The position numbers and the translations under genes were made by a program. Source: a virus. From it: a stretch of 64,000 nt of DNA. The number at the start of each line of letters is the position of its first letter. Position 1 is the stretch's first letter. Of this stretch, positions 1-64,000 are shown piece after piece. Under the pieces are notes generated by a model. That model was not told the DNA's origin. It saw only the letters and a program-made list of their open reading frames with translations, and searched no databases. The stretch covers positions 151,251-215,250 of IMG/VR virus record IMGVR_UViG_3300031963_000006. One strand, given 5' to 3'.

Positions 1-1248
1 TGTTGGAGTTTTAGTTGATGTTCTTGTTGGTGTTGGGCTATCAGTTGGTTGTGGTGTTGGGGTTGGAGTACTTGTTGATGTTGGAGTTTCAGTTTTAGTT
101 GGAGTTGGAGTTTTAGTATTAGTTGGAGTTTTTGTTGAAGTTTTTGTAGGGGTTACTGTTGGCGTCGAAGTTTTAGTTGGAGTTTTAGTTTGAGTTGGAC
201 TTATTGTGTTTGTTGGGGTATTAGTTTGAGTCGGAGTCTGAGTTTTAGTTGGAGTTTTAGTTTGAGTTCTGGTTTGAGTTTGTGTTTTAGTTTGTGTTGG
301 GGTTTGAGTTACGTCAGGAGTCGGAGTTTGTGTTTGAGTCGATGTTTTAGTTGGAGTTTTGGTGGGTGTTTGTGTTCTAGTTTCAGTTCGTGTTTGTGTT
401 TGTGTTATTGTATTTGTGGGAGTATTTGTTGGGGTTTGAGTTGTTGTTGGGGTTTGAGTATTAGTTCTTGTTGGAGTTCTTGTTGGAGTTTTTGTAACAC
501 AAAATGTTTGAGTTGGAGTTGGTGTTGGTAAATCGTTATTGGTAGGTGTTTGAGTTTTAGTTGTGGTAACAGTTGGAGTTACGGTATTTTGAGGAGTTTT
601 TGTTTGAGTTCTAGTCTTTGTAGGTGTTTGAGTCCTTGTTGTTGTATTTGTAGGAGTTTTCGTTGGAGTTGGAGTTTTTGTAGGAGTTTTTGTTTGAGTC
701 TGAGTTTTTGTTGGAGTTTTTGTTTGAGTTTGAGTTATGGTCGGAGTTTGTGTTACGGCTCCTGGAGCTCCTCCTGGACAACAATAAGATGTTGTTGAAC
801 ATTCTGCATTAGGCAATAAAAATTCCGTAAAATTTGTAGGGTAATCCTCGGTACTAAAAGAAATATCCTGAACTAAACCACAAAAAGTGTATTCAACTAA
901 ATTAATAGGGTCCAAACAATTTGATAAACATATTGTAATACGCCATAAATCAAAAGGTTGTGTGTTGGTACCTAAGGTGACATATCTATTAATACCAGCA
1001 CAACAATCGTATACCTCGAAAACGTCTTGAGGGATAAATGATTTAAAATTTTGACAATCGGAAGCAACTAATTTTACCCCTACTTCAGGAGAATTTTCAT
1101 AAGGGTAGGGTACTGTGATATCTATTGGTTTTGATGTGTAAGTAATAACTCTTGAAACAAATACACAATTTTCACCATTTGGTTCACAAACATAAATGTC
1201 ATAAGGTGCCGTTAAACCTGATATGTCTGTTATTTTAACTGTTGCCAT
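1..1248 (-). CDS. Thr-Pro repeat structural protein, partial (C-terminus off left edge)
   Basis: Open from an ATG at 1248 to the window edge (416 codons, no stop). The first 170 residues are ordered and include [10 protein letters not shown], which matches TTPYDIYICD in the small protein encoded at 3799-4014, so the two share a beta-rich N-terminal module. The remaining 240 or so residues are low complexity, built of T-P, T-K-T and T-Q-T units. Such linkers are common in surface-exposed phage appendage proteins. The start overlaps the stop of the upstream gene by one base (TAATG), so both are translated from one minus-strand operon. Role in tail or fibre is inferred; no enzymatic motif seen. 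Confidence 0.7.
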
Positions 1249-3797
1249 TAGTTACATAAAATTGTTGAATTACAAATATTATTTATAGTACCTTGACTGA
1301 ATGATGACTGACAAGCCTCAATTACTACCGCACCTGTGACAGGGGTATTAGATTGTCGACAGAAGCAAGCGGCTCCAGCAATCCCTGCTCCACCTGGTAC
1401 GGTAATTTGTGCGGGATTTCCATCACAATCAGTATAAAACGCAGTTCCTTGAAAACCTGATATAGTCCTAACTGCAGTACATTGACATGTTATGGATGAT
1501 GGGTTTGGGCCTCCATCTGGAGTATTGCCATTATTACCACCTGACCCGCCAGAACCACCGGTTCCATTAGGGTTTGATGGTGAAGTACCATTTTCAGGAT
1601 TACACGGCCAAAGATTGACAATGACACAATTTGAAAGCTCGACTATAGTGTATATATTAAGGATAAATGACCTAATATAATAAAAACCATCTCCATAACA
1701 ATTACAATTTGCTTGGTTAAGATACGCGTAACTTCCGACCTCTAATGATTCTAAATAAATCGGTTGACTAGAAACACCCCAACTATCAATAACATTATTA
1801 CTTAAATCCTCAACTAAAGAATATATAATATCACAAATTTCAGTTTCAGATTGAGGCCAATTAATATTGGGTCCATTATTAAATTTATATGCGAATGAGA
1901 AAGGATAACTTGTTAAGTTTGATGGAGGGTTACATTCGGTTTCTGAAATACATTGAGCACAATTTGTGTATATTGTTGAAGAAACTTCAGTAAAGTAATT
2001 TCCTTGGTAAACTATGATGTCGTCTGTAGTATTTTGTGGTATTGTTGTTGAAGAACCGTTGTATTGCCAACAAGTATTAGTAGTTAAGTTAAATATTGTT
2101 TGAGTACCTATAGTTGTTAACGAAGGTTCGGTTTGATAAACTATTGTTTGAGGTCCATTAGTATCATTACAAAGTCTGTATTTGTAATACGTTGTTGGGG
2201 TAAATTCAAATGATACGTTATTACAACTTATACTATTAGAAGCCCCGTAAATATTAATACTTGGTGATGTAATTACCGTTACTGTATACGGAGGAGATGT
2301 TTCAATATTATAAACTATAGCGTTATTGTCTGTAACATATATTAAACCATTTTCTACAAAAATAGAAGTTGGCGTTAATATTGTTGGAGATATTAAAATT
2401 TCAACCTCAGGGTCTCCATCTGGATAAGAATATTGTGATAAGTAAGTATTATCACCTTCTCTTGAAAGTATTAAAATTTTGTTATTAGTGGTTGCCAATA
2501 AATCCCCCGCAAACAGCCTTCCTGGTGGTAAACTAAATAATTCATTATAATTTAAATTACTTAATGAAGTTTGACCCGCTGAAGGTAAATATATTTCAAA
2601 TACTGTTTGAGGTGATAAACCAACTTGAACATTACATGTTAACAACTTGTTATTATTAATTGCAAAAAGTCCGGCACCAAATGTAACGTTAGATTCTGTG
2701 TCATTTAACTCCCTAACAAATGTTGCAGAGAATGGGTTTAAAACAATATCCCATTCTTTAATTTTATCTGTTGTTGATATGAATAATTTTGTTTGAGTAT
2801 TTCCAATATCATTCCAATTTGATAAATTTGGAATAGTTAGTGATGTTGTGGTATTAGTATCTACAACATATGTATACACCCCTCCTTCTCCGATTATAAA
2901 TGTAGGACATAAATTCAATATTGACGGAGATGAAGGTGTCATTGTCATTGTAGGTGTTGGAGTTGGGGTAAGTTGAACTGCGCACAATGAACATTGACCT
3001 AAATTAGAATAACCAATTGGCCCACTCGATAATGTAATGTTATTAGTACCAATATAAGTTGAATTATTACCTATGTATGTTATACATCTTTCGTTCCCAT
3101 CCACAACTCCTAAGAAAATCATAAATTGGGATAAATCACCACCTGAAGGGTTATTTACCACATTTGTGGTATAATACATAAATCCGTTATTACAATCTTG
3201 GAATTGTTTACTAACAGGACAATTTATAACAGAATCTATGGTGACAAAAGTAACGTCACCTGAAAAATTACACTGAATTTGATTACTCCTATTTCTATAA
3301 ATCATTATTGTTGGAGTCATTGTTGGTGTCGGAGTCATAGTAGGGGTTATTCCTGTTATATAAGCATCGACATAAATATTGGGACAGAAATTTGATGACG
3401 TAGGGGTGTTTGTCATTGTTGGAGTGTAAGAAGGGGTATAAGACGGTGTTGGAGTTGGTGGAATATCAATTAGTGTTGCCTCAAAATTGAAGACATCACA
3501 ATTAACAGTTGGTGTAGGAGTAGGGGTCAAACAAACTGACGAGTTTACATACTCAAAAGTTAAATCAGGGCATACTCCGTTATATGGGTATTTTCCCTGT
3601 AAAAAACAAGGACTACCACCTAAAGTCGTTGCTAAACACCAAAAACCACCAGAGTCGTAAAATATATAATATCCGTTAGTTGAACCAACATAATAATCTC
3701 TTAAATTGTATACACCTGATTGGGTATATACATCATCATAGGCCGGAAATCCAGTACCACTTACACAATAATCATCATTTGCACAATATACGGCCAT
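1248..3797 (-). CDS. Large structural protein with TPTPT linkers, putative tail/surface protein
   Basis: 849 residues starting [11 protein letters not shown]. Several globular stretches, many with paired cysteines, are joined by short TPTPT linkers near residues 92-97, 116-130, 150-165 and 290-300. A middle segment (about 300-530) has repeated beta strands that may form a propeller-like unit. A Gly/Asn/Pro-rich stretch precedes a final Cys-rich domain with SITCQC and [12 protein letters not shown]. Alternating small domains and Thr-Pro linkers suggest a virion surface or tail protein, which is inference. It lies between two other minus-strand genes with 1-base junctions. I do not recognise a named family. 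Confidence 0.75.
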
Positions 3798-3798
3798 A

Positions 3799-4014
3799 TT
3801 ATAACGTTAAATTTGTTGTAACTTCACAACCTATTGAGTCTACAATTTTTAGAGTAAATTCAGAAAAGTTTAACATTATTGTGGGAATCTCAAATGTATA
3901 TGGTGCCGAGTCAGTTCTGTCTATATAAATGCATTGTGTTTGAGGGTTGTCACATATATAAATGTCATATGGTGTTGTTCCTGAAAGGTCGTTAATTGTA
4001 ACTACAGTTGGCAT
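3799..4014 (-). CDS. Small beta-rich protein, paralogue of the N-terminus of the gene at 1-1248
   Basis: 71 residues. TTPYDIYICDNPQTQCIYID aligns with the first 40 residues of the protein starting at 1248, so it looks like a free-standing copy of that module. First gene of the minus-strand structural operon; the next gene begins one base after its stop. An ATATTTAT promoter box lies 17 nt upstream. Function unknown; a virion role is inferred from the operon. Confidence 0.7.
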   Translation of the reverse strand: MPTVVTINDLSGTTPYDIYICDNPQTQCIYIDRTDSAPYTFEIPTIMLNFSEFTLKIVDSIGCEVTTNLTL

Positions 4015-4031
4015 TAGTAAATTTTATTTCA

Positions 4032-4039
4032 ATAAATAT
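4032..4039 (-). promoter_or_regulatory. ATATTTAT phage-type promoter box of the structural operon
   Basis: Plus strand reads ATAAATAT, so the minus strand carries ATATTTAT 17 nt before the ATG at 4014. The same box precedes about 27 genes in the window. Confidence 0.5.
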
Positions 4040-4098
4040 AATACTGACCCAAAACTTGTGAAGTTGACATGAACTAATTTGTACCTTATTTTTACCTG

Positions 4099-5001
4099 AT
4101 GTCCGATGAAAAAGAAATATTGGTTGAGTTACTACGTGAAATTCTTGGTGATGAAAAGATGCACTACGAACACAGAGGACAAATCTCATTCAACTGTCCC
4201 CTCTGCGACGAGGACCGAAACAAGGGTAATTTAGAGGTCAACTACCTACAACACGTATACAAATGTTGGAGTTGTTCGGAAACAAACGGTATGCACGGAC
4301 CTCTTGGTAAACTAATTGATAACTACGGAAACAAAAAACATAAAAAGGTTTATAAACTTTTTCAACCTGAGGACATAAAACCAAAGGAAAAACCAAAACA
4401 AAAGTTAAGGCTACCTGAAAGTTTTGTTTTATTCAAAGATTCAAACCCAATCTATCCGGTATATAAACAAGCATACAACTACCTGAAAAACAGAGGGATA
4501 ACCGATGAGATTATCGAAAGGTATTCAATAGGATTTTGTGACAACGGAAGTCACGCTGGTAGAATTATTGTACCATCATATAATATTGAGGGGGAATTGA
4601 ATTATTATATTGCAAGGAGTTGGGACCCCAAGTCACGAGCCAAATATAAAAACCCTCAAGCCGAAAAGGATAAGATAATCTTTAACCAACACTTAATTGA
4701 CTGGAAAAAGGATGTGTATCTTGTTGAGGGGGTATTTGACGGATTCTTTTTATCAAATAGTATTCCGATGCTTGGTAAACATATGTCAGAGTTGTTGTTT
4801 AATACCCTATACGATAAGGTTAAAAAGAATATCATTATTGCCCTCGATGGTGATGCTTGGGACAACGCTGTTAAATTATATCGTGAGTTAAATGGGGGTA
4901 AATTATACGGAAAAATAAAAATTATTCATCTACCCAAAGATAAGGACGTATGTGATTTGAGGGGTCAGATAGATGAATACTATGTACAAATAAAGGATTA
5001 A
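4099..5001 (+). CDS. DNA primase (zinc finger plus Toprim)
   Basis: 300 residues. A CHC2-like zinc-binding site is formed by C33/C36 and C56/C59. A Toprim fold follows: VYLVEGVFDG gives the catalytic E210 and D214, and IIIALDGDAWD gives metal-binding D250, D252 and D255. Shorter than bacterial DnaG and lacking its C-terminal helicase-binding domain, as in phage primases. It would make RNA primers for lagging-strand synthesis. The next gene starts two bases after its stop and encodes a RecB-like nuclease, consistent with a replication/recombination operon. Confidence 0.9.
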   Translation: MSDEKEILVELLREILGDEKMHYEHRGQISFNCPLCDEDRNKGNLEVNYLQHVYKCWSCSETNGMHGPLGKLIDNYGNKKHKKVYKLFQPEDIKPKEKPKQKLRLPESFVLFKDSNPIYPVYKQAYNYLKNRGITDEIIERYSIGFCDNGSHAGRIIVPSYNIEGELNYYIARSWDPKSRAKYKNPQAEKDKIIFNQHLIDWKKDVYLVEGVFDGFFLSNSIPMLGKHMSELLFNTLYDKVKKNIIIALDGDAWDNAVKLYRELNGGKLYGKIKIIHLPKDKDVCDLRGQIDEYYVQIKD

Positions 5002-5002
5002 T

Positions 5003-5857
5003 ATGGATTTAAACAAAATTAGAGACGAAATTAACGGTATAATAAAAAAAAGACAGGAAGAAATTCAATTAACATTTGAGGAGGAGACCCACACTTACAC
5101 TATGATGAATAATCAAGGGGTTCTTGTATCGAATTGGATATCAGTAAGTAAAGTCCTGAAAAAATTTTATGAAGAATTTCCGGCTGAAGAAATATCATTA
5201 AAAAAAGCGAAAGGAGATGTTGTAGAACAACAAAGATTACTTGCGGAGTGGAAAGCCGCGGGTGATTACTCGACAAATATGGGAAGTAGGGTTCACTATT
5301 TTTTGGAAAAAAAATCGCATGAAATTTTTAACATTGTTAAGGAAGTGAGAAAACCTGAATTTGATTGTGACTTTACTCAAATTTTAAAGGGTGATAGTAT
5401 GATAAACGCTGGAACAAACTTTCTTAAACTGATGAAAGATAGAGGGGCTATTTTACTTGACACTGAAATTGTTTTAGGTGACCCTGATTTATCATATGTT
5501 GGCCAACCCGATAAAGTTTGGGTTATTGAGAGTAAAGACAAAAAAAGTGTTGGGTTAATAGTGACCGACTACAAAACCAATAAACCGAAGAACTTTGAGG
5601 AGAATCAATTTACTAAAAGAATGAAACCTCCATTTCAAAAACACCCTGACAATGCGTTAGGTCACTACTTTTTACAACTACCATTTTATGGGAAATTACT
5701 TAAGGAAATGTTAAAAGGGTCAAAATATGAGGATATTAATTTTTTTGGTTGTATCATTGTGCTACTGAAAGAAAATTCCGATTTCGAGGAGTTTAGAGTA
5801 CCAAAAGATGTTATTGATACGGTATTTTCTATGAATATGAAACAATATTTATCTTAA
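5003..5857 (+). CDS. PD-(D/E)XK nuclease, RecB/Cas4-like
   Basis: 284 residues. The motifs of the RecB-type nuclease superfamily appear in order: G94-x3-H98 (MGSRVHYFLE), E155 (DTEIVL), D170 (VGQPDKVW), D189-Y-K191 (VTDYKT) and Q225 (YFLQLPFYGKLL). No cysteines for a Cas4-type iron-sulfur cluster are seen at the C-terminus. Probable 5' or 3' exonuclease acting in recombination or end processing, next to the primase and near gp47/gp46. Polarity cannot be told from the sequence. Confidence 0.8.
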   Translation: MDLNKIRDEINGIIKKRQEEIQLTFEEETHTYTMMNNQGVLVSNWISVSKVLKKFYEEFPAEEISLKKAKGDVVEQQRLLAEWKAAGDYSTNMGSRVHYFLEKKSHEIFNIVKEVRKPEFDCDFTQILKGDSMINAGTNFLKLMKDRGAILLDTEIVLGDPDLSYVGQPDKVWVIESKDKKSVGLIVTDYKTNKPKNFEENQFTKRMKPPFQKHPDNALGHYFLQLPFYGKLLKEMLKGSKYEDINFFGCIIVLLKENSDFEEFRVPKDVIDTVFSMNMKQYLS

Positions 5858-5875
5858 CACTAAAAAATAAATGCT

Positions 5876-6412
5876 ATGAAAAACTTATTAATTTTATTTT
5901 CACTCATTACAACAATTTTTATTTATGCTCAAGTAACACATAAAAATCCTGATTGCCAACCTAAAACAAATGCGGAAAAAATGTATGAATCAATTTTAAT
6001 TCATGCGGATTCGTTTAACATACCGCTTCATATTGCTTTTAATGTTGCCCGAATGGAAACAGGGTATTTAGGCCCAAACCATGAAAATTATAATCACAAA
6101 CAAGTATCAAAAGCGGGTGCGGTTGGACCAATGCAAATTATGCCACAGTACGCCTCATTTTTTGCGGGATTTCCCGTAAATAAAAAAGAGCTAAAAGAGA
6201 ATATCGATTTAAATGTTTATATATCGATGAAATTGTTAGCCCAACATTTTAAAAAGTATGGTGATTGGAAAAAAGTATTAGGTGCTTATAACACAGGTAG
6301 ACCAATTATTAATAAGTATGCTCAACAAGGTGTCAAAAAGGATTATTTGAAATATTGGATACCGAATCCTATTGAAAGAGATACCATTGAGTTTTTAACA
6401 ATCAAAGGATAG
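5876..6412 (+). CDS. Secreted lytic transglycosylase (SLT/goose-lysozyme-like)
   Basis: 178 residues with a signal peptide of about 19 residues ending YAQ. The SLT signature is complete: catalytic E61 in ARMETGY, GAVGPMQIMP at 81-90 and GAYNTG at 136-141. It would cleave glycan strands of peptidoglycan in the periplasm. In a phage this may serve lysis or local wall opening; a Sec signal on a lysin lets it reach the wall without a holin. Lies inside the replication block, 18 nt after the nuclease gene. Confidence 0.88.
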   Translation: MKNLLILFSLITTIFIYAQVTHKNPDCQPKTNAEKMYESILIHADSFNIPLHIAFNVARMETGYLGPNHENYNHKQVSKAGAVGPMQIMPQYASFFAGFPVNKKELKENIDLNVYISMKLLAQHFKKYGDWKKVLGAYNTGRPIINKYAQQGVKKDYLKYWIPNPIERDTIEFLTIKG

Positions 6413-6458
6413 GTACTTGATTGTTTGGTTTTTGTTTAGTATGTTTTCATAAAAAAAT

Positions 6459-6683
6459 ATGGAAGACTTATTACCAAAAATTGATTTAAAAGAACAACCT
6501 AGTGAGGTTTGTGAAAGCTGTGGAAGTGAATATTTTAAGGAAGTCGTTTTAATTAAAAGGGTGTCTAAACTCTACACAGGTAGTTCTGAAGACACCCTTG
6601 TTCCTTTTCCTACATACATGTGTGAAAAGTGTGGACACGTTAACAAAGATTTTGCTTTATTTGATAAAGGAACTCAACTATGA
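6459..6683 (+). CDS. Zinc-ribbon small protein
   Basis: 74 residues with two CxxC knuckles, C18-x2-C21 (CESCG) and C55-x2-C58 (CEKCG). Overlaps the gp47 gene by ATGA, so translation is coupled. May be a small nucleic-acid or protein adaptor of the recombination complex; only the zinc-ribbon character is supported. Confidence 0.7.
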   Translation: MEDLLPKIDLKEQPSEVCESCGSEYFKEVVLIKRVSKLYTGSSEDTLVPFPTYMCEKCGHVNKDFALFDKGTQL

Positions 6684-7459
6684 TAAAAAAACTAGTACAC
6701 TTTAGTGACCTACATGTTAGGTTGTTTAAGGACCATAACCTATACCGAAGTATATTGGAAGAAGCTTTTAGTCAATGGAGAAAAATTAATCCTGACCGAA
6801 TAGTTTTTACAGGTGATTTAGTTCATAGTAAAAACCAAATGACTCCTGAACTTGTTGAGTTCATAGCGTGGACATTAAACGAGTGTTCTAAAATTGCAAA
6901 GACTATTTTGATACCCGGAAACCACGACTTCTTGGAAAATAATATGGAAAGACTAGACGCTCTTACTCCTGTAGTAGACTCACTTCAAAATGAAATGGTG
7001 GTTTATTATAAAAACAGAGGAGTTTATCAAGATGCAAATATTGACTGGTGTGTTTATTCACTTATGGACCACAATATCCCACCCGATATTACAAAAAATA
7101 ATAGAAAGAAAATCGGATTGTTTCATGGACCAGTTCAAGGGTTGACAACTGATGTTGGATACAAGTTTGATAGTGGATTTGAGTCAGATAAGTTTGATGG
7201 GTGTGACCTTGTTTTGTGTGGTGATATTCATAAAAGACAAGTTTTTAACATACCTGGAGGCAAGAAGGCTTATATGATTGGCTCAACAATTCAACAAAAC
7301 TTTGGTGAAACAATTGAAAAACATGGATATGGTATATATGATGTGGAAAATGACAAATATGAGTTTGTTAATTTGGTAAACCCAAAACCTTTCCTATCAT
7401 TCAAATTAAATTCTTATGACCAAATAATTGATGGAACAGAAAAACTCCTTAACTATTGA
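6680..7459 (+). CDS. Recombination nuclease subunit, gp47/SbcD-like metallophosphoesterase
   Basis: 259 residues with the calcineurin-like motifs D10-x-H12 (FSDLH), GDLVH 45-49, GNHD 80-83, H149 (LFHG) and GDIH 181-184. It matches the nuclease subunit of the T4 gp46/gp47 (SbcCD, Mre11-Rad50) complex, which resects DNA ends for recombination-dependent replication. The partner ATPase is encoded 1 kb downstream at 8489, with three small genes between. ATGA overlap with the zinc-ribbon gene upstream. Confidence 0.9.
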   Translation: MIKKLVHFSDLHVRLFKDHNLYRSILEEAFSQWRKINPDRIVFTGDLVHSKNQMTPELVEFIAWTLNECSKIAKTILIPGNHDFLENNMERLDALTPVVDSLQNEMVVYYKNRGVYQDANIDWCVYSLMDHNIPPDITKNNRKKIGLFHGPVQGLTTDVGYKFDSGFESDKFDGCDLVLCGDIHKRQVFNIPGGKKAYMIGSTIQQNFGETIEKHGYGIYDVENDKYEFVNLVNPKPFLSFKLNSYDQIIDGTEKLLNY

Positions 7460-7925
7460 TTTAAGTATTCAAGACTATAAAGACTTAATGACTTTTTGTA
7501 ACCTTAATGAAATTAAGTTAGTTGACGATTTTGTAAGACTTTGTTTTAGAAAAGGGTATTACATAGAGAAATATGGTTTATTAAACCAAGGTCAATTACC
7601 TGAAGTTATTGACCGTGAATTAGAGAAAGAAGTTATTAAAGAAGTTATAGTTGAGAAAGAAATTTTCATCGAAAAACCTGTAGTTGATAATACAAAGATT
7701 GAAGAGTTACAAAACGAGATTTATATTTTAAAAGGTAAACTTGAAAATCAAAAAGAAGTTGAATGTGGTAAATTACAGGAAACTCTGATGAACTTAAACA
7801 GACAACTAGGTGAAAAGAATGAGGTTATAAAAGAATTAAGAAATAAGGTTGATGACCTTGAAAATCTCACAAAAACTTCTTATGCTTTCTACATGAAAAG
7901 TTCAAATTTAAAAGATAGATTATAA
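7431..7925 (+). CDS. Coiled-coil protein of unknown function
   Basis: 164 residues from ATG 7431; a TTG codon three bases earlier is less likely. The first 60 residues look like a small alpha/beta domain; then comes a Val/Glu/Ile/Lys repeat tract (VIKEVIVEKEIFIEKP) and a long heptad coiled coil to residue 150. The start lies inside the 3' end of the gp47 gene (29-base overlap). A similar VEKIVEVP tract occurs in the membrane protein at 12600. No family recognised. Confidence 0.7.
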   Translation: MEQKNSLTIDLSIQDYKDLMTFCNLNEIKLVDDFVRLCFRKGYYIEKYGLLNQGQLPEVIDRELEKEVIKEVIVEKEIFIEKPVVDNTKIEELQNEIYILKGKLENQKEVECGKLQETLMNLNRQLGEKNEVIKELRNKVDDLENLTKTSYAFYMKSSNLKDRL

Positions 7926-7935
7926 AACAAATAAA

Positions 7936-8280
7936 ATGATGACAACTTTAATTGCGTGGTTCGTGTTGGCCTACGGGTTTTCCAACATTATGGTTTATGG
8001 TAGTATTTTCGAAGGATTTAGAAATACCATAAGTTTATTGGGAATTAGATTCTCACTATTTAAATTCTTTTCTGACCTATTGTCATGTATGATGTGTACG
8101 TCTACATGGGTTGGATTTTTCTTGGGACTTGTCCTTATTTCCCCCTCTCACCATCTTTTCCTAACACCAAAATGGATATCTTGGTTCTTTGATGGACTTA
8201 TGGCTTCAGGAGCGGTATGGGCGATTAACTCCATCGTTGAATGGTTTGAAGAAAATAGACCAAAAACTAATCATTTATAA
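7936..8280 (+). CDS. Membrane protein with CxxC motif
   Basis: 114 residues with about three hydrophobic segments (3-20, 55-68 by way of SCMMCTSTWVGF, 85-100). The C-x2-C-T-x-x-W-V-G motif recurs in small membrane proteins of Bacteroidetes phages; its role is unknown. It sits between gp47 and gp46, 10 nt after the coiled-coil gene. Confidence 0.7.
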   Translation: MMTTLIAWFVLAYGFSNIMVYGSIFEGFRNTISLLGIRFSLFKFFSDLLSCMMCTSTWVGFFLGLVLISPSHHLFLTPKWISWFFDGLMASGAVWAINSIVEWFEENRPKTNHL

Positions 8281-8290
8281 ATTTAATATT

Positions 8291-8485
8291 ATGCCAAAGT
8301 CAAGACAACGTAAAAATCACAAACAAAAGGTTGAAAATCGTAACAACCTACTCAAGGGTGTTCGTCGTAAGATGGAAAAAGAATATACTGAAATGTTGGA
8401 AAAACAACTTCAGCAATATCAAGAACAAATGTCAGCCATGACAGAAGAGAACAACTCAGAAGTAGTTGACGTTACCCCAATTTAA
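8291..8485 (+). CDS. Small basic-to-acidic helical protein
   Basis: 64 residues starting MPKSRQRKNHKQKVENRNN at ATG 8291. The same frame stays open upstream into the previous gene, but the ATG after the preceding stop fits the tight spacing better. Lys/Arg-rich head, then a Gln/Glu-rich helix. Ends three bases before the gp46 start. Unknown function. Confidence 0.6.
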   Translation: MPKSRQRKNHKQKVENRNNLLKGVRRKMEKEYTEMLEKQLQQYQEQMSAMTEENNSEVVDVTPI

Positions 8486-8488
8486 TAT

Positions 8489-10861
8489 ATGGATTTGTTT
8501 AATCCACCGCCCAATTTTAATTATAAAAATATGACTCACGATTTAGAAGTAGAAAATTTAGAAAACCCTTATATACAAGTCGTTTGGGAGGATTATGCGG
8601 AGAACTTCACTCAGGAAAAGATTAAAAGTGTTAGACAGTATTTCCAAAAAAAATACTTCTCAACTAATGTGAATGTTATAACCAAAACAATCATAACTGA
8701 AGAGACGACACATACTGTTGACATATCTTTTAATATTCTTGATAAGAACTATCAACATGAACTAATAAAGTCATATTTGAAATCCAAATCAAATGAGGAA
8801 TTATTTGAAGAAGTTTATAAATTGGATTCAGTGGTGGATAACAAATTGGTGTTAGACCAGTCAGAAGCGTCCCCATTCAAAAGATGGTACATTAAAAACA
8901 TTGAGTTCTCAAATTTTCTATCTTATGGTGAAAACCAAAAGTTGGATTTTGAAAAGTGTAATGGTATTAGTGTAGTTGAGTCTAATCCGCCAAATTTTGG
9001 TGGTAAGACGGTTCTGACGGTTGATTTACTTTTATTTCTTTTCTTTAATGAAACAACCAAAACAACAAAGGCTGAGGAAATCTTTAATAGATTTACCGAT
9101 AAGAATAAAGTATCGGTTAAAGGTGAAATTGTTATTGATGGAGATGAATACATTATTGTTCGTAACATTGAAAGAAAGAAAGCGAAATCGGGGGAATGGA
9201 ATGTTAAGACTGAATTAGATTTTTTTAAAAAGTTATCCGATGGTAGTTTACAGAACTTCACTGGTGAACAACGTAGAGAGACTGAGTCCTTTATCAAAAC
9301 TTCTATAGGTTCTAAGGATGACTTTTTGATGACAATACTAACAACGGCAACAAACCTTGAGGAATTGATTGACTCTAAACCAACAGCAAGGGGTCAAGTA
9401 TTGTCTCGTTTTATGGGATTAGACTTTCTAAAGAGAAAGGAAGAAGCGGGTAAGGAGATTTATTCTGAGTTTTCTAAGTCAATGATATCAAATGTTTACA
9501 ATAGTGAACAACTTAAGAATGACATCGAGACTTATGAGGAGACTATTAAAACCAATGAGAAACTTATCACAACTGAACAAGGTAACTTGATTGATGTTCA
9601 AGGACGTATTATAAAAGGACAAGAGTATCGTGATGGATTGTTGAAGAACAAACACATGGATATTGATAAGGAGATTGGTTTATTACAACCTGATAAAGTT
9701 AAAGTTGAAATTTCAGGTTTTGAAACTCAAAAATCCCAAGTTGAGAAACAATTATCCGAAGTTAAAGTTGTTGAACCTAGCGAATACTATCATGAAGACA
9801 AACATGATGAGGTCAAGGACGAATACAACACAGCGTTTAAGAAAAAGGTTGAAGTTGAAACCAATATTTCATCAATCGAAAAGTTAAAAAGTTCTGTTAG
9901 TGGTGGTATTAAATGTGAACACTGTGGTATTGAATTAATGAACGCGGCCATAACACAGTCAAGAATCTCAGAACTTGACGGATATCTCACGAATAAAAAG
10001 GAAATTGAGGACTTAATGAATGATTTATCAAACAAAGAGAAGGGATTTGTTAACCTAAAGAAAGAGTTTGATGAGTATGAAAAAAATAAGTTAATCAAAG
10101 AGAAGTTGGAACTTAACATAGAAAGTTTCAATATGAAAATTGAAAAACTTAATGAAAAGCTTACAAAATACGAACAGGCTCAAGAAAAAATACAAGCAAA
10201 CAATAAGATTGACGAATTGTTAATAAAGGCCGACATTAGACTTGGTGAGTTGGAGAGAGAAAAGGACGATATCAACAAAAAGATAACAGGTTATCAATTT
10301 GAAATTGACAGTCTTAATGAAAAAATTGACAAAAACAAAAAGTTAATTGAAAAAATTAAGGAAGAATCGTCAAAGGAACGGGTTTATAAGGTATATTTGG
10401 AAACATTTGGAAAAAATGGTATTTCCAAACTAATTATGAAAACAATGATGCCTTTAATTAATTCAGAATTACAAAGGTTGCTTGAAGATAGTTGTCATTT
10501 TAGATTGGAAATTAGAATCAATGACAAAAACGAGGTTGAGTTTTTGATGATTGATAACAATACTCAAATTGAAAAGTTAATGTCATCGGGTTCGGGATAT
10601 GAAAGAACTATCGCTTCCTTAGCTTTGAGAGCGGTATTGAGTAAAATATGTTCTTTACCAAAACCAAACATCATAGTTTTTGATGAAGTATTCGGAAAGA
10701 TTTCAAATGAAAACTTAGATATGGTTTCAGAGTTCTTTAAGAAAATTAAAGAATATTTTGAAAAAATATTTGTAATAACACACAACCCTTTGGTTACAAA
10801 TTGGTCAGATAATGTTGTTAGAATAGAAAAAGTTGATAACATTAGTTTTGTGAATCAATAA
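8489..10861 (+). CDS. Recombination ATPase subunit, gp46/SbcC/Rad50-like
   Basis: 790 residues. ATPase halves flank a long coiled coil. N-terminal: IEFSNFLSYGE at 138-148 and a Walker A ending GGKT (171-174), lacking the usual GxxGxGKS spacing. The zinc hook is CEHC at 476-479. C-terminal: SSGSGYERT signature and Walker B IIVFDEVFG with D732/E733. With gp47 it forms the end-resecting SMC-like nuclease. T4 gp46 is 560 residues; here about 130 extra residues precede the ATPase domain and match nothing I recognise. Confidence 0.92.
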   Translation: MDLFNPPPNFNYKNMTHDLEVENLENPYIQVVWEDYAENFTQEKIKSVRQYFQKKYFSTNVNVITKTIITEETTHTVDISFNILDKNYQHELIKSYLKSKSNEELFEEVYKLDSVVDNKLVLDQSEASPFKRWYIKNIEFSNFLSYGENQKLDFEKCNGISVVESNPPNFGGKTVLTVDLLLFLFFNETTKTTKAEEIFNRFTDKNKVSVKGEIVIDGDEYIIVRNIERKKAKSGEWNVKTELDFFKKLSDGSLQNFTGEQRRETESFIKTSIGSKDDFLMTILTTATNLEELIDSKPTARGQVLSRFMGLDFLKRKEEAGKEIYSEFSKSMISNVYNSEQLKNDIETYEETIKTNEKLITTEQGNLIDVQGRIIKGQEYRDGLLKNKHMDIDKEIGLLQPDKVKVEISGFETQKSQVEKQLSEVKVVEPSEYYHEDKHDEVKDEYNTAFKKKVEVETNISSIEKLKSSVSGGIKCEHCGIELMNAAITQSRISELDGYLTNKKEIEDLMNDLSNKEKGFVNLKKEFDEYEKNKLIKEKLELNIESFNMKIEKLNEKLTKYEQAQEKIQANNKIDELLIKADIRLGELEREKDDINKKITGYQFEIDSLNEKIDKNKKLIEKIKEESSKERVYKVYLETFGKNGISKLIMKTMMPLINSELQRLLEDSCHFRLEIRINDKNEVEFLMIDNNTQIEKLMSSGSGYERTIASLALRAVLSKICSLPKPNIIVFDEVFGKISNENLDMVSEFFKKIKEYFEKIFVITHNPLVTNWSDNVVRIEKVDNISFVNQ

Positions 10862-10876
10862 TTTTGGTTATTTTTG
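10847..10876 (+). promoter_or_regulatory. Bacteroidetes-type promoter (TTTG, 18 nt, TATTTTTG)
   Basis: TTTG at 10847-10850 and TATTTTTG at 10869-10876, spaced 18 nt, fit the Bacteroidetes consensus. The ATG at 10888 follows by 11 nt, so the leader is very short. The promoter lies across the end of the gp46 gene and would serve the 10888 gene and the sigma factor. Confidence 0.6.
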
Positions 10877-10887
10877 TAAAAAATTAT

Positions 10888-11442
10888 ATGAAGTACATTA
10901 TTTTTATATTCGGAGAGACAGATAATCAAGACAAATTTGTTAATTTGTTATGTGACAATATTATTTTGAACATCAATGTTGATTATATAAAGTTTTTTTA
11001 TGGAGATACCTCTTGTGTGTTTACATTTAAAAGTGAAACACAGTTCGAAGAGGTATCTAAAAAAGTTACTAAAATATTAGAAAAGATTGATATTTCTTAT
11101 TTCTTGTTACCTTATAGTGATTTTGAAATTAACGCGAGAATTGATGATGCGACTCTTGAACATTTGTTTGGTAAAGAGTTAGACGAAGAAACACCCGATT
11201 CGGATGAGATGGATTTGGTTGAACCACAAACTTTTTTCTCAAGACTTGATGAGGCACTGGCAAATATGAAAGATAATATAGAAGATTATGATGATGAGAT
11301 TGATATTGACATATTACCAAGATTGAAGAAGAAGAAACCAATAAAAACTCTTGATGAAATTTTGGACCAGATTAACGAAAATGGATTAAATTCGCTCACA
11401 GAAGAAGACAAACAACTTTTAGAAAAATACTCAAACATATAA
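10888..11442 (+). CDS. Acidic protein with a C-terminal DEIL..I...G..SL motif
   Basis: 184 residues from ATG 10888; an upstream TTG is in frame but lies in the promoter. The N-terminal 90 residues look like a small alpha/beta domain; the middle is Asp/Glu-rich; the C-terminus (LDEILDQINENGLNSL) resembles a helix-turn tail found at the end of several Bacteroidetes proteins and is echoed in the protein at 37158. One base separates it from the sigma factor gene. A regulator of the sigma factor is possible but unsupported. Confidence 0.65.
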   Translation: MKYIIFIFGETDNQDKFVNLLCDNIILNINVDYIKFFYGDTSCVFTFKSETQFEEVSKKVTKILEKIDISYFLLPYSDFEINARIDDATLEHLFGKELDEETPDSDEMDLVEPQTFFSRLDEALANMKDNIEDYDDEIDIDILPRLKKKKPIKTLDEILDQINENGLNSLTEEDKQLLEKYSNI

Positions 11443-11443
11443 T

Positions 11444-12244
11444 ATGAAAGAAAAAAACACCGGTATTCCAATTAATCAAGAAGAAATTCAACATTACCTA
11501 AAAGATATTCGTAAAATTAAGGTTATGACCCCCGAGAGGGAACGTGAGTTGGCTAAGATGATTCAATCTGAAAATCTAACCAAACAACAACGAGATGAAA
11601 TCAACCAAGAAATTTTGGAAGGTAATCTCAGGTTTGTTATCACGGTGGCAAAACAATATCAAAATCAAGGTTTGGATTTTCCTGACTTGATTGCCGAGGG
11701 TAACTTAGGACTATTGAAAGCCATTCAAAACTTTGATTGGAGTAAAAACTTGAGGTTTATATCATATGCGGTTTGGTGGGTTAAACAATCTATCTTACAG
11801 TCCCTCAACGACAACGCTCGTACTATTCGACTTCCAGTAAATGTGGTTCAGGACCTACAACGAGCAAAGAAAGAGGTGGAATCTAAGGGTGGTAAATTGG
11901 ATGAGAGATTTGAAATGTTACCGTCTATTATTGATTTGGATATGAACATCAATGAAGAAGGTGATACTTTGGTTGATGTTATTAAGAACGAAGACGCGGA
12001 TATGCCTGATGCGGTGTTTAATAACAAAGACGTTCTTAAGATGGAACTAGTTGGATTGTTAAACGTTTTGGATGAGAGAGAACGAATAATCATATTGGAT
12101 TATTTCGGACTATCAGGTACACCAAGAACACTCGAAGACATAGGGTCTGACTTTAATTTGACGAAAGAGAGAGTACGACAAATTAAAGAAAAGGCTCTAA
12201 GAAAACTGAGGAACGAAAGTTCGGTTTTGTTCGACTACATGTAA
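11444..12244 (+). CDS. RNA polymerase sigma factor, sigma-70 family
   Basis: 266 residues. Region 1.2/2 is clear: YLKDIRKIKVMTPERERELA, then NLRFVITVAKQY, LIAEGNLGLLKAI and FISYAVWWVKQSI (region 2.3-2.4). Region 3 is reduced. Region 4 has LDERERIIILDYFGLSG and the helix-turn-helix LEDIGSDFNLTKERVRQIK. It lacks region 1.1 and is shorter than a primary sigma factor. It should recruit host RNA polymerase to phage promoters; the ATATTTAT box seen before many genes is the natural candidate target. A hairpin terminator follows directly. Confidence 0.92.
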   Translation: MKEKNTGIPINQEEIQHYLKDIRKIKVMTPERERELAKMIQSENLTKQQRDEINQEILEGNLRFVITVAKQYQNQGLDFPDLIAEGNLGLLKAIQNFDWSKNLRFISYAVWWVKQSILQSLNDNARTIRLPVNVVQDLQRAKKEVESKGGKLDERFEMLPSIIDLDMNINEEGDTLVDVIKNEDADMPDAVFNNKDVLKMELVGLLNVLDERERIIILDYFGLSGTPRTLEDIGSDFNLTKERVRQIKEKALRKLRNESSVLFDYM

Positions 12245-12251
12245 AAAACAG

Positions 12252-12285
12252 AAAACCTTCTATTTATTATGATAGAAGGTTTTTT
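12252..12285 (+). terminator. Rho-independent terminator after the sigma factor
   Basis: Stem AAAACCTTCTAT pairing with ATAGAAGGTTTT around an 8-nt loop, followed by a T run. Begins 8 nt after the sigma stop codon. Confidence 0.85.
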
Positions 12286-12309
12286 ATTTTATTTAAAAAC
12301 TAATTTGAT

Positions 12310-12603
12310 ATGAAAAATTTTTTAAACATTTTGGATGTGTGGGGAGTTAGATTAATGACCCTATTAATTCTTATTATTTTTATGAAAACTTGTTCTACAA
12401 ACTCTCGAGTAGATAAGGTTAAAACACAAGTACAATTAAACAATGCAAAAATAGATTCTTTGACCATTGAGTTGAGAAAAGAAATCAGAATCGAAGGTCT
12501 CGAAACTGAAAGAAGAATGATTCAATCAACTGACAGAGACATCATGGATGTAAATAGACAGGGTAAAATTGGAGAGATAATCGACAGTTTAAGAGCCCAA
12601 TGA
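12310..12603 (+). CDS. Small membrane-anchored helical protein
   Basis: 97 residues: one N-terminal transmembrane helix (14-28, LMTLLILIIF) followed by a charged helix likely to form a coiled coil. ATGA overlap with the next membrane gene. Possibly part of the lysis or membrane set; no family recognised. Confidence 0.65.
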   Translation: MKNFLNILDVWGVRLMTLLILIIFMKTCSTNSRVDKVKTQVQLNNAKIDSLTIELRKEIRIEGLETERRMIQSTDRDIMDVNRQGKIGEIIDSLRAQ

Positions 12604-13340
12604 TAAAGAAATCTTTACAGTGGATTAAGGATAATCCAAACAGAACAATGTTCTTGGTCCCAATTATATTGGTAGCCGGAATATCAATCTCTCACGTAGT
12701 TGCATGGTACGATATCGCCAATCCAATTAATTGGGCAATTTATCTTTCAATCGCAATCGAGGTAGGTGCGATGACAGCTCTTGTTGCGGCAACAAATAAA
12801 ATAAAGGGTGGAGTTTGGTTTATGTTTGGATTGGTCACCTTAATACAAATGATAGGTAATATTTTTTATTCGTATAAAGAAATCGATGCTAATAGTGAAT
12901 TGTTCAAAGCATGGGTGGAGTTAACCTCACCACTTTGGGAGGCTTTAGGGTCCGATACGAATGATGTTATCTCACTAAAAAGATGGTTGGCGTTTTTAGA
13001 AGGGGGGTTACTTCCGATAATTTCATTAACATCATTACACTTCTTTACAAAATATGATAGTGGTAAAAAGTCTGAAGTAGTTGTTGAAGAAAAGTTTGTT
13101 GAGATAGAAAAAATAGTTGAAGTCGAAAAGATTGTAGAAGTACCGGTTGAGGTAGAAAAAATTGTTGAAAAAGTAATTGAAGTACCGGTTGAGGTTGAGA
13201 AAATTGTAGAGGTTCCTGTCGAAGTTGAAAAAATAGTTGAAAGAATAGTGGAAGTTCCGGTTGAAAATAAGTTAGATGAAGTGATTGAAGAACCAACAGA
13301 AACTGATTCACAGGTAAAAAGACTAACCTACAGAAAATAA
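12600..13340 (+). CDS. Polytopic membrane protein with VEKIVEVP repeat tail
   Basis: 246 residues. About four hydrophobic segments (18-36, 43-62, 70-90, 130-147) precede a cytoplasmic tail made of near-perfect VEKIVEVPVE units, roughly residues 158-225. The repeat is strongly amphipathic and may be a rigid stalk. ATGA coupling to the upstream single-span protein suggests they act together at the inner membrane. Function unknown; a holin is not supported, since holins are normally shorter. Confidence 0.7.
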   Translation: MIKKSLQWIKDNPNRTMFLVPIILVAGISISHVVAWYDIANPINWAIYLSIAIEVGAMTALVAATNKIKGGVWFMFGLVTLIQMIGNIFYSYKEIDANSELFKAWVELTSPLWEALGSDTNDVISLKRWLAFLEGGLLPIISLTSLHFFTKYDSGKKSEVVVEEKFVEIEKIVEVEKIVEVPVEVEKIVEKVIEVPVEVEKIVEVPVEVEKIVERIVEVPVENKLDEVIEEPTETDSQVKRLTYRK

Positions 13341-13355
13341 ATCACAAATTGTGAT
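13341..13355. promoter_or_regulatory. Perfect 7-1-7 palindrome before the amidase
   Basis: ATCACAA-A-TTGTGAT, ending 5 nt before the amidase ATG. The 1-nt centre makes it an unlikely RNA hairpin and a plausible operator for a dimeric DNA-binding protein. Confidence 0.35.
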
Positions 13356-13360
13356 ATATT

Positions 13361-13966
13361 ATGATAGAAGTTATCAAATACGGTGATTTCAAGCCGACAG
13401 GTAAACAGAAGAAAAAACAACAAATTATATTACAACACACCTCAAGAAATATTGAGGAATATCTCCTTAGTTTGAAATATAGATTTAACGGTGGGTATAA
13501 AAAAATACCTAACTACGTTGTCAGTCGAGATGGAAAGATATTACAACTTTTAGAAAACGAATCTCACTCTAAAATATTTTCTGAAGAAAACATAAACAGA
13601 AATTCCATAATTATTTCATTGGAAAATTTGGGATGGTTAGAAAAAGAACCATTAAATAATCAATATGTTAACTGGATTGGAGATATTTATAAGGGTGACG
13701 CTTATGAAAAAAAATGGAGAGACTATTTTTTTTGGCAACCTTATACCGAAACTCAAATAGAATACACTGCTAAATTGTGTAGAAAAATTTTAGATGAGAC
13801 AGGAATACCAAGAGAGGTTGTGGAACATAACACACGTATAAATGGAGTTGAGAAATTTAGAGGGGTAACCTCAAAAAGTAATTTCGATAGTGTTTTTACT
13901 GATTTGAGTCCGGCCTTTAATTTTGAAACATTTTTAAAATATTTGAATGATGAACAATTCACATGA
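13361..13966 (+). CDS. N-acetylmuramoyl-L-alanine amidase (amidase_2-like), endolysin candidate
   Basis: 201 residues without a signal peptide. Zinc ligands fit H26 (LQHTSR) and H155 (VEHNTR); NYVVSRDGKILQLLE and IISLENLGWL match the core strands, and SKSNFDSVFTDLSPAF supplies the catalytic Lys region of the T7-lysozyme-like fold. It would cut the amide between muramic acid and the peptide. Without a signal it needs a holin or pore for export. Located just before the spanin-like pair, consistent with a lysis cassette. Confidence 0.8.
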   Translation: MIEVIKYGDFKPTGKQKKKQQIILQHTSRNIEEYLLSLKYRFNGGYKKIPNYVVSRDGKILQLLENESHSKIFSEENINRNSIIISLENLGWLEKEPLNNQYVNWIGDIYKGDAYEKKWRDYFFWQPYTETQIEYTAKLCRKILDETGIPREVVEHNTRINGVEKFRGVTSKSNFDSVFTDLSPAFNFETFLKYLNDEQFT

Positions 13967-14555
13967 TGAAATTAAAAAATTATTAAAAGCTTCGAGGAGT
14001 ATGCTCTCGAATAATACCATCAACGAACAGATAAGTGAGATTAAGAATAGATATGGTATTATTACAGAACAGGGTTCGGACTTAGCGTCAGATAACATCA
14101 CTAAAAAAATGAATATTGCTAAGTCTGTTGAGGATAAAATCGAAGACGATACTGAACCCGACAGAGATAAAAGTCAGGGTTATAGAATATCAGGGGGAAT
14201 AATGGTTTTACACGGAAAAGATTCCTCAGATTTAGAATTGACAACCGACGATAAAATCGCGTTCCAAGAAACAATGGATGAGTTTGTTAATGAGGTATCA
14301 GACTTGGTAGATTTTAATAAATTAAACGTATATCCAAACAATGTTGAATGGTCAGGAAAAATTATCGATTTTGATATTGAATTTTTCTTTTCAATAGGTG
14401 AAGACGGAGGAATGTACATTAATGGAGATATGATTAAGGCTGATGAAAATTTTGTGGAGATGATTAATAAGTTAAAAACTTATTATGATAAGTTCAAGTC
14501 AAAATGGGCTAAAGTTTTGGCTTCACGTAAAAAAACAAATAAGGTAGAAAAATGA
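13947..14555 (+). CDS. Putative virion protein with (I/L)xE-type N-terminus
   Basis: 202 residues starting inside the amidase 3' end (20-base overlap) and ending with ATGA overlap on the next gene. The N-terminus contains NTINEQISEI and GIITEQGSD, two sites of the form I-x-E before Q, as in the tagged proteins described in the findings. The core (80-180) looks like a mixed alpha/beta domain with YPNNVEWSGKIIDFDIEF. A structural or packaged role is inference. Confidence 0.65.
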   Translation: MMNNSHDEIKKLLKASRSMLSNNTINEQISEIKNRYGIITEQGSDLASDNITKKMNIAKSVEDKIEDDTEPDRDKSQGYRISGGIMVLHGKDSSDLELTTDDKIAFQETMDEFVNEVSDLVDFNKLNVYPNNVEWSGKIIDFDIEFFFSIGEDGGMYINGDMIKADENFVEMINKLKTYYDKFKSKWAKVLASRKKTNKVEK

Positions 14556-14899
14556 ACGAAATTTTAAAAACAGTATTGTTATTTGTTATAGTAGCTTTGG
14601 TGGGATATTCAGTTTTCTTGACTAATGGTATAAAAACTGATGTTCAATCGCACTATGATAAGATTGATAGTTTACAAATATCTATAGATTCCGCAACGGC
14701 TGTAAACTCAATGATAGACGAAAAATTACTAAAATTAGATGCCGACATAAACAATGTGACTAACGAAATTTTGGCGGTAGACCAAACAATAAACGATATT
14801 AAAATTCAAACAAATGGTAAGGTTATTAATGTTGATAAGTATACTCATACTGAGCTTAAAAAGTTTTTCTCAAAAAGATACAACTCAGCTGGAAATTAG
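14552..14899 (+). CDS. Inner-membrane coiled-coil protein, i-spanin candidate
   Basis: 115 residues: a signal-anchor helix (7-25) then a periplasmic coiled coil rich in Asp/Ile/Leu. Its last 86 bases are shared with the start of the next gene in another frame, an arrangement typical of spanin gene pairs. Assignment as spanin rests on topology and context only. Confidence 0.55.
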   Translation: MNEILKTVLLFVIVALVGYSVFLTNGIKTDVQSHYDKIDSLQISIDSATAVNSMIDEKLLKLDADINNVTNEILAVDQTINDIKIQTNGKVINVDKYTHTELKKFFSKRYNSAGN

Positions 14900-15218
14900 T
14901 ACTCAGACTGCACGACTGATTATAAAAGATTTAATTAAGTATGATGGATGTAAAGACGAGTTGACTCAAGCTTATATAAAAATTGGAAAGCTTGAAGAAA
15001 GAGAATCTCTTAAAGACACCATGATAACTTATTTGGAAAAGAAAGATTCAACATACCAATTTATTATTCAACAAAAAGATGGTCAAATAGTTGAGTACGG
15101 TAAAGTAAATACAAAACTCCAAAGTGAATTGGACTCTAAGAATAAACAATTCAAATGGTATAAACGAGGTACTATCGCAGGAGGAGTATTTCTTATACTA
15201 TTACTATTAGCAATTTAA
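14814..15218 (+). CDS. Exported coiled-coil protein with C-terminal anchor, spanin-like (Rz-like)
   Basis: 134 residues. Signal peptide of about 20 residues ending SFSQ, typical of Bacteroidetes; then a periplasmic coiled coil with the pattern ARLIIKDLIKYDGCKDEL, and a C-terminal transmembrane helix (115-132). No lipobox, so it differs from classical o-spanins and u-spanins. It overlaps the preceding gene by 86 bases. Likely helps breach the outer membrane at lysis; inference from topology and neighbouring amidase. Confidence 0.6.
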   Translation: MVRLLMLISILILSLKSFSQKDTTQLEISTQTARLIIKDLIKYDGCKDELTQAYIKIGKLEERESLKDTMITYLEKKDSTYQFIIQQKDGQIVEYGKVNTKLQSELDSKNKQFKWYKRGTIAGGVFLILLLLAI

Positions 15219-15220
15219 CT

Positions 15221-15466
15221 ATGGCACTTTCAGATTCAGATAAAAAACAAATAGAAGTTATGATTCGAAAGGAAATTAAGGATTTCATCGGAAGTAACAC
15301 TATGAGACAGTATGAGGATAAGATTTTAGAATTAGTGTCTAAAGAAATCCGTAGAGGTAAACTTGAAAGTGACACTAAAGAAATAGTAATAAAAGTCTTC
15401 AGAGAGTTCTACAATTTTATGTGGTCTCAACGAGGATATTGGGAACCAAGATTAAAAAATGCGTAA
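15221..15466 (+). CDS. Small conserved phage protein, helical
   Basis: 81 residues, predicted all-helical, with a characteristic C-terminus FNFMWSQRGYWEPRL. I recognise the overall pattern as one that recurs in Bacteroidetes phages but know no function. Stop overlaps the next start by 8 bases. Confidence 0.7.
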   Translation: MALSDSDKKQIEVMIRKEIKDFIGSNTMRQYEDKILELVSKEIRRGKLESDTKEIVIKVFREFYNFMWSQRGYWEPRLKNA

Positions 15467-16394
15467 AATTAAATTAACCGAGAATATTCTCAAGCAACTT
15501 TCTTCAAAAATTTCAGACAATATTTTGTCTAATTCTAATATTATGTCAACAAATCCTATCGAAGGAATGAAAGACATTAATGTTTTACAAAAAAAGATAG
15601 AGAGTAATGAGGAAATTGAAGAAAAATGGTCTGAAAAATACAAAAAAAGTATAGATTGTAACAATCCCAAAGGATTTAGCCAAAAAGCCCATTGCCAAGG
15701 AAGAAAAAAGAAAGTAAAGGAAGAGATTGAAGAATCTGAAGTTAAAGACATAAAACTGTATGACTTGGCAAAACAACATTCTAAAAGTGATTCTACTGAA
15801 AAAATTTCCAAAATATATAATATTCTCAAGAGACAACTTAAAAAAGGGATGAAAGTTGAAATGGAACATGAGATGGGTCTTAAAAAGGCTAAGAAAATTG
15901 CAATGGACCACCTTAAGGAAGACCCAAAATATTATGATAAACTAGAGAAGATAGAGAATAAGGAAGCGACTGGTGCAGGGGTGGCCGGAGGTTTTGTTGG
16001 ACCTGTAGGATTTAATCCTGATAGTGATTTTGTTAAGAAAAGCTTTAAAGAGACTCCTAAAAAAATTGAATCAAATGAAGCCACGGGCGCTTCCTCAGCT
16101 GGCGCATATGACGCTCCTGGATTTGAAGATGTTAATATGAAAGGTAATCATGAACGTGGTTCAGGTAAGTCGTTCAAAAAAACACAGATACCCCAAGGAA
16201 AGTTCGTTCAAGTAAAAAAGAAATGTAAAAAGTTTCCTTATTGTAATCAAGGAGATATTAAAGCTTTAAACATATTTGAAAATAACACTCTCAACAAGGT
16301 TATTAAAGATGTTAGTAAAAAGTATAACATCAGTGAACAGGTCGTTAAAAATATTATAGAGTACGAATATAATTTGATAAAAGATAAACTATAA
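15459..16394 (+). CDS. Modular structural protein with DUF5661-like and DUF5872-like segments
   Basis: 311 residues. N-terminal tag MRKIKLTE. A Cys/Lys motif CNNPKGFSQKAHCQGRKKK resembles DUF5872. The segment with LKKGMKVEMEHEMG and AMDHLKEDPKYYDKLEKIE fits DUF5661. Further on, EATGASSAGAYDAPGFED resembles short Gly/Ala-rich segments of T4-like prohead and structural proteins. The C-terminus is helical. Lys/Glu-rich composition suggests a prohead core or internal protein; this is inference. Confidence 0.65.
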   Translation: MRKIKLTENILKQLSSKISDNILSNSNIMSTNPIEGMKDINVLQKKIESNEEIEEKWSEKYKKSIDCNNPKGFSQKAHCQGRKKKVKEEIEESEVKDIKLYDLAKQHSKSDSTEKISKIYNILKRQLKKGMKVEMEHEMGLKKAKKIAMDHLKEDPKYYDKLEKIENKEATGAGVAGGFVGPVGFNPDSDFVKKSFKETPKKIESNEATGASSAGAYDAPGFEDVNMKGNHERGSGKSFKKTQIPQGKFVQVKKKCKKFPYCNQGDIKALNIFENNTLNKVIKDVSKKYNISEQVVKNIIEYEYNLIKDKL

Positions 16395-16406
16395 CGTAAA
16401 AATTAG

Positions 16407-16414
16407 ATATTTAT
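16407..16414 (+). promoter_or_regulatory. ATATTTAT promoter box
   Basis: Box lies 15 nt before the ATG at 16430 in a 35-nt intergenic gap. Confidence 0.5.
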
Positions 16415-16429
16415 AAATAAAAAAATCGC

Positions 16430-17647
16430 ATGAAAAAGTCTTTAAACAACTATATTAATTCGTTAGTAAATAAAATTATTAACGAAACTATTGAAGAAAG
16501 AGCTGACGAATTAGTTACAAAATTAACCGAAGGTGATAAAATGGTTTGTGAACAATGTGGTGGAGAAACGAGAGAGGGAATTTGTGAACAGTGTTCATCT
16601 GGTTCTATGAATGAAACTGATAATTTTGACTATGTTGCTGAAGAAGAGGAATTTGGTTCAGACCCGGCAGGTATGATTGATAAATTCTGTGATACAAGTA
16701 GTGATGAATATAATAAAGCTGCTTGTAAATATCATGAAGAAAGATTTATGGGTGGTGAAGTAAGTGAAAAATTACACGGTGGGCAGAAAAAAATTGATGT
16801 TGCAGAACCTAAAGGTAAAATTACAGGTGCTGACTTCAAAAAATTAAGAAGCATGAAAAAAGAAACTGATGAAGAAGTTGAAGAAGGTAATGCTTTTACA
16901 GGCGCTTTGGCTAATGCTAAAGAAGAAGGATATGAAACTTTTGAAGTTGATGGTAAAAAGTATAATGTTAAAGAATCTATTAGAATGACAGAAAGTGAAA
17001 TGATTGATTTCATTGAAAAAATTGTTTTGCAGGAGGAGGAAAAATTAAAGTCTATGGGTAAAACTAAAGGTCTTAATGTTTATCAAAAGGCCCACACCGC
17101 TTCAGGAAAGGAAAATAAAGAATACTTACAATCTGTCGTTAAAAAAATGAAGGATTATTTGAAAGATGGTTCTAAAGGAGAATATGATATGAATCCTGAA
17201 ATATTTCCAAAGGGAAACGGAGAGTTAGCTAAGATGGATAAAAAGGCTTACACACCTTCAGATGCGGTTAAAGATTATACAGATAATTTTATAGCTGCGG
17301 GATTAGAAAATCTTGATTATGATGAAATTCATCCTAATGAGGATTGGGTTGATGACAATGTTGAGGGTTCTTCAAGAACTGGAAACAATCCTGAATGGGT
17401 AAATACAGGTAAATCTGATGTTAACAAAAAAAGAAATAAAATTAGAAAAGACAACATGTTAGCGAAGGTTAAAAGAAAAGCTTACAATAAGTCACCACAA
17501 CCAGTCGTTCAAGACACTCAAGATGGAGAAAAGGCTAATAAGATTTTGATGAAATTGGAGTCAGTTGATGAAAAAACCACAAAACAAATAAATGAAGAGT
17601 TTGAAAGAATGAAAAATTTAATTGGTTATAATCAAAAGACTCAATAA
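16430..17647 (+). CDS. Tagged structural/prohead-core-like protein with zinc ribbon
   Basis: 405 residues. N-terminal tag SLNNYINSLVNKIINE gives an I-N-E site at 17-19. A zinc ribbon follows (CEQCGGETREGICEQC, about 40-55). The middle holds NAFTGALANAKEEGYETFEV, then IRMTESEMIDFIEKIVLQEE, which is an internal copy of the tag found at the start of the protein at 56401. The C-terminus has EEFERMKNLIGYNQ, a second tag type seen near the starts of the proteins at 48571 and 61674. Highly acidic. It looks like a scaffold or core protein that shares modules with the packaged candidates. Confidence 0.65.
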   Translation: MKKSLNNYINSLVNKIINETIEERADELVTKLTEGDKMVCEQCGGETREGICEQCSSGSMNETDNFDYVAEEEEFGSDPAGMIDKFCDTSSDEYNKAACKYHEERFMGGEVSEKLHGGQKKIDVAEPKGKITGADFKKLRSMKKETDEEVEEGNAFTGALANAKEEGYETFEVDGKKYNVKESIRMTESEMIDFIEKIVLQEEEKLKSMGKTKGLNVYQKAHTASGKENKEYLQSVVKKMKDYLKDGSKGEYDMNPEIFPKGNGELAKMDKKAYTPSDAVKDYTDNFIAAGLENLDYDEIHPNEDWVDDNVEGSSRTGNNPEWVNTGKSDVNKKRNKIRKDNMLAKVKRKAYNKSPQPVVQDTQDGEKANKILMKLESVDEKTTKQINEEFERMKNLIGYNQKTQ

Positions 17648-17677
17648 TATACATTAAAAATATCTTAACTATATTTT

Positions 17678-17700
17678 ATCCATAAGAGTTTCTTATGGAT
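17678..17700 (+). promoter_or_regulatory. Perfect 10-bp hairpin enclosing a start codon
   Basis: ATCCATAAGA, loop GTT, TCTTATGGAT. The ATG at 17695-17697 lies in the right arm, so folding of the mRNA would sequester the start of the next gene. No terminator T-run follows. Confidence 0.55.
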
Positions 17701-18162
17701 AATTTTTTTAATTACGTTACAAAACAGGTTAGCCCTGAAGAAGTTGATTTATGGTTCAAAAGTAACAACATAATTCCTGAAAAATTGGAATTGTTCTCTG
17801 ATTTTTGTAGGTCATTAAATGAGTTAATAATCGAGACTTATTTAGGAGAAACGGATTCACCGAATGAAACAAAAGTTAATATGTCTGAAGAGGATAAGAT
17901 TAATCACTTTATTTGGTGCTGGAATAAAGTCATAGATAACTTTTTAAAAGAAAACATCAAGTTCAGCAAAAAAGGAGAACACTTCGATTACATGGTTTCA
18001 TTTTTCGAAGAAATATTCTACAAACAAGAAAATAAAAAAGTAAGAGATTCAGTTACTGATTTTTTTGAAGACCTTTTTGATTTGAAAACACCGTTCACCA
18101 AATCTGATTTGGACATGATAAGTACTGTCTATAAAAGTCTCGATAAAAATATGAATAAATAA
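17695..18162 (+). CDS. Conserved phage protein, all-helical, unknown
   Basis: 155 residues with a Trp/Phe-rich helical pattern: EEVDLWFKSNNIIPEKLELF, HFIWCWNKVI and SFFEEIFY. No catalytic motif. The start codon lies in a perfect hairpin (17678-17700), hinting at translational control. Function unknown. Confidence 0.7.
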   Translation: MDNFFNYVTKQVSPEEVDLWFKSNNIIPEKLELFSDFCRSLNELIIETYLGETDSPNETKVNMSEEDKINHFIWCWNKVIDNFLKENIKFSKKGEHFDYMVSFFEEIFYKQENKKVRDSVTDFFEDLFDLKTPFTKSDLDMISTVYKSLDKNMNK

Positions 18163-18218
18163 AAAAATTGTTTTTCTCTTTACTACTATCAAGGAAAAAT
18201 TAATATTAATTATTATAA

Positions 18219-18226
18219 TAAATTTG
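18219..18226 (+). promoter_or_regulatory. Host-type -7 box TAAATTTG
   Basis: Matches TAnnTTTG 14 nt before the Hc1 start. No clear -33 TTTG at the usual distance. Confidence 0.45.
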
Positions 18227-18240
18227 TAAAAATAATTACG

Positions 18241-18423
18241 ATGGAAACTTTAGAAAAAATCAAATCACTGACAGAAGAACTGTCAATGGATGCGACCAAA
18301 TTCTTCAAAGGTAATAAAAGTGCTGGGACAAGAGCTAGAAAATCTGCTCAAGAACTTAAGGCTTTGTTACAAACCTTGAGAGGTGAAATTTTGGAAGAAA
18401 GAAAAAAAACTGATAATGCTTAA
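18241..18423 (+). CDS. Histone H1-like protein, Hc1 family
   Basis: 60 residues. The pattern LTEELSMDATKFFKGN followed by SAGTRARKSAQELKALLQ is that of the Hc1 family of small DNA-binding proteins of Chlamydia and Bacteroidetes. Those condense or bend DNA non-specifically. A phage copy might coat phage DNA or alter host nucleoid and transcription. It has its own TAnnTTTG promoter, suggesting early host-driven expression, and overlaps the next small membrane gene by 8 bases. Confidence 0.75.
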   Translation: METLEKIKSLTEELSMDATKFFKGNKSAGTRARKSAQELKALLQTLRGEILEERKKTDNA

Positions 18424-18601
18424 TATAGATAATTTATTTTTTTTCATTTTCATTTTTTCAGTTTTAGTTGTTTTAAGAACAACAGTTAGGTTAATAGGCG
18501 CCCTGTCACAAAACTCTGAAACAAGAGTTATTAAAAGTGATAGGGAGCTTGTTATCCTCGGATTAACAATATCATACATCATAACTTACTTATTTCGATA
18601 A
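18416..18601 (+). CDS. Small two-span membrane protein
   Basis: 61 residues from ATG 18416, overlapping the Hc1 gene by 8 bases. Hydrophobic helices at 7-25 and 44-60. An upstream in-frame GTG is less likely. Unknown function. Confidence 0.6.
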   Translation: MLNIDNLFFFIFIFSVLVVLRTTVRLIGALSQNSETRVIKSDRELVILGLTISYIITYLFR

Positions 18602-18605
18602 TCAT

Positions 18606-19037
18606 ATGAGTCTATATAAAGAATTTTCAAGTTTATTTCCTTATTTACAATCGGTTAGGAAGTTAAAAAACTATTTAAGTTTTGATGTAAGTTTTCCTGA
18701 ATCATGGAAGTTACCCAAAAAGTATGTTGAAGAGGATAAAATCCTACAACAAGAATCACAAACACCGGGTGAAAAACTATTCTCATTTGTTTCTGAGTTT
18801 AATGAAGAAGAAGTAGAGAGAGTATCCGGAAATGTTAAAAATATTATCAATTATAATTTGGAAAGAGAAGAAAAAGAAAGATTATTCCAATCCAAAGTTG
18901 ACGAGTTAAAAAATGTATTTGAAAAACAAAGTCTAACAAATTTAAAAAATCTCAAATTTGATATTAAGTCAACACAAACTTTAGAATTAGAAGACAATGA
19001 AGACGAGCTCAAAACAACTGCAGTGGCTACAAAGTGA
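18606..19037 (+). CDS. Conserved phage protein with coiled coil
   Basis: 143 residues. N-terminal LYKEFSSLFPYLQSVRKLKN and FPESWKLPKKYVEE, then a Glu/Lys-rich coiled coil and acidic tail. The pattern is familiar from Bacteroidetes phages, without known function. Overlaps the next gene by 41 bases. Confidence 0.65.
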   Translation: MSLYKEFSSLFPYLQSVRKLKNYLSFDVSFPESWKLPKKYVEEDKILQQESQTPGEKLFSFVSEFNEEEVERVSGNVKNIINYNLEREEKERLFQSKVDELKNVFEKQSLTNLKNLKFDIKSTQTLELEDNEDELKTTAVATK

Positions 19038-19173
19038 AATTGAGAAGGATAAACGAGACATTGAAAATGAAAAACTTAAGTTTATCCAACAAATTAAAAA
19101 AATAAAAAAAGAGGATGTAGTTCCTAAAAAACTGAGTCTATGGAAAAGAATCCTGAGATTATTTATGGGATGA
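18997..19173 (+). CDS. Small coiled-coil protein (58 aa)
   Basis: Starts at ATG 18997 inside the previous gene and ends TGA 19171-19173 inside the next. The helix QSEIEKDKRDIENEKLKFIQ is followed by a basic tail ending LSLWKRILRLFMG. The charge-patterned helix and amphipathic C-terminus look selected and the tail pattern recurs in related phages. Both ends are nested in neighbours, which is common for this genome. Confidence 0.55.
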   Translation: MKTSSKQLQWLQSEIEKDKRDIENEKLKFIQQIKKIKKEDVVPKKLSLWKRILRLFMG

Positions 19174-19406
19174 TAGAAAGAATGGCGTTAATTTCTGACG
19201 CTATTGATAACTTATTTATTAACGGTAGAAAAGTTATTGTTATTGAGCTTAATAAGATTGATTTTGAGGAAACCAAAAAACAATTTAAGAATGTAAGTCC
19301 TGATTTAAACCAGTTCAAAATTGATATATCAGGAGTTGAATTTATCTTTATTTTGGATGAGTTGTTGAATGTCTCTGAAGATAAGTCCGAGGAAACCCTT
19401 GGGTAA
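19140..19406 (+). CDS. Small conserved protein, unknown
   Basis: 88 residues, alpha/beta pattern: helix IIYGMIERMALISDAIDNL, strands RKVIVIELN and GVEFIFILDEL, acidic tail. Overlaps the preceding small gene by 34 bases and its 3' end runs 59 bases into the convergent gene. Unknown. Confidence 0.6.
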   Translation: MEKNPEIIYGMIERMALISDAIDNLFINGRKVIVIELNKIDFEETKKQFKNVSPDLNQFKIDISGVEFIFILDELLNVSEDKSEETLG

Positions 19407-19989
19407 CCAAAATATCATATAAGTATTTCCTATGGATTGTTGAGTAATCTTTTACTAATATACAATCGTTTTTGTTTGTTTTTCTTAAGTATTGACCTAA
19501 ATCGTCCAAAAACCTATCAGCATCTGAGTTATTCTTAAAAGTGAATAAATTGTAACTCTCATCTATTTGAACCACAATCTTATTATTTAATTTAGATATC
19601 ATCTTGATACCGACCACCGAAAGATATTTTCTAACAAAATCTTTAGAGTTTATTTTCTTTTTAGTTTGATAGTCTAAAAATTCTTCCTCAATTTCAAATG
19701 AAATTATTTTACTGATAGTAAATTCATCATCATCTAAATCAACTTTGATTTGCCTGCCGAGCTCATCTTTGATGAATATTTTATCATTCTTTGAACTTTT
19801 TCTTTCTAATATTGCAAGTTCATAAAATGAGGGATTACCGTTTTCATATTTAACTGGGAAAATAACATTATTAGATTCATCAATAAGACTTTTGAACTTA
19901 GTATTTGTTTTTTTATAAGTTTTAAACTTATTGATTATTTTCTTTTTTACTTTATTTTTGAATAAAACAATTTGGAAATTATAGTCCAT
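19348..19989 (-). CDS. Conserved phage protein of unknown function
   Basis: 213 residues, Lys-rich. Motifs DYNFQIVLFKNKVKKKIINK, YENGNPSFYELAILE and KDELGRQIKVDLDDDE, and later KLNNKIVVQIDESYNLFTFK. The mix of strands and conserved NG/ELGR turns suggests a folded beta-rich domain conserved among Bacteroidetes phages. Lone minus-strand gene in a plus-strand region, converging on 19140-19406 with a 59-base overlap. Confidence 0.7.
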   Translation of the reverse strand: MDYNFQIVLFKNKVKKKIINKFKTYKKTNTKFKSLIDESNNVIFPVKYENGNPSFYELAILERKSSKNDKIFIKDELGRQIKVDLDDDEFTISKIISFEIEEEFLDYQTKKKINSKDFVRKYLSVVGIKMISKLNNKIVVQIDESYNLFTFKNNSDADRFLDDLGQYLRKTNKNDCILVKDYSTIHRKYLYDILVTQGFPRTYLQRHSTTHPK

Positions 19990-20030
19990 ACTAAATAATA
20001 AGAATCATTAAATAATATTAAATATTGATT

Positions 20031-20957
20031 ATGAGTACTGAAAGTTATTATGACATTTTAGGTGTTTCAGAAACCGCAACACAAGATGAAATTAAAAAGG
20101 CGTATAGAAAGAAGGCGGTAGAACATCACCCTGACAAAGGTGGGGATGAACAAGTATTTAAAAAAATATCAGAGGCGTATGATACGGTAGGTGATGAGAA
20201 TAAACGCAGACAGTATGACGCTCAGAAAAATAATCCGTTTGGAGGAGGGTTCAATCCTTTTGAAGACTTTTTCTCTCAATTTGGAGGAAGACAACAACGT
20301 CAACAAAGACCTCAAGTACCTGATAAGGTTGTAAATCTTGATGTTACGGTTATTGAATCTTATTTGGGTGTTGATAAAACTATTAATTATAGTCGTAAAC
20401 ACGCTTGTAATACTTGTAGCGGTAGTGGGGGTGATAGGAATACCTGTAGTAAATGTAATGGACAAGGTTTCGTTACAGTTAGAATGGGTAATGGAATGTT
20501 CATTCAAATGATGCAACAGATGTGTGATTTATGTGGAGGACAAGGTTCTGTATTGACAAGGAGATGCGGTACTTGTAACGGACAAGGTACAAGGTCTGAA
20601 ATGGAAAGTGTGACATTCAAATTACCGCACGGCTCAGACAACGGTCAATTCTATAGAATGAATGACTTAGGTGATTATCACAATGGTTTTTACGGAAACT
20701 TAGTTATTAAAGTCAACTTGGTTAATTCCGATAACTTTGAAAAAATGGGTAATGATTTAATTTATAACTCTTACCTCAATTTAGATGATTTAAATAAAAA
20801 TTCTGTTGGTGTTCCTCATCCTGACGGTGAAATGAGAGTTAACTTTCCTTTAGAGTTTGATACATCAAAACCCCTTAGAGTAAAATCTAAAGGGTTCAAA
20901 AATGGAGGTCAAGGAGACCTTTATGTAAAATTGTTCGTTAAGTTTAAAAGAGGTTGA
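20031..20957 (+). CDS. dnaJ: DnaJ/Hsp40 co-chaperone
   Basis: 308 residues from ATG 20031 (an upstream TTG is in frame). J-domain with HPD at 33-35 (EHHPDKGG), Gly/Phe linker, four CxxCxGxG zinc repeats (CNTCSGSG, CSKCNGQG, CDLCGGQG, CGTCNGQG) and a C-terminal substrate-binding domain shorter than in bacterial DnaJ. It would activate host DnaK, for replication-complex remodelling or virion protein folding. A terminator hairpin lies 75 nt after its stop. Confidence 0.95.
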   Translation: MSTESYYDILGVSETATQDEIKKAYRKKAVEHHPDKGGDEQVFKKISEAYDTVGDENKRRQYDAQKNNPFGGGFNPFEDFFSQFGGRQQRQQRPQVPDKVVNLDVTVIESYLGVDKTINYSRKHACNTCSGSGGDRNTCSKCNGQGFVTVRMGNGMFIQMMQQMCDLCGGQGSVLTRRCGTCNGQGTRSEMESVTFKLPHGSDNGQFYRMNDLGDYHNGFYGNLVIKVNLVNSDNFEKMGNDLIYNSYLNLDDLNKNSVGVPHPDGEMRVNFPLEFDTSKPLRVKSKGFKNGGQGDLYVKLFVKFKRG

Positions 20958-21117
20958 TTATATTCTCGATAATTTTAACGGTCCCATAAACTGCGGATAT
21001 TAAAAAATAAACTGTAAAAACAATCAAAGAAGTTGGAAGAGTCTCCAACTTTTTTTGTGCGCTACACTTACTACATGATTTTTTTTCAGGGGTGACATCT
21101 ATTATATTGTTTGACAT
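20944..21117 (-). CDS. Small membrane protein with CxxC (57 aa)
   Basis: Reads minus from ATG 21117 to TAA at 20946-20944. Begins MSNNIIDVTPEKKSCSKCSA with C-x2-C, then a single transmembrane helix (SLIVFTVYFLISAVYGTV) and a short amphipathic end. The pattern recurs in related phages. The stop overlaps the 3' end of dnaJ by 14 bases, and the dnaJ terminator lies within this gene on the other strand. Confidence 0.6.
   Translation of the reverse strand: MSNNIIDVTPEKKSCSKCSAQKKLETLPTSLIVFTVYFLISAVYGTVKIIENIINLF
21031..21056 (+). terminator. Rho-independent terminator after dnaJ
   Basis: AGTTGGA, 6-nt loop, TCCAACT, then six T. It sits antisense within the 20944-21117 gene. Confidence 0.75.
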
Positions 21118-21207
21118 ATTATTAATTTTAAATAAAATATAAGGGTTATTTTCAAATCTATAAATATTTTATTTGCCTTTTTAAAATTTATTGTTTATTA
21201 TTAACTC

Positions 21208-22050
21208 ATGTTAAGCTATATAGGAGGAAAATCAAAAATAGGTAAGTGGATAGTTCCATATTACCCAACTGACATGGAAACATACGTGGAAACATTCGGA
21301 GGAATGTTTTGGTGTTTCTTTAATATGGATTTGAAACAATATCCCAACCTAAAAAGGGTTGTTTATAATGACTTCAATCCGCTAAATTACAATCTGTTTA
21401 TGTGTTTACAGAACCCAACAGTCTTGTTAAACGCAATAAATAATATACCTTGCCAACAACAAGGAGTTGAGGAGACACCGTCAATCTATCGAGAACAGTT
21501 TAACACATTCCAAAAAGAAATATTTGGAGATGGATTTACAATAAACTATCCAGATTATGATGTCGCCGCTAAGTATGCGTATGTTCTTACACAAGTGTTC
21601 AGTGGGTCAAAACCTGAAACAAGTTCGTTTATTGATTTGAAGGGTAAGTATAAATCAAAGTATCTTACGTTCAGAGACAAGTTATCAAAGCCTGATTGGG
21701 TGGAACACTTTAACAGGATAAGTCATTTTAGATTGGGGGATTTTGAGAATGTCATTAAGGAGTTCGATAGCCCAACAACTTATTTCTATTTGGACCCCCC
21801 GTATTGGAAGACCGAGAATTATTATTCAAATCACGACTTTGACCGTGACGACCACGAGAGACTGGCAAATGTGTTGAAAACTATTGAAGGAAAGTTTTCG
21901 TTATCTTACTATGATTTCGTACTTTTGCACGAGTGGTTTCCTGAAGACCAATATAGATGGGAAAAGAAAGAATTTGCTAAGGCCGCGGCCGCCAAAAAAG
22001 GACAGACCCAAAATATGGGAGAGGAACTACTTATTATGAATTATTTTTAA
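21208..22050 (+). CDS. DNA adenine methyltransferase, D12/Dam class
   Basis: 280 residues. N-terminal SAM loop YIGGKSKIGKWI and TFGGMFWCFF, and catalytic motif IV DPPY at 196-199 (YFYLDPPYWK), as in the Dam/M.EcoRV class of N6-adenine methyltransferases. Target sequence cannot be read from the protein. No cognate endonuclease is adjacent, so it is an orphan; likely protects phage DNA from restriction or controls expression. Confidence 0.88.
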   Translation: MLSYIGGKSKIGKWIVPYYPTDMETYVETFGGMFWCFFNMDLKQYPNLKRVVYNDFNPLNYNLFMCLQNPTVLLNAINNIPCQQQGVEETPSIYREQFNTFQKEIFGDGFTINYPDYDVAAKYAYVLTQVFSGSKPETSSFIDLKGKYKSKYLTFRDKLSKPDWVEHFNRISHFRLGDFENVIKEFDSPTTYFYLDPPYWKTENYYSNHDFDRDDHERLANVLKTIEGKFSLSYYDFVLLHEWFPEDQYRWEKKEFAKAAAAKKGQTQNMGEELLIMNYF

Positions 22051-22058
22051 TTTATTTG

Positions 22059-22066
22059 ATATTTAT
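22059..22066 (+). promoter_or_regulatory. ATATTTAT promoter box
   Basis: Box 17 nt before the ATG at 22084, in the only gap between the methylase and the LRR protein. Confidence 0.5.
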
Positions 22067-22083
22067 TAAGTAAAAACATTCAA

Positions 22084-23475
22084 ATGAGATTTACACAACT
22101 TCTAACAAATTTGATTTTGGAACAATCACGTTTCCAAGTTCTGTATGACAAAATGGTTAAACCCGCAAAAGGTTCTGACGAGGAGGGTAAAAAGGCAAAA
22201 GGATTGATGCCCTTTGAAGTATTAAAACATATTATTTTTGCTGACCCAACCACAGTAGGCCCAAGATTTACAGATAATGAAAGTCGCTTGGAGTTTATAT
22301 TAACTGCCACAGAGGAAGAAATGGAGAAAGTTAAAGTTGGTAAGTATACTCAATGGTTGTTGAAGAATTTTGTGGCTCCTACGTTTGATGACATAGATGA
22401 GAGAGCTAATATAGAAAAAGGTACTACCGAGTATAAAAGAATGATGAAAGATTATCAAAGTTTGTTCTTGGAAGACTTACACAAAATTACCGAAGACCTT
22501 AAAAAGTACGAGAGATTTAAGAATCAGTTACCTCAAGATAAAAGAGATATCAATAAAATCTCCGCTAGTGAACTTTATGATTTGGTTAAAGATTTTAAAT
22601 TAGAAAAGACCAAAGCATCCAAAGAGGAAAAAGAACAAGCTAAAACATCATACCAATATCCTGGTAGTGAAATCATGTACAGAGGTTCTGATTGGACTTT
22701 GATTAAGATTGAAGATAAAGGTGAGATTGGAAAAAATGCCGCAATATTTTTCGGAGGTTACCAAGATGGAGATAATGGTGAATCAAGATGGTGTACATCC
22801 GCACCTGGATTAAGTTACTTTAATACATACATTAAAGATGGACCTTTGTATGTTGTTTTACCAAACGATGATAAAGGACAAGTTGGTAAAAGAACAGGAC
22901 TTCCAGTTGAAAGATATCAGTTTCACTTCCCATCTAATCAATTTATGGATAGACACGATAGAACTGTAAGTTTAGTTGAATTGTTAAATGGAAAAATGTC
23001 TGAACTTAAAGAGTTCTTTAAACCTGAATTTGCAAAAGGTTTGGTAAGTAAAGGTGGAAATAAAGTTGAAGTTAATTATCCTGATAGTTCGGCGGGTAAG
23101 TTTATTGCTCTATACGGATTTGAAGAATTATTTGAAAGTTTACCTGATACAATTGAACATCTTATTGTTACAAACAAATCAAAAGAAAATATTGCTTTGG
23201 ATGTTCCAGAAAGTATCACAAGATTTAAGAACCTTGATGCGTTACTAATGTCAAATATTGTTAGAACATTACCTGAAAATTTGGGTGACCTGAAAAATTT
23301 GAAGTTTTTGAATTTGGCAAATAACAAAGATTTAGTATCTTTGCCAGAATCAATCAAGGACATACCTAATTTGGCCCTACTCAACCTTAAAGGAGCAAAT
23401 CCAAATGTTGAGATACCACCGGCACTTAAAGAGGTATTGTCTGACGAAGGAGAAGGATTTTACTATCTTACTTAA
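22084..23475 (+). CDS. Tagged leucine-rich-repeat protein
   Basis: 463 residues. N-terminal tag MRFTQLLTNLILEQ with I-L-E before Q14. The middle contains RWCTSAPGLSYFNTYIKDGP, a motif shared by a class of phage and plasmid proteins. The C-terminal 110 residues are leucine-rich repeats (VPESITRFKNLDALL, LPENLGDLKNLKFLNL, LPESIKDIPNLALLNL), a binding solenoid. Possible injected or virion-associated binding protein; partner unknown. Confidence 0.7.
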   Translation: MRFTQLLTNLILEQSRFQVLYDKMVKPAKGSDEEGKKAKGLMPFEVLKHIIFADPTTVGPRFTDNESRLEFILTATEEEMEKVKVGKYTQWLLKNFVAPTFDDIDERANIEKGTTEYKRMMKDYQSLFLEDLHKITEDLKKYERFKNQLPQDKRDINKISASELYDLVKDFKLEKTKASKEEKEQAKTSYQYPGSEIMYRGSDWTLIKIEDKGEIGKNAAIFFGGYQDGDNGESRWCTSAPGLSYFNTYIKDGPLYVVLPNDDKGQVGKRTGLPVERYQFHFPSNQFMDRHDRTVSLVELLNGKMSELKEFFKPEFAKGLVSKGGNKVEVNYPDSSAGKFIALYGFEELFESLPDTIEHLIVTNKSKENIALDVPESITRFKNLDALLMSNIVRTLPENLGDLKNLKFLNLANNKDLVSLPESIKDIPNLALLNLKGANPNVEIPPALKEVLSDEGEGFYYLT

Positions 23476-23487
23476 AAAATATTTTGT

Positions 23488-23778
23488 ATGAAGAACATTG
23501 ATGTTGAAATTTACCTAAACCAACTTATCTCATTTTTTGAGAAAAACCCAAACGATTTGACCGAACTTATTGGAACTTCAATGAAAGAGACCTTTTTTGA
23601 TAAAGTAAGGGAAGCCTGTACTGAAAATGTTGAAAATGGAGACGAAGTAACTCTAACAAATCAACAATTAATTAATATTGTATTGGATATCAAAGGTGTT
23701 AAAGGTACCAAAGAAGAATTGGAAGTTATTAACAAAATATTTGTTAAAAACAAGTTCGGAACTTTTTGTTTAAATTAA
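23488..23778 (+). CDS. Small helical protein, unknown
   Basis: 96 residues, DVEIYLNQLISFFEKNPNDL and KEELEVINKIF, predicted helical. Starts 12 nt after the LRR gene and probably shares its transcript. Function unknown. Confidence 0.6.
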   Translation: MKNIDVEIYLNQLISFFEKNPNDLTELIGTSMKETFFDKVREACTENVENGDEVTLTNQQLINIVLDIKGVKGTKEELEVINKIFVKNKFGTFCLN

Positions 23779-23810
23779 TTTGGTGGGATAGAGTTTCCGC
23801 CATATATTTG
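23779..23810 (+). promoter_or_regulatory. Bacteroidetes-type promoter (TTTG, 20 nt, TATATTTG)
   Basis: TTTG 23779-23782 and TATATTTG 23803-23810, immediately after the stop of the previous gene. The best host-type promoter in the window; drives the DUF932 gene. Confidence 0.7.
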
Positions 23811-23834
23811 TACCACAATTAAAAACAATAACCC

Positions 23835-24584
23835 ATGATGACAATCCAAGAACTTCAATCAGTAGCACCATCAGTATTCACCACAGAAAAATCCCCAAAA
23901 CTATCTGACCGTTATATGATGGTCCCAACCATTGATGTCGTAAATAAATTTATTGACGCAGGTTGGGAAATATCAAAAGCTAATCAAGTAGGTTCGGGTC
24001 CGTTTGGACGACACTCAGTTCGTATGAGGAACTCAGTCCTACCAAAAGTCGGTGATTCTTTGGTTGAGGCTATTATTACCAACTCACACAATGGTACATC
24101 TAAACTCGAAATCGGAGCAGGACTATTCCGACTCGTATGTTCCAACGGGCTTGTTATTTCACAACAAGAATTGATTTCACTCAATCAACGTCACATGAAA
24201 ATCTCAATGGACGAGGTTGAGATGATTACTGAGACATTCATCAAGTCAACTCCTGTGATAGAACGTTCTGTTAACCGTATGACTGAGGTTAAGATGGATA
24301 CAGACAAACAGGTTGACTTTGCAACCAAGGCGATGGGAATCCGATGGAAGAATACCGAGGATATCTCAACAATGACCATCGATAGTATTCTTAATCCAAT
24401 CCGTCGTGATGACATGGACCCGACACTTTGGAACACATTCAATGTAGTTCAAGAGAAACTAATTCGTGGTGGTTTTGTTAAACAACAGAGTAACAAAACA
24501 CGTCAGGTGAAACCAATCACATCCCTGACTATGGACACCATGATTAACCAAAAATTGTGGGAACTCGCTGAGTCCTACATCTAA
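23835..24584 (+). CDS. DUF932 family protein
   Basis: 249 residues. GPFGRHSVRMRNSVLPKVGD, EIGAGLFRLVCSNGLVIS and HMKISMDEVEMI are hallmarks of DUF932, a family common in phages and plasmids with unknown function. Own host-type promoter and own terminator make it a single-gene early transcription unit. Codons are richer in C-ending triplets than in the accessory genes, suggesting strong expression. Confidence 0.82.
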   Translation: MMTIQELQSVAPSVFTTEKSPKLSDRYMMVPTIDVVNKFIDAGWEISKANQVGSGPFGRHSVRMRNSVLPKVGDSLVEAIITNSHNGTSKLEIGAGLFRLVCSNGLVISQQELISLNQRHMKISMDEVEMITETFIKSTPVIERSVNRMTEVKMDTDKQVDFATKAMGIRWKNTEDISTMTIDSILNPIRRDDMDPTLWNTFNVVQEKLIRGGFVKQQSNKTRQVKPITSLTMDTMINQKLWELAESYI

Positions 24585-24591
24585 TTAAACA

Positions 24592-24615
24592 TGGGGGAGG
24601 AAACTCCCCCACTTT
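24592..24615 (+). terminator. Terminator after the DUF932 gene
   Basis: TGGGGGAG, GAAA tetraloop, CTCCCCCA, then a short T stretch. Confidence 0.75.
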
Positions 24616-24627
24616 TAACTTTATTTT

Positions 24628-26352
24628 ATGGAAGAAGTATTTGGTAAAAAATTTGAAACTCATAAGGTCATAGAATATTATGACTTCAATCCCCTTAAGG
24701 AACCAGTCCCTGAGGGAGAAATCGATGTTTTCGGTTTGTATCCTTTTCTTTATAACCCACCTGTAACGGTATGGAATGAAAAAAGGAGGTCTGAAAGTAA
24801 TGAAGATTTTGAGGTAAATAAAACCAATACTTTATGTAGGTTGGAACACAAGAGACTTAGCGTGTTTGTGGTTAAAAATGAGAACAAAATCACCCTCAAA
24901 TGGTTTTTGTATGCAAGAATAAAAGCAGTTGGTAAAAAGTATTACAAAATTACAACTAATTGTTCTTATATTTCTTATAACATTAAAAAGAACTGTTTGT
25001 ACGTAGGTTCAATTAATAACTTCCATAAGAAAAGAAAAACCTCAAAGTCAGTAAGGATTTTTACTTTCACAACTGACATAGTTAGAGATAAAATTAGTAG
25101 TATTAATTTACTGTTTAATCACATATTTGAGGACCATCCCGGTAAAAAAGTAAACGTAACAATTGGTCACGATGCATTCAGAGAGTTTTTATCCCACATA
25201 CCAAAAATAAGATATGAGGAAAACAAAATCTCTACACAGACTTTGTATGGCACCATTCTAAATAACAAAGGTATAAAACTTTGTAACAATTGGGGAGTCT
25301 TTGGTAACATGTGGCCTCAACCAAAAACTATAGATTACAAAAAGAATGGACCAAAGTATTTGGACTCTATTATGAAACTTAACGGTTTAAGTGGGGATAA
25401 AATTAAACGGGTACTACACAGAGTTAGACATTTTAATGCGGACTTTTTTAAAACCGCCGTAAATTTATTCGGGAATGATTTTATTTTGGGTCAAAGTGAT
25501 GACGTGGTTCAAATTTTATTTGAATGTACAGTTAATTCTGAACCACGTATGGATTTCTCAGTTATAACATCTAAAAAGGAACGTAATAATATTTTTGAGA
25601 TATTCAAATTGGTTGCCAAAAATGAGGTGGACCTCCACACATTTTCCGACCACATAACCTTCATTAAAAACATTCGACGATTTGAGGATGTTAGATGGAA
25701 CTCAACAACTTATGATGAGTTTAGGGAAGAACATTTGAATTTAACTGAACTTAATCAATATTATACCAAAGGAACCTTCCGTAGAATTTACGGAGATAGA
25801 TTTGAGGATTATCTAACTCAACCGATTAAGGATGGGGATAACACATATTACCCTGTAATACTTAAAACCTCCAAAGAGTATAACACAGAGTCCTTCATTC
25901 AATCTAATTGTGTGAAAGGTTATATTCAAAGAGCTGAGGCCTTAATTATTTCCTTCAGAAAGAATGACCCTGAATCAAAGGAAAGAGCCACGGTTGAATA
26001 CAAAATCCTCAAAGAAAAAGAAATTGAAATCCAAAGGGTACAAACCAGAGGAAGGTTTAATAAAGATTTAGAGGAGAGTTGGGAAATACCACTTCAAATA
26101 TTAGATAAGAGAATGTTTGAATCCACCGAATACAATTTATTTGAGTTACCTAAGATTGTTTGTAAAGTTGGAAACAAAGAATTTATTTCTGGCTCAATAT
26201 TCGAAAAACCACAAAGTTATAGTGGTTTAAGATATCAAATGTATGTATTAAATGCGACTGACATCTTAGTTTGGGAGGATAAAAAGGTTTTAAATATTGA
26301 TTATAGTGGTAATGATTTAGTTACTATTTTAGATGATGATTTAAATTTCTAA
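24628..26352 (+). CDS. PcfJ-like protein
   Basis: 574 residues. The C-terminal third carries SFIQSNCVKGYIQRAEALII and FRKNDPESKERATVEY, matching the PcfJ family (Gram-positive plasmid and phage proteins of unclear function). The N-terminal 300 residues do not resemble a family I know. Two bases separate it from the next gene. Confidence 0.6.
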   Translation: MEEVFGKKFETHKVIEYYDFNPLKEPVPEGEIDVFGLYPFLYNPPVTVWNEKRRSESNEDFEVNKTNTLCRLEHKRLSVFVVKNENKITLKWFLYARIKAVGKKYYKITTNCSYISYNIKKNCLYVGSINNFHKKRKTSKSVRIFTFTTDIVRDKISSINLLFNHIFEDHPGKKVNVTIGHDAFREFLSHIPKIRYEENKISTQTLYGTILNNKGIKLCNNWGVFGNMWPQPKTIDYKKNGPKYLDSIMKLNGLSGDKIKRVLHRVRHFNADFFKTAVNLFGNDFILGQSDDVVQILFECTVNSEPRMDFSVITSKKERNNIFEIFKLVAKNEVDLHTFSDHITFIKNIRRFEDVRWNSTTYDEFREEHLNLTELNQYYTKGTFRRIYGDRFEDYLTQPIKDGDNTYYPVILKTSKEYNTESFIQSNCVKGYIQRAEALIISFRKNDPESKERATVEYKILKEKEIEIQRVQTRGRFNKDLEESWEIPLQILDKRMFESTEYNLFELPKIVCKVGNKEFISGSIFEKPQSYSGLRYQMYVLNATDILVWEDKKVLNIDYSGNDLVTILDDDLNF

Positions 26353-26353
26353 T

Positions 26354-26671
26354 ATGATTGAAATACCTAAATTTTGTGTTGACAAATTTAAAACCACATT
26401 TGGTTATGAACCGTCATTTATTCAAATAAAGATGGATAACGATGAACGTATTGAAAAACTAACTTCTAAATCAAGAACAATATGGTTTTCATCCGTTTTT
26501 AGATATAACGGTGTGTTTATAAAAGAGAAATTAGTTGAATATGATGCGATGGGTATCTATATTTATATTTTAAGAGATGACGAATCTCCTATAACCGATG
26601 TGACATTCATGACCACTATTGATAGACAAAGTGTTTCAGAATTCACAATACACAATCTAAATAAAAAATAA
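26354..26671 (+). CDS. Hypothetical protein
   Basis: 105 residues, mixed alpha/beta, no motif recognised. Two bases after the PcfJ-like gene, so probably co-transcribed. Confidence 0.55.
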   Translation: MIEIPKFCVDKFKTTFGYEPSFIQIKMDNDERIEKLTSKSRTIWFSSVFRYNGVFIKEKLVEYDAMGIYIYILRDDESPITDVTFMTTIDRQSVSEFTIHNLNKK

Positions 26672-26689
26672 AATTTAGGCACAATGGTG

Positions 26690-26697
26690 ATATTTAT
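26690..26697 (+). promoter_or_regulatory. ATATTTAT promoter box
   Basis: Box 13 nt before the ATG chosen for the GIY-YIG gene at 26711. Its presence argues against the in-frame ATG at 26684. Confidence 0.45.
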
Positions 26698-26710
26698 ACA
26701 AAAGACACCA

Positions 26711-27370
26711 ATGAGCACAGAAAAAGGAAAAATATACAAAATAACAAACTTAGTTAATGGTTTGATTTATATTGGGTGTACTGTGAATCCAATCAAACAC
26801 AGATTCGAAGAACATTTGTATAGATGTCTCAAAACTGATTATAAGTCAAAGTTATACAATTCAATAAAAAAATACGGTAAAGAAAATTTTACTATAGAAT
26901 TGATTGAAGAATGTGACTTGAATATTATTTACGAAACCGAAAAAAAATATATTGAAAAATATGATACTTTTAAAAATGGTTTAAATTCAACATTAGGAGG
27001 AGAAGGTTGTTTAGGATATGTTCATTCTGATGATATAAGAAAAAAAATATCGGAAAATACTAAAAAAGGAAATTCTCATAAAGGAAAGACTTATGAACAA
27101 TTATATGGTGATAGAGCCGAAGAGGAAAAATTAAAAAGGAGAGAAAATTCGGAATGGAAAGAAATGACCGAAGAAGAAAGAAAAAAAAGAGTAGAAAATA
27201 TTAAAATTGGAAATAGAAAAAAATCAAAGTACAGTTTTGAATTAGTAAAAGAAATTAAACAAAAAATAAATGAAGGGTTCAAAATAAAAGAACTTAAAAA
27301 ATTATATCCCCAAGTCTACGAAAATTTTTTCTATGATTTGAAAAATAATAGAAGATGGTCGGATATATAA
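26711..27370 (+). CDS. GIY-YIG homing endonuclease
   Basis: 219 residues. GIY-YIG core: GKIYKITNLVNGLIYIGCT, conserved R in HRFEEHL, and E in the YETEKKYIEKY helix. A NUMOD3-like DNA-binding motif follows (SDDIRKKISENTKKGNSHKG), then a Lys-rich linker and helix-turn-helix-like end. Free-standing, with no visible intron or intein nearby, as for the T4 seg genes. Probably a selfish gene between the PcfJ-like and thioredoxin genes. Confidence 0.85.
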   Translation: MSTEKGKIYKITNLVNGLIYIGCTVNPIKHRFEEHLYRCLKTDYKSKLYNSIKKYGKENFTIELIEECDLNIIYETEKKYIEKYDTFKNGLNSTLGGEGCLGYVHSDDIRKKISENTKKGNSHKGKTYEQLYGDRAEEEKLKRRENSEWKEMTEEERKKRVENIKIGNRKKSKYSFELVKEIKQKINEGFKIKELKKLYPQVYENFFYDLKNNRRWSDI

Positions 27371-27383
27371 AAAAACAAAAAAT

Positions 27384-27707
27384 ATGGAAATAGGAACGCA
27401 AGAACTAAAGGAAAAAATTCAAAAAGGGGAAAAATTAATTGTCGACTTTTATGGAAGTTGGTGTGGTCCCTGTAAAATCTTAAAACCAATTTATGAAAAA
27501 GTTGCTAAAGATTTGGAAAATCAAAAATCTGAAGTAAAACTTTACACTATGGATGTCGATAAAAATAGAGAAATGGCGGCGTCATTAGGTATTAGAAGTG
27601 TGCCAACCGTAAAAAGTTTTGCGAATGGTAAAGAAATGAACACTAAAGTGGGATTGTTACAGGAAAATATGATATTAGATTTAGCAAAAAATTTATTAAA
27701 TGGATAA
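27384..27707 (+). CDS. Thioredoxin
   Basis: 107 residues, full thioredoxin fold with active site WCGPC (VDFYGSWCGPCK) and cis-Pro in SVPTVKSF. Phage thioredoxins typically reduce phage ribonucleotide reductase or act as processivity factors. No reductase lies in this window. Overlaps the glutaredoxin gene by 8 bases. Confidence 0.92.
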   Translation: MEIGTQELKEKIQKGEKLIVDFYGSWCGPCKILKPIYEKVAKDLENQKSEVKLYTMDVDKNREMAASLGIRSVPTVKSFANGKEMNTKVGLLQENMILDLAKNLLNG

Positions 27708-27981
27708 GATTGTAGTTGTGTTCACAATGAAAACATGTGGATTCTGTGAACAATTTAAAACAAAATTGACTGAGAATAACATTGGGTTCGTAAATAGAGA
27801 TATTAACGAAAACAAAGAGGAATATGACGCTTTCGTGAAAGCCACGGGAAATGATTTTGTTCCTTCTTTTATGGTTATAGAATCTCCGAATGAAAATCCA
27901 AAGTCGTATTTGTACGCACCTGGAAAAGATTTCGAAGATTTGGACAAAGCTTTAGGTATTATCAAAGAACACTTAGGTTAG
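27700..27981 (+). CDS. Glutaredoxin-like protein
   Basis: 93 residues with active site CGFC (MKTCGFCEQF) and cis-Pro in FVPSFMV. Overlaps the thioredoxin gene, so the two redox carriers are co-expressed. Confidence 0.85.
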   Translation: MDKIVVVFTMKTCGFCEQFKTKLTENNIGFVNRDINENKEEYDAFVKATGNDFVPSFMVIESPNENPKSYLYAPGKDFEDLDKALGIIKEHLG

Positions 27982-27983
27982 TT

Positions 27984-28508
27984 ATGAACCTTTCTTTTAG
28001 AAAAAAAGGAGTATTACACGTACCTGTCAACTCATGGGAGTTGGATGATGGTAATACCGTTGTTATATATCAGGGTTCGCGTGGTGCGAATCCTGATTTA
28101 GATTTTATTGTCAAATATAAAGCTCCGAATAAAAGATTGAGAGCACCATCCCATACTCATTGGATTGTTGATTTAATTATCAAATCTAAGTTTGCTCCCG
28201 ATGAACTATGTTTATTTGTAAATGAATGGATTGAACTCTATGATGTTATTGAACCGTTCAAAACGGTTGAAGAGAGGGGTAACTACCAATTGATATATAA
28301 AGACTACTTCAATGAAAAACATTTTACGTTAGATAATTTGGGAGAATTTTCACTCGAGTTTGTTTCTACACTTATTGAGTTATTTATACGTTGTGAAAAA
28401 CAAACGCCAAACGCGTTCATGTTCAAAAATCTACTCCAACTCATGAGTGATTATTGTCAAAATAAAAAAGATTTCTATCAAGTCGTATCTTACTCAAAAA
28501 GAGTTTAG
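27984..28508 (+). CDS. Hypothetical protein
   Basis: 174 residues, alpha/beta with FRKKGVLHVPVNSWELDDG and RAPSHTHWIVDLIIK. No family recognised. Its stop is interlocked with the stop of the convergent gene (4-base overlap). Confidence 0.6.
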   Translation: MNLSFRKKGVLHVPVNSWELDDGNTVVIYQGSRGANPDLDFIVKYKAPNKRLRAPSHTHWIVDLIIKSKFAPDELCLFVNEWIELYDVIEPFKTVEERGNYQLIYKDYFNEKHFTLDNLGEFSLEFVSTLIELFIRCEKQTPNAFMFKNLLQLMSDYCQNKKDFYQVVSYSKRV

Positions 28509-29329
28509 ATAATATACAACTCTGAAATTCTATCTTTAATCAGCCAAGGTTTGGTTTCTAATTGACTATCAATTTCTTTGGACAAGTCGTACTTCTTAAG
28601 TGTTGTATTTCTGAATCTTTGTATATTGAAGTCAAATACATCTAAAACCATTGAACGAACTTGTTCAGTTAAGTATGGAGATGAGGAGATAATCTGAATA
28701 TCTAAATCACTGTTATCGTCTTTAATATCACTGATTTTAAATGTAATCTTATCTGTCTTGATTGATGAGAATAATTGGTTACAAATATATTCAGAATAAT
28801 ACATATGGGCTCTCCCAGTATCTAAACCATAACCATATGGGAATTCTGATGTAACACATATGAAATTTTCAGTGAAAAAAGAATTGGGTTCAGGTAAATC
28901 GTTGTATTCCAAATCAAACGTTAATTCTTTTTTAAAGTCTAAACTGTTGAAGGTTAATTCTTTGTGATTATATACATAATTCAGTACTCTATCATGAAAC
29001 ATCGGACGAGGAGTACTGTGAAATTCAAAATAGTATTCGTAAGTTTCTTTCCAATAACTCTCATCATATTTTATCAAATCAATGGTATTGAGTCTTTCAT
29101 AATTTAAATCCACCATAGTTTGTTTATTCTCCTCGTAAAATCTTTCTTTGAGTTCAGTTAAATCGATTACGTTTTTTGATTCAGTTTTACCCGCAACAAT
29201 CAAAAAATTTTTGAAATCAGAAACTTCAATTATCGTTTTATATTTTTTTTCTTTCTGAATCTCACAAAGAATAAAATCCGCAAACTTATTCACAATACCT
29301 CTTCTCGATTTTGGATTAATGTACCTCAT
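28505..29329 (-). CDS. Hypothetical conserved protein
   Basis: 274 residues. Segments RYINPKSRRGIVNKFADFIL, SEFPYGYGLDTGRAHMYY and SSPYLTEQVRSMVLDVFDFN look conserved and enzyme-like. A repeat of alpha/beta modules reminiscent of S-adenosylmethionine synthetase crossed my mind, but no diagnostic motif supports it. Converges on the preceding gene with interlocked stops. Confidence 0.6.
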   Translation of the reverse strand: MRYINPKSRRGIVNKFADFILCEIQKEKKYKTIIEVSDFKNFLIVAGKTESKNVIDLTELKERFYEENKQTMVDLNYERLNTIDLIKYDESYWKETYEYYFEFHSTPRPMFHDRVLNYVYNHKELTFNSLDFKKELTFDLEYNDLPEPNSFFTENFICVTSEFPYGYGLDTGRAHMYYSEYICNQLFSSIKTDKITFKISDIKDDNSDLDIQIISSSPYLTEQVRSMVLDVFDFNIQRFRNTTLKKYDLSKEIDSQLETKPWLIKDRISELYII

Positions 29330-29384
29330 ATAAAATGTTTTTGAAATAGATAAACAAAAAAATTCAAATCCTAAATACTTTAAA

Positions 29385-29414
29385 TTAAAAAAGGGGTCAA
29401 AACCCCTTTTTTAA
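29385..29414. terminator. Symmetric bidirectional terminator
   Basis: TTAAAAAAGGGG, loop TCAAAA, CCCCTTTTTTAA: a 12-bp perfect stem usable on both strands. Lies just past the stop of the minus gene at 29427. Confidence 0.8.
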
Positions 29415-29426
29415 TTTTTCGAAAAA

Positions 29427-29588
29427 TTACTTTTTGTAGTATTTCTCCACTGTCTTCCTAATAGACTCCTGAATATTTTGATTGTTACTCGGTGGTGGAG
29501 CCTGTTGAGGTTGAGGTTGTGGAGGAACCTGTTGACCCAACGGTTGAGGTTGAGCCTGATTACCTTTGTTTTTACATCCGCATCCCAT
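29427..29588 (-). CDS. Cys/Pro/Gln-rich small protein (53 aa)
   Basis: Begins MGCGCKNKGN, then a Pro/Gln-rich linker and a helix ending SIRKTVEKYYKK. The Gly-Cys-Gly-Cys start followed by a spacer and conserved short helix recurs in related phages. An ATATTTAT box lies 29 nt upstream and a terminator follows. It could be a membrane- or metal-associated small protein; function unknown. Confidence 0.65.
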   Translation of the reverse strand: MGCGCKNKGNQAQPQPLGQQVPPQPQPQQAPPPSNNQNIQESIRKTVEKYYKK

Positions 29589-29680
29589 ATCTTTTTATTT
29601 TTAAACGTTTATATATCATAAATATCTAAATTTGGTATATATTGTAAATATTTTATTTGAATTAACAAATATTTATGATT

Positions 29681-31075
29681 ATGACAAAAAGTCTTAGTTT
29701 TAAAAATACCGTAAAAAATATATTGATAGAACAGAATGAAGAAGAGTTCTACAAAATTTCACCTGAAGAGTTTACAGAACTAATGAAGTTTGGAAGTTAT
29801 AATGGTAAAGGTGTGAGTAAACTTAAAATGTTCGGAGGTAAACCAATATGGATTACTGGTAATTTAGATTTGTCAAATACACCAACAGACTCGTTGGGTA
29901 ATGTTAAATATGTTGAGGGTAGATTAGATATCAGTAGAACAAATATTAGTGATTTGTCAGGTGTTAAGGTTAAAGGGTATATTTGGGATGGAGGTTCACC
30001 TATTGAAAAAAAGAGACTTGCGGCCATTTTAAAGGAAAAGATGAGAGAGGCCGATGAAAGAAGACAAAGAGATGAATGGAGTATAGATGGAGGAGACGAA
30101 ATAGGTTTAAGAGCCCAAGCGTTATATAAAAATTTGATAAATGATGAAAAAATTTTCGCCCCAACAGGAGAATACGTAGGAGAAATAGAAGGTTTAAAGG
30201 CCGACTTGGAGGAATTAACTATTAGGTATAATGAAACTGAAGGGGAAGACGATGAATTATATAATAAGATAAGTGATATAGAAGAGAGAATTAACGAACT
30301 CCAACAAGGAGTGGTGGATGTATATAACATAGTACCAATGAATTATAACTATTATGGTTTACCTCAGTTTGAAGTTATTGGTGTTGATGATTTAGTAGGG
30401 GAAGAATATGCGGTTGGTGATGAAAGTGAAATGGATGCCGCGGCACTTCAATACGCTAAAAATTATCTTGATGAAGCCGGTGTTGAAGGTTTAAGAGATT
30501 ATTTTATTGAGGACAATTTAGATACCGATGCGATTGAACAATATTTCAGAGATTTTTATGATGATGATGTTAGGAATAATCTTGAGGTTTATTTTGACGA
30601 AAGTGAACTACCTAACACAGAAGAACAAGAAGAAAGGAAACAGGAATTAGAGGAATACATTGACAAAGCAGAAGGAGTAGTTAAAAAATTTGAACAAAAA
30701 CAAGAAGACCTTAAAAATAAAATTGAAGACCCCGATGAATATACTAAACAGTATAACGAGATTCAATCAAAAATAGATATCATTCAAAATCATATTGATA
30801 ACTCACAAGAGGAAATTGATAATATAGAATCCACAGGACAGATAACTGAGGAGATGATTGAAGAAAAGATTGAGGATATGGTATCAGATAAAATGAGTGA
30901 CCCGAGGGGTTCTTTATCTGAATTTGGTATGGATATTAGTGAATATGTTGATATGGATTCACTGGCTGAAGCGCTTGCTGAAAGTGATGGATATGAAGTA
31001 TTAGCATCTTATGATGGAAGTTATGATGGTGAATACATTGACAACAAGTTTTACTACGTAATCAGAGTTAACTAA
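29681..31075 (+). CDS. Tagged acidic protein with LRR-like N-terminal solenoid
   Basis: 464 residues from ATG 29681, chosen because an ATATTTAT box (29669-29676) overlaps the alternative ATG at 29675. Tag SFKNTVKNILIEQ has L-I-E before Q15. Next comes a short LRR-like solenoid (ITGNLDLSNTPTDSLGNV, RLDISRTNISDLSG), then a long acidic coiled coil and a C-terminal domain rich in Asp/Glu/Tyr. Possibly packaged; function unknown. Confidence 0.65.
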   Translation: MTKSLSFKNTVKNILIEQNEEEFYKISPEEFTELMKFGSYNGKGVSKLKMFGGKPIWITGNLDLSNTPTDSLGNVKYVEGRLDISRTNISDLSGVKVKGYIWDGGSPIEKKRLAAILKEKMREADERRQRDEWSIDGGDEIGLRAQALYKNLINDEKIFAPTGEYVGEIEGLKADLEELTIRYNETEGEDDELYNKISDIEERINELQQGVVDVYNIVPMNYNYYGLPQFEVIGVDDLVGEEYAVGDESEMDAAALQYAKNYLDEAGVEGLRDYFIEDNLDTDAIEQYFRDFYDDDVRNNLEVYFDESELPNTEEQEERKQELEEYIDKAEGVVKKFEQKQEDLKNKIEDPDEYTKQYNEIQSKIDIIQNHIDNSQEEIDNIESTGQITEEMIEEKIEDMVSDKMSDPRGSLSEFGMDISEYVDMDSLAEALAESDGYEVLASYDGSYDGEYIDNKFYYVIRVN

Positions 31076-31101
31076 ATCTTTTTTTTATCACTAATATCAA
31101 C

Positions 31102-31109
31102 TATATTTG
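31102..31109 (+). promoter_or_regulatory. Host-type -7 box TATATTTG
   Basis: Seven nt before the ATG at 31117, so the transcript would be essentially leaderless. The -33 region is a T-run without a clear TTTG. Confidence 0.5.
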
Positions 31110-31116
31110 TGATAAC

Positions 31117-31908
31117 ATGTCTAAAAAAACCAAAAATAATAATTCGTTTGTAATGGATACCGATTGGCTCTTCAATGGGACAATCGACGCCGAACAAAAA
31201 GAATATGTACTTTTAGGTTATTTCCAAAAAATGAATAAAAATTTGGAGGAGATGAGAATTTACCCTATGTTTACCGAACTTTCAATACATTTGGGTAATA
31301 TTCAAACATTGTTAACTCAAAACAAAATATTATATACTGACAAAAAGTTAACTACAGATAATGATGAAATCTTCATTAAAGATTTGAAGGTTAAAGATAT
31401 ACCTGATTTAACTGATGAGGAATTTGCCGAGTATCAAAAAATAATCAAAGTAAGTCAACCAATGTTATTTGATTATTTTAATATTGCCAAATCATTGTGG
31501 TCTTTAGCTTATGACTCAGTAACTGTAAATGCTAAAAGAAATAAAAAGAATTTAACAAGTAAGACAGGATTTTATTACACAATTTATAAAGATAATCTTT
31601 ATGTTTGGAGATATACGATGAAAAAAATAAGGGGTTTTAACAACCAAATTAGAACCGATGCTAAGTTGATGTTTAGTGGAAGTCCTGATTCAACTGTTAT
31701 TAAGATTATTTCACAAACATCACCAACATATCGAAAAAACAACGAAAGTAAGTTACCTGTGATGGAAGTTGTTTGTCATGAAATGTTTCCATTAAATGAA
31801 ACATTGGTACCAATAATGAAAAGAAAAGTAGTATCTTTGATACACCAAAGTATGAAAGTTGAAAAGTTATTAGAAGAAAATAAAACTGTTGAAAATGGGG
31901 TTCAATAA
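31117..31908 (+). CDS. Conserved phage protein, unknown
   Basis: 263 residues. WLFNGTIDAEQKEYVLLGYF and FYYTIYKDNLYVWRYTMKK are distinctive; the C-terminus is helical. The pattern recurs in Bacteroidetes phages. Overlaps the next small gene by 14 bases. Confidence 0.65.
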   Translation: MSKKTKNNNSFVMDTDWLFNGTIDAEQKEYVLLGYFQKMNKNLEEMRIYPMFTELSIHLGNIQTLLTQNKILYTDKKLTTDNDEIFIKDLKVKDIPDLTDEEFAEYQKIIKVSQPMLFDYFNIAKSLWSLAYDSVTVNAKRNKKNLTSKTGFYYTIYKDNLYVWRYTMKKIRGFNNQIRTDAKLMFSGSPDSTVIKIISQTSPTYRKNNESKLPVMEVVCHEMFPLNETLVPIMKRKVVSLIHQSMKVEKLLEENKTVENGVQ

Positions 31909-32068
31909 AATAGTAGTCGGAAAAAATAAAATAAACGAAATTGAGTCGGATTTAAATTTGATTGAAATTTATAAAAAGTACGACGCCATGATATTTGAAT
32001 CTAATGAAATAAGAAATAAATTTAAATTTTTTGAAAATGAATACAATCAAAAAAAAGTTATTGGATAA
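31895..32068 (+). CDS. Small helical protein (57 aa)
   Basis: ATG 31895 within the end of the previous gene; TAA at 32066-32068 within the next. Sequence features: KINEIESDLNLIEIYKKYDA then SNEIRNKFKFFENEY, an all-helical small protein. Nested at both ends, as with 18997-19173. Confidence 0.5.
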   Translation: MGFNKIVVGKNKINEIESDLNLIEIYKKYDAMIFESNEIRNKFKFFENEYNQKKVIG

Positions 32069-32222
32069 GTTAAGAAGACCCGTCCACATTACGTTTATTT
32101 CTAAACACATTTTAAAACTTTCTATGGAAGAAACTGAAAAAGTTATAAATGAAATGGTGGATGAAGGGTTGGTAGAAGAAAGTAAGTATGGTAAAGGTTA
32201 TTATGTTGTAAAAAGTATATAA
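32037..32222 (+). CDS. Small winged-helix protein
   Basis: 61 residues. Three helices and a C-terminal beta wing (LVEESKYGKGYYVVK) fit a winged helix: HITFISKHILKLSMEETEKV then INEMVDEG. Probably binds DNA. Start at ATG 32037 rather than the upstream TTG. Confidence 0.6.
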   Translation: MNTIKKKLLDKLRRPVHITFISKHILKLSMEETEKVINEMVDEGLVEESKYGKGYYVVKSI

Positions 32223-32226
32223 AATT

Positions 32227-32451
32227 ATGAAAGAAATGGTGAATCATCCTGACCATTACGGTGGTGAGGAAAACACATATGAAGTAGTAAAAGTATGTGA
32301 GGCTTGGGGACTTGACATGGATGCTTATCTATTCAATGTGGTTAAATACGTGGCAAGAGCGGGCAAGAAAGATTCAGATAAGGAACTCCAAGACCTAAAG
32401 AAGGCCCTTTGGTATTTAGATAGAAAAATTCAAAATCTTGAAAAAAAATGA
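32227..32451 (+). CDS. DUF3310 family protein
   Basis: 74 residues: VNHPDHYGG and LFNVVKYVARAGKK with KELQDLKKALWYLDRKI are diagnostic of DUF3310, a common phage family often fused or adjacent to nucleotide metabolism genes; a nucleotide-kinase or pyrophosphohydrolase accessory role is suspected. ATGA overlap with the next gene. Confidence 0.85.
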   Translation: MKEMVNHPDHYGGEENTYEVVKVCEAWGLDMDAYLFNVVKYVARAGKKDSDKELQDLKKALWYLDRKIQNLEKK

Positions 32452-32597
32452 ATTTGATTTGGTGGGTGTTTGTTTTTTCAATATTTTTTTATCCATTGTT
32501 TATATTTGTGGTAATTTATACTAACAAATATCCAAACAATAGATTTTCGAAGTGGTGGAAAAAACACATTATAGATAAAAATGAAAATTATGATTGA
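32448..32597 (+). CDS. Small single-span membrane protein (49 aa)
   Basis: ATG 32448 overlaps the DUF3310 stop. A transmembrane helix (WWVFVFSIFFYPLFIFVVI) is followed by a basic tail with FSKWWKKHIID. The stop lies just inside the methylase gene. The WW-K-H tail looks conserved in related phages. Confidence 0.5.
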   Translation: MNLIWWVFVFSIFFYPLFIFVVIYTNKYPNNRFSKWWKKHIIDKNENYD

Positions 32598-33447
32598 AAA
32601 CTATATAAATAAAGTAATTAACGGAGATTGCATCAAAGTTATGGGTGAAATGCCCGAAGGTTCTATTGACTTGATTGTTACTAGTCCACCCTATGGAGTG
32701 AACATTGCATATGACACCCATGATGATGATATGGAAATTAATGAGTATCTTGAGTTCAGTAAGAACTGGCTAACCGAGGCTTATAAAGTTTTGAAAGACG
32801 ATGGAAGAATTGCCTTGAATATCCCCTACGAGATTAACCGTCAAGAAAAGGGTGGTCGTATATTTTTTGTATCCGAGGTTTATCAGATTATGAAACAAAT
32901 TGGATTTAAATTCTTTGGAATTGTTGACCTTGAAGAGGATAGTCCCCACAGAAGTAAGACAACGGCTTGGGGTAGTTGGATGAGTCCGTCAAGTCCATAT
33001 ATCTATAACCCAAAAGAGTGTGTAATACTTGCATATAAGAAAAACCACATTAAGAAAGTTAAGGGTCAACCACAATGGAAGGGCGAACCAATAACAACCG
33101 AGGAAGGTAAGACAAAGATGTTGTACACCGAACAGGACAAAAAGGAATTTATGGAATTGGTGTTCGGGCAATGGAAGTATCTTAATGACTCAAGACCACT
33201 AACCAAGGCAACTTTCTCAATGGACATCCCAACCAAGGCAATTAAGATATTGTCATATAAGAATGACATAATATTAGACCCCTTCAATGGTAGTGGAACA
33301 AGTTGTGTGGCTGCAGAAATTTTAGATAGAAGGTGGATTGGTATTGAACTTTCTGAAAATTATACTAAAATTGCTACAGAAAGGATACAATCTTTCGTTG
33401 ACCAAAAAAGGCAACAAGTTTTAGAGTTTGAAAATGGGGGTGAATAA
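32581..33447 (+). CDS. DNA methyltransferase, N4-cytosine/N6-adenine beta class
   Basis: 288 residues. Motif IV TSPPYG at 34-39 precedes motif I DPFNGSGTS at 233-241, the beta-class order. GWGSW-like target region (TTAWGSWMSPSSPY) lies between. TSPPY occurs in both N4C and N6A enzymes, so the base cannot be settled. A second orphan methylase alongside the Dam-type enzyme at 21208. May start at ATG 32590. Confidence 0.88.
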   Translation: MKIMIENYINKVINGDCIKVMGEMPEGSIDLIVTSPPYGVNIAYDTHDDDMEINEYLEFSKNWLTEAYKVLKDDGRIALNIPYEINRQEKGGRIFFVSEVYQIMKQIGFKFFGIVDLEEDSPHRSKTTAWGSWMSPSSPYIYNPKECVILAYKKNHIKKVKGQPQWKGEPITTEEGKTKMLYTEQDKKEFMELVFGQWKYLNDSRPLTKATFSMDIPTKAIKILSYKNDIILDPFNGSGTSCVAAEILDRRWIGIELSENYTKIATERIQSFVDQKRQQVLEFENGGE

Positions 33448-33468
33448 CCTCCATTTTTGTTTTTGTGA

Positions 33469-33476
33469 ATATTTAT
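33469..33476 (+). promoter_or_regulatory. ATATTTAT promoter box
   Basis: Box 13 nt before ATG 33490. Confidence 0.5.
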
Positions 33477-33489
33477 ATAAAAAAAATCT

Positions 33490-33675
33490 ATGAGAGGTAA
33501 AATTCTATCTGAAGAACAATTTAAAGATAAGTTAATCCAAATTTATAATGAGGAGAAACATTCTTTGGTCAAAGAAAAAATTCAAATGTATGTTGAAAAA
33601 AGAAAGTCTTCCGTTAACGAAGAGGTTCAAGATTCATTAATAACATTGAAGAATATTTTTGGAGGTAAAAAGTAA
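33490..33675 (+). CDS. Small tagged protein
   Basis: 61 residues starting MRGKILSEEQFKDKLIQIYN: the tag has L-S-E at 6-8 and a helical continuation. The rest is Lys/Glu-rich helix. TAATG overlap with the DHH gene. Candidate packaged small protein. Confidence 0.55.
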   Translation: MRGKILSEEQFKDKLIQIYNEEKHSLVKEKIQMYVEKRKSSVNEEVQDSLITLKNIFGGKK

Positions 33676-35075
33676 TGAAAAAAATACTCTCAGAAAGTGG
33701 TATAAGAGATATCAAAGCTTTATCTCAAAGATATCCAAAGGCTGAAATATATTTTCACCAAGACCTTGATGGGGTCACTACGGCCATAGCCATGAAATCA
33801 TATCTTGAACAACATGGTATTGAGGTAATTGACGCTCACGTAATTCAATATGGTGACAAAGAGTTTTCAATAAAGAAAAACGACGCAACAGGTGATGTGA
33901 TGCCGGTTCTTGTTGATTTTGCCCACGGTAAACCAATGTTCGTTATTCATACTGACCACCACGATAGACAAGCTGGCGCCGAAGATACCAAATCAACATC
34001 TTTCAGACAATCTCGTTCAAATGTAGAGACAATATCACAGATTGTTTCACCTAAAGAAATATTTCCAGAAAAAGATATTTTATTAATTTCAACAGTTGAT
34101 TCTGCCAACTTCGCAAAATATGATATTACTCCTGAACAAGTAATGAATTATTTGTTTAAGTTTGATAAAGACTCGTCATTATTAAAGAATAAAATGGCGA
34201 TGGGTATGGTTGCTAATAAATTATTATTGGCGTTTAAGAACAAACCTGGATTCTTAGAAAGATTAGTTATGGAATCAACTCCATCTTTAACTAATATTCT
34301 TGTTAATATAAGACAAATTATGAAGGAAAAGGGATATGCTGATATTCCCGAACTTGAAAAACATAAGGAGGATTATGTTCAAAAAATGAAGAGTTATCCT
34401 GAAGTATCTAATAATATAATAGTTCAATACGGTGGTGGTAGTATGATGAAACCAGGTTCATATGATAGATATACACCATTTAGAAATAACCCTGAGGCGG
34501 ACTTTTTAGTTATTGCCTGGCCAATGGGACTGTTACAGGCTTCTTGTAATCCATTTAAAAAAGATAGAGAATTGAAAGGTGTTAACTTAGGTGATATTGC
34601 CCAAGAGGTATTATCTAAATGGGAAGGACAATTAAAGGACAGACAAATACCACTATCAACTATCAAATGGATATCTGAAGACGTTAAAGGTTTTGGACCT
34701 GAGTCAGTTGGATTTACCTTCAAAGATTTTGTGGCTTTATATGGTAAGAACTATAAGTCAATGCAAAATGGAAAAGAAGAGTTGATTAACATAGGTAATT
34801 TGATGGAAAAACCATTTGAACAGTTGACCGATGAAGAGAGACAAATATTAGATGATGTTACGGTTAGTGCTTGGGATGTCATTCAATCCAATTCAGGGGG
34901 GCACAAATGTATTACAAACATTTCAGGTTTAATGTATATGGGAAGGTCCAATAGACCACCACAAGGAAAATACAAGTATGACCCCGAGAGAGAGGATTCC
35001 CCATACGTTAAATTTCTTAAGATGTTACAAAGAGAATTTGTTAGAGTATTACAGGAAAAGATTGGTCAGTCTTAA
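33675..35075 (+). CDS. DHH-family phosphoesterase with N-terminal tag
   Basis: 466 residues. DHH motifs: HQDLDG (H28, D30, D32), VLVDFAHG (D81) and DHHD at 94-97; a DHHA1-like SGGHKC lies near residue 408. RecJ/NrnA/GdpP-type enzymes cleave phosphodiesters of single-stranded DNA, short RNA or cyclic dinucleotides. No RecJ OB domain is evident, so substrate is open. The first residues MKKILSE match the tag pattern. Interlocked stops with the convergent DUF192 gene. Confidence 0.82.
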   Translation: MKKILSESGIRDIKALSQRYPKAEIYFHQDLDGVTTAIAMKSYLEQHGIEVIDAHVIQYGDKEFSIKKNDATGDVMPVLVDFAHGKPMFVIHTDHHDRQAGAEDTKSTSFRQSRSNVETISQIVSPKEIFPEKDILLISTVDSANFAKYDITPEQVMNYLFKFDKDSSLLKNKMAMGMVANKLLLAFKNKPGFLERLVMESTPSLTNILVNIRQIMKEKGYADIPELEKHKEDYVQKMKSYPEVSNNIIVQYGGGSMMKPGSYDRYTPFRNNPEADFLVIAWPMGLLQASCNPFKKDRELKGVNLGDIAQEVLSKWEGQLKDRQIPLSTIKWISEDVKGFGPESVGFTFKDFVALYGKNYKSMQNGKEELINIGNLMEKPFEQLTDEERQILDDVTVSAWDVIQSNSGGHKCITNISGLMYMGRSNRPPQGKYKYDPEREDSPYVKFLKMLQREFVRVLQEKIGQS

Positions 35076-35413
35076 TAGACTAATTCATCACCCTCTAATA
35101 TACCTTTTTGTTTACAGGTTCCACCCTTTACTTCTAAAACCATATCACCTTCACCACAATAATTCCTACATTCATCGTCTTTACATGGAAGACAATTGTG
35201 ATGTATTTTTGTTATGATGTCATCTTTAATAAAAATGATATCCAAATTTATAATACAGTTATTCATCCAAAAACAATGTTCATCACTACCCATCATGAAT
35301 AACATACCGTTAAAGTCTTTGTCGAATTTTTTACCCATCATACCTTTTTGGGTTTCTTTTTCCGACACTAAAACTTTAACTTTGAATTTAGTGTTATTTA
35401 TACTTAACATCAT
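35072..35413 (-). CDS. DUF192 family protein
   Basis: 113 residues. KETQKGMMGK, GMLFMM and FWMNNCIINLDIIFI match DUF192, a small beta-barrel family of unknown function common in bacteria and some phages. Unlike most members it lacks a signal peptide. Four cysteines cluster in CLPCKDDECRNYC. Stop interlocked with the DHH gene. Confidence 0.82.
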   Translation of the reverse strand: MMLSINNTKFKVKVLVSEKETQKGMMGKKFDKDFNGMLFMMGSDEHCFWMNNCIINLDIIFIKDDIITKIHHNCLPCKDDECRNYCGEGDMVLEVKGGTCKQKGILEGDELVY

Positions 35414-35503
35414 AATGATAAATACTTTATGATATGAAAATGATTTATTTTATAAAATAATTAAGTTTTTTTGTTTAAAATTTAACTTTTTAATAATTTA
35501 TAC

Positions 35504-35602
35504 ATATTTATACGAAAAATAAGCCCAACACCCCTTTCTAAATAGTTGGTTAAAACTAAACCCTAAAATTCCCCCAAAGATTTTTAGGGTTTTTGTTTTT
35601 TT
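35504..35602 (+). ncRNA. Candidate small RNA upstream of smpB
   Basis: An ATATTTAT box (35504-35511) starts a stretch without an ORF that contains a 5-bp hairpin (CCAAC 35525-35529 with GTTGG 35545-35549) and ends in an 11-bp terminator hairpin with a T-run at 35558-35602. A transcript of about 80 nt is predicted. It is too short to be tmRNA. Inference only. Confidence 0.4.
35558..35602 (+). terminator. Rho-independent terminator before smpB
   Basis: AAACCCTAAAA, 13-nt loop, TTTTAGGGTTT and a T-rich tail. No plus-strand ORF ends nearby, so it must end either read-through from 35075 or a small RNA. Confidence 0.75.
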
Positions 35603-35604
35603 CG

Positions 35605-35612
35605 TATATTTG
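35605..35612 (+). promoter_or_regulatory. Host-type -7 box TATATTTG of smpB
   Basis: Eight nt before the smpB ATG; a near-leaderless mRNA is predicted. No -33 TTTG at standard spacing. Confidence 0.5.
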
Positions 35613-35620
35613 TACCCATT

Positions 35621-36052
35621 ATGAAAAATAAACTATCCATAGTTAATAAGAAAGCTCGTTATGAATATGAGTTTATTTCTACGTTCACTGCAGGTATCCA
35701 ATTGATTGGAAGTGAGGTAAAGACAATAAAAAAGGGTAAACTTTCAATAAATGACGCCTTCTGTATTTTTAAAGAAAATGAACTTTTTATTAAAAATATG
35801 GTTTTGACTGAGAAAGTTAATGAGTTTTCACCTGATGTTAAACGAGATAAAAAATTGTTGTTAAAAAAGTCCGAACTAAATGGATTGAAAAGAGATATGA
35901 TTAAAGGACTAACAATAATTGTTAATAAAGTGTTTGAAAATGATAAAGGGTTGATAAAAGTTGAAATTTCTCTTGCAAAAGGTAAAAAACTGTACGATAA
36001 ACGTAATACAATTAAGGAAAGAGAACTAAATAGGGACAAAAAATTTGTATGA
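35621..36052 (+). CDS. smpB: SmpB, tmRNA-binding protein
   Basis: 143 residues, standard family length. KKARYEYEF, TAGIQLIGSEVKTIKKGK and INDAFCIFKENELFIKNM match the SmpB OB-barrel, and the C-terminal tail GKKLYDKRNTIKERELNRDK keeps the decoding-site helix. SmpB delivers tmRNA to stalled ribosomes. No tmRNA is seen here; the phage protein may work with host or phage tmRNA elsewhere. The gene is isolated between two terminator/promoter sets. Confidence 0.9.
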   Translation: MKNKLSIVNKKARYEYEFISTFTAGIQLIGSEVKTIKKGKLSINDAFCIFKENELFIKNMVLTEKVNEFSPDVKRDKKLLLKKSELNGLKRDMIKGLTIIVNKVFENDKGLIKVEISLAKGKKLYDKRNTIKERELNRDKKFV

Positions 36053-36074
36053 TTGTAAATTATTCGTATATTTG
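36044..36074 (+). promoter_or_regulatory. Bacteroidetes-type promoter (TTTG, 19 nt, TATATTTG)
   Basis: TTTG 36044-36047 overlaps the end of smpB; TATATTTG 36067-36074. Drives the gene at 36090. Confidence 0.65.
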
Positions 36075-36089
36075 TAAAAATTATAACTC

Positions 36090-36365
36090 ATGACCACAAT
36101 TACCCACACAATCAAAATAGAAAACGAAAAGTTCGGAGTTATCCTTAATGAGACTTTTATTGACCCTATCCAGTTTAAGTTGTTTCTTAAAATGATACAA
36201 GCTTGTATTGAACTTAAGAATGACCTATCATTCTTCAACGGGGTTGAATTTTTAGTTCACGTACCGCATCGGTTCCTCTCTGATTCTATTATTACTACAT
36301 CTCTTAGTTCAATCGAGATGTCAGAAATTGTAAAAAGTAAAATCGAAGCACTAGTAACAAAATGA
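36090..36365 (+). CDS. Hypothetical protein with HPHR-like loop
   Basis: 91 residues. FIDPIQFKLFLKMIQACIEL is a helix; GVEFLVHVPHRFLSDSIITT follows. Own host-type promoter. ATGA overlap with the next gene. Unknown. Confidence 0.6.
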   Translation: MTTITHTIKIENEKFGVILNETFIDPIQFKLFLKMIQACIELKNDLSFFNGVEFLVHVPHRFLSDSIITTSLSSIEMSEIVKSKIEALVTK

Positions 36366-36718
36366 TTATAGATTCAAATACATTCGGTTGGTTATTGTCA
36401 GCGGCTATTGCCGTGTTGATATTAGTAAAGTTTTGGAAACGAACCATCAAATTTATTTTGATTGCGGTTGCTGCTTTATTTGTATTAATGGTTGTTCAAA
36501 TTAAGTCATTTTACGATTCTGTCATTCTTCCCGATAAAGTAAATAAAACTGAAAAGGTTGATATTAAAATTGAGGATGACACCAAAGTTAAGATTCCAAA
36601 AAAAGATACTGTAAAAACAAAATCATCAGAAAAACAATCAAAGGTTATGGTTCATGCCAAGTATGATACCTTAACCAAAAAGATTGAAATTGAGGATATT
36701 GAGGTTCTGAATGAGTGA
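36362..36718 (+). CDS. Membrane protein with basic/acidic tail
   Basis: 118 residues: two hydrophobic segments (10-25 and 30-50) and a hydrophilic Lys/Asp-rich tail with VDIKIEDDTKVKIPKKDTVK. Translationally coupled to the upstream gene by ATGA. Terminator follows 48 nt downstream. Confidence 0.6.
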   Translation: MIIDSNTFGWLLSAAIAVLILVKFWKRTIKFILIAVAALFVLMVVQIKSFYDSVILPDKVNKTEKVDIKIEDDTKVKIPKKDTVKTKSSEKQSKVMVHAKYDTLTKKIEIEDIEVLNE

Positions 36719-36765
36719 TTTTCTTGGTATATTAAAACCAAGTGGTGGACCGGTAAAACGGGCTC

Positions 36766-36793
36766 AAAAAAGGAGAGAAATCTCCTTTTTTTT
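36766..36793 (+). terminator. Rho-independent terminator
   Basis: AAAAAAGGAGA, GAAA loop, TCTCCTTTTTTTT. Separates the 36090 operon from the tagged gene downstream. Confidence 0.8.
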
Positions 36794-36801
36794 GTTTTTT
36801 G

Positions 36802-36809
36802 ATATTTAT
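36802..36809 (+). promoter_or_regulatory. ATATTTAT promoter box
   Basis: Directly after a terminator and 13 nt before ATG 36823; one of the cleanest examples of the box. Confidence 0.6.
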
Positions 36810-36822
36810 AATAAAAGACCAT

Positions 36823-37137
36823 ATGAAAAACATTCTTATATCTGAAAAACAACTTGCCGACTTGGTCGGTAAAGTTAAAAATAATGTTAGTGAGTCTAAT
36901 GAACCTGGTTCATACATGGCAAAACAACAACTTTTTATGTTGGCGACCATGGCTTATACCATGTGGGAAAAAATGGAAGACGGAGAACAACTTGAGGATT
37001 GGATGGAGAGTAAAATTGCTCAATCCGAACAAAGTATTTTGTCAGTTGTTAAAGCTTACATGTATGATGAATTCGTAGAAGACGAGAATTCAGGTATGGG
37101 TAAATTAAATTTTGACGAATTAGTTATAGGTAAATAA
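36823..37137 (+). CDS. Tagged conserved phage protein
   Basis: 104 residues from ATG 36823. Tag MKNILISEKQLADLVGKV with I-S-E at 6-8. The body KQQLFMLATMAYTMWEKMED and LEDWMESKIAQSEQSILSVV is a compact helical domain that I recognise as recurrent in Bacteroidetes phages, probably virion-associated. Function unknown. Confidence 0.65.
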   Translation: MKNILISEKQLADLVGKVKNNVSESNEPGSYMAKQQLFMLATMAYTMWEKMEDGEQLEDWMESKIAQSEQSILSVVKAYMYDEFVEDENSGMGKLNFDELVIGK

Positions 37138-37157
37138 CCTTTAAAAAAAAAATTGAA

Positions 37158-37598
37158 ATGAACCTCTCTGAACTAAAATTAGTTAAGTTTCAATATTTAC
37201 TTAATCCTGATGAAGTTGATGACTTTTTGGCTACTAATATGACCAAGAAACAGAGAGAATGGGCTCAGAAAGTTTCTGAAACTGTACCAAGCGATAGTTC
37301 AAGTGAGGATTCTGGAAAGGCATGGGATGTGTTCTTGGCTGACGAAGACATGTTAAAACAAATCGAAAAATTTATAAAAGAGATTGGATTGTCGTTTCAT
37401 AAGATAGATTTATCCGAAGAATACTGTAAAAACGAAGGTATTGCTGATTCCATCCTTCAAAATAAAATTAGACGTTTTTTAGAGACCAATTATTCCATAG
37501 ATTATATATTAGATAGAATTAATGAAGTTGGAATAAAAAACTTAAATGTTTTTGAAAATTTTTATTTGGAAAAATATGGTGGTAAACAAGAGGAATAA
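37158..37598 (+). CDS. Hypothetical protein with DYILDRINEVG motif
   Basis: 146 residues. C-terminal SIDYILDRINEVGIKNLN parallels LDEILDQINENGLNSL in the protein at 10888, suggesting a shared helical tail. N-terminal FQYLLNPDEVDDFL. Function unknown. Confidence 0.6.
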   Translation: MNLSELKLVKFQYLLNPDEVDDFLATNMTKKQREWAQKVSETVPSDSSSEDSGKAWDVFLADEDMLKQIEKFIKEIGLSFHKIDLSEEYCKNEGIADSILQNKIRRFLETNYSIDYILDRINEVGIKNLNVFENFYLEKYGGKQEE

Positions 37599-37609
37599 AT
37601 AAAAAATTT

Positions 37610-37617
37610 ATATTTAT
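37610..37617 (+). promoter_or_regulatory. ATATTTAT promoter box
   Basis: Box 9 nt before ATG 37627. Confidence 0.5.
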
Positions 37618-37626
37618 AAATAAAAA

Positions 37627-38076
37627 ATGGACAACAAATTTAAAAACAAACTCTTTGAAGAAGTTAAAAAAAGAGGATTGTTATCGGAACAAGAAGAAAC
37701 CGAAAAAAAATCAGGAAGTCTAACAGAAATGTTATCAATACTACTTCATTCAAGAAATCAAATTCATGTATTTCACTTACAAACTGAATCATACGCCGAA
37801 CATAAGGCTTTGGGTGATTTCTATGAAGGGATTGGTGATTTAATTGATGGTATTGTTGAAAGTCACCAAGGTAAACACGGAATTATTAAAGGATATGGTA
37901 CTGGTAAAATTGAAGACTACAAAAGTGGAGAACAAGTTATAACATATCTTGAAAAAATTGATTCAGTTATTGAAAAAAATAGAAAGTCAGTTAAAGAATC
38001 ATACATACAAAACCAAATTGATGAGGTTCAAACCTTACTCTATTCGACTTTATATAAAATGAAGTTTTTAAAATAA
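37627..38076 (+). CDS. DUF5856-like (ferritin/Dps-like) protein with tag
   Basis: 149 residues. Tag KLFEEVKKRGLLSEQ with L-S-E before Q22. The body is a four-helix bundle: LLHSRNQIHVFHLQTESYAE, HKALGDFYEGIGDLIDGIVE and a C-terminal helix, with the H-x2-H-x-QT pattern of DUF5856, a Dps-like fold seen in T4-like phages. Whether it binds iron is unclear. Confidence 0.7.
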   Translation: MDNKFKNKLFEEVKKRGLLSEQEETEKKSGSLTEMLSILLHSRNQIHVFHLQTESYAEHKALGDFYEGIGDLIDGIVESHQGKHGIIKGYGTGKIEDYKSGEQVITYLEKIDSVIEKNRKSVKESYIQNQIDEVQTLLYSTLYKMKFLK

Positions 38077-38096
38077 CTTAAATTGTCTTATCTTTG

Positions 38097-38122
38097 AACC
38101 CTCACCAATGGTGGGGGTTTTT
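38097..38122 (+). terminator. Rho-independent terminator
   Basis: AACCCTCACC, AAT loop, GGTGGGGGTT and T-run, with one T-G pair. A TATCTTTG box (38089-38096) directly abuts it and is probably fortuitous. Confidence 0.7.
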
Positions 38123-38132
38123 AAATTTAAAG

Positions 38133-38140
38133 ATATTTAT
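38133..38140 (+). promoter_or_regulatory. ATATTTAT promoter box
   Basis: Five nt before ATG 38146; predicted leaderless. Confidence 0.5.
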
Positions 38141-38145
38141 ACAAT

Positions 38146-38721
38146 ATGACAAAGTTCGATAAAACATTAATATCTTATATCAGTACAACTACTGATTTTG
38201 CAGATATTGATATAAGTGTGGAGGAACATCACGGTAGTAAGTATTTGATTGCTCGAGTTGATGTTGAAAAGATTGACGAAAATAGTCCAAAGTATGACCA
38301 ATCTTATGCGGAAAAATTAATCAGAAAAAGAAGACCAAATCAACCGGCTTTCATCACCCCTATGAATGCTTTGGAAAAAAGATTAGTAGAAGCGGGAAAA
38401 TTTTTTGGTGAATTAGAATATAAGACGGCTTTTTTACCAAAAAATCATGAATTTTTAGATGATATTGAGAAAAAAGTTCAAGAAGCGGTTAAAGAAATAA
38501 GTCCTGAGTTTGACGCTGGAATTTCGTGGGACTCCGATTACCCAAAACCTGTATTAACAATATATCTTGGTGGTCATAAAAACTACAATCAATTTTATAG
38601 AGCAAAATATGGTCTTGGCGGTGAAAATTTCTTAGAGGACATAGAAAAAAAAGTAGGTGATAATATATCACTCAGACATTATCAATGGAGAATTTCAAGT
38701 AGTAAGAAAACCGCTGATTAG
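38146..38721 (+). CDS. Hypothetical protein
   Basis: 191 residues. DISVEEHHGSKYLIARVDVE, YDQSYAEKLIRKRRPNQP and KPVLTIYLGGHKN; alpha/beta, no family recognised. Interlocked stop with the convergent gene. Confidence 0.6.
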   Translation: MTKFDKTLISYISTTTDFADIDISVEEHHGSKYLIARVDVEKIDENSPKYDQSYAEKLIRKRRPNQPAFITPMNALEKRLVEAGKFFGELEYKTAFLPKNHEFLDDIEKKVQEAVKEISPEFDAGISWDSDYPKPVLTIYLGGHKNYNQFYRAKYGLGGENFLEDIEKKVGDNISLRHYQWRISSSKKTAD

Positions 38722-39410
38722 AATTCTACATAACCAACAGTACCGTCACCTTCATCTTCCTCAATGTTTTGTTCAAATTGAAGTTCTATCAATTTTCTTG
38801 ATGGGTAAATATAAAACGAACCCTGAGACCCTTCATTAATCTCCCAACCACCAAAATGATATTGTAACATATCGTAACACCATTCTTCAATAAATGATGG
38901 TATGTCCATTGATTGACCGCTAGATAATTCAATATTGTCATGTATTTGACCTGAGTCACCACTACCATCAAAACTTAGTTTACCGGGCTCGTCACCCATT
39001 TGTTCAAAGAATCTATCAAAATCCTCTTTTAAATCACCAAAATCATCATCCTCACTATTCCATTCTTTATAAGAATCATCGGTTGAATATTCTCTATGAT
39101 AACCTTCAATATTCATTTTGCGCTCTTTAACATCAATTTCAAAGTGTAATGTACCGGAGCCATCGTAGTCATAATAATTCAATAATTCGGTTTCCCTTAA
39201 AATATAATCAATTAATTCATTAATTTTATCATAAGTATCAATTAGTGTATTTGTTTCAGAATACCAATAACTATCTACCCAATCTATACTACCACCTTCA
39301 TTAAGATATACTGTTAATGTTGCCGTTTTAGCACCATAACTACCGCAGTAGTATGAAAACAATTTTAAAGTTTTTAATTGTTCTTCTGATAATTTAAGAT
39401 TTTTTGTCAT
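38718..39410 (-). CDS. Acidic hypothetical protein with tag-like start
   Basis: 230 residues, strongly acidic. Begins MTKNLKLSEEQLKTLKLF (L-S-E at 7-9), matching the tag pattern. An ATATTTAT box (minus) ends 4 nt before the ATG. Gly/Asp-rich middle (DGSGDSGQIHDNIEL). No catalytic motif. Confidence 0.6.
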   Translation of the reverse strand: MTKNLKLSEEQLKTLKLFSYYCGSYGAKTATLTVYLNEGGSIDWVDSYWYSETNTLIDTYDKINELIDYILRETELLNYYDYDGSGTLHFEIDVKERKMNIEGYHREYSTDDSYKEWNSEDDDFGDLKEDFDRFFEQMGDEPGKLSFDGSGDSGQIHDNIELSSGQSMDIPSFIEEWCYDMLQYHFGGWEINEGSQGSFYIYPSRKLIELQFEQNIEEDEGDGTVGYVEF

Positions 39411-39414
39411 ACCA

Positions 39415-39422
39415 ATAAATAT
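39415..39422 (-). promoter_or_regulatory. ATATTTAT promoter box, minus strand
   Basis: Plus strand ATAAATAT, 4 nt from the ATG at 39410. Confidence 0.5.
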
Positions 39423-39423
39423 T

Positions 39424-39774
39424 CTAATCTAGATTTAAGTCCAAAGTCCTAATCATCCACATTGGTTTTTCTTTGGACTCAATGGCTTGTATCCATTCAC
39501 GAGCCGATGGTATATAATTGTAACAATCCTCCTTGACATGTTGTTCTCCTACATAACGAGTATAGACAGTTTTACCATCACTATTTTCAAATGACATACC
39601 GAACTTCTTCTCACATTCAAAAATACCCTCAGAGTGATGTCTCATCATTCTGTGATAAGAACTACCAATCCATGACTTGGTTTCATCAAACCAATTGTGA
39701 ATCTCAATATAATCTTCAACTTTACCACCCCACTTTTTAACGGATGATTTTGAATGTTGTAAAGGATGAGCCAT
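39424..39774 (-). CDS. DUF6915-like protein
   Basis: 116 residues from ATG 39774, MAHPLQHSKSSVKKWGG. His-rich motifs YIEIHNWFDETKSW, SYHRMMRHHSEGIFECE and GEQHVKEDCYNYIPSAREW resemble the DUF6915 family of phage and bacterial proteins; the conserved His set suggests metal binding. A TATTTTTG box lies 3 nt before the ATG, predicting a leaderless mRNA. Confidence 0.65.
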   Translation of the reverse strand: MAHPLQHSKSSVKKWGGKVEDYIEIHNWFDETKSWIGSSYHRMMRHHSEGIFECEKKFGMSFENSDGKTVYTRYVGEQHVKEDCYNYIPSAREWIQAIESKEKPMWMIRTLDLNLD

Positions 39775-39777
39775 ACT

Positions 39778-39785
39778 CAAAAATA
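39778..39785 (-). promoter_or_regulatory. Host-type -7 box TATTTTTG, minus strand
   Basis: Matches TAnnTTTG, 3 nt before ATG 39774. Divergent with the ATATTTAT box at 39798-39805, so one gap holds one promoter of each type. Confidence 0.45.
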
Positions 39786-39797
39786 GTAATTTTGATT

Positions 39798-39805
39798 ATA
39801 TTTAT
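39798..39805 (+). promoter_or_regulatory. ATATTTAT promoter box
   Basis: Four nt before ATG 39810. Confidence 0.5.
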
Positions 39806-39809
39806 CAAT

Positions 39810-40361
39810 ATGAAGTTTATTATCTCTGAACATCAACAAGAAAGATTGAGTGTTTATGACAAGGCTCAAAGAATGTTTTTTAAATTTTGGGACAAAAACG
39901 GGCCAAAGGCTGATGACTTGTTCTTCAAACTTTTTGGATTTACTAATATTGGTTTAGAGTTCGGAGGATTTATGATAAGTAGAAACGACGTTTATAGAAT
40001 GTTAAGAAAGTGGTATGGTGGTGATAACGCAAAATCTAAGGCAATTGACTTATTGAAACAAAAAAACTATACGGTTAATTCTTGTGGAGGATATAACTTT
40101 GATTTTGAAGTTGTTCATTATAAAATTGATAATGATATTGGTGAAATATATGTTATAGTAAAACCTGATGTAGAAAATGGAACAGTTACTTTATTAATGA
40201 TTGGAGGTGAGGAAGAAAATTTGGGTGATGCAATAAACAATCCTGATTATGGGTTTGAAATAGAAGGAGAAATAGCCGATTGCATCTATGAATTATTGAT
40301 TAAAAAAATCACAGAAACAACCGGCTTTTTAATTAGTATCGATAGATTAATTTTAGATTAA
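39810..40361 (+). CDS. Tagged hypothetical protein
   Basis: 183 residues. Tag MKFIISEHQQERLSVYDKAQ with I-S-E at 5-7. The frame is open 22 codons further upstream but the promoter box fixes ATG 39810. Body alpha/beta with FFKLFGFTNIGLEFGGFMIS. Interlocked stop with the convergent gene. Confidence 0.6.
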   Translation: MKFIISEHQQERLSVYDKAQRMFFKFWDKNGPKADDLFFKLFGFTNIGLEFGGFMISRNDVYRMLRKWYGGDNAKSKAIDLLKQKNYTVNSCGGYNFDFEVVHYKIDNDIGEIYVIVKPDVENGTVTLLMIGGEEENLGDAINNPDYGFEIEGEIADCIYELLIKKITETTGFLISIDRLILD

Positions 40362-40966
40362 ACAATATCCGTAGATTCAACCAAAGTATAAGAAAACTTA
40401 TTACCATGAATTTTGGCGGCTTTCTTACATATTGACATAAATACGTCAAAATCTTTAACTCTTTTAAATACCTGACATCCCTCGCTCCAATTTTCCACCC
40501 ATTGAGAATCTTGACCGGCTTTGTGAATATTGATACCAAAGATACCAGTATCTGTTACTTTTTCTTCAAAAATTAAATCTTTGTTAGCATCTCTCCAAAC
40601 AGTAACGTTACCTAATCTCTGACACAAAGCGTCGTATTTACCCTGATGTTTGTCAATTTTCCAAACACCTCTGTATTGGTTTGGTACCAATCTAGCAACG
40701 CCCTTTTTATTGTGAAATTCCATAACACCTTTTTTACCTGGGTCTGTTGTGGCGCTCCAGCAGTGGAACTTCCAATTTCCTGTTTCATCCTTATAGGTGA
40801 TAGTAAGACAATCATCAAAAAGATTTGTAACTTTGTCTGCAATTGATGGGTGATTGTTTCTCACACCAACAATGTTAACATCGTAAGTTTTATTACTTGC
40901 ATCCTCAAACCAAGTGTAACCTTTTGATTTGACTGTTTTTTCAATTTGTTCTCTTGTGTAGCACAT
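40358..40966 (-). CDS. Putative L,D-transpeptidase/peptidase-like protein
   Basis: 202 residues. NIHKAGQDSQWVENWSEGCQ gives H-x13-S-E-G-C, close to the YkuD catalytic pattern H-x(14-17)-[ST]-H-G-C. NWKFHCWSATTDPG and RLVPNQYRGVWKIDKHQG match strands around that site. It may act on peptidoglycan peptides; no signal peptide is seen. Serves as a second lysis-related candidate away from the amidase. Confidence 0.55.
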   Translation of the reverse strand: MCYTREQIEKTVKSKGYTWFEDASNKTYDVNIVGVRNNHPSIADKVTNLFDDCLTITYKDETGNWKFHCWSATTDPGKKGVMEFHNKKGVARLVPNQYRGVWKIDKHQGKYDALCQRLGNVTVWRDANKDLIFEEKVTDTGIFGINIHKAGQDSQWVENWSEGCQVFKRVKDFDVFMSICKKAAKIHGNKFSYTLVESTDIV

Positions 40967-40993
40967 AACTTATTTTTTTTGTTTTATTTAATC

Positions 40994-41005
40994 ATAAATA
41001 TTTAT
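40994..41005. promoter_or_regulatory. Palindromic divergent promoter ATAAATATTTAT
   Basis: Perfect 12-bp palindrome containing the ATATTTAT box on each strand; 27 nt from the minus start at 40966 and 16 nt from the plus start at 41022. Confidence 0.5.
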
Positions 41006-41021
41006 TATCATATAAAATGTT

Positions 41022-41429
41022 ATGTCTAAAATTAAAGAAACATTAAGAGATAGGATTGGTAAAATTTTGGTTGAGACAGCAACCGAAAAATACTTAGAGA
41101 TTATCAAACACACATTAAAGGGTGATAGGGAATTTAAAGGTAAATACCTCATGCCTTATACTGATAAGGATGACTATGTTGATTTTATAATTAATTACCA
41201 TGTAACCAAAGTTAGTCTTTGGAAATCAAATGGAAAACATTGTCAGTACGAAGGTGTCGTTTATGTTAAAATAGATAAAATAATGGTTGGGTTTGAAGGT
41301 ACAAATGATTGGGAAGAAGTTAGAAGAATACAATATTTACCTTCTTGGGTTGAAGATGAGTTTAAAGATTTGATTCAAAACGAATTAAGTGTATTTGATA
41401 ATATCTGTATGGACGTTGATTACGAATAG
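41022..41429 (+). CDS. Tagged hypothetical protein
   Basis: 135 residues. Tag SKIKETLRDRIGKILVET with L-V-E before T19. Body begins KYLEIIKHTLKGDREFKGKY and is alpha/beta. No family recognised. Confidence 0.6.
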   Translation: MSKIKETLRDRIGKILVETATEKYLEIIKHTLKGDREFKGKYLMPYTDKDDYVDFIINYHVTKVSLWKSNGKHCQYEGVVYVKIDKIMVGFEGTNDWEEVRRIQYLPSWVEDEFKDLIQNELSVFDNICMDVDYE

Positions 41430-41441
41430 TCTAATTTTTGA

Positions 41442-41834
41442 TTATCTAACCGTTTTAACTTTATAGGGGAATTTACTTTCAAACCAAGTTTTTATACCAC
41501 TGTGCCATATCTTTTTCCCGAACATCTCATCCAATAAATTTTCTATTGGCACTTCTACCGATAACATTGGGGAATTTGACCTCCTTATATCCCCTGTTGG
41601 ATTATTACTTGTCCAATAACCTACACCATACCAATAAAATAAAACGTCATCCTCATCGTACTTACCCATGTAGAATATAACTTTATTTGGGTCTAGACCC
41701 TCAAAATGATTACCTTCTTCATCTACAAAATAGTCATAGGGATGAAAATAATTTATTTCTTCATTTTTAAAGTAGTTCTCTAAGAACTTTATAACTACTT
41801 CATCTAATCTATTTTGATTAATTTCATATTCCAT
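41442..41834 (-). CDS. Hypothetical protein of the MEY..NQ type
   Basis: 130 residues starting MEYEINQNRLDEVVIKFLEN, a variant of the start seen in the tandem array (compare MEYLLNQEQLYKLMKPFF at 49787). The C-terminus WFESKFPYKVK parallels the W-V-E-x-x-L end of the array family. Likely a diverged relative. Confidence 0.6.
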   Translation of the reverse strand: MEYEINQNRLDEVVIKFLENYFKNEEINYFHPYDYFVDEEGNHFEGLDPNKVIFYMGKYDEDDVLFYWYGVGYWTSNNPTGDIRRSNSPMLSVEVPIENLLDEMFGKKIWHSGIKTWFESKFPYKVKTVR

Positions 41835-41858
41835 GTTAATAAATAGTTTTAAAATAAA

Positions 41859-41885
41859 AAAACCCCTCTTTATTGGAGGGGTTTA
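41859..41885. terminator. Bidirectional terminator
   Basis: AACCCCTC, 7-nt loop, GAGGGGTT with A-run and T-run on opposite sides. Lies between two minus-strand genes, after the 42262 gene's transcript start region and downstream of 41903. Confidence 0.65.
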
Positions 41886-41902
41886 ACTTACTGATTATCA
41901 GT

Positions 41903-42262
41903 TTAAGGCTTAACAGTGTAAGTTCTTAGACAGTGAGCTGACCATGCCAAACTACCAAGTAGGATTGGCATAAAGATACCAACTCCACCTAATATTGCAA
42001 AGTGAACTGCAACAGCTCCTGACATAGCAGATGATACTCCGAGAGCTCCCAATACTGAAGTTCTTGGATAAACCAACAGTGCTAATGAAGCTAGTTCAAA
42101 AACACCAATCCATGTCATTTGAGGAAGCATTCCGAAGAATGTAAAATTCTGAACCATTTCCTCTGAATGAGTAACTTTTGAAATTGCTCCCATTCCTAGC
42201 ATAAACACCACAACTGCGGTGATAAGCCATCCTAAATTTTTAAGTGTAAGATATTTTTTCAT
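41903..42262 (-). CDS. DoxX-like membrane protein
   Basis: 119 residues from ATG 42262, four transmembrane helices. MLGMGAISKVTHSEEMVQNF and LPQMTWIGVFELASLALLVY match the DoxX-like family, small integral membrane proteins of unclear redox-linked role in bacteria. It is preceded by a perfect sigma-70 consensus promoter, unlike the other genes here; a recent gain from a bacterium is plausible. Confidence 0.7.
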   Translation of the reverse strand: MKKYLTLKNLGWLITAVVVFMLGMGAISKVTHSEEMVQNFTFFGMLPQMTWIGVFELASLALLVYPRTSVLGALGVSSAMSGAVAVHFAILGGVGIFMPILLGSLAWSAHCLRTYTVKP

Positions 42263-42268
42263 AAATGA

Positions 42269-42297
42269 ATTATACACAACAATATCAATATTGTCAA
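42269..42297 (-). promoter_or_regulatory. Perfect consensus sigma-70 promoter TTGACA-17-TATAAT
   Basis: On the minus strand TTGACA (42297-42292), 17-nt spacer, TATAAT (42274-42269). The ATG at 42262 follows by 6 nt, so the mRNA would be leaderless. Confidence 0.55.
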
Positions 42298-42304
42298 TAT
42301 TTAT
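42297..42304 (+). promoter_or_regulatory. ATATTTAT promoter box
   Basis: Four nt before ATG 42309; it abuts the -35 of the divergent doxX promoter. Confidence 0.45.
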
Positions 42305-42308
42305 GAAT

Positions 42309-43418
42309 ATGAGTTTGAAAATGAACATTCAAGAGGAACCAAAAAAATCATCAAGGGATGAGACTATATTGGATTTAGTTGATAAATTTAATAACAACGA
42401 AATAGATTTAGAGTTTTTGGAATCATTTGTTGGAGGTTTGGATAGTTTCATTAATATTTTATCAAAAAAAGGTTGGTTACATTTAATTAATCCATTTGCT
42501 GACGGGGCAAAAGATTTACAAAATTCTTTATTTTATTCATTCTATAAAAATGACAAGAACTTTGTTTGGAAAATAGTTGATAATTATTTATCAGATGTTA
42601 CCAAAATTGGTAATGATTATTATTATGATACAAATTCAGAGGAATTAAGTGAATATTTTTACGAAGGTAGAGGGGGTGTAAGTAATAATATCATCAGAAC
42701 AATTTTGAATTTTGATTATGACGGTAGTTGGTATGGTGATTTAACAGATGATGAATATGGTGATGTGTATTCTGTTTTAACTCCTGAAAATAAAGAACTT
42801 GTTGACCAAGAAATCATTAAAGAATTAAAAAGTATGACCCAAATCAATAATGGGTATAAGTCACCCAAAGTAATCAATACTTTGGCTAATGAGCAAGGAC
42901 ACGAAGAATACGTTGAGCTCGATGATGAAATTATTACACAGTTAATTCAGGATAAAGATTCTTTAAAGTATCTTATTAACCAAGAACTAGATGATGTTAG
43001 GGGTAATCTTTATAACATATATAGTATGTGTTATAACGATACTTTGACTGATGATTGGTATGATGATATTATGAATGGACTCGTTGGATTTGTTATTGAT
43101 GACACAAAAACAGAAGAATACAAATATCAAAAATCAGGTTGGGATAAAGAGGGTAACAGGGTTAGTAGAACTTTGTATGGTAAAAGATACAAAGCAACAA
43201 GAGCTATTTATAATAATATGGTTATATGGTTAGAAAATAATCATAATCATAATAATAGTTATGACGACACGATTGAAAGTTTAGGTTCGTTTTATTATCT
43301 CATGAAGGATTTAATAAATGACGGAGACGTTGAGGAAATAAGAATCAGTTTGAGTGAATATCCTGATTATAGAAAAATTTATAACTGTATAAATGACAAC
43401 GTAACAAGTTATTTTTAA
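42309..43418 (+). CDS. Hypothetical acidic protein
   Basis: 369 residues from ATG 42309 (an ATG at 42303 lies inside the promoter box; ATG 42321 is also possible). Asp/Tyr/Asn-rich, with SFVGGLDSFINILSKKGWLH near the start and ESLGSFYYLMKDLINDGDVE near the end. No family recognised. Interlocked stop with the convergent gene. Confidence 0.6.
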   Translation: MSLKMNIQEEPKKSSRDETILDLVDKFNNNEIDLEFLESFVGGLDSFINILSKKGWLHLINPFADGAKDLQNSLFYSFYKNDKNFVWKIVDNYLSDVTKIGNDYYYDTNSEELSEYFYEGRGGVSNNIIRTILNFDYDGSWYGDLTDDEYGDVYSVLTPENKELVDQEIIKELKSMTQINNGYKSPKVINTLANEQGHEEYVELDDEIITQLIQDKDSLKYLINQELDDVRGNLYNIYSMCYNDTLTDDWYDDIMNGLVGFVIDDTKTEEYKYQKSGWDKEGNRVSRTLYGKRYKATRAIYNNMVIWLENNHNHNNSYDDTIESLGSFYYLMKDLINDGDVEEIRISLSEYPDYRKIYNCINDNVTSYF

Positions 43419-43798
43419 TTTTCTAATTCATACATCCAAGATTCATTTTTTGAATTGACCATCAAATATTTTCTATCAAAGTCATCCTCTGTAAAAAGAT
43501 ACACTTTCAATTTTTCATTTTTTGTATTGTGAACGTCAAGAACCATTGCTTCCCCTGACTTCAAATTATCATTGATTTTATCAACGTAATAAATCTGTTT
43601 AGTTAAAGAATTGATGATAATACTATCGGAAGATATATGTATCGATATTGGTTCGATTCTCACCCATTCATTCCACTCAAATTTACCCGTATTAATATTC
43701 TTTGTACCAAACTTAAATTGTTCGGTTATCCCGTTAAATTGTGAAAATAGACATGTTGCGTTAAGTAAAAAGATTACTGAGATAATTAAGGTTTTCAT
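43415..43798 (-). CDS. Exported protein, unknown
   Basis: 127 residues with a signal peptide ending LFSQ, typical of Bacteroidetes. The mature part is beta-rich (FEWNEWVRIEPISIHISSDS). Probably periplasmic; host-like origin possible. Confidence 0.6.
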   Translation of the reverse strand: MKTLIISVIFLLNATCLFSQFNGITEQFKFGTKNINTGKFEWNEWVRIEPISIHISSDSIIINSLTKQIYYVDKINDNLKSGEAMVLDVHNTKNEKLKVYLFTEDDFDRKYLMVNSKNESWMYELEN

Positions 43799-43814
43799 AA
43801 GATATTTTTTACAA

Positions 43815-44492
43815 TTATACTACATTAATATAAGTTGACCAAACCATCCAATCGGGGTCATAAAATGATTGCAGCGAAGATAGGGTATTTCTTGAACAAC
43901 GCCAAATTGGGTCCTCAAATCTTTCGCTGTAATCCCATTTAATATAGTTAATTATATTCTCCATTTCATTATCGGGAATGCTTTTTATAACATTGTACCT
44001 ATCTTCACCCACAACGTCAATTTTAATTGGCTTAAAGTCCACCCACCATATAAGGCCATCACTTTCATGTTCAAACCAATAATTACCAGTGAATTGCCCC
44101 TCAACCGTATAATTCGCATTTGTTGTATAAATAACTTTATTAAAATTTACTGATTGCAAACACGCTGAAAGTTCTTTTCTAATTCTTTCGGGTATGTAGA
44201 TATCCAATACAGAGTCATCAAATTGAATTAGATTTTTTACACCTATAAAGTCGGCAGAAACAAATTGGCTGAATTTAGTTACTTCGTCTAATAAAAACTC
44301 TAAAATGGCTTCTTTTGTATACGGTAAATCTTGTGGATTATCTATGGTAAAAACAGGTACCTCAAATCTTTCACCTGTAACACGATAAACGGTTTCTAAA
44401 TACTCATCTTCATGAGTTTTAATAATAATCCCGTTTACATCAATATTCTTAACAAAATCGGGTAATAATTTGAAAAATTTACTTATTTTCAT
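43815..44492 (-). CDS. Hypothetical protein
   Basis: 225 residues from ATG 44492. FVKNIDVNGIIIKTHEDEYL, DFIGVKNLIQFDDSVLDIYI and FEDPIWRCSRNTLSS; alpha/beta, unknown. An ATATTTAT box lies 5 nt upstream. Confidence 0.6.
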   Translation of the reverse strand: MKISKFFKLLPDFVKNIDVNGIIIKTHEDEYLETVYRVTGERFEVPVFTIDNPQDLPYTKEAILEFLLDEVTKFSQFVSADFIGVKNLIQFDDSVLDIYIPERIRKELSACLQSVNFNKVIYTTNANYTVEGQFTGNYWFEHESDGLIWWVDFKPIKIDVVGEDRYNVIKSIPDNEMENIINYIKWDYSERFEDPIWRCSRNTLSSLQSFYDPDWMVWSTYINVV

Positions 44493-44497
44493 TACTA

Positions 44498-44522
44498 ATA
44501 AATATAAAAAGTTATATATTTG
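44498..44522. promoter_or_regulatory. Divergent pair: ATATTTAT (minus) and TATATTTG (plus)
   Basis: Minus box 44505-44498 is 5 nt from ATG 44492; plus box 44515-44522 is 4 nt from ATG 44527. As at 39.8 kb, one gap holds one promoter of each class. Confidence 0.5.
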
Positions 44523-44526
44523 TCTA

Positions 44527-44889
44527 ATGAATAGTTTAGAAAGGTTCAAAAAATATGTTGTTGGAAAAGAGTTTAACTTTCAAACAATGATATTCAAGGG
44601 TAAATTTACGTTAGTTAGAGTGAAAGAACGTAAATTAAACTATTTTGTACATACAGCTTACGGTGAATATGATACCGAATATGATTTAACCGTTAATTTA
44701 AACAAATGTCAGTGGTGGGCATTGGCGGGTTATTGGTTCGAACCTGTAAAAGGATTTAGGAGAGGTAAAAAAACCGCTAATGCGGGGTTAAGAGTTATTA
44801 TCGATGAAGAAATAAGAAGTATGATGAAATTGATTGGTGATGATAATGGAATTGGTAAAATAACCATTAAATGGTTACATGAGCATTAA
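44527..44889 (+). CDS. Hypothetical protein
   Basis: 120 residues from ATG 44527. FQTMIFKGKFTLVRVKERKL and QWWALAGYWFEPVKGFRRGK; beta-rich and basic. Interlocked stop with the convergent gene. Unknown. Confidence 0.6.
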   Translation: MNSLERFKKYVVGKEFNFQTMIFKGKFTLVRVKERKLNYFVHTAYGEYDTEYDLTVNLNKCQWWALAGYWFEPVKGFRRGKKTANAGLRVIIDEEIRSMMKLIGDDNGIGKITIKWLHEH

Positions 44890-45338
44890 GATTTATAAAT
44901 GAAGTTGTCTGCAGATATACTTGGCTTATTTTCAGACCTTAAACTACCTGTACCAAAACTATAAAAAATACTCATATCATCTGGAATAAATTGGTAGGCC
45001 TTTGACAAAGTATCATTAATTTTTAGCCTCAAATTATGAGATATGTCTGAAATTTTCTCCCAATTATCAGTACCATAATCACCCCAATCAAACGGAGTTA
45101 GTAAAGCTCCAGTTACAAACTTTTCACCACTTTTAATACTTTCTAACCAATATTCTCTAACTTCCATATTCAAAAATTTACCAAGCTCAATAAAATCAAT
45201 ATAAAGATTGACGTAAATCACAGTGGAATATTTTTCCCAATCAGGTGTAAATTCCCAACCTTTAACAAAAGGAAATACCTTTTTAGTTGCTCTAACCGAT
45301 AAATCAATACCTTTAATTTGTTTTTCTGAAATTGCCAT
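44886..45338 (-). CDS. Hypothetical protein with tag-like start
   Basis: 150 residues starting MAISEKQIKGIDLSVRATKK, with I-S-E at 3-5. Core TPDWEKYSTVIYVNLYIDFI. An ATATTTAT box ends 8 nt upstream. Unknown. Confidence 0.55.
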   Translation of the reverse strand: MAISEKQIKGIDLSVRATKKVFPFVKGWEFTPDWEKYSTVIYVNLYIDFIELGKFLNMEVREYWLESIKSGEKFVTGALLTPFDWGDYGTDNWEKISDISHNLRLKINDTLSKAYQFIPDDMSIFYSFGTGSLRSENKPSISADNFIYKS

Positions 45339-45364
45339 TGTATTGAATAAATATACAATAAACT

Positions 45365-45391
45365 AAAAGGGGTTACTTGACCCCCTTTTTT
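45365..45391. terminator. Terminator downstream of the CYTH operon
   Basis: AAAAGGGG, 9-nt loop, CCCCTTTT with A and T tracts on both sides; it follows the CYTH stop on the minus strand. Confidence 0.65.
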
Positions 45392-45834
45392 AACTTACCA
45401 CCTACAACCCTATTCTTCTTTGCTATATTCAAGTTTGACCAATCCTTATTACCCGTGATTTCTTCACCACAATAATCAGGAATATTAACAAGATTAATCT
45501 CATATTCTATTTCTGCCGATGTTTTACCATCAGGGTATACATCTATATCAACTTTGTTACCTTCAAACGTTGTTTTATATCTTGTTTTTTCAAGTTTAAT
45601 ATCGGTAGATTGATACAGGTGATTTGCATCCTGTATAGGAATTTCATATTCATACTCAGACTTTGTCGTCTTATCAATCTTAACTTTGTAGGCAACCCAT
45701 GCTTCCTTATCATCAATGATTCTAACCCTGAATTGTTTCTTCTTATCAAACATAAGATAGGCTTGTTTGATATGAATCGGGGTTAGACCTTCAGGTAGAT
45801 ACTTGAGTTTGAATTTACGTTCCCTTTCTATCAT
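45373..45834 (-). CDS. CYTH-domain protein (triphosphate tunnel metalloenzyme)
   Basis: 153 residues. N-terminal E-R-E-R-K (IERERKFKLKYLPEG) is the ExExK signature; FRVRIID, AWVAYKVK, YEYEIPI, LEKTRYK and IEYEINL supply the charged strands lining the tunnel. The family includes thiamine/inorganic triphosphatases, RNA triphosphatases and class IV adenylate cyclases. Activity cannot be assigned. ATGA overlap with the upstream gene. Confidence 0.85.
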   Translation of the reverse strand: MIERERKFKLKYLPEGLTPIHIKQAYLMFDKKKQFRVRIIDDKEAWVAYKVKIDKTTKSEYEYEIPIQDANHLYQSTDIKLEKTRYKTTFEGNKVDIDVYPDGKTSAEIEYEINLVNIPDYCGEEITGNKDWSNLNIAKKNRVVGGKLKKGVK

Positions 45835-46100
45835 CGGTATTTGTTATAAAGGTTTTCTAAAACCTCAATTTCCTCAGTTGTCATCTGATAATATTTGTCA
45901 GATAACAATAGCATTTTATCACTGAACTCAATTTCATTTGCGGTCATTTTTGTGTCATCCTTAACTTTGTGACGACTCAAATGACCCACTTCTCCAAGAT
46001 AGTTAATTAATAGTTGAATTTCTCTGTCAGTACAAGAATCAACAAATTCATCAATTTCAATGTCAACATCAACGTCGACTGTAGTGTAAATGGTTCCCAT
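45831..46100 (-). CDS. Hypothetical acidic protein
   Basis: 89 residues, first gene of the operon with the CYTH protein. VDVDVDIEIDEFVDSCTDRE then helices. Unknown; perhaps a partner of the CYTH enzyme. Confidence 0.55.
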   Translation of the reverse strand: MGTIYTTVDVDVDIEIDEFVDSCTDREIQLLINYLGEVGHLSRHKVKDDTKMTANEIEFSDKMLLLSDKYYQMTTEEIEVLENLYNKYR

Positions 46101-46101
46101 G

Positions 46102-46191
46102 TTATTTATCTTTTTCGGTTTTAATTGTTATTACACAAATTAAGAACAAGTATACGTAAAACGATATAATTGCTAATATTACTCCTACCAC
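46102..46191 (-). CDS. Candidate transmembrane micropeptide (29 aa)
   Basis: Reads from GTG 46191 (or a non-canonical ATT at 46200) to TAA 46104-46102: one transmembrane helix (GVILAIISFYVYLFLICVI) and a KTEKDK tail. A TACATTTG box lies just upstream on the minus strand. Short and without an ATG, so weakly supported. Confidence 0.25.
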   Translation of the reverse strand: MVGVILAIISFYVYLFLICVITIKTEKDK

Positions 46192-46239
46192 TTGTTTAAT
46201 TTTCTACAAATGTAAGAACAAAAACCTAAACAGACAAAT

Positions 46240-46572
46240 TTAATTTGGTGTGATATCTGAACAAATATCTAACAAAGATTCAAGACTGATTTTGATATTC
46301 TCAGATTCCAACTTGTTAAGGATTCTTTTTAGACTTAAACCAATAATAAAGTGGTCAATACCACCAACAGTTATTGTTCCAATAAAGGCAAAAGCCCAAT
46401 AAGTAATTGGCCATGGAGACCAAATTAAAGCCATTGATAATACGGCAACAAACGTTAATGCAAAAAATGGTTTAAGCCAATTCTTCATTCTGTTTAACCA
46501 TCTGTAGATTCCTAAATCGAAATAGTTATCGTGGAATACTTTTTTGATTCTGTTAATTTCTAATTGTGTCAT
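46240..46572 (-). CDS. Two-span membrane protein
   Basis: 110 residues: cytoplasmic helix IYRWLNRMKNWLKPFF, transmembrane segments (38-55 and 60-78) and a soluble tail. Four bases after the upstream gene's stop. Unknown. Confidence 0.65.
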   Translation of the reverse strand: MTQLEINRIKKVFHDNYFDLGIYRWLNRMKNWLKPFFALTFVAVLSMALIWSPWPITYWAFAFIGTITVGGIDHFIIGLSLKRILNKLESENIKISLESLLDICSDITPN

Positions 46573-46576
46573 AGTA

Positions 46577-47089
46577 TTAATCTCTTATATAGTTATCTGG
46601 TATAACCTCTAAAACTTCTCTATCACTTACTCCACCCCCCAATAATTGAAATATCTGACCATTTATTTGGTCTACGTGAATCCAAATTTCTTTCATATTT
46701 AATTTACTGTCATTAAAACTTCCAACCTCAGACCCCATATCAGTAAGATAATCAAATAACCAAGACAATAAAATTTGTTTTTCTCTACTCTCTGTTAATT
46801 CAGGTATTATAACATTAACAGTTGCATCATAATGGTCTGGCATTTCTTCATCAAGTACTTGAAGTTCAGTTATAATAAATGGTAATTCAAACGGAATCAT
46901 AATTTCATCCTCATCTGCCGCTGAACAATAAAGATAACCACCAAGTTTGGACTGTACCATTGCTTGTAGGTAAGGATATTTTTTGGTAATATCTAATAAT
47001 TCATCTATACCACCAAAATATTTTGCAATGTCAAAAATATCTTGACCTTTATCCATCATTGATATTATGGTTTCAGAAACTCTACTCAT
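46577..47089 (-). CDS. Hypothetical acidic protein
   Basis: 170 residues. DIFDIAKYFGGIDELLDITK then ELPFIITELQVLDEEMP. An ATATTTAT box (47102-47095) ends 5 nt upstream. Operon with the membrane protein at 46240. Unknown. Confidence 0.6.
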   Translation of the reverse strand: MSRVSETIISMMDKGQDIFDIAKYFGGIDELLDITKKYPYLQAMVQSKLGGYLYCSAADEDEIMIPFELPFIITELQVLDEEMPDHYDATVNVIIPELTESREKQILLSWLFDYLTDMGSEVGSFNDSKLNMKEIWIHVDQINGQIFQLLGGGVSDREVLEVIPDNYIRD

Positions 47090-47094
47090 AATCT

Positions 47095-47122
47095 ATAAAT
47101 ATAAATATTATGAGATATTTAT
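47095..47122. promoter_or_regulatory. Divergent ATATTTAT boxes
   Basis: Minus box 47102-47095 (5 nt to ATG 47089) and plus box 47115-47122 (15 nt to ATG 47138). Confidence 0.5.
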
Positions 47123-47137
47123 AATAAACTTAAAGTC

Positions 47138-47413
47138 ATGGATTGGATATTATTTTTAACAGTCATTTGGAAGACATGGAAATATCATATGGGAATGTGT
47201 TTATTGATATTAACTGGGTATTTTATGAATGAGTTTGGTTTTTGGGAAGATGAATACAGTTTATTTTACACATATGGTTTTGTTAGTTTGATTATCCCTG
47301 CTTTGGTTGTTATACCAATGATACTTATGGTTAGGGATTCGTATAAACATTATTTAGGTGTTAAAAAATACTATCCAAACGGATACATTAATAGAGATAA
47401 AACCAATAAATAA
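47138..47413 (+). CDS. Membrane protein
   Basis: 91 residues, two transmembrane helices (17-30 and 46-66). TAATG junction with the next membrane gene. Unknown. Confidence 0.6.
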   Translation: MDWILFLTVIWKTWKYHMGMCLLILTGYFMNEFGFWEDEYSLFYTYGFVSLIIPALVVIPMILMVRDSYKHYLGVKKYYPNGYINRDKTNK

Positions 47414-47814
47414 TGTTACTTAACGCTTTTATTTTTTTAGTTTTTGCAGGTATAACCAAAGGATTTTTGGATTATTATGCCGACTCAGGAATTAAAGAGA
47501 AGGAATGGAGAAACAAATATAAGATATCCGAACACGGTGATTTGATTAAGACTGAGGATATAAAACATTGGTGGTATTTAGGTTTATATAAACCAAGATT
47601 CGCAGAAAGATTTCCATTTAGTACGACAATATTGGTGGCTTTCACAGATAGATGGCACTTGGCTCAGTTAATTATGTTAAGATTCTTCTATTTGGCGGTA
47701 GCTGTAGGTGTGAGTAATAGTATATGGTGGGAATTATTATTATCATTCGTTGTATTTCCTATGGTAATAGGGGTGTTCTTTGATTTCACCTATTGTAAAC
47801 TCAAAAAGAGATGA
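47413..47814 (+). CDS. Membrane protein
   Basis: 133 residues with about four hydrophobic stretches; ISEHGDLIKTEDIKHWWYLG and FTDRWHLAQLIML. Coupled to both neighbours (TAATG, ATGA). Unknown. Confidence 0.6.
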   Translation: MLLNAFIFLVFAGITKGFLDYYADSGIKEKEWRNKYKISEHGDLIKTEDIKHWWYLGLYKPRFAERFPFSTTILVAFTDRWHLAQLIMLRFFYLAVAVGVSNSIWWELLLSFVVFPMVIGVFFDFTYCKLKKR

Positions 47815-48233
47815 AATTTATAATCAAAGAAAGTAAGTTTAAAGAAACTATTATTGATAACATAGACAAGAATGGTCTATTAGATACACTTACTGTTACA
47901 AATATGAGTTTTACCAAATTGTTCTCAATGATTGGTATGGATTTTCTAACCAACAAAGTAATGATTAATTTTATTAGAGATTTTATAAAAGATTATGGAG
48001 TTTTTTCAGTTCACGATATAGGTGAAGACCCAATTCCATATAATAAAACGGGTGATGAATATAGAGAAATATCATATTTTTCAAAACAATATGTATATGT
48101 TGATGTTTATAGTGGAAATAACAATTTGGGTAATTTCAAAGTACATTATGAAAATTTATCTGATGATATACTGACGGAAGTCTTTGATTTAGTTATGGAA
48201 GCATATGAGGATGGAAAATTTAACAACATATGA
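47811..48233 (+). CDS. Tagged hypothetical protein
   Basis: 140 residues. Tag MKFIIKESKFKETIIDNI with I-K-E at 5-7. Core contains FTKLFSMIGMDFLTNKVMIN. ATGA junctions on both sides. Unknown. Confidence 0.6.
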   Translation: MKFIIKESKFKETIIDNIDKNGLLDTLTVTNMSFTKLFSMIGMDFLTNKVMINFIRDFIKDYGVFSVHDIGEDPIPYNKTGDEYREISYFSKQYVYVDVYSGNNNLGNFKVHYENLSDDILTEVFDLVMEAYEDGKFNNI

Positions 48234-48559
48234 TTCTCAACAATAAAATATTAAATAAACTTATTAACTCGGATTATATCAAAAAGATATATCCGATGAT
48301 TGACCGTATTGACACAAGAGTTGTTTGGGATGGGGATGAAGAATTTCCATTTTACAATATCGAATTGAATATACATTTAAATGACCCTGATATAACAACT
48401 TTCAATATGTTTGAAAAAGGGTTTGACCCACATTATTTGATTAATGAACATATGATTTTCATACTTAAAATGGCGGGAATTAACAGAAACACCGCAACAA
48501 TAGAACAAGTTTATATTAATGTATTAAGTCCTAACGGAGAAAATATATATAGGTATTAA
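48230..48559 (+). CDS. Hypothetical protein
   Basis: 109 residues; NKLINSDYIKKIYPMIDRID and FYNIELNIHLNDPD. Last of a coupled run of four plus-strand genes. Unknown. Confidence 0.55.
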   Translation: MILNNKILNKLINSDYIKKIYPMIDRIDTRVVWDGDEEFPFYNIELNIHLNDPDITTFNMFEKGFDPHYLINEHMIFILKMAGINRNTATIEQVYINVLSPNGENIYRY

Positions 48560-48570
48560 AATTAAATAAA

Positions 48571-49062
48571 ATGAATAATAATTTAAAAGAAGAATTACAA
48601 AGGATTAAAGAAATAATGGAGGTTTTAAATGAACAACTTCCATCAGTTCCTCAGTTATCTGATATAGGACTATCTTTACCCACGCCAGCAAGTACCTTTA
48701 GTGAACCAAGTTGTAAAGAAGAATATACGAAAGAAGAACTAGTTAAGGGTCTTGTGAAATGGTGTAAAAGTAAACCAAATTTTAATAAAGATGCCGGTAA
48801 CAGAGCAGGTGTAATACACAACGATTTAATTAATGTGTCAACTTCAATGATTACTACAGGTGAACTTAAAAATACCAAAACAACAGAGTCTTTTTGTGGT
48901 GTAATTAATAATTATTATTCAAAAGGATGGGACTTTATAAAGGACATTGATAATAAAACTCTTCTTAGTTGGGATAATGTCTATGAATCAATTCCTCAAA
49001 GTATTAAAACTGACTCAAAACAACAAAAATGTAAAATAAGACGTACTAGTTTTGATGCCTGA
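48571..49062 (+). CDS. Tagged Cys-containing protein
   Basis: 163 residues. Tag EELQRIKEIMEVLNEQ with L-N-E before Q22, the RIxxxMxxLNEQ type shared with the protein at 61674 and with the C-terminus of that at 16430. Mature part has four or more Cys and LVKGLVKWCKSKPNFNKDAG. No family recognised. Confidence 0.6.
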   Translation: MNNNLKEELQRIKEIMEVLNEQLPSVPQLSDIGLSLPTPASTFSEPSCKEEYTKEELVKGLVKWCKSKPNFNKDAGNRAGVIHNDLINVSTSMITTGELKNTKTTESFCGVINNYYSKGWDFIKDIDNKTLLSWDNVYESIPQSIKTDSKQQKCKIRRTSFDA

Positions 49063-49081
49063 TTAAGTATAACAAAAAAGA

Positions 49082-49480
49082 TTAATATACTGGTGTGTTT
49101 CTTCTGTGAGGGTAGATTGATACTTCATCAATATCAACATCAAACTTCTCACTAAACCAATCGGCAACAACATCCATAACCTTTGTTTCTCTAATTGATA
49201 CCATGAGACGGATTGTCTCTACAATATCAGGATGGATGTGTAAGTTACCAATACCATAATGTTTGCGTGCCTCCATACCAAAGTACGCGTCATCAAATTC
49301 GCCTGAACCAAAAAAGTAATATGTGATTCCCCCATTCCCTGTATTAGGGAGTAATGCAATTCTATATGCGTCACGATTATGAGGATTTACAATTTTTTTG
49401 CCATCTGATTCTGAAAATTTCTCATCCAAATATTTGTAGATGATACTATGAAGTTGAGTTTGTGTTATTATATATCTCAT
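49082..49480 (-). CDS. Array-associated tagged protein
   Basis: 132 residues starting MRYIITQTQLHSIIYKYLDE, a clear variant of the tandem-array start, but with a longer body (DAYRIALLPNTGNGGITYYF) and ending VVADWFSEKFDVDIDEVSIY, which parallels the W-V-E-x-x-L-x-x-V end of the family. Last gene of the minus-strand array. Confidence 0.65.
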   Translation of the reverse strand: MRYIITQTQLHSIIYKYLDEKFSESDGKKIVNPHNRDAYRIALLPNTGNGGITYYFFGSGEFDDAYFGMEARKHYGIGNLHIHPDIVETIRLMVSIRETKVMDVVADWFSEKFDVDIDEVSIYPHRRNTPVY

Positions 49481-49481
49481 A

Positions 49482-49787
49482 TTAGGATAACGAATTTATT
49501 TTTAAATCATATTCTTTTTCTAAGTAAAGTGCCATCATGTCTATGAACGTGATAATTTTTATACTAAACATATCCCACTCATTACTAAAATATCCTCCAT
49601 TAAAATAATAATTATGGAGCTCACCTTCTGAGGGAGAGCCAACTAATAACTCTCCATCAGGACCCCATAATACTTTCCATTTTTCACCGTCATAATTTCT
49701 TATCTCCAATTTTGAATTCTTAAATCTTGAATCAAAAAACGGTTTCATTAGTTTGTAAAGTTGTTCTTGGTTTAAAAGGTATTCCAT
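49482..49787 (-). CDS. Array-associated tagged protein
   Basis: 101 residues starting MEYLLNQEQLYKLMKPFF. Body YDGEKWKVLWGPDGELLVGS. The C-terminus ALYLEKEYDLKINSLS matches the array family tail loosely. An ATATTTAT box lies 5 nt upstream. Confidence 0.6.
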   Translation of the reverse strand: MEYLLNQEQLYKLMKPFFDSRFKNSKLEIRNYDGEKWKVLWGPDGELLVGSPSEGELHNYYFNGGYFSNEWDMFSIKIITFIDMMALYLEKEYDLKINSLS

Positions 49788-49799
49788 AACGTATAAATA

Positions 49800-50117
49800 T
49801 TAACCAGCACCGTAATCTGAGTAGGGGTATTTAATTTCAATACCAATTTTACCCTCAACCCATTTTGCAATTATCATTAAAGAACGAGTCAAGTTCAAAG
49901 AAAAGAATTCTGCAACTTCGGTTAGAATATCTGAACTTATATAACAATCATCACTCATGTAATAATATGCAATTTTTGCATATTGATTGTCTTTATAACT
50001 ACGTTCAGATTCAAAGAAATAATGACCTCCACCATCTTCACGATGATAAAAGTCCTGAGTATTAAGATACTTAAATACTATACTATCAATTTGAGATTCG
50101 GTTATTAGATATTTCAT
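49800..50117 (-). CDS. Tandem-array family member 1
   Basis: 105 residues. Shared head MKYLITESQIDSIVFKYLNT and shared tail (FFSLNLTRSLMIIAKWVEGK), with its own middle (YHREDGGGHYFFES). Follows the 50119 gene with a one-base gap, so is probably co-transcribed. One of seven close paralogues. Confidence 0.75.
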   Translation of the reverse strand: MKYLITESQIDSIVFKYLNTQDFYHREDGGGHYFFESERSYKDNQYAKIAYYYMSDDCYISSDILTEVAEFFSLNLTRSLMIIAKWVEGKIGIEIKYPYSDYGAG

Positions 50118-50118
50118 A

Positions 50119-50502
50119 TTAAGAGATATTAGCGTTTCTCACATCAAATACTTTATATTCGGGGAACACAACATTAAAGGCGTCTGACATTAAATATTTA
50201 CCGTGAACATACCAAAAAGGATGTGGAAGTATCTTTTCAAACAAGTCACCAAATTCTCTACTATAATATAATTCACCTGTCATACCATCCTCATATATAA
50301 CAAAAACACATATTGTTTCACCATTAGAATTGGATATGAAAATTCTATTAGTTCCATCATCATATGAATCAAATTGGTCAACAATGTAAGGAATAATTTT
50401 ATCCTTTATCTTATTGTATTGTTCCTCATATTGAAAATCCCTCCAATCCCTTTCAAGTTCGGAGATAAGTTTAAGTTGTGATTCTGTGATTATATATTTC
50501 AT
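50119..50502 (-). CDS. Tagged protein inserted in the array
   Basis: 127 residues. Tag MKYIITESQLKLISELERDW matches the array head for nine residues, after which the sequence is unrelated (RIFISNSNGETICVFVIYED). Shows the tag is separable from the family body. Confidence 0.65.
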   Translation of the reverse strand: MKYIITESQLKLISELERDWRDFQYEEQYNKIKDKIIPYIVDQFDSYDDGTNRIFISNSNGETICVFVIYEDGMTGELYYSREFGDLFEKILPHPFWYVHGKYLMSDAFNVVFPEYKVFDVRNANIS

Positions 50503-50505
50503 GTT

Positions 50506-50817
50506 TTAAAAATAATATACAACGATATCTGATTGAACATCAACCGCACTATAATGTGTGCCAGTTTTACTTTCAACCCACTTAGAAATTGCGGAAATAG
50601 CATCGATATTACTCAAAGAAAAGAAAGAAACGATTTCATCCATTAATTTTCTATCAATCGTACACCAATAACTATTGAATCTAATTTGAGCGTATTCATC
50701 TTTCTCTGAATTAAGGAAATAACCGTTTATTCCATACTCCATATAAACAAAGTCCTGATTATCCAAATACTTAAAGATTAGGTTTTCAATTTGAGATTCG
50801 GTGATTAGGTATTTCAT
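50506..50817 (-). CDS. Tandem-array family member 2
   Basis: 103 residues from ATG 50817; the frame is open further upstream into the next gene, but the family head MKYLITESQIENLIFKYLDN and an ATATTTAT box 6 nt before it fix the start. Tail FFSLSNIDAISAISKWVESK. Confidence 0.75.
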   Translation of the reverse strand: MKYLITESQIENLIFKYLDNQDFVYMEYGINGYFLNSEKDEYAQIRFNSYWCTIDRKLMDEIVSFFSLSNIDAISAISKWVESKTGTHYSAVDVQSDIVVYYF

Positions 50818-50842
50818 ATGATTATAAATATAACGTATTACT

Positions 50843-51160
50843 CTATCTAACGTGTACTTCCCTAACATTCGTATCCAATTTATTTTCAACCCATCTACCG
50901 ATAATATATTTAGAATCATTAAAGTCCAATGAAAAGAATGTGGTAATCTCATCAATCAATTCATGATTTATCCAACAATCACCATCTCGATAGAAATTAA
51001 TTAATGAATCAGTATATAAATCTTCACTTGAATTAAGAAAGTGAATTATATTGCTAAACCCAAAAGACGTTTTAGGTGATTTTTTTATAATAAAGTCCTG
51101 ATTATCGAGGTACTTAAAAACAACATTATCAAGCTTAGATTCGGTGATAAGATATTTCAT
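50843..51160 (-). CDS. Tandem-array family member 3
   Basis: 105 residues. Head MKYLITESKLDNVVFKYLDN, variable middle with TSFGFSNIIHFLN, tail FFSLDFNDSKYIIGRWVENK. ATATTTAT box 51173-51166. Confidence 0.75.
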   Translation of the reverse strand: MKYLITESKLDNVVFKYLDNQDFIIKKSPKTSFGFSNIIHFLNSSEDLYTDSLINFYRDGDCWINHELIDEITTFFSLDFNDSKYIIGRWVENKLDTNVREVHVR

Positions 51161-51172
51161 ATGATATAAATA

Positions 51173-51502
51173 TTAGTTAGGAGTTCTTAAAGAAGAAACC
51201 ATATCTTCAGTGACAAAGAATATGTTGGTAACCTTCATTTTTAAATTATTTTCAACCCACTTACCAATAACTTTTTTAGAATTAGATTCTCGCAGAGAAA
51301 AGAAGGAAGAAATTTCGTTAACCAATTTATAAGATATAAAACACCACTCATCATTTTCATCATATCTAATCTGAGCATATTCATCATTTTCGGAATTAAC
51401 AAAAAATAAACTAACACTATCGCCGACAACAATAAAGTCCTGATTATTCAAGTACTTAAAGATTACATTATCAATTTGTGATTCGGTGATAATATATTTC
51501 AT
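51173..51502 (-). CDS. Tandem-array family member 4
   Basis: 109 residues. Head MKYIITESQIDNVIFKYLNN, middle DEYAQIRYDENDEW, tail FFSLRESNSKKVIGKWVENN, then a divergent C-terminal extension. Upstream box is ATAAATAC on the plus strand, one mismatch. Confidence 0.75.
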   Translation of the reverse strand: MKYIITESQIDNVIFKYLNNQDFIVVGDSVSLFFVNSENDEYAQIRYDENDEWCFISYKLVNEISSFFSLRESNSKKVIGKWVENNLKMKVTNIFFVTEDMVSSLRTPN

Positions 51503-51524
51503 ATGATATAAATACTAGTTATAT

Positions 51525-51830
51525 CTATCTAATTATAATTTCTTTAACTCTTCTACCCAAAGTATTTTCAACCCATCTGGCAATAACATATTTAGAACCA
51601 TCAAATTCCATAGAGAAGAATTCTGCAATTTCATTAATTAACTCAAAACTCATGACACACTCACCACCACTTCTATAGTATTGGATTAATCCGCCCGAAA
51701 ATTCATCATTTTCTGAATTAACGAAGTAAGTTATATTATCACTATTCATTTTCTTAATAATAAAGTCCTGATTATCCAAATACATGAATATAAGGTTATC
51801 AATCTGTGATTCGGTGATAAGATATTTCAT
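51525..51830 (-). CDS. Tandem-array family member 5
   Basis: 101 residues. Head MKYLITESQIDNLIFMYLDN, tail FFSMEFDGSKYVIARWVENT. ATATTTAT box 51843-51836 abuts the stop of the next gene upstream. Confidence 0.75.
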   Translation of the reverse strand: MKYLITESQIDNLIFMYLDNQDFIIKKMNSDNITYFVNSENDEFSGGLIQYYRSGGECVMSFELINEIAEFFSMEFDGSKYVIARWVENTLGRRVKEIIIR

Positions 51831-51842
51831 ATGGTATAAATA

Positions 51843-52178
51843 TTAATTATAATAGGGTATTCTCAACGCAAACCACTTCGTGTTGTTGCGCCATTCGGTG
51901 TTTGTGACCTTCATTTGTAGTCTATTTTCAACCCATCTACCAATAACTGGTTCAGAATCATAATGTGACATAGAAAAGAAGGTGGAAATTTCTTCAATTA
52001 ATTTATAATGTACATAACACCAATTATCATTTTTATCATATTTAATTTGAGCGTATACATCATTCACTGAGTTCACGAAGTATATTTTTTCATCAAAGTT
52101 AATCTGAATAAAATCTTGGTTATCCAAATACTTAAAGATTACTTTATCAATTTGTGATTCGGTGATTAGGTATTTCAT
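51843..52178 (-). CDS. Tandem-array family member 6
   Basis: 111 residues. Head MKYLITESQIDKVIFKYLDN, middle DVYAQIKYDKNDNW (close to member 4), tail FFSMSHYDSEPVIGRWVENR. Overlaps the 52175 gene by four bases and lacks its own box, so is read from upstream. Confidence 0.75.
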   Translation of the reverse strand: MKYLITESQIDKVIFKYLDNQDFIQINFDEKIYFVNSVNDVYAQIKYDKNDNWCYVHYKLIEEISTFFSMSHYDSEPVIGRWVENRLQMKVTNTEWRNNTKWFALRIPYYN

Positions 52179-52486
52179 TTGATTAATATTACGTCTATTG
52201 TTATACCATAAACTTCATACGGGGGAAAACCTGTATTGGGGCTATAACCACTTGTTTTAATATCCAAATAAGTCAATATTGTTCTCCTAATCTCACGTTC
52301 AAAATTTCGTTCTTTTAATTCGTCAGGGTTATAATGGTTAGGGTTGGTTATGTATGAATCATCAATATCATAAAAATAAACATCAATTAATATCTCATCA
52401 TCATATTCACTCTTTCTAACTTTAATCTTTTCAGGTGAGTATAACGATTCAATCAACTTAACAATGGCTTTAATTTTACTGTTCAT
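52175..52486 (-). CDS. Hypothetical protein within the array
   Basis: 103 residues from ATG 52486, MNSKIKAIVKLIESLYSPEK. No tag and no resemblance to the family. Middle VYFYDIDDSYITNPNHYNPD. Unknown. Confidence 0.6.
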   Translation of the reverse strand: MNSKIKAIVKLIESLYSPEKIKVRKSEYDDEILIDVYFYDIDDSYITNPNHYNPDELKERNFEREIRRTILTYLDIKTSGYSPNTGFPPYEVYGITIDVILIK

Positions 52487-52496
52487 ATGATATAAA

Positions 52497-52826
52497 TTAC
52501 GACCATATACCACCGACGCGTTTCTGAGCCGCGGAGAGAGGTTTAATGTGAGACACCTCTACCTCTAAAGTTTTTTCAACCCATCTAGCGATAACTACTT
52601 TAGAATCAGATTTATCCATAGAAAAGAAGTCGGAAATTTGATTAATTACTTTGTCACTAAGCATACAAACTCCACTTTCTTTATTGTATACAATTATAGA
52701 GGTGACATCTCCCTCAGATTTTTTAAAGTATATTTTATTATCCTTTTTAACTTGAACTAATCCTTGACTATCCAAATACATGAATATAAAGTTATCCATT
52801 TGTGATTCTGTTATAATGTATTTCAT
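52497..52826 (-). CDS. Tandem-array family member 7
   Basis: 109 residues. Head MKYIITESQMDNFIFMYLDS, middle diverged (KKSEGDVTSIIVYNKESG), tail FFSMDKSDSKVVIARWVEKT. ATATTTAT box 52839-52832. First gene of the array in the direction of transcription. Confidence 0.75.
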   Translation of the reverse strand: MKYIITESQMDNFIFMYLDSQGLVQVKKDNKIYFKKSEGDVTSIIVYNKESGVCMLSDKVINQISDFFSMDKSDSKVVIARWVEKTLEVEVSHIKPLSAAQKRVGGIWS

Positions 52827-52910
52827 ATGATATAAATATAATGACGCAACAAAATAACCACCTTTACTTAACGGGGGGAATTTACTATAATTAAAATAAA
52901 AAATATAGAT

Positions 52911-53540
52911 ATGAATATAATCGAATCGTTGCAGTGGAGATACGCCACAAAGAAAATGAATGGGGAGAAAATCCCACAGGATAAATTAGATAGAATATTA
53001 GAGGCAACACGACTGGCCCCGAGTTCATATGGACTAACACCATATAATGTAATCGTGGTGGAGAACCAAGAACTAAAGGAACAACTTGTTTCAGCATGTT
53101 ATGGTCAGACACAACTGGCAGATTCATCAGCGGTATTAGTATTTGCCACATGGGACACAATCAATGAAGAATCGGTGGACAAGTATATGAATGAAATTGC
53201 CACCCAAAGAGGAATCGGTGTAGATATGTTAGCTGACTTTAATGGTATGGTTAAAGGAACACTCTCATATATGAATGAAGAACAGAAAACAACATGGGCT
53301 CAGAAACAAACATATATAGGATTAGGTTTCGCATTAGTAACAGCGGCATTAGAAGAAGTAGATTCAACTCCAATGGAGGGATTCGTTCCAGCACAAGTAG
53401 ATGAAATATTAGGTCTTAAAGAGTTAGGTCTAAAGTCATCAGTACTTCTTACATTAGGATATAGAGATTCAGACAATGATTACCTATCAGCACTTAAGAA
53501 AGTAAGATGGGATAATGAGATGTTCTTTATTAGAAAATAA
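52911..53540 (+). CDS. Nitroreductase-family FMN oxidoreductase
   Basis: 209 residues, usual NfsB-like length. ESLQWRYATKKMNGEKIP, LEATRLAPSSYGLTPYNVIV (FMN phosphate binding) and LGLKSSVLLTLGYRDSDNDY match NAD(P)H-dependent nitroreductases. Cytoplasmic, FMN-dependent. A metabolic gene with no neighbours to match; its terminator follows, and it opens a block whose base composition and style differ from the array to its left. Confidence 0.9.
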   Translation: MNIIESLQWRYATKKMNGEKIPQDKLDRILEATRLAPSSYGLTPYNVIVVENQELKEQLVSACYGQTQLADSSAVLVFATWDTINEESVDKYMNEIATQRGIGVDMLADFNGMVKGTLSYMNEEQKTTWAQKQTYIGLGFALVTAALEEVDSTPMEGFVPAQVDEILGLKELGLKSSVLLTLGYRDSDNDYLSALKKVRWDNEMFFIRK

Positions 53541-53564
53541 TATAATATACTCACTCACTACAAT

Positions 53565-53590
53565 GGGGACTCCTAAAGGGTCCCCTTTTT
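53565..53590 (+). terminator. Terminator after the nitroreductase
   Basis: GGGGAC, 9-nt loop, GTCCCC, TTTTT. Confidence 0.8.
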
Positions 53591-53686
53591 CGTTCATTCG
53601 TACATTATATTATTATACCCGATTAGTTTGATATTTAATATAATATACGTATATTTGTATATATTTATAATGTAAAGGGTATAATT

Positions 53687-54235
53687 ATGGAACAAATGAT
53701 GATTTACGGACTATATTGTCCGAATACAAATAAGCCAGTATATGTTGGGCAATCAAAGGTGGGGTTATATAGACCCTTTGCACATATAAATGAGAAGTCA
53801 CATAGTGATAAAGTAAACGAGTGGGTTAAGTTTCTAAAGAAGGATGGACAAAGTCCCGTATTAGTTATATTAGAACAAAACTTCCCAAACAAATATACAA
53901 ATGATAAGGAGTTGTTTTGGATTAATAAGTTCATCAATGACGGGAATGTATTACTAAATCAGGCGGGAATCAAACCATACTATTTCTATCACACGCAACT
54001 AAAGAACGAGAATGAGGATGATTACCTATTAGAACTCAGGAACTTTGTGAAGACGAGGAGAAAGATGTTAAAGTTAAGTCAGAAAGAACTTGCTGAAAAG
54101 TCAGGTCTCGGACTACGATTCATTAGAGAATTCGAACAGGGGACAAAGACAAACTTCCAAACTGATTCAATATATCAACTGTGTAGAATGTTCGGACGTA
54201 ATAAGATGTCAATTACATTTGTGGTAGATAATTAA
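53687..54235 (+). CDS. GIY-YIG nuclease fused to XRE-type helix-turn-helix
   Basis: 182 residues. N-terminal GIY-YIG-like domain: IYGLYCPNTNKPVYVGQSK, R near residue 29 and E in NDKELFWINKF. C-terminal HTH_3/XRE domain (about 122-172): RRKMLKLSQKELAEKSGLGL, RFIREFEQG and IYQLCRMFG. The XRE domain is typical of repressors rather than homing nucleases, so it may be a self-regulating nuclease. Upstream DNA holds overlapping TATATTTG and ATATTTAT boxes near 53650-53668. Confidence 0.75.
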   Translation: MEQMMIYGLYCPNTNKPVYVGQSKVGLYRPFAHINEKSHSDKVNEWVKFLKKDGQSPVLVILEQNFPNKYTNDKELFWINKFINDGNVLLNQAGIKPYYFYHTQLKNENEDDYLLELRNFVKTRRKMLKLSQKELAEKSGLGLRFIREFEQGTKTNFQTDSIYQLCRMFGRNKMSITFVVDN

Positions 54236-54918
54236 TAAGATAATCTCATTCCCCCCATTTTACTACGTAATCGTTCCACTCCACTATCGTTACGTTCCAC
54301 TAATGGGTTCATTCGTTTATCTTATTAATTATTCCCCCATATATGAGGGACACAATGTATAGGACATATAGTAACCCATAGTGAAATAATGTGTGAGATG
54401 TATAAGATTATACTATATGGTATTATACTAATGGGTATAATTTTGGTGTGTGATTATGGTGGGAGATTACAGGTCATTAATGACAATGATTTCTCCCACA
54501 ATTTACCACACATATTATTGTCCATATGTAAGGTGTCTATGTTTAAGGGGAAGTATAATGTCCCACTAAAGTGGTTTCGTTGAAGGTCTATCCTAACACA
54601 CTACGTGTTCCCCCGCTGTATGGGGATTAATAGACATTTTTTGCTGGGTTTTATATATAGTAAAAAAAATAGTGTTCCTGACTACTACAGAGGGGGAAAA
54701 TCCCCTTTCTTATACCCTACGTGACCATTAGTGGTGGTAAATTGTGGTAAGACATGGTGGTAAAAGGTGGGAGAAATACGTCAAAAGGGATTATCCCCAT
54801 CTTAACGTTCACCTGACATTTTGACAAAATCAAGTTTTTTAACACATTTAACAATAAAAAAATGGACCTGACACTATGACAGAATTGACTTCCCCCTATT
54901 ATATCTTATCATTATAAC
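54236..54918. other. Gene-poor stretch with short repeats, candidate origin or control region
   Basis: 683 bases without a convincing gene. Contains CGTTCCACT twice, 21 bp apart (54272, 54293); GTGGTAA three times (54734, 54744, 54757); and a 20-bp repeat with 17 matches at 54811 and 54866, each holding TGACA-N3-TGACA, separated by an AT-rich stretch. TTATCCCCA at 54791 is one base from a DnaA box. The iteron-like layout would suit an origin or a repressor-bound control region. Confidence 0.4.
54811..54885. repeat. Two 20-bp direct repeats with paired TGACA
   Basis: ACCTGACATTTTGACAAAAT at 54811 and ACCTGACACTATGACAGAAT at 54866, 17 of 20 identical, 55 bp apart. Confidence 0.7.
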
Positions 54919-55224
54919 ATGTACTTAAACAAGTTTTCAACAAGTGTGGAAAAAAAGGGTGAGGACTTTATTGTGAATTATGAAGACAACACTCACTACG
55001 GACATTGTATATACAGGACAATGGAACTTACGGGAAATAAGAAACCCATCCGTCAGTCAGTACTCTTAATGACTCACTGTCAGATGGGGGGAATTATTGA
55101 TTCAATAAATAATCAAACTCCACTTACAGAAAAGGACCACGAAGGTCTATCCAAAGAGATTAGGGAACACTCACTACAGACTCTGACTACTTGGCTCTCA
55201 GGTCAGAAAGAAGATAACGATTAA
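54919..55224 (+). CDS. Hypothetical protein
   Basis: 101 residues. FIVNYEDNTHYGHCIYRTME and QSVLLMTHCQMGGIIDSINN; no family recognised. Its 3' end overlaps the convergent metallopeptidase-like gene by 38 bases. Confidence 0.55.
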   Translation: MYLNKFSTSVEKKGEDFIVNYEDNTHYGHCIYRTMELTGNKKPIRQSVLLMTHCQMGGIIDSINNQTPLTEKDHEGLSKEIREHSLQTLTTWLSGQKEDND

Positions 55225-55582
55225 ACTTCTTCTCAACAAACCTAGCCTCAACCTCAAAGGGGTTGTCCCAATAACCATGTGTAATAAGAGCGGGGATATA
55301 CTTGGTACGAACAGGTTGTAAGTAGTGAGTATATTCATGAATGAATGTGGAGGTTAAACGACCAACAGTCTTACACTCGGTAAGAGATACATGGATATGA
55401 TTATTGACGGGACAATAAAAACCATAGAACCCATCATCATCTTTTCCAAAGGAGTATGTGAGACCAGAGCGTTTTCTATTGTTAACCCCCATGTTCTCAT
55501 AACACCACTCAGCGCAGAACTGAAGAACTTTCTTGATTTGTTTCTTGGTTAAGGTTTCTATTGGTGTTTTGCTGTATATCAT
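55187..55582 (-). CDS. Zinc metallopeptidase-like protein (HExxH)
   Basis: 131 residues from ATG 55582 (an in-frame ATG at 55633 is possible). STFIHEYTHYLQPV carries HEYTH, the HExxH zinc site, with a nearby E in NPFEVEARFVEKKF as possible third ligand, as in small SprT-like zincins. Substrate unknown. Its start region overlaps the next minus gene by 74 bases. Confidence 0.6.
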   Translation of the reverse strand: MIYSKTPIETLTKKQIKKVLQFCAEWCYENMGVNNRKRSGLTYSFGKDDDGFYGFYCPVNNHIHVSLTECKTVGRLTSTFIHEYTHYLQPVRTKYIPALITHGYWDNPFEVEARFVEKKFNRYLLSDLRAK

Positions 55583-55940
55583 TCTTTTTCTTTTTATAGG
55601 TGAACTTATGAACTCGTGAACTTTGGATACCATAGAACATCAGCATGGTATGTAGAAGATTATTGGGGAAAAAATAGTACATATTATTATTCCTTCTTCG
55701 GGTAATGGCCGTCTTGCTATACCAACCATTCTCTGCCATTCTTTGGTACCTTGGATTATCCTCGGTGATATCCACTTCAACATTGATTCTTGCCCAAGCA
55801 ATCTCCCCATCATTATGAGGGTATGACATCTCATGAATGGAGATAAACCTAAGGGTCCCTTTCATGCCATCACAGTCAAAGGGGAATAACTTCTTTCCCA
55901 TTGTCTCTCTAATAATCTTGGTGAGTCGTTTGTTATCCAT
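55509..55940 (-). CDS. Hypothetical protein
   Basis: 143 residues from ATG 55940. KRLTKIIRETMGKKLFPFDC, then MKGTLRFISIHEMSYP. The last 25 residues are low complexity (Asn/Gln/Glu) and overlap the metallopeptidase-like gene in another frame; the functional part probably ends earlier. Confidence 0.5.
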   Translation of the reverse strand: MDNKRLTKIIRETMGKKLFPFDCDGMKGTLRFISIHEMSYPHNDGEIAWARINVEVDITEDNPRYQRMAENGWYSKTAITRRRNNNMYYFFPNNLLHTMLMFYGIQSSRVHKFTYKKKKNDIQQNTNRNLNQETNQESSSVLR

Positions 55941-56228
55941 GACACAAATATACGGCGACTTCCCCATTGTACAAATCTACTTATCAACAATATTATTTGT
56001 TAAATCTCTTGGAGGATATTAATCTGTGCCGTACCTTTGGTTGATGCCTTTCTGTGTGGGGGAAACAATAAAGCATCATGCTAAGTTACGACCCCCAAGG
56101 TTAACTACCAAACAATTTAACACTTATAGTTATTAACAATCCTTGTATATATCCCCATTCTGACATGACATCATTAGAGACCATTTAACAACAGGGGGGA
56201 CCCACTATGTCAGACTGTCATAATAGGT

Positions 56229-56256
56229 GGGGGTATGGGGTATATAGGGGGGTGGG
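56229..56256 (+). other. Potential G-quadruplex
   Basis: G5-TAT-G4-TATATA-G6-T-G3: four runs of at least three G with loops of 1-6 nt. C6-T-C5-T-C4 at 56275-56291 gives a matching G-rich run on the minus strand. Confidence 0.65.
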
Positions 56257-56376
56257 TCCCTATAGTGGGGGTATCCCCCCTCCCCCTCCCCGTCATATTG
56301 TCAGTAAAAAGGGGGGACAATCCCTTTTGCAAAATATGGAAATAAAATTCTGGAAAAATTTTCTGGAAAATTTTGG

Positions 56377-56383
56377 TATTTAT
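56377..56383 (+). promoter_or_regulatory. TATTTAT promoter box variant
   Basis: GTATTTAT, one base off the ATATTTAT box, 17 nt before ATG 56401 and preceded by the AAAATTTTG element. Confidence 0.4.
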
Positions 56384-56400
56384 ATGTAAAATAATACACT

Positions 56401-56739
56401 ATGAAAAAAGTTATAAGATTAACGGAGTCTGATTTAACAAAACTTGTTAAGAGGATAATTAACGAAATGGATAATGATGATTTTTATTATAAGGCAAAAC
56501 CTGATATGAATTATTATTATGATAAATTTGATAATGTGGGTCCATCTGATGATGAATTCGGTGACTATGATGTTGATGAGTATGGTGAAGACGAATTTGA
56601 AAGATTCATGTCAAAATATCCTTTTGGGGATAAACAGAATACTTTCCCTGATGATGAACATGGAAGAAGATATTTCAAGGGGTATTCCAAATCACATGGT
56701 GGTAAATTTCCTGTATATAAAAGAAAAGGTAAAATGTAA
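56401..56739 (+). CDS. Tagged acidic protein (LTESDL type)
   Basis: 112 residues. Tag MKKVIRLTESDLTKLVKRII followed by N-E-M: the fullest form of the tag, with L-T-E at 7-9 and I-N-E at 20-22. The body is Asp/Tyr-rich (YYYDKFDNVGPSDDEFGDYD) with a basic end. The tag matches the internal segment IRMTESEMIDFIEKIV of the structural protein at 16430. Likely packaged; no fold recognised. Confidence 0.65.
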   Translation: MKKVIRLTESDLTKLVKRIINEMDNDDFYYKAKPDMNYYYDKFDNVGPSDDEFGDYDVDEYGEDEFERFMSKYPFGDKQNTFPDDEHGRRYFKGYSKSHGGKFPVYKRKGKM

Positions 56740-56767
56740 CCCCTCCGATGATAGTATTGTCGGACTG

Positions 56768-56798
56768 ACCCCATCTCTAATAAAGGTGGGGTTTTTTT
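56768..56798 (+). terminator. Rho-independent terminator
   Basis: ACCCCA, 13-nt loop, TGGGGT, T-run. Confidence 0.7.
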
Positions 56799-56842
56799 AT
56801 TTGATATATACTTATTGGTATAAACCTTGTTATAATTTAATT

Positions 56843-57022
56843 ATGAAAAAAATACTTATATCTTTTCTTATGATTGGTTTGTTTGGATGTGCCAGTGTTA
56901 ATGGGTCCACTTGTTGTGACTCAAAGACTGAATGTGTAAAACAAACTGAGTGTTGTGGTATGGACCACTGTGATAAAACAAAATGTGAAGGACAATGTTG
57001 TGACAAATCTTGTTGCGGTTAA
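56843..57022 (+). CDS. Cys-rich lipoprotein, metallothionein-like
   Basis: 59 residues. Lipobox LFGC with C16 as lipid anchor. The mature 44 residues hold eleven more cysteines (24, 25, 31, 37, 38, 43, 48, 52, 53, 57, 58), four of them as CC pairs, plus Lys/Asp. The density and spacing resemble metallothioneins, anchored in the outer or inner membrane. Metal binding is inferred. The frame is open upstream but the ATG plus signal peptide fixes the start. Terminator directly after. Confidence 0.65.
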   Translation: MKKILISFLMIGLFGCASVNGSTCCDSKTECVKQTECCGMDHCDKTKCEGQCCDKSCCG

Positions 57023-57042
57023 TTGTTTTTTGTAAACTAATT

Positions 57043-57073
57043 AAACCCCATTCCAAAAAGAGTGGGGTTTTTT
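57043..57073 (+). terminator. Rho-independent terminator
   Basis: AAACCCCA, loop, TGGGGTTT and T-run after the Cys-rich lipoprotein. Confidence 0.75.
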
Positions 57074-57109
57074 ATTTCCCCATATATTGACCCCCTATTC
57101 TAAAATGTC

Positions 57110-57157
57110 CCCCAATGTAGAAAAAAAATTTCTGGAAAAATTTTGACAATTTGGGTA
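57110..57157 (+). repeat. AATTTCTGGAAAAATTTTG element, copy 1
   Basis: Shares more than 25 bases with 60557-60606 and a shorter match with 56339-56377. In copy 60557 its TTTTG forms the -33 of a promoter. Confidence 0.6.
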
Positions 57158-57196
57158 TTATCTTATATCATTAGGTAAATTAAAAAAATACATATT

Positions 57197-57841
57197 ATGA
57201 AAAAAATTAATTATTTATTTGCGGTTGTGTTAGCAACAATGTTTTTAACGAGCTGTACTGTTTATTCAGGAACATATCAGGTTGAACTCCAAGGAGTAGA
57301 GAGTCCCGAAAATTCAGAAGAACAATTTGGTAAAACCAAAATTGTAAATCTACAAGAGGGAGGAATAACTAAATATAGTTACGAAGATAGTCTTATTAAA
57401 ATTATTTGGTTACCTGAAAGAACCCAATTTAGTTTTAACCTAACTAACAAATCAAGTCACTCAATTAGGGTAATGTGGGATGAGGCGGTTTATGTTAATG
57501 TAAATGGAGAAAGTCAAAAAGTATTTCACTCAGGGGTAAAGTTTATCGATAGAAATAATTCTCAACCTCCTACTATTGTAGTTAAAGGGGCTAGTATTTC
57601 TGATGTGGTAATCCCTACCGATAATGTTTATTATGTAAAACCAAGTCAATACTCGGCAGGCGGATGGCAAGTAAGTGGGCTATTTATAACATCTTCTTTC
57701 TCGGCTGAGGAAATGGAAAAGGCGAAATCATCTTATGTTGGAAAAACTGTCAAAGTACTATTACCAATTAGGATTGAAAATACTAATAATGAATATTTGT
57801 TTTCTTTTAAAATTGAAAACTTTAAATACAATACCAAATAA
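57197..57841 (+). CDS. Lipoprotein, unknown
   Basis: 214 residues with lipobox FLTSC (C20). The mature part is beta-rich: KYSYEDSLIKIIWLPERTQF, FNLTNKSSHSIRVMWDEAVY, a fold suggestive of an immunoglobulin-like envelope domain. Bacterial in style and probably host-derived; a superinfection-exclusion role is conceivable but unproven. Confidence 0.65.
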   Translation: MKKINYLFAVVLATMFLTSCTVYSGTYQVELQGVESPENSEEQFGKTKIVNLQEGGITKYSYEDSLIKIIWLPERTQFSFNLTNKSSHSIRVMWDEAVYVNVNGESQKVFHSGVKFIDRNNSQPPTIVVKGASISDVVIPTDNVYYVKPSQYSAGGWQVSGLFITSSFSAEEMEKAKSSYVGKTVKVLLPIRIENTNNEYLFSFKIENFKYNTK

Positions 57842-57856
57842 ATTTAATAAGACATT

Positions 57857-57886
57857 AACCCCCTTTCTTTTGATTGGGGGTTTTTT
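57857..57886 (+). terminator. Rho-independent terminator
   Basis: AACCCCC, loop, GGGGGTT, TTTT. Directly followed by the C-rich repeat. Confidence 0.75.
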
Positions 57887-57890
57887 ATTT

Positions 57891-57940
57891 TCTAAAAATT
57901 TTTTCGACGGTTCCCGATTCCCCCTACCCCCTTTTTTATT
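57891..57940 (+). repeat. C-rich cassette repeat, copy 1 (TTCGACGG subtype)
   Basis: TTCGACGGTTCCCGATTCCC, then CCTACCCCCTTTTTTATT, followed by an ATATTTAT box 4 nt before ATG 57959. Shares subtype with 61606-61656. Confidence 0.7.
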
Positions 57941-57946
57941 TCTGAT

Positions 57947-57954
57947 ATATTTAT
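57947..57954 (+). promoter_or_regulatory. ATATTTAT promoter box
   Basis: Four nt before ATG 57959. Confidence 0.5.
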
Positions 57955-57958
57955 TGAT

Positions 57959-58495
57959 ATGAAATTTATTCTTACAGAGTCACAATACGCAGGATTAATG
58001 AAACTAATCAAAAAACATGAAGACGATTTAAGTTTTTTGAAAAGTAGCGTGGTCACATCAATTGAACATGATGTAACAGATTTATTAAACTCCAAGTTTC
58101 AAGGTAGATTTGGACACTATGGTTATATGCAATACCCCTCATTTTTTATTTATCCCGAAAAATTGGCGTCCGAACTTGCGAAATATAATGTAAGGGAACC
58201 ATTTTTGGTTATTGAGTATCATGTAAAAAAATCCACAGGTAAAGTTGAAATTAACATCTTTTGGAATTCAAACATATATTTTGATTATAAAAAAGAAAAT
58301 GGTAGATGGGAAAGACATAGACAACCCAAAAATAGTATTAAGTGGGACTATATAAATAACCCTGATGGACAAGAGGAATTCTTATCTAAATTGGAAAAGA
58401 CCATTAACGGAAGAATTAGTGAAAAGGCTCAAAACAAAATTATTAATGATTTTGAAAAACTTTATTCAGGGCCATCACCTAAGTTTTTTTCCTAA
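57959..58495 (+). CDS. Tagged hypothetical protein
   Basis: 178 residues. Tag MKFILTESQYAGLMKLIKKH with L-T-E at 5-7, like the array head. Body alpha/beta: YNVREPFLVIEYHVKKSTGK and KVEINIFWNSNIYFDYK. Occupies one whole cassette between two C-rich repeats. Unknown. Confidence 0.65.
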   Translation: MKFILTESQYAGLMKLIKKHEDDLSFLKSSVVTSIEHDVTDLLNSKFQGRFGHYGYMQYPSFFIYPEKLASELAKYNVREPFLVIEYHVKKSTGKVEINIFWNSNIYFDYKKENGRWERHRQPKNSIKWDYINNPDGQEEFLSKLEKTINGRISEKAQNKIINDFEKLYSGPSPKFFS

Positions 58496-58540
58496 ATTTT
58501 TCCCTTCGGGTTGTCAATCCCCCTACCCCCTTTTTTATTT
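58491..58540 (+). repeat. C-rich cassette repeat, copy 2 (CCCTTCGGG subtype)
   Basis: CCCTTCGGGTTGTCAATCCC then CCTACCCCCTTTTTTATTT; nearly identical to copies at 59811 and 60501. CCCTTCGGG can form a small hairpin. Confidence 0.75.
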
Positions 58541-58581
58541 GGTCTATTTGCTTTATCTTTGCCCAAAGATTAATTAACAAT

Positions 58582-58589
58582 ATATTTAT
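58582..58589 (+). promoter_or_regulatory. ATATTTAT promoter box
   Basis: Four nt before ATG 58594. A TATCTTTG host-type box lies upstream at 58554-58561. Confidence 0.5.
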
Positions 58590-58593
58590 TACT

Positions 58594-58719
58594 ATGAAAC
58601 CTGAAGAAATCAACATTCCAAAAAACTACGTAGACAAAACTGACGAGACAAGGAACAAATTGATTCGAGATATGTTTCCTATTAGTGAAAAAAAGAATGA
58701 ATCTAAAACAAAGAATTAA
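58594..58719 (+). CDS. Small protein (41 aa)
   Basis: MKPEEINIPKNYVDKTDETR, then NKLIRDMFPISEKKNE. Starts right after a promoter box and ends 23 bases inside the next gene. A conserved-looking ETRNKLIRDMF helix. Contains P-I-S-E near its end. Function unknown. Confidence 0.55.
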   Translation: MKPEEINIPKNYVDKTDETRNKLIRDMFPISEKKNESKTKN

Positions 58720-59803
58720 GTTAATCTTAAATGAAGCTTTAGGAATTCCCGATGATATTGATATGATTGTCAATATCTATACGGACCTTATAATTGATAC
58801 CATTAAAAACGATATTGATAATGTTGACTCCAAAGAAGTTCAAATCAACGTTGAAGGGTATGAAGATGGGGAAGCATTCAAATATGATTTCAAAATAAGT
58901 CCAAAAGAGTCTTGGGAGTATCTTAAAAACTCACCACTTTTCAATATGGAAGATTGGAAGAAGTTTCCAACCTTCATTAATAAAATTAGTTTTTCTTTAA
59001 TTACATTCCCTGATGGAATGTTTGAAGACCGGGGAGTTACATCCCCACAGATTGAAGCAACACATATTTTCCAACCATCAACATTTCAAGTTAAACAAGT
59101 TAAGAAATGGGGTGAAGTTTATGCTATAAGTTCATATGACTTTTCAATTAATATGAAACAGTCCGACCTTGATAATATTGAGAATATTAGAACAAAACTG
59201 AAATCAGTTATCGCTCACGAAATCTTCCACTCATATCAGTTGTATAAAAAATATAAGGGTACATCTAAAGTGGGATTTGGAAAGGAGGCCGTTATGAATT
59301 CTTTCCAACAGATTTTACAGAGTCAGTGGAACCCAGAGTGGAATAACTTTATGAGGGGGATATATTATGCTTTAAGGTTTGAACAACAAGCAAGAACCCC
59401 CCAATTATACTATGAACTCAAAGACAAAGGTATAAGTTCATATGAGGATTTTATGAGAGAACTATCAAAGACAGAATATTTTAATGAGATTAATTTTTTG
59501 AGAAACTTCTCGGCTCAAAAAATGATTGATTCCATTACAAAAATTGAAAGTTTTGAGGACCTAATTTTACAAGGGGCGAAAGGTCAAGAATTTAGAGAGA
59601 ACATAGAAAATTGGAATGAATATCTTCAGATTATTGCTCGTAAGTTAAGGAATAATGGCGTTGATGTTGATAATTTCAGGGGAATAAGTAATAGAGTTAG
59701 ACAAGACCCAAGAACCTTCTTTGAATATTGGGAAAAGTTTTTTGACAAAAGAGCCGAAGAAATGTTTAGAAGAGCAACAAGGATTTACGATAAGATTAAA
59801 TAA
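58697..59803 (+). CDS. Tagged zinc metallopeptidase-like protein
   Basis: 368 residues from ATG 58697 (a GTG at 58685 is in frame). Tag NLKQRIKLILNEALG with L-N-E before A14. VIAHEIFHSYQLYKKY gives an HEIFH zinc site; downstream FGKEAVMNSFQQILQ and YYALRFEQQARTPQ could supply the third ligand (E in FEQQA). Looks like a zincin carrying the packaging-type tag; if injected it could cleave a host protein. Inference. Confidence 0.65.
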   Translation: MNLKQRIKLILNEALGIPDDIDMIVNIYTDLIIDTIKNDIDNVDSKEVQINVEGYEDGEAFKYDFKISPKESWEYLKNSPLFNMEDWKKFPTFINKISFSLITFPDGMFEDRGVTSPQIEATHIFQPSTFQVKQVKKWGEVYAISSYDFSINMKQSDLDNIENIRTKLKSVIAHEIFHSYQLYKKYKGTSKVGFGKEAVMNSFQQILQSQWNPEWNNFMRGIYYALRFEQQARTPQLYYELKDKGISSYEDFMRELSKTEYFNEINFLRNFSAQKMIDSITKIESFEDLILQGAKGQEFRENIENWNEYLQIIARKLRNNGVDVDNFRGISNRVRQDPRTFFEYWEKFFDKRAEEMFRRATRIYDKIK

Positions 59804-59810
59804 TTTATAA

Positions 59811-59855
59811 CATATTTCCCTTCGGGTTGTCAATCCCCCAACCCCCTTTTTTATT
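59811..59855 (+). repeat. C-rich cassette repeat, copy 3 (CCCTTCGGG subtype)
   Basis: Follows the metallopeptidase-like gene and precedes the ATATTTAT box at 59862-59869. Confidence 0.75.
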
Positions 59856-59861
59856 CCTAGT

Positions 59862-59869
59862 ATATTTAT
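59862..59869 (+). promoter_or_regulatory. ATATTTAT promoter box
   Basis: Four nt before ATG 59874. Confidence 0.5.
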
Positions 59870-59873
59870 TGAT

Positions 59874-60218
59874 ATGAATAATATTGAACAATATAGAAAA
59901 AGGTTCTTTATGTTAATGGAGTCATCAATGGGTGATGTTAAACCATTAATCTTGGAAACCAGTTTAGATTTGAATACTGCAACCATATATTGGATGAGTT
60001 GTGGAGGTGATGAAGTTGAATTAACTCCCGATTCTAAGAAACTGTTATTACCTGGTAAGGTAATAAATAATACACAATATTATTATTTTGATTCTGAACC
60101 TAATGACGCCATTGGTGAATATAAAATTATGGAATGTCTTGGACCTGAGATTGGCAAACAAGATGATTTGTATATTGATGGGGATTCGGGTAAATTATTC
60201 TTAACTAAGAATTATTAA
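59874..60218 (+). CDS. Tagged hypothetical protein (FFMLMES type)
   Basis: 114 residues. Start NNIEQYRKRFFMLMESSMGD followed by VKPLILE: L-M-E before S17, then a G-D-V-K-P-L-I segment that I recognise as recurring at the starts of unrelated proteins in related phages. Body beta-rich with IYWMSCGGDEVELTPDSKKL. Unknown. Confidence 0.6.
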   Translation: MNNIEQYRKRFFMLMESSMGDVKPLILETSLDLNTATIYWMSCGGDEVELTPDSKKLLLPGKVINNTQYYYFDSEPNDAIGEYKIMECLGPEIGKQDDLYIDGDSGKLFLTKNY

Positions 60219-60223
60219 GAGGT

Positions 60224-60499
60224 ATGGACTACATTGTAAATTACTCACAACTTGCGGCATGCATTCGTAGAAGGTTTTCTATTGAAGACATAAATCAGAT
60301 TATACGTTCAGTTAAGGAACAGATTGAAGATGGTGAGAGTGTGGACACGGCGGTGTATGATACAATCAGACATTATATCGCATTAAAACGACCTACCCGT
60401 ATTAATGACGAGGGAACCGAACAACAATATTGGGATTCTTATATCAAATATGAAATCCCCCTTGTTGAATTTGTTAAACATGTTTTGGAATTAAAATAA
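60224..60499 (+). CDS. Hypothetical protein
   Basis: 91 residues starting MDYIVNYSQLAACIRRRF, a weak variant of the array head. Helical, with INQIIRSVKEQIEDGESVD. Same cassette as the gene at 59874. Unknown. Confidence 0.55.
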   Translation: MDYIVNYSQLAACIRRRFSIEDINQIIRSVKEQIEDGESVDTAVYDTIRHYIALKRPTRINDEGTEQQYWDSYIKYEIPLVEFVKHVLELK

Positions 60500-60500
60500 T

Positions 60501-60549
60501 TCCTAAAATTTTTCCCTTCGGGTTATCAATCCCCCTACCCCCTTTTTTT
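60501..60549 (+). repeat. C-rich cassette repeat, copy 4 (CCCTTCGGG subtype)
   Basis: Differs from copy 2 by a handful of bases over about 45. Confidence 0.75.
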
Positions 60550-60556
60550 AAAAGGG

Positions 60557-60606
60557 TTCCCCATTGTTGAAAAAAAATTTCTGGAAAAAATTTTGGGGAA
60601 TTGGGA
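60557..60606 (+). repeat. AATTTCTGGAAAAATTTTG element, copy 2
   Basis: CCATTGTTG and AAAATTTCTGG shared with copy 1; its TTTTG supplies the -33 element below. Confidence 0.6.
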
Positions 60607-60622
60607 CTTTGTGGTATCTTTG
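60592..60622 (+). promoter_or_regulatory. Bacteroidetes-type promoter (TTTG, 19 nt, TATCTTTG)
   Basis: TTTG 60592-60595 and TATCTTTG 60615-60622; ATG 60639 follows by 16 nt. Confidence 0.65.
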
Positions 60623-60638
60623 TCAAAAATTAATCACA

Positions 60639-61562
60639 ATGAGTAAAGTTACAATGGAAATCGGACAACGTTTAATTATTGAGAAGTATGTGCAAGATGC
60701 TTATGACAGATTGAAAAATGTTCCAAACCCCAAAATGACAGATAGTCTTCATAAATTCATATGTGATTGTGTGGGACATCTTCCGGCAACCTATGGTCCT
60801 AAGATTCAGAATAAAATTATTCGTGAACTTAAAGCCATTGTTGTATCAAGTGATAAGGAACGAGGTGACTTTAGAAAGAATGTCACATTCTTTGAGGTTA
60901 AATGTTCATTCCTTTCAAAGGGGGTTAGCTATTCAATTACCAATATTCGAAATTGGCATAACTTTGACTATTATGTTCTTTGTTTTATTGATGTTACCAA
61001 TAACTTTACTCCAAACTTCTATGTTATCAAAAAGGATGATATCAATAACTTCAAACTAAGGGGGATGAACGGTACTGCCGAATCTAATACCGTTAATCAG
61101 AATGTTGGTATGCGTACCGCCATTCAAGTTGATTCCCCTGATATGGAACTTTTGAAAAGTTTGAATCTTTTGAAGGACAATAGTTTTGAATCTTTATATG
61201 AGTTTGTTGATTCATTCAAGATGAAAAAGACAAAACCTAATGGATTTAAATTTAAATTCAATGGACAGAATTTTGATAGTGATAATGTTACCGAGAACTA
61301 CATTAATTTCTTGAAATATTTTTTGTATATTAATCAGGGTTCCAATTCTTTGGGTATTCAAAACATTCAACGTTCTTTGGGTAAGTTCTTTTCTTTCAAT
61401 GTTAAAAATCTTTCAAGTTGTACAAGAAAGAAAAAACAATATGTTAAGATTATGGATACGTTCTATGTTTCAACATACACATCAACCCAAAAGAAAATTG
61501 GTCATATTCAGAAAATATGTGACTCTTATCCATATGAACTTAACTTTGAATTCTATGGTTAA
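60639..61562 (+). CDS. Putative PD-(D/E)XK restriction-type endonuclease
   Basis: 307 residues from ATG 60639. GDFRKNVTFFEVKCSFLSKG shows D followed by E-V-K, the PD-(D/E)XK signature, with SITNIRNWHNFDYYVLCFID as the next strands, a layout typical of type II restriction enzymes. The C-terminal third is likely DNA-recognising (FYVSTYTSTQKKIGHIQKIC). No cognate methylase is adjacent; two orphan methylases lie at 21208 and 32581. Own host-type promoter suggests early expression. Confidence 0.6.
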   Translation: MSKVTMEIGQRLIIEKYVQDAYDRLKNVPNPKMTDSLHKFICDCVGHLPATYGPKIQNKIIRELKAIVVSSDKERGDFRKNVTFFEVKCSFLSKGVSYSITNIRNWHNFDYYVLCFIDVTNNFTPNFYVIKKDDINNFKLRGMNGTAESNTVNQNVGMRTAIQVDSPDMELLKSLNLLKDNSFESLYEFVDSFKMKKTKPNGFKFKFNGQNFDSDNVTENYINFLKYFLYINQGSNSLGIQNIQRSLGKFFSFNVKNLSSCTRKKKQYVKIMDTFYVSTYTSTQKKIGHIQKICDSYPYELNFEFYG

Positions 61563-61568
61563 TTTGCT

Positions 61569-61605
61569 ATCCCCCATTTCTTATTGTAGAGTGGGGGATT
61601 TTTTT
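61569..61605 (+). terminator. Rho-independent terminator
   Basis: ATCCCCCA, loop, TGGGGGAT, TTTTTT after the endonuclease gene. Confidence 0.8.
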
Positions 61606-61656
61606 CTATAAATTTTTTTCGACGGTTTCCGATTCCCCCTACCCCCTTTTTTATTT
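61606..61656 (+). repeat. C-rich cassette repeat, copy 5 (TTCGACGG subtype)
   Basis: TTCGACGGTTTCCGATTCCC then CCTACCCCCTTTTTTATTT; pairs with copy 1. ATATTTAT box follows at 61662. Confidence 0.75.
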
Positions 61657-61661
61657 ATAGT

Positions 61662-61669
61662 ATATTTAT
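61662..61669 (+). promoter_or_regulatory. ATATTTAT promoter box
   Basis: Four nt before ATG 61674. Confidence 0.5.
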
Positions 61670-61673
61670 TTAT

Positions 61674-62735
61674 ATGTCTAAAAGATTTGTAATTAGTGAA
61701 AACGAAATCCGAGAAATCAGGTCAATGTACGGATTATTAAATGAACAAGAAAGAGTTATAAATGCGTCTACATCTCCTGAAAAAATGTCCAACTTTCCTG
61801 GAAATCAAAAATTTGGTTTGAGAGGGGATAAAACTAAAGAAAATTTTTATTTCAAGTCAACATTAAAAAATTTAATATTTGCCAGTACTGGTGATGCAAC
61901 AAATTATCTCTCAAGTTTCACTCCTACAAATGATGCTAAACAATATGTTGACTACATAAAAATTGGGGATAATGAATTAACAAATCAAGGAAGTATTAGT
62001 TTTGATTTGAGAACTTTACCTTCCTCAACTGAAGTTATTGCGACTCACAATGGTTTATTGTTATTGAGAAGAATGATGAATGAATTGGGAGGACAAAAAA
62101 ATGGAAAAGTAACTTTGAGTATGAGTTCGGAGGTTAGAGAGTCGGGGCAAAAAAACTATACAATATCAGGTTTATCTTCCTCAATAATTGCCGGATTCAA
62201 TGGGTTATCATCTGTTTTGGGAGTTTTGATTGTTCCCCAACAAGAAAGAGAGAAAATAAGTGATGGATACGCTGTCCAATATTTTAAAGATAAAAGTGAC
62301 GATGAACTTAAAAGTATGGCCCTAAAATTTATGAAAAACATAACATCTTACTATTTTTTGGCAAAACAAGATGTTCCCCAAATAGATACAATAATTACTG
62401 ATAAACAATTTACAACTGCTGCTGACACAAGTGCATTTGAAACTTATTATGGTAATGGACTAACCAGAGATAATTTATCTGTTTTAAATTCATCTTGGAA
62501 AAAATTACAAGACGAGTTAAAAAGTATTATGATATCCAACATGAAATTGTATTACCCTGAGGATTTCCAAGGGTTAGCCGAGAAAGCGGCTGAGATGGTT
62601 AAATCAGCATATTCTACAGATAAGTTTAATGAAAATTACAGTAGATTATTCAAACAAAGTGAACTTGGTAGATTATCTCCAATCCAACAAGGTACAAAAA
62701 CCCAATCTTCCACTTCTTATCAATTAGGAAAGTAA
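61674..62735 (+). CDS. Tagged hypothetical protein (double tag)
   Basis: 353 residues. Head SKRFVISENEIREIRSMYGL followed by L-N-E-Q joins both tag types: I-S-E at 7-9 and L-N-E before Q25. Body has SISFDLRTLPSSTEVIATHN and KVTLSMSSEVRESGQKNYTI, alpha/beta, with a Thr/Ser/Gln-rich end. Likely packaged; no family recognised. Confidence 0.65.
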   Translation: MSKRFVISENEIREIRSMYGLLNEQERVINASTSPEKMSNFPGNQKFGLRGDKTKENFYFKSTLKNLIFASTGDATNYLSSFTPTNDAKQYVDYIKIGDNELTNQGSISFDLRTLPSSTEVIATHNGLLLLRRMMNELGGQKNGKVTLSMSSEVRESGQKNYTISGLSSSIIAGFNGLSSVLGVLIVPQQEREKISDGYAVQYFKDKSDDELKSMALKFMKNITSYYFLAKQDVPQIDTIITDKQFTTAADTSAFETYYGNGLTRDNLSVLNSSWKKLQDELKSIMISNMKLYYPEDFQGLAEKAAEMVKSAYSTDKFNENYSRLFKQSELGRLSPIQQGTKTQSSTSYQLGK

Positions 62736-62737
62736 TT

Positions 62738-63022
62738 TTATTTATAAACTTTTACCGTCTTAACGTTAAACCAAGTCGAAGTTTCAGGTGCGACATAACT
62801 TTTTCCATCAATAATAATGAATTCGTTTTCATAGATTACGGTGGTGTCGCCCTGAGAAAAAACAAGTTCTTTATAAACCGTGAGAGCTGGCTCCTCAACA
62901 TATGAAGTATCAGTATAAACTGTAATTACCCTGTCACTATCGGAATCCTTGACTGACAATTGGGTTGTCTTACAAGAAAACAAGTATAGAGAAATAAAAG
63001 AGAATACGATTATTTTTTTCAT
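62738..63022 (-). CDS. Small lipoprotein
   Basis: 94 residues with lipobox LYLFSC (C17) and a beta-rich mature part (DRVITVYTDTSYVEEPALTV). Bacteroidetes-style envelope lipoprotein; lone minus-strand gene in the cassette zone, converging on the tagged gene with a two-base gap. Confidence 0.65.
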   Translation of the reverse strand: MKKIIVFSFISLYLFSCKTTQLSVKDSDSDRVITVYTDTSYVEEPALTVYKELVFSQGDTTVIYENEFIIIDGKSYVAPETSTWFNVKTVKVYK

Positions 63023-63066
63023 GTGGTTTATTATTTAACTACAAAAATACAACAAAACTAACCTAA

Positions 63067-63117
63067 AACAAAATTTTTTATTCTGTGTTACCAATCTCCT
63101 ACCCCCTTTTTTATTTA
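63067..63117 (+). repeat. C-rich cassette repeat, copy 6 (degenerate)
   Basis: Keeps AATCTCCTACCCCCTTTTTT and the trailing TATTT but has lost the CCCTTCGGG hairpin. Precedes the fasciclin gene. Confidence 0.6.
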
Positions 63118-63176
63118 AATCTATATTGACATAGTAATTCATTTTGTTTATCATTATGAAAAATTAATTAAACAAT

Positions 63177-64000
63177 ATGAAAAAAACATTATTTTCTTTT
63201 ATCCTAACCGTATTGAGTATTTGTTCATTCGCTCAAAACACGGTTGTTGACATTATCGTTAACAGTGCTGAACATGACACATTGGAAGCTGCCGTTATTG
63301 CTGCAGAACTTGCCGATGATTTATCGGGACCTGGTCCATTTACAGTTTTTGCCCCAACTGATGAGGCTTTTGCGGCTCTTCCTTCAGGTACAATCGAAAC
63401 TCTACTAGCTGACCCAACTGGAACACTTGCTCAGATTCTTTTGTATCACGTTGTTGGTGGTCAAGCTCTTTCAACAGATTTGAGTGATGGTCAAATTATT
63501 GCAACACTACAAGGACAAACTGTAGAGGTTACTATTAATGCCGAGGGAGTATTCATCAACGATGCTCAAGTTATAGTTGCTGACATCACGGCTACCAACG
63601 GAGTAGTTCACGTAATTGACGCTATCCTTCTACCACCGGCTCCACAACCAACAACTACTGTTGTAGATGTAATTGTTAATAGTGATGTTCACAATACACT
63701 TGAAGCGGCTGTTGTTGCAGCAGGTTTGGTTGAAACACTTAGTGGTACTGGACCGTTCACCGTATTTGCTCCTACTGATAACGCGTTTGCCGCACTTCCT
63801 GCCGGTACAGTTGAGGCTCTTTTGGCGAACATCGGAGAACTACAAAACATATTACTTTACCACGTTGCGTCAGGTTCAGTTTTGTCAACTGATTTGACAA
63901 ATGGTCAAGAAATTCCAACTTTAACGTTCTTCCCTCCACTTGTTGTAACAATTGATAACAATGGTGTTATGATTAATAACGCAATGGTTACAGTTGCTGA
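63177..64000 (+). CDS. Secreted fasciclin (FAS1) domain protein, partial at right edge
   Basis: 274 codons visible, open at the edge. Signal peptide ending SFAQ, then two tandem FAS1 domains, each with the pattern T-L-E-A-A-V-x-A-A, GPFTVFAPTDEAFAALP, ILLYHVVGG and GVVHVIDAILLP. FAS1 proteins mediate adhesion in bacteria. Codons are richer in C-ending and GC triplets than nearby genes, consistent with recent gain from a flavobacterial host. Role might be virion or cell-surface adhesion. Confidence 0.88.
   Translation, partial: MKKTLFSFILTVLSICSFAQNTVVDIIVNSAEHDTLEAAVIAAELADDLSGPGPFTVFAPTDEAFAALPSGTIETLLADPTGTLAQILLYHVVGGQALSTDLSDGQIIATLQGQTVEVTINAEGVFINDAQVIVADITATNGVVHVIDAILLPPAPQPTTTVVDVIVNSDVHNTLEAAVVAAGLVETLSGTGPFTVFAPTDNAFAALPAGTVEALLANIGELQNILLYHVASGSVLSTDLTNGQEIPTLTFFPPLVVTIDNNGVMINNAMVTVA

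Follow-up and report, generated by a model that had tools for sequence, protein, structure and literature searches.

Exchangeable N-terminal leaders ending in (I/L/V)-x-E on unrelated proteins of a T4-related phage: candidate capsid-targeting propeptides

Tagged genes at the locus

The window, a stretch of 64,000 nucleotides, is the terminal part of a T4-related phage fragment 215 kb long. Its tagged proteins start with interchangeable leaders of ~6-40 residues that end in (I/L/V)-x-E. An earlier, sequence-only reading had counted more than 20 unrelated tagged proteins; the tagging is real, but the number comes down to ~18 unrelated families, or ~24 genes when the copies of a tandem array are included (Table 1). 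Further tagged genes lie outside the window, at record positions 1577, 2082, 3807, 4820, 5499, 86158, 91281 and 108463. The tagged proteins that were tested are mostly without a family-library match, and their mature bodies are acidic, not basic.

Table 1. Tagged and candidate genes (window coordinates; a slash marks the putative cut site; seq., sequence evidence only)
Feature	Position	Strand	Start and remarks
Tagged protein, 202 aa	13947..14555	+	MMNNSHDEIKKLLKASRSMLSNNTINE/QISEIKNRYGIITE/QGSDL; two serial (I/L)xE sites
DUF5661-containing protein, 311 aa	15459..16394	+	MRKIKLTENILKQL; doubtful member
Tagged protein, 405 aa	16430..17647	+	MKKSLNNYINSLVNKIINE/TIEERADELV
Tagged protein, 463 aa	22084..23475	+	MRFTQLLTNLILE/QSRFQVLYDK; leucine-rich repeats C-terminal
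Tagged protein, 466 aa	29675..31075	+	MIMTKSLSFKNTVKNILIE/QNEEEFYKISPEE
Weak candidate, 61-aa ORF	33490..33675	+	MRGKILSE/EQFKDKLIQIYNE/EKHS; one near-identical relative only (L207)
DHH-family-like protein, 466 aa	33675..35075	+	MKKILSE/SGIRD; minimal leader
Tagged protein, 104 aa	36823..37137	+	MKNILISEKQLADLVGKVKNNVSE/SNEPGSYMAKQQL
Tagged protein, 149 aa	37627..38076	+	MDNKFKNKLFEEVKKRGLLSE/QEETEK, then DUF5856 / phrog_858 body
ESQ-type candidate	39810..40361	+	MKFIISEHQQERL; internal ATG of ORF 39744-40361; seq., no relatives found
Candidate	41022..41429	+	MSKIKETLRDRIGKILVE/TATEK; seq., no relatives found
Candidate	47811..48233	+	MKFIIKE/SKFKETI; seq.
Candidate	48571..49062	+	MNNNLKEELQRIKEIMEVLNE/QLPSV; seq.
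Tandem array, ~9 paralogous small proteins	49082..52826	-	Most start MKYIITESQ(I/L)D; membership uncertain
Strict class I leader, 112 aa	56401..56739	+	MKKVIRLTESDLTKLVKRIINE/MDNDDF
ESQ-type candidate	57959..58495	+	MKFILTE/SQYAGLMKLIKKHE; seq.
Candidate, 368 aa	58697..59803	+	MNLKQRIKLILNE/ALGIPDD; helix-matrix rank 24 in genome; no relatives found
Candidate	59874..60218	+	MNNIEQYRKRFFMLME/SSMGDVKPL; seq.
Class III leader, 353 aa	61674..62735	+	MSKRFVISENEIREIRSMYGLLNE/QERVINAS

In the 13947 family, (I/L)xE lies at most 14 residues before the conserved body in 7/7 distinct N-termini (shuffled, 2.1). The 16430 protein, in which zinc-ribbon-like CxxC motifs can be seen by eye, has relatives starting KILKE/TLEEK, KVLTE/TLEGK, KVLSE/ELSGK and QVLSE/DSDKM. 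Five distinct leaders occur in the 22084 family, with E13 invariant, and one of them (MENRQIIFEINQMRKFMNLPLLME/DSRFEIL, in L288) is unrelated to the others. The AlphaFold model of the 22084 protein has pLDDT below 50 at residues 1-14 and is confident over most of the body; a PDB fold search with this 463-aa protein returned only generic leucine-rich-repeat matches. The 29675 body is found under other leaders (MKKVIKLKESDIHNIVNILLE/ in L210 and MSIEKIIKKLLKE/ in L123), as is that of 36823 in its homologue L304 (MAKVILTETQLKKLESQLKESEVIE/GKDGNYMAKQQL). Relatives of the 33675 protein, whose match to Pfam DHH (E=5e-4) falls under the family cut-off, start MKKLISE/S and MKKILKE/G. The 37627 protein matches DUF5856 (Pfam) from residue 50 (E=1.1e-21) and phrog_858 from residue 25 (E=1.5e-26), with its cut motif at residue 21, N-terminal to both. 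The 56401 leader scores 46.5 bits with a matrix from other phages and matches the strict DNA pattern, while that of 61674 is styled like the leaders at record 4820-5488(-) and 5499-6371(-) and in relatives of the latter (...NRILxLHExATKxxYLxxE/Q).

Other members are less certain. The 15459 protein has a tag-like start but no (I/L)xE within the ~30 residues that follow; it contains Pfam DUF5661 at residues 116-168 (E=4e-10), and some of its homologues begin MGKDRLKENMLTQ or MLKEEESF. The array, previously placed among the tagged genes, does share the early (I/L)TE, but it is one paralogous family in which most copies have that motif only, without (I/L)xE at the helix end. A similar array is present in the relative G006 at 229-231 kb. 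The tag once assigned to 38718..39410 (-) was rejected: MTKNLKLSEEQLK belongs to the body of a DUF6878-containing protein (E=1.4e-9), and homologues align through this helix as body, without the motif. Taken one by one, members such as 39810, 41022 and 47811 may still be chance occurrences.

Source phage and relatives

The phage is most likely a member of a freshwater Bacteroidota "bS21" clade, placed there by its similarity to G010 and G006 because its own head region is missing; the hosts of this clade are predicted to be Bacteroidota. According to the part of the source available, bS21-encoding Bacteroidetes phages are freshwater phages of up to 331 kb, in which the terminase, portal, prohead protease and MCP genes surround a reverse-strand bS21 gene (PMC9723584). 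This layout recurs in G010, with a bS21-like ORF at 28076-28258(-). The same paper centres on bS21, and N-terminal leaders are not described in its available part. By UvsX, the nearest isolate is Flavobacterium phage immuto (MW353175, 44%), which resembles the window phage in its T4-like head module with S77 protease and in a few protein starts (e.g. MKKQILSEQFKRMQFLAGIITE/S), but lacks the RLTESDL leader and has a weaker tag enrichment. For three tagged proteins, homologues in isolates were limited to partial matches (pelagiphages, cyanophages, unclassified records) or were not found.

Pfam models for gp23, gp20/portal and S77 gave no match anywhere in the source record, extending to its full length the earlier remark that no prohead protease is visible in the window. 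The record lacks the head module and breaks off close to genes that, in relatives, flank this module; we attribute the lack of a protease to this truncation. Extending the record into the head module failed, as the left-end gene was found on one contig only (L563), which is itself interrupted close to that point.

Reality and extent of the tags

Over the whole record (191 genes of at least 60 aa), 21 proteins show [ILVF][TS]E[SKEADNQ] at residues 3-14, against 3.3 +/- 1.6 expected (max 8), and 19 show [ILV]xE[QA] at residues 11-32, against 4.2 +/- 1.8 expected (max 10), where the null is formed by 500 sets of windows elsewhere in the same proteins. These counts, together with a reading of all the starts listed earlier, bear out the original observation that unrelated proteins share N-terminal (I/L)-x-E tags. 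The reversed leader pattern gave zero matches in 30 records. When the genome was scored with a weight matrix trained on other phages only and covering the leader's helix half, the four best of 62,682 positions all fell at N-termini (p ~2e-5): 56401 (rank 1) and 16430 (rank 4) in the window, and record 2082 and 1577. The strict RLTESDL leader is found only twice in the record, at 56401 and, outside the window, at 1577; the remaining leaders are shorter helices, ESQ-type or LTEEEK-type.

Leader exchange and the class I leader

In relatives, homologous bodies stand under unrelated leaders, with the joint kept at (I/L/V)-x-E. This holds for 23/23 distinct N-termini of the FFSNL family (shuffled 11.2, max 18), for every member of the P463, P466, w13947 and PPPP families, and for the DLAVWFG domain, where the motif lies at distance 0 in 26/26 cases, internal as well as N-terminal (shuffled 11.2, max 17). 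Junction anchoring is noisy in the P405 family (30/47). Even the shortest leaders, MKNIKE/ and MKKKINE/, end in (I/L)xE at the joint. At the level of predicted proteins, leader modularity and the conserved junction are thereby established.

The best-defined leader, class I, has the consensus M-K-K-(I/V)-I-R-L-T-E-S-D-L-x-R-(I/L)-V-K-R-V-(I/L)-x-E/, the second half of which is equal to the short-helix leader. It is present in at least 120 IMG/VR stretches versus 1 among 84,980 prokaryote genomes, and matrix hits for the leader are concentrated at N-termini. Across 289 non-identical proteins, for whose selection the profiled stretch was not used, the second E carries 1.76 bits of column information, the residue after it 0.66 and later columns 0.04-0.25, i.e. 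conservation drops sharply after residue 22; about one-third of class I starts (101/286) lack E at the expected place. The 185 full class I leaders are spread over bodies that form 138 unrelated clusters. Among 13 copies from a single genome, 29.5% of third codon positions differ, against 9.2% of first and second positions. A tblastn search with the 23-residue consensus against 50,697 isolated-phage records, insensitive with so short a query, found nothing. By the strict pattern, the RLTESDL leader is also absent from six large controls (five with S77), T4 and immuto; S77 therefore does not require it.

Prohead protease and capsid protein

Relatives G006 and G010 encode a Pfam S77 (PF03420, T4 gp21-type) prohead protease (E=7e-22, 78 bits vs a cut-off of 27), such that the genome search proposed in the sequence-only reading succeeds in close relatives but not in the source record. 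The columns of T4 His85 and Ser140, which we take to be the catalytic residues, are invariant. The S77 gene adjoins that of a gp23-type capsid protein, which carries LINE/A at residue 60, a T4-like position, in 22 distinct sequences; the immuto gp23 site is IVSE/A. As gene predictions, both the protease and the gp23 site in relatives can be regarded as established. S77 is found in 25/31 contigs of at least 84 kb selected by the leader alone vs 6/20 phoH-selected controls; at 150 kb and above the figures are 14/15 vs 5/6, and this co-occurrence is weak evidence, because S77 is common there without the leader too. The scaffold segment EISQLVKESLSE/Q looks leader-like by eye but was rejected as a case of mimicry, being outside the top hits of both matrices in G006 and G010; the likeness is a hint only.

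Proposed mechanism and alternatives

We consider it very probable that the leaders are T4-like capsid-targeting propeptides removed by a prohead protease, where packaging and cleavage are inferred, as the literature searched yielded no virion proteomics on this clade. The short N-terminal, usually amphipathic helix would probably dock the new protein on the prohead core. The S77 protease would then cut after (I/L/V)-x-E, freeing the mature protein in the head; the major capsid protein, and probably the scaffold as well, would be matured by this same cut. One cargo may take different leaders (the 22-residue RLTESDL type, the short helix, LTEEEK...YLxxE, or the minimal M-K-x-x-I-x-E), and because leaders are exchangeable on the same cargo, new cargo could be recruited by gaining a leader. 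Docking, like packaging and cleavage, is an inference; release of tagged proteins into the host with the DNA is more speculative, taking the T4 internal proteins (IPs) and Alt as its model (PMC9026906). Those predictions of the initial capsid-targeting idea that can be tested on sequences are met, namely swapped leaders, a kept joint, and S77 and gp23 in relatives, as is the expected short leader, common to unrelated bodies and ending at a putative gp21-type (L/I)-x-E site.

The leaders might instead be uncut localisation or docking signals for a non-prohead target (a membrane assembly site, a replication compartment or a chaperone), with (I/L)xE merely marking the helix end. Amphipathic helices often mediate docking, and one family has a like helix at its C-terminus (KNEGLRDLIQKVLKESL), so that binding could do without removal. 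However, a helix end alone needs no such motif as the exact joint kept by unrelated leaders, the shortest included, and this site is also found before the gp23 body and the internal DLAVWFG domain; we think this reading improbable. That gene starts (translation-initiation regions) were recently duplicated or recombined, with no role at the protein level, would fit the several leader genes that adjoin and the paralogy of some (the array, some clusters). Yet the likeness is at the peptide level: one genome has 13 distinct versions of the DNA, and because differences are threefold more frequent at third positions than at positions 1 and 2, a DNA-level origin is rejected; the sharp end of conservation at residue 22 and the 138 body clusters likewise oppose it, leaving it very improbable. 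Lower still do we rate chance combined with start-site bias, by which the I/L/E/K-rich proteomes of AT-rich genomes would give such starts. Short forms known from a single genome (LVE 41022, LME 59874) are individually weak, but for the tag set as a whole this explanation is refuted by the enrichment of both motifs and the missing reversed pattern.

Comparison with known systems

The gp21 site of T4 is (L/I)-x-E, and the 10 N-terminal residues of IPIII are enough to direct packaging (PMC9026906). Used as controls, T4 IPII and IPIII (MKTYQEFIAE/A), IPI (ITE/A) and gp23 (LTE/A65) behave in the same manner as the leaders. IPI, IPII, IPIII and Alt share with the tagged proteins a short N-terminal propeptide with an M-K start and a terminal (L/I)-x-E, on unrelated bodies, and relatives of the window phage encode homologues of the T4 S77 protease and a gp23 that carries this site. 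Unlike T4, which lacks the strict pattern, the clade uses RLTESDL, LTEEEK and ESQ types, with far more cargo families, predicted Bacteroidota hosts and, in one family, the tag-like helix at the C-terminus; moreover, T4 internal proteins are basic, whereas the mature bodies here are acidic.

In phiKZ and SPN3US, as far as the accessible portions of the sources go, a diverged gp21 relative (gp175/gp245) also processes head proteins, cutting behind a short motif whose last residue is E, and a few propeptides are short and N-terminal (20 and 24 residues; PMC10052503). Cleavage in those phages follows A-x-E or S-x-E (PMC5694885), the majority of propeptides are longer than 100 residues, and only a small number of substrates has been identified. 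No leader common to many unrelated proteins is described in those portions.

Significance

Most genes of phages this large lack both an assigned function and a family match. A leader that predicts head entry and the trim point would give the location and mature N-terminus of hundreds of proteins at once, would make the non-DNA cargo of large phages testable by ordinary proteomics, and would add to the short tags with which proteins can be loaded into phage capsids experimentally. We lean towards a clade-wide, exchangeable packaging code, in which a few leaders would route well over 100 unrelated, mostly nameless families into the heads of abundant freshwater jumbo phages, to be cut there and delivered to Bacteroidota at infection. 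If true, these phages would carry a large set of virion-borne proteins, and the leader would be the key for annotating such proteins from sequence alone.

Leaders at the starts of unrelated proteins

The window covers bases 151251–215250, the end of an IMG/VR virus record 215,250 bases long. Proteins with unrelated bodies in the window begin with a short leader ending in (I/L/V)-x-E. All starts listed in the sequence-only reading were examined, with randomly placed windows elsewhere within the same proteins as the null. The motif [ILVF][TS]E[SKEADNQ] occurs at residues 3–14 of 21 proteins (3.3 ± 1.6 in random windows) and [ILV]xE[QA] at residues 11–32 of 19 (4.2 ± 1.8), so the shared starts proposed there do exceed chance. 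The excess is equal in kind in the long relative G006 (326 kb) and weaker in a second one, G010 (166 kb), and in Flavobacterium phage immuto. Of the earlier claim that more than 20 unrelated proteins are tagged, the tagging stands and the number does not: by count, about 18 unrelated families in the window carry a leader. The DUF6878-containing protein, also listed as tagged, was rejected, as its helix is part of the body and is kept in homologues that lack the motif.

Features and their coordinates (window positions unless marked; supported, tagged with support beyond the protein's own sequence; slash, presumed cut site)
Position	Strand	Feature	Observation
13947		tagged protein	supported
16430		405-aa protein	supported
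22084-23475	+	463-aa protein	supported; conserved domain RWCTS...GPLYVV...RYQFHF...QFMD ahead of leucine-rich repeats, unnamed in Pfam and without a fold match in the PDB
27384-27981	+	adjoining thioredoxin-like and glutaredoxin-like genes	by eye (WCGPC, CGFC motifs)
29675		466-aa protein	supported
33675, 36823, 37627, 56401, 61674		tagged proteins	supported
35621-36052	+	protein	start presumably resembles SmpB (tmRNA-binding protein)
38718	-	DUF6878-containing protein	rejected
49082-52826	-	tandem array, one family	about nine diverged small paralogues, most beginning MKYIITESQ; counterpart in G006 at 229-231 kb
record 2082		FFSNL protein
record 3807-4526 (L001)	-	GSRGSY/DLAVWFG protein	tag-like C-terminal helix, also in relatives L145, L148, L154 and L155
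record 83017-83796 (L005)	-	superoxide-dismutase-like protein (by eye)	N-terminal extension with LITE/M; possible further tagged cargo
record 108463		tagged body
G010 28076-28258 (L116)	-	bS21-like ORF	lies between the genes for portal and protease, in opposite orientation

Detachable leaders and a constant junction

Homologous bodies in relatives carry unrelated leaders, which without exception meet the body at (I/L/V)-x-E.

Leaders on homologous bodies (slash, presumed cut site)
Body	Leaders
FFSNL, three phages	MKRIIRLNESDVTNLVKRVLNE/; MRNLDRIIKKVIRE/; MNTPLKKIIHKVLKE/
GSRGSY	MDLNQIIKKVLSE/AT; MEKKNLKE/ST; MKNIKE/MT; MGKRIFVSESEKNTILKLHNLLE/AD
466-aa protein	MIMTKSLSFKNTVKNILIE/Q (here); MKKVIKLKESDIHNIVNILLE/Q (locus L210); MSIEKIIKKLLKE/E (locus L123)

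With each distinct N-terminus counted once, the site is found directly ahead of the body in 23/23 cases for FFSNL, 9/9 for the protein at record 108463, and 5/5, 7/7 and 7/7 for the window's 463-aa, 466-aa and 13947 families. It immediately precedes the DLAVWFG domain in all 26 of 26, at internal and N-terminal positions of this domain alike. After shuffling, the N-termini reach on average about 30–57% of the observed counts. For the 405-aa protein (30/47) the anchor is too loose for a clean figure. These comparisons mark the leader as a detachable unit. AlphaFold models it in the 463-aa protein as a low-confidence helix (residues 1–14), with most of the body well predicted.

A weight matrix covering the long leader's second half, with only other phages as training data, places its top four of 62,682 positions in the record at N-termini, two of them short-helix leaders (FFSNL and the 405-aa protein). 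In G006, whose own tags were part of the training set, nearly all top positions are N-terminal; by our own count, 13 of the top 14 lie at a protein terminus or at a start masked by a mis-called upstream ATG. As far as the matrix can tell, the long and the short leaders are of one kind. In the GSRGSY family a helix of this kind is present at the C-terminus too (e.g. KNEGLRDLIQKVLKESL; IKLTESQIKRLIDTVLNN in the record studied), and the protein may therefore be held at both ends.

The RLTESDL leader

Searched for as a degenerate DNA pattern that stops at residue 12, MKK(I/V)IRLTESDL matches at least 120 IMG/VR stretches, and only one stretch, a 3.2-kb MAG contig, in 84,980 prokaryote genomes. The strict pattern occurs 1–13 times per genome in 21 of the 22 clade genomes searched; it is absent from six phoH-selected jumbo contigs (five with S77, the Pfam family of T4 gp21-type prohead proteases), immuto and T4, and its reverse has no occurrence in the genomes searched. 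All loci together yield 289 non-identical proteins that start in this way. In them, columns 13–22, which played no part in the selection, show the conserved pattern x-R-(I/L)-V-K-R-V-(I/L)-x-E, with column information falling from 1.76 bits at E to 0.66 at the next residue and 0.04–0.25 beyond. By their bodies, the 185 proteins that carry the whole leader form 138 clusters (116 singletons), and Q is preferred after the leader's E (66/185). Between 13 copies in one genome, third codon positions differ by 29.5% and first and second positions by 9.2%; selection therefore acts on the leader peptide. At loci such as L315, L338, L318 and L406, a variant, LTESDLHRIIERSVSKILKE/, is longer by one helical turn, which suggests that a second clade has this system too.

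Protease and head genes in relatives

T4-like genes were recognized by eye in the record outside the window: family-B-type polymerase, UvsX, gp41-like helicase, NrdA/NrdB, gp18-like sheath, and gp25-like and gp6-like baseplate proteins. By UvsX, immuto is the closest isolate (44% identity); relatives of the record's UvsX occur in hundreds of IMG/VR stretches, with identity of at least 87% for the best 80. Both G006 and G010 have a Gp23-family capsid protein gene surrounded by terminase, portal, protease and scaffold. This layout agrees with that of bS21-encoding Bacteroidetes phages of lakes (PMC9723584), and the bS21-like ORF of G010 ties the clade to those phages.

The relatives' protease matches Peptidase_S77 (E=7e-22), with H85 and S140 invariant in the alignment with T4 gp21, which cleaves after (L/I)-x-E (PMC9026906). 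Their Gp23 has LINE/A at residue 60, near the T4 counterpart LTE/A at 65, and matching sites occur in their scaffold as well (e.g. ESLSE/Q). S77 is found in 25/31 contigs selected by the leader alone versus 6/20 controls (Fisher p=4e-4), a contrast carried by contigs of 80–150 kb (11/16 versus 1/14); from 150 kb upwards, S77 is common regardless (14/15 versus 5/6). A prohead protease had been expected elsewhere in the genome: none is in the window and relatives have one, but S77, like Gp23 and T4-portal, has no match anywhere in the record. Since genes at record 2–6 kb, near its left end, flank gp23 in G006 and G010, our inference is that an assembly break removed the head module from the record.

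Proposed capsid targeting compared with T4

The simplest account is that the leaders are capsid-targeting propeptides as in T4: the leader would dock the protein on the prohead core, and the prohead protease would then cut it off. Modularity, the junction and the identity of the site with that in gp23 are established by sequence comparison; that the leaders dock, are cut off and bring about packaging is inference. Injection of the cargo, also raised earlier, would be a further step, with no evidence beyond the T4 precedent. In T4, a ten-residue leader is annotated on the internal proteins IPII and IPIII (X04567), and for IPIII the N-terminal ten residues are enough for packaging (PMC9026906). 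As far as sequence can test it, the leaders have the features of T4-type capsid-targeting sequences, with S77 seen in relatives and not in the record itself. They differ from those of T4 in that the leader sequences are new, the cargo families are far more numerous, the bodies are acidic rather than basic, and one family has a C-terminal tag-like helix. No description of these leaders was found in the literature searched, most subscription journals being outside its reach.

Pfam and PHROGs give few matches on tagged cargo (DUF5661, DUF5856/phrog_858, a weak DHH and leucine-rich repeats). Because the function of the cargo is mostly unknown, a sequence key to its location would be useful.
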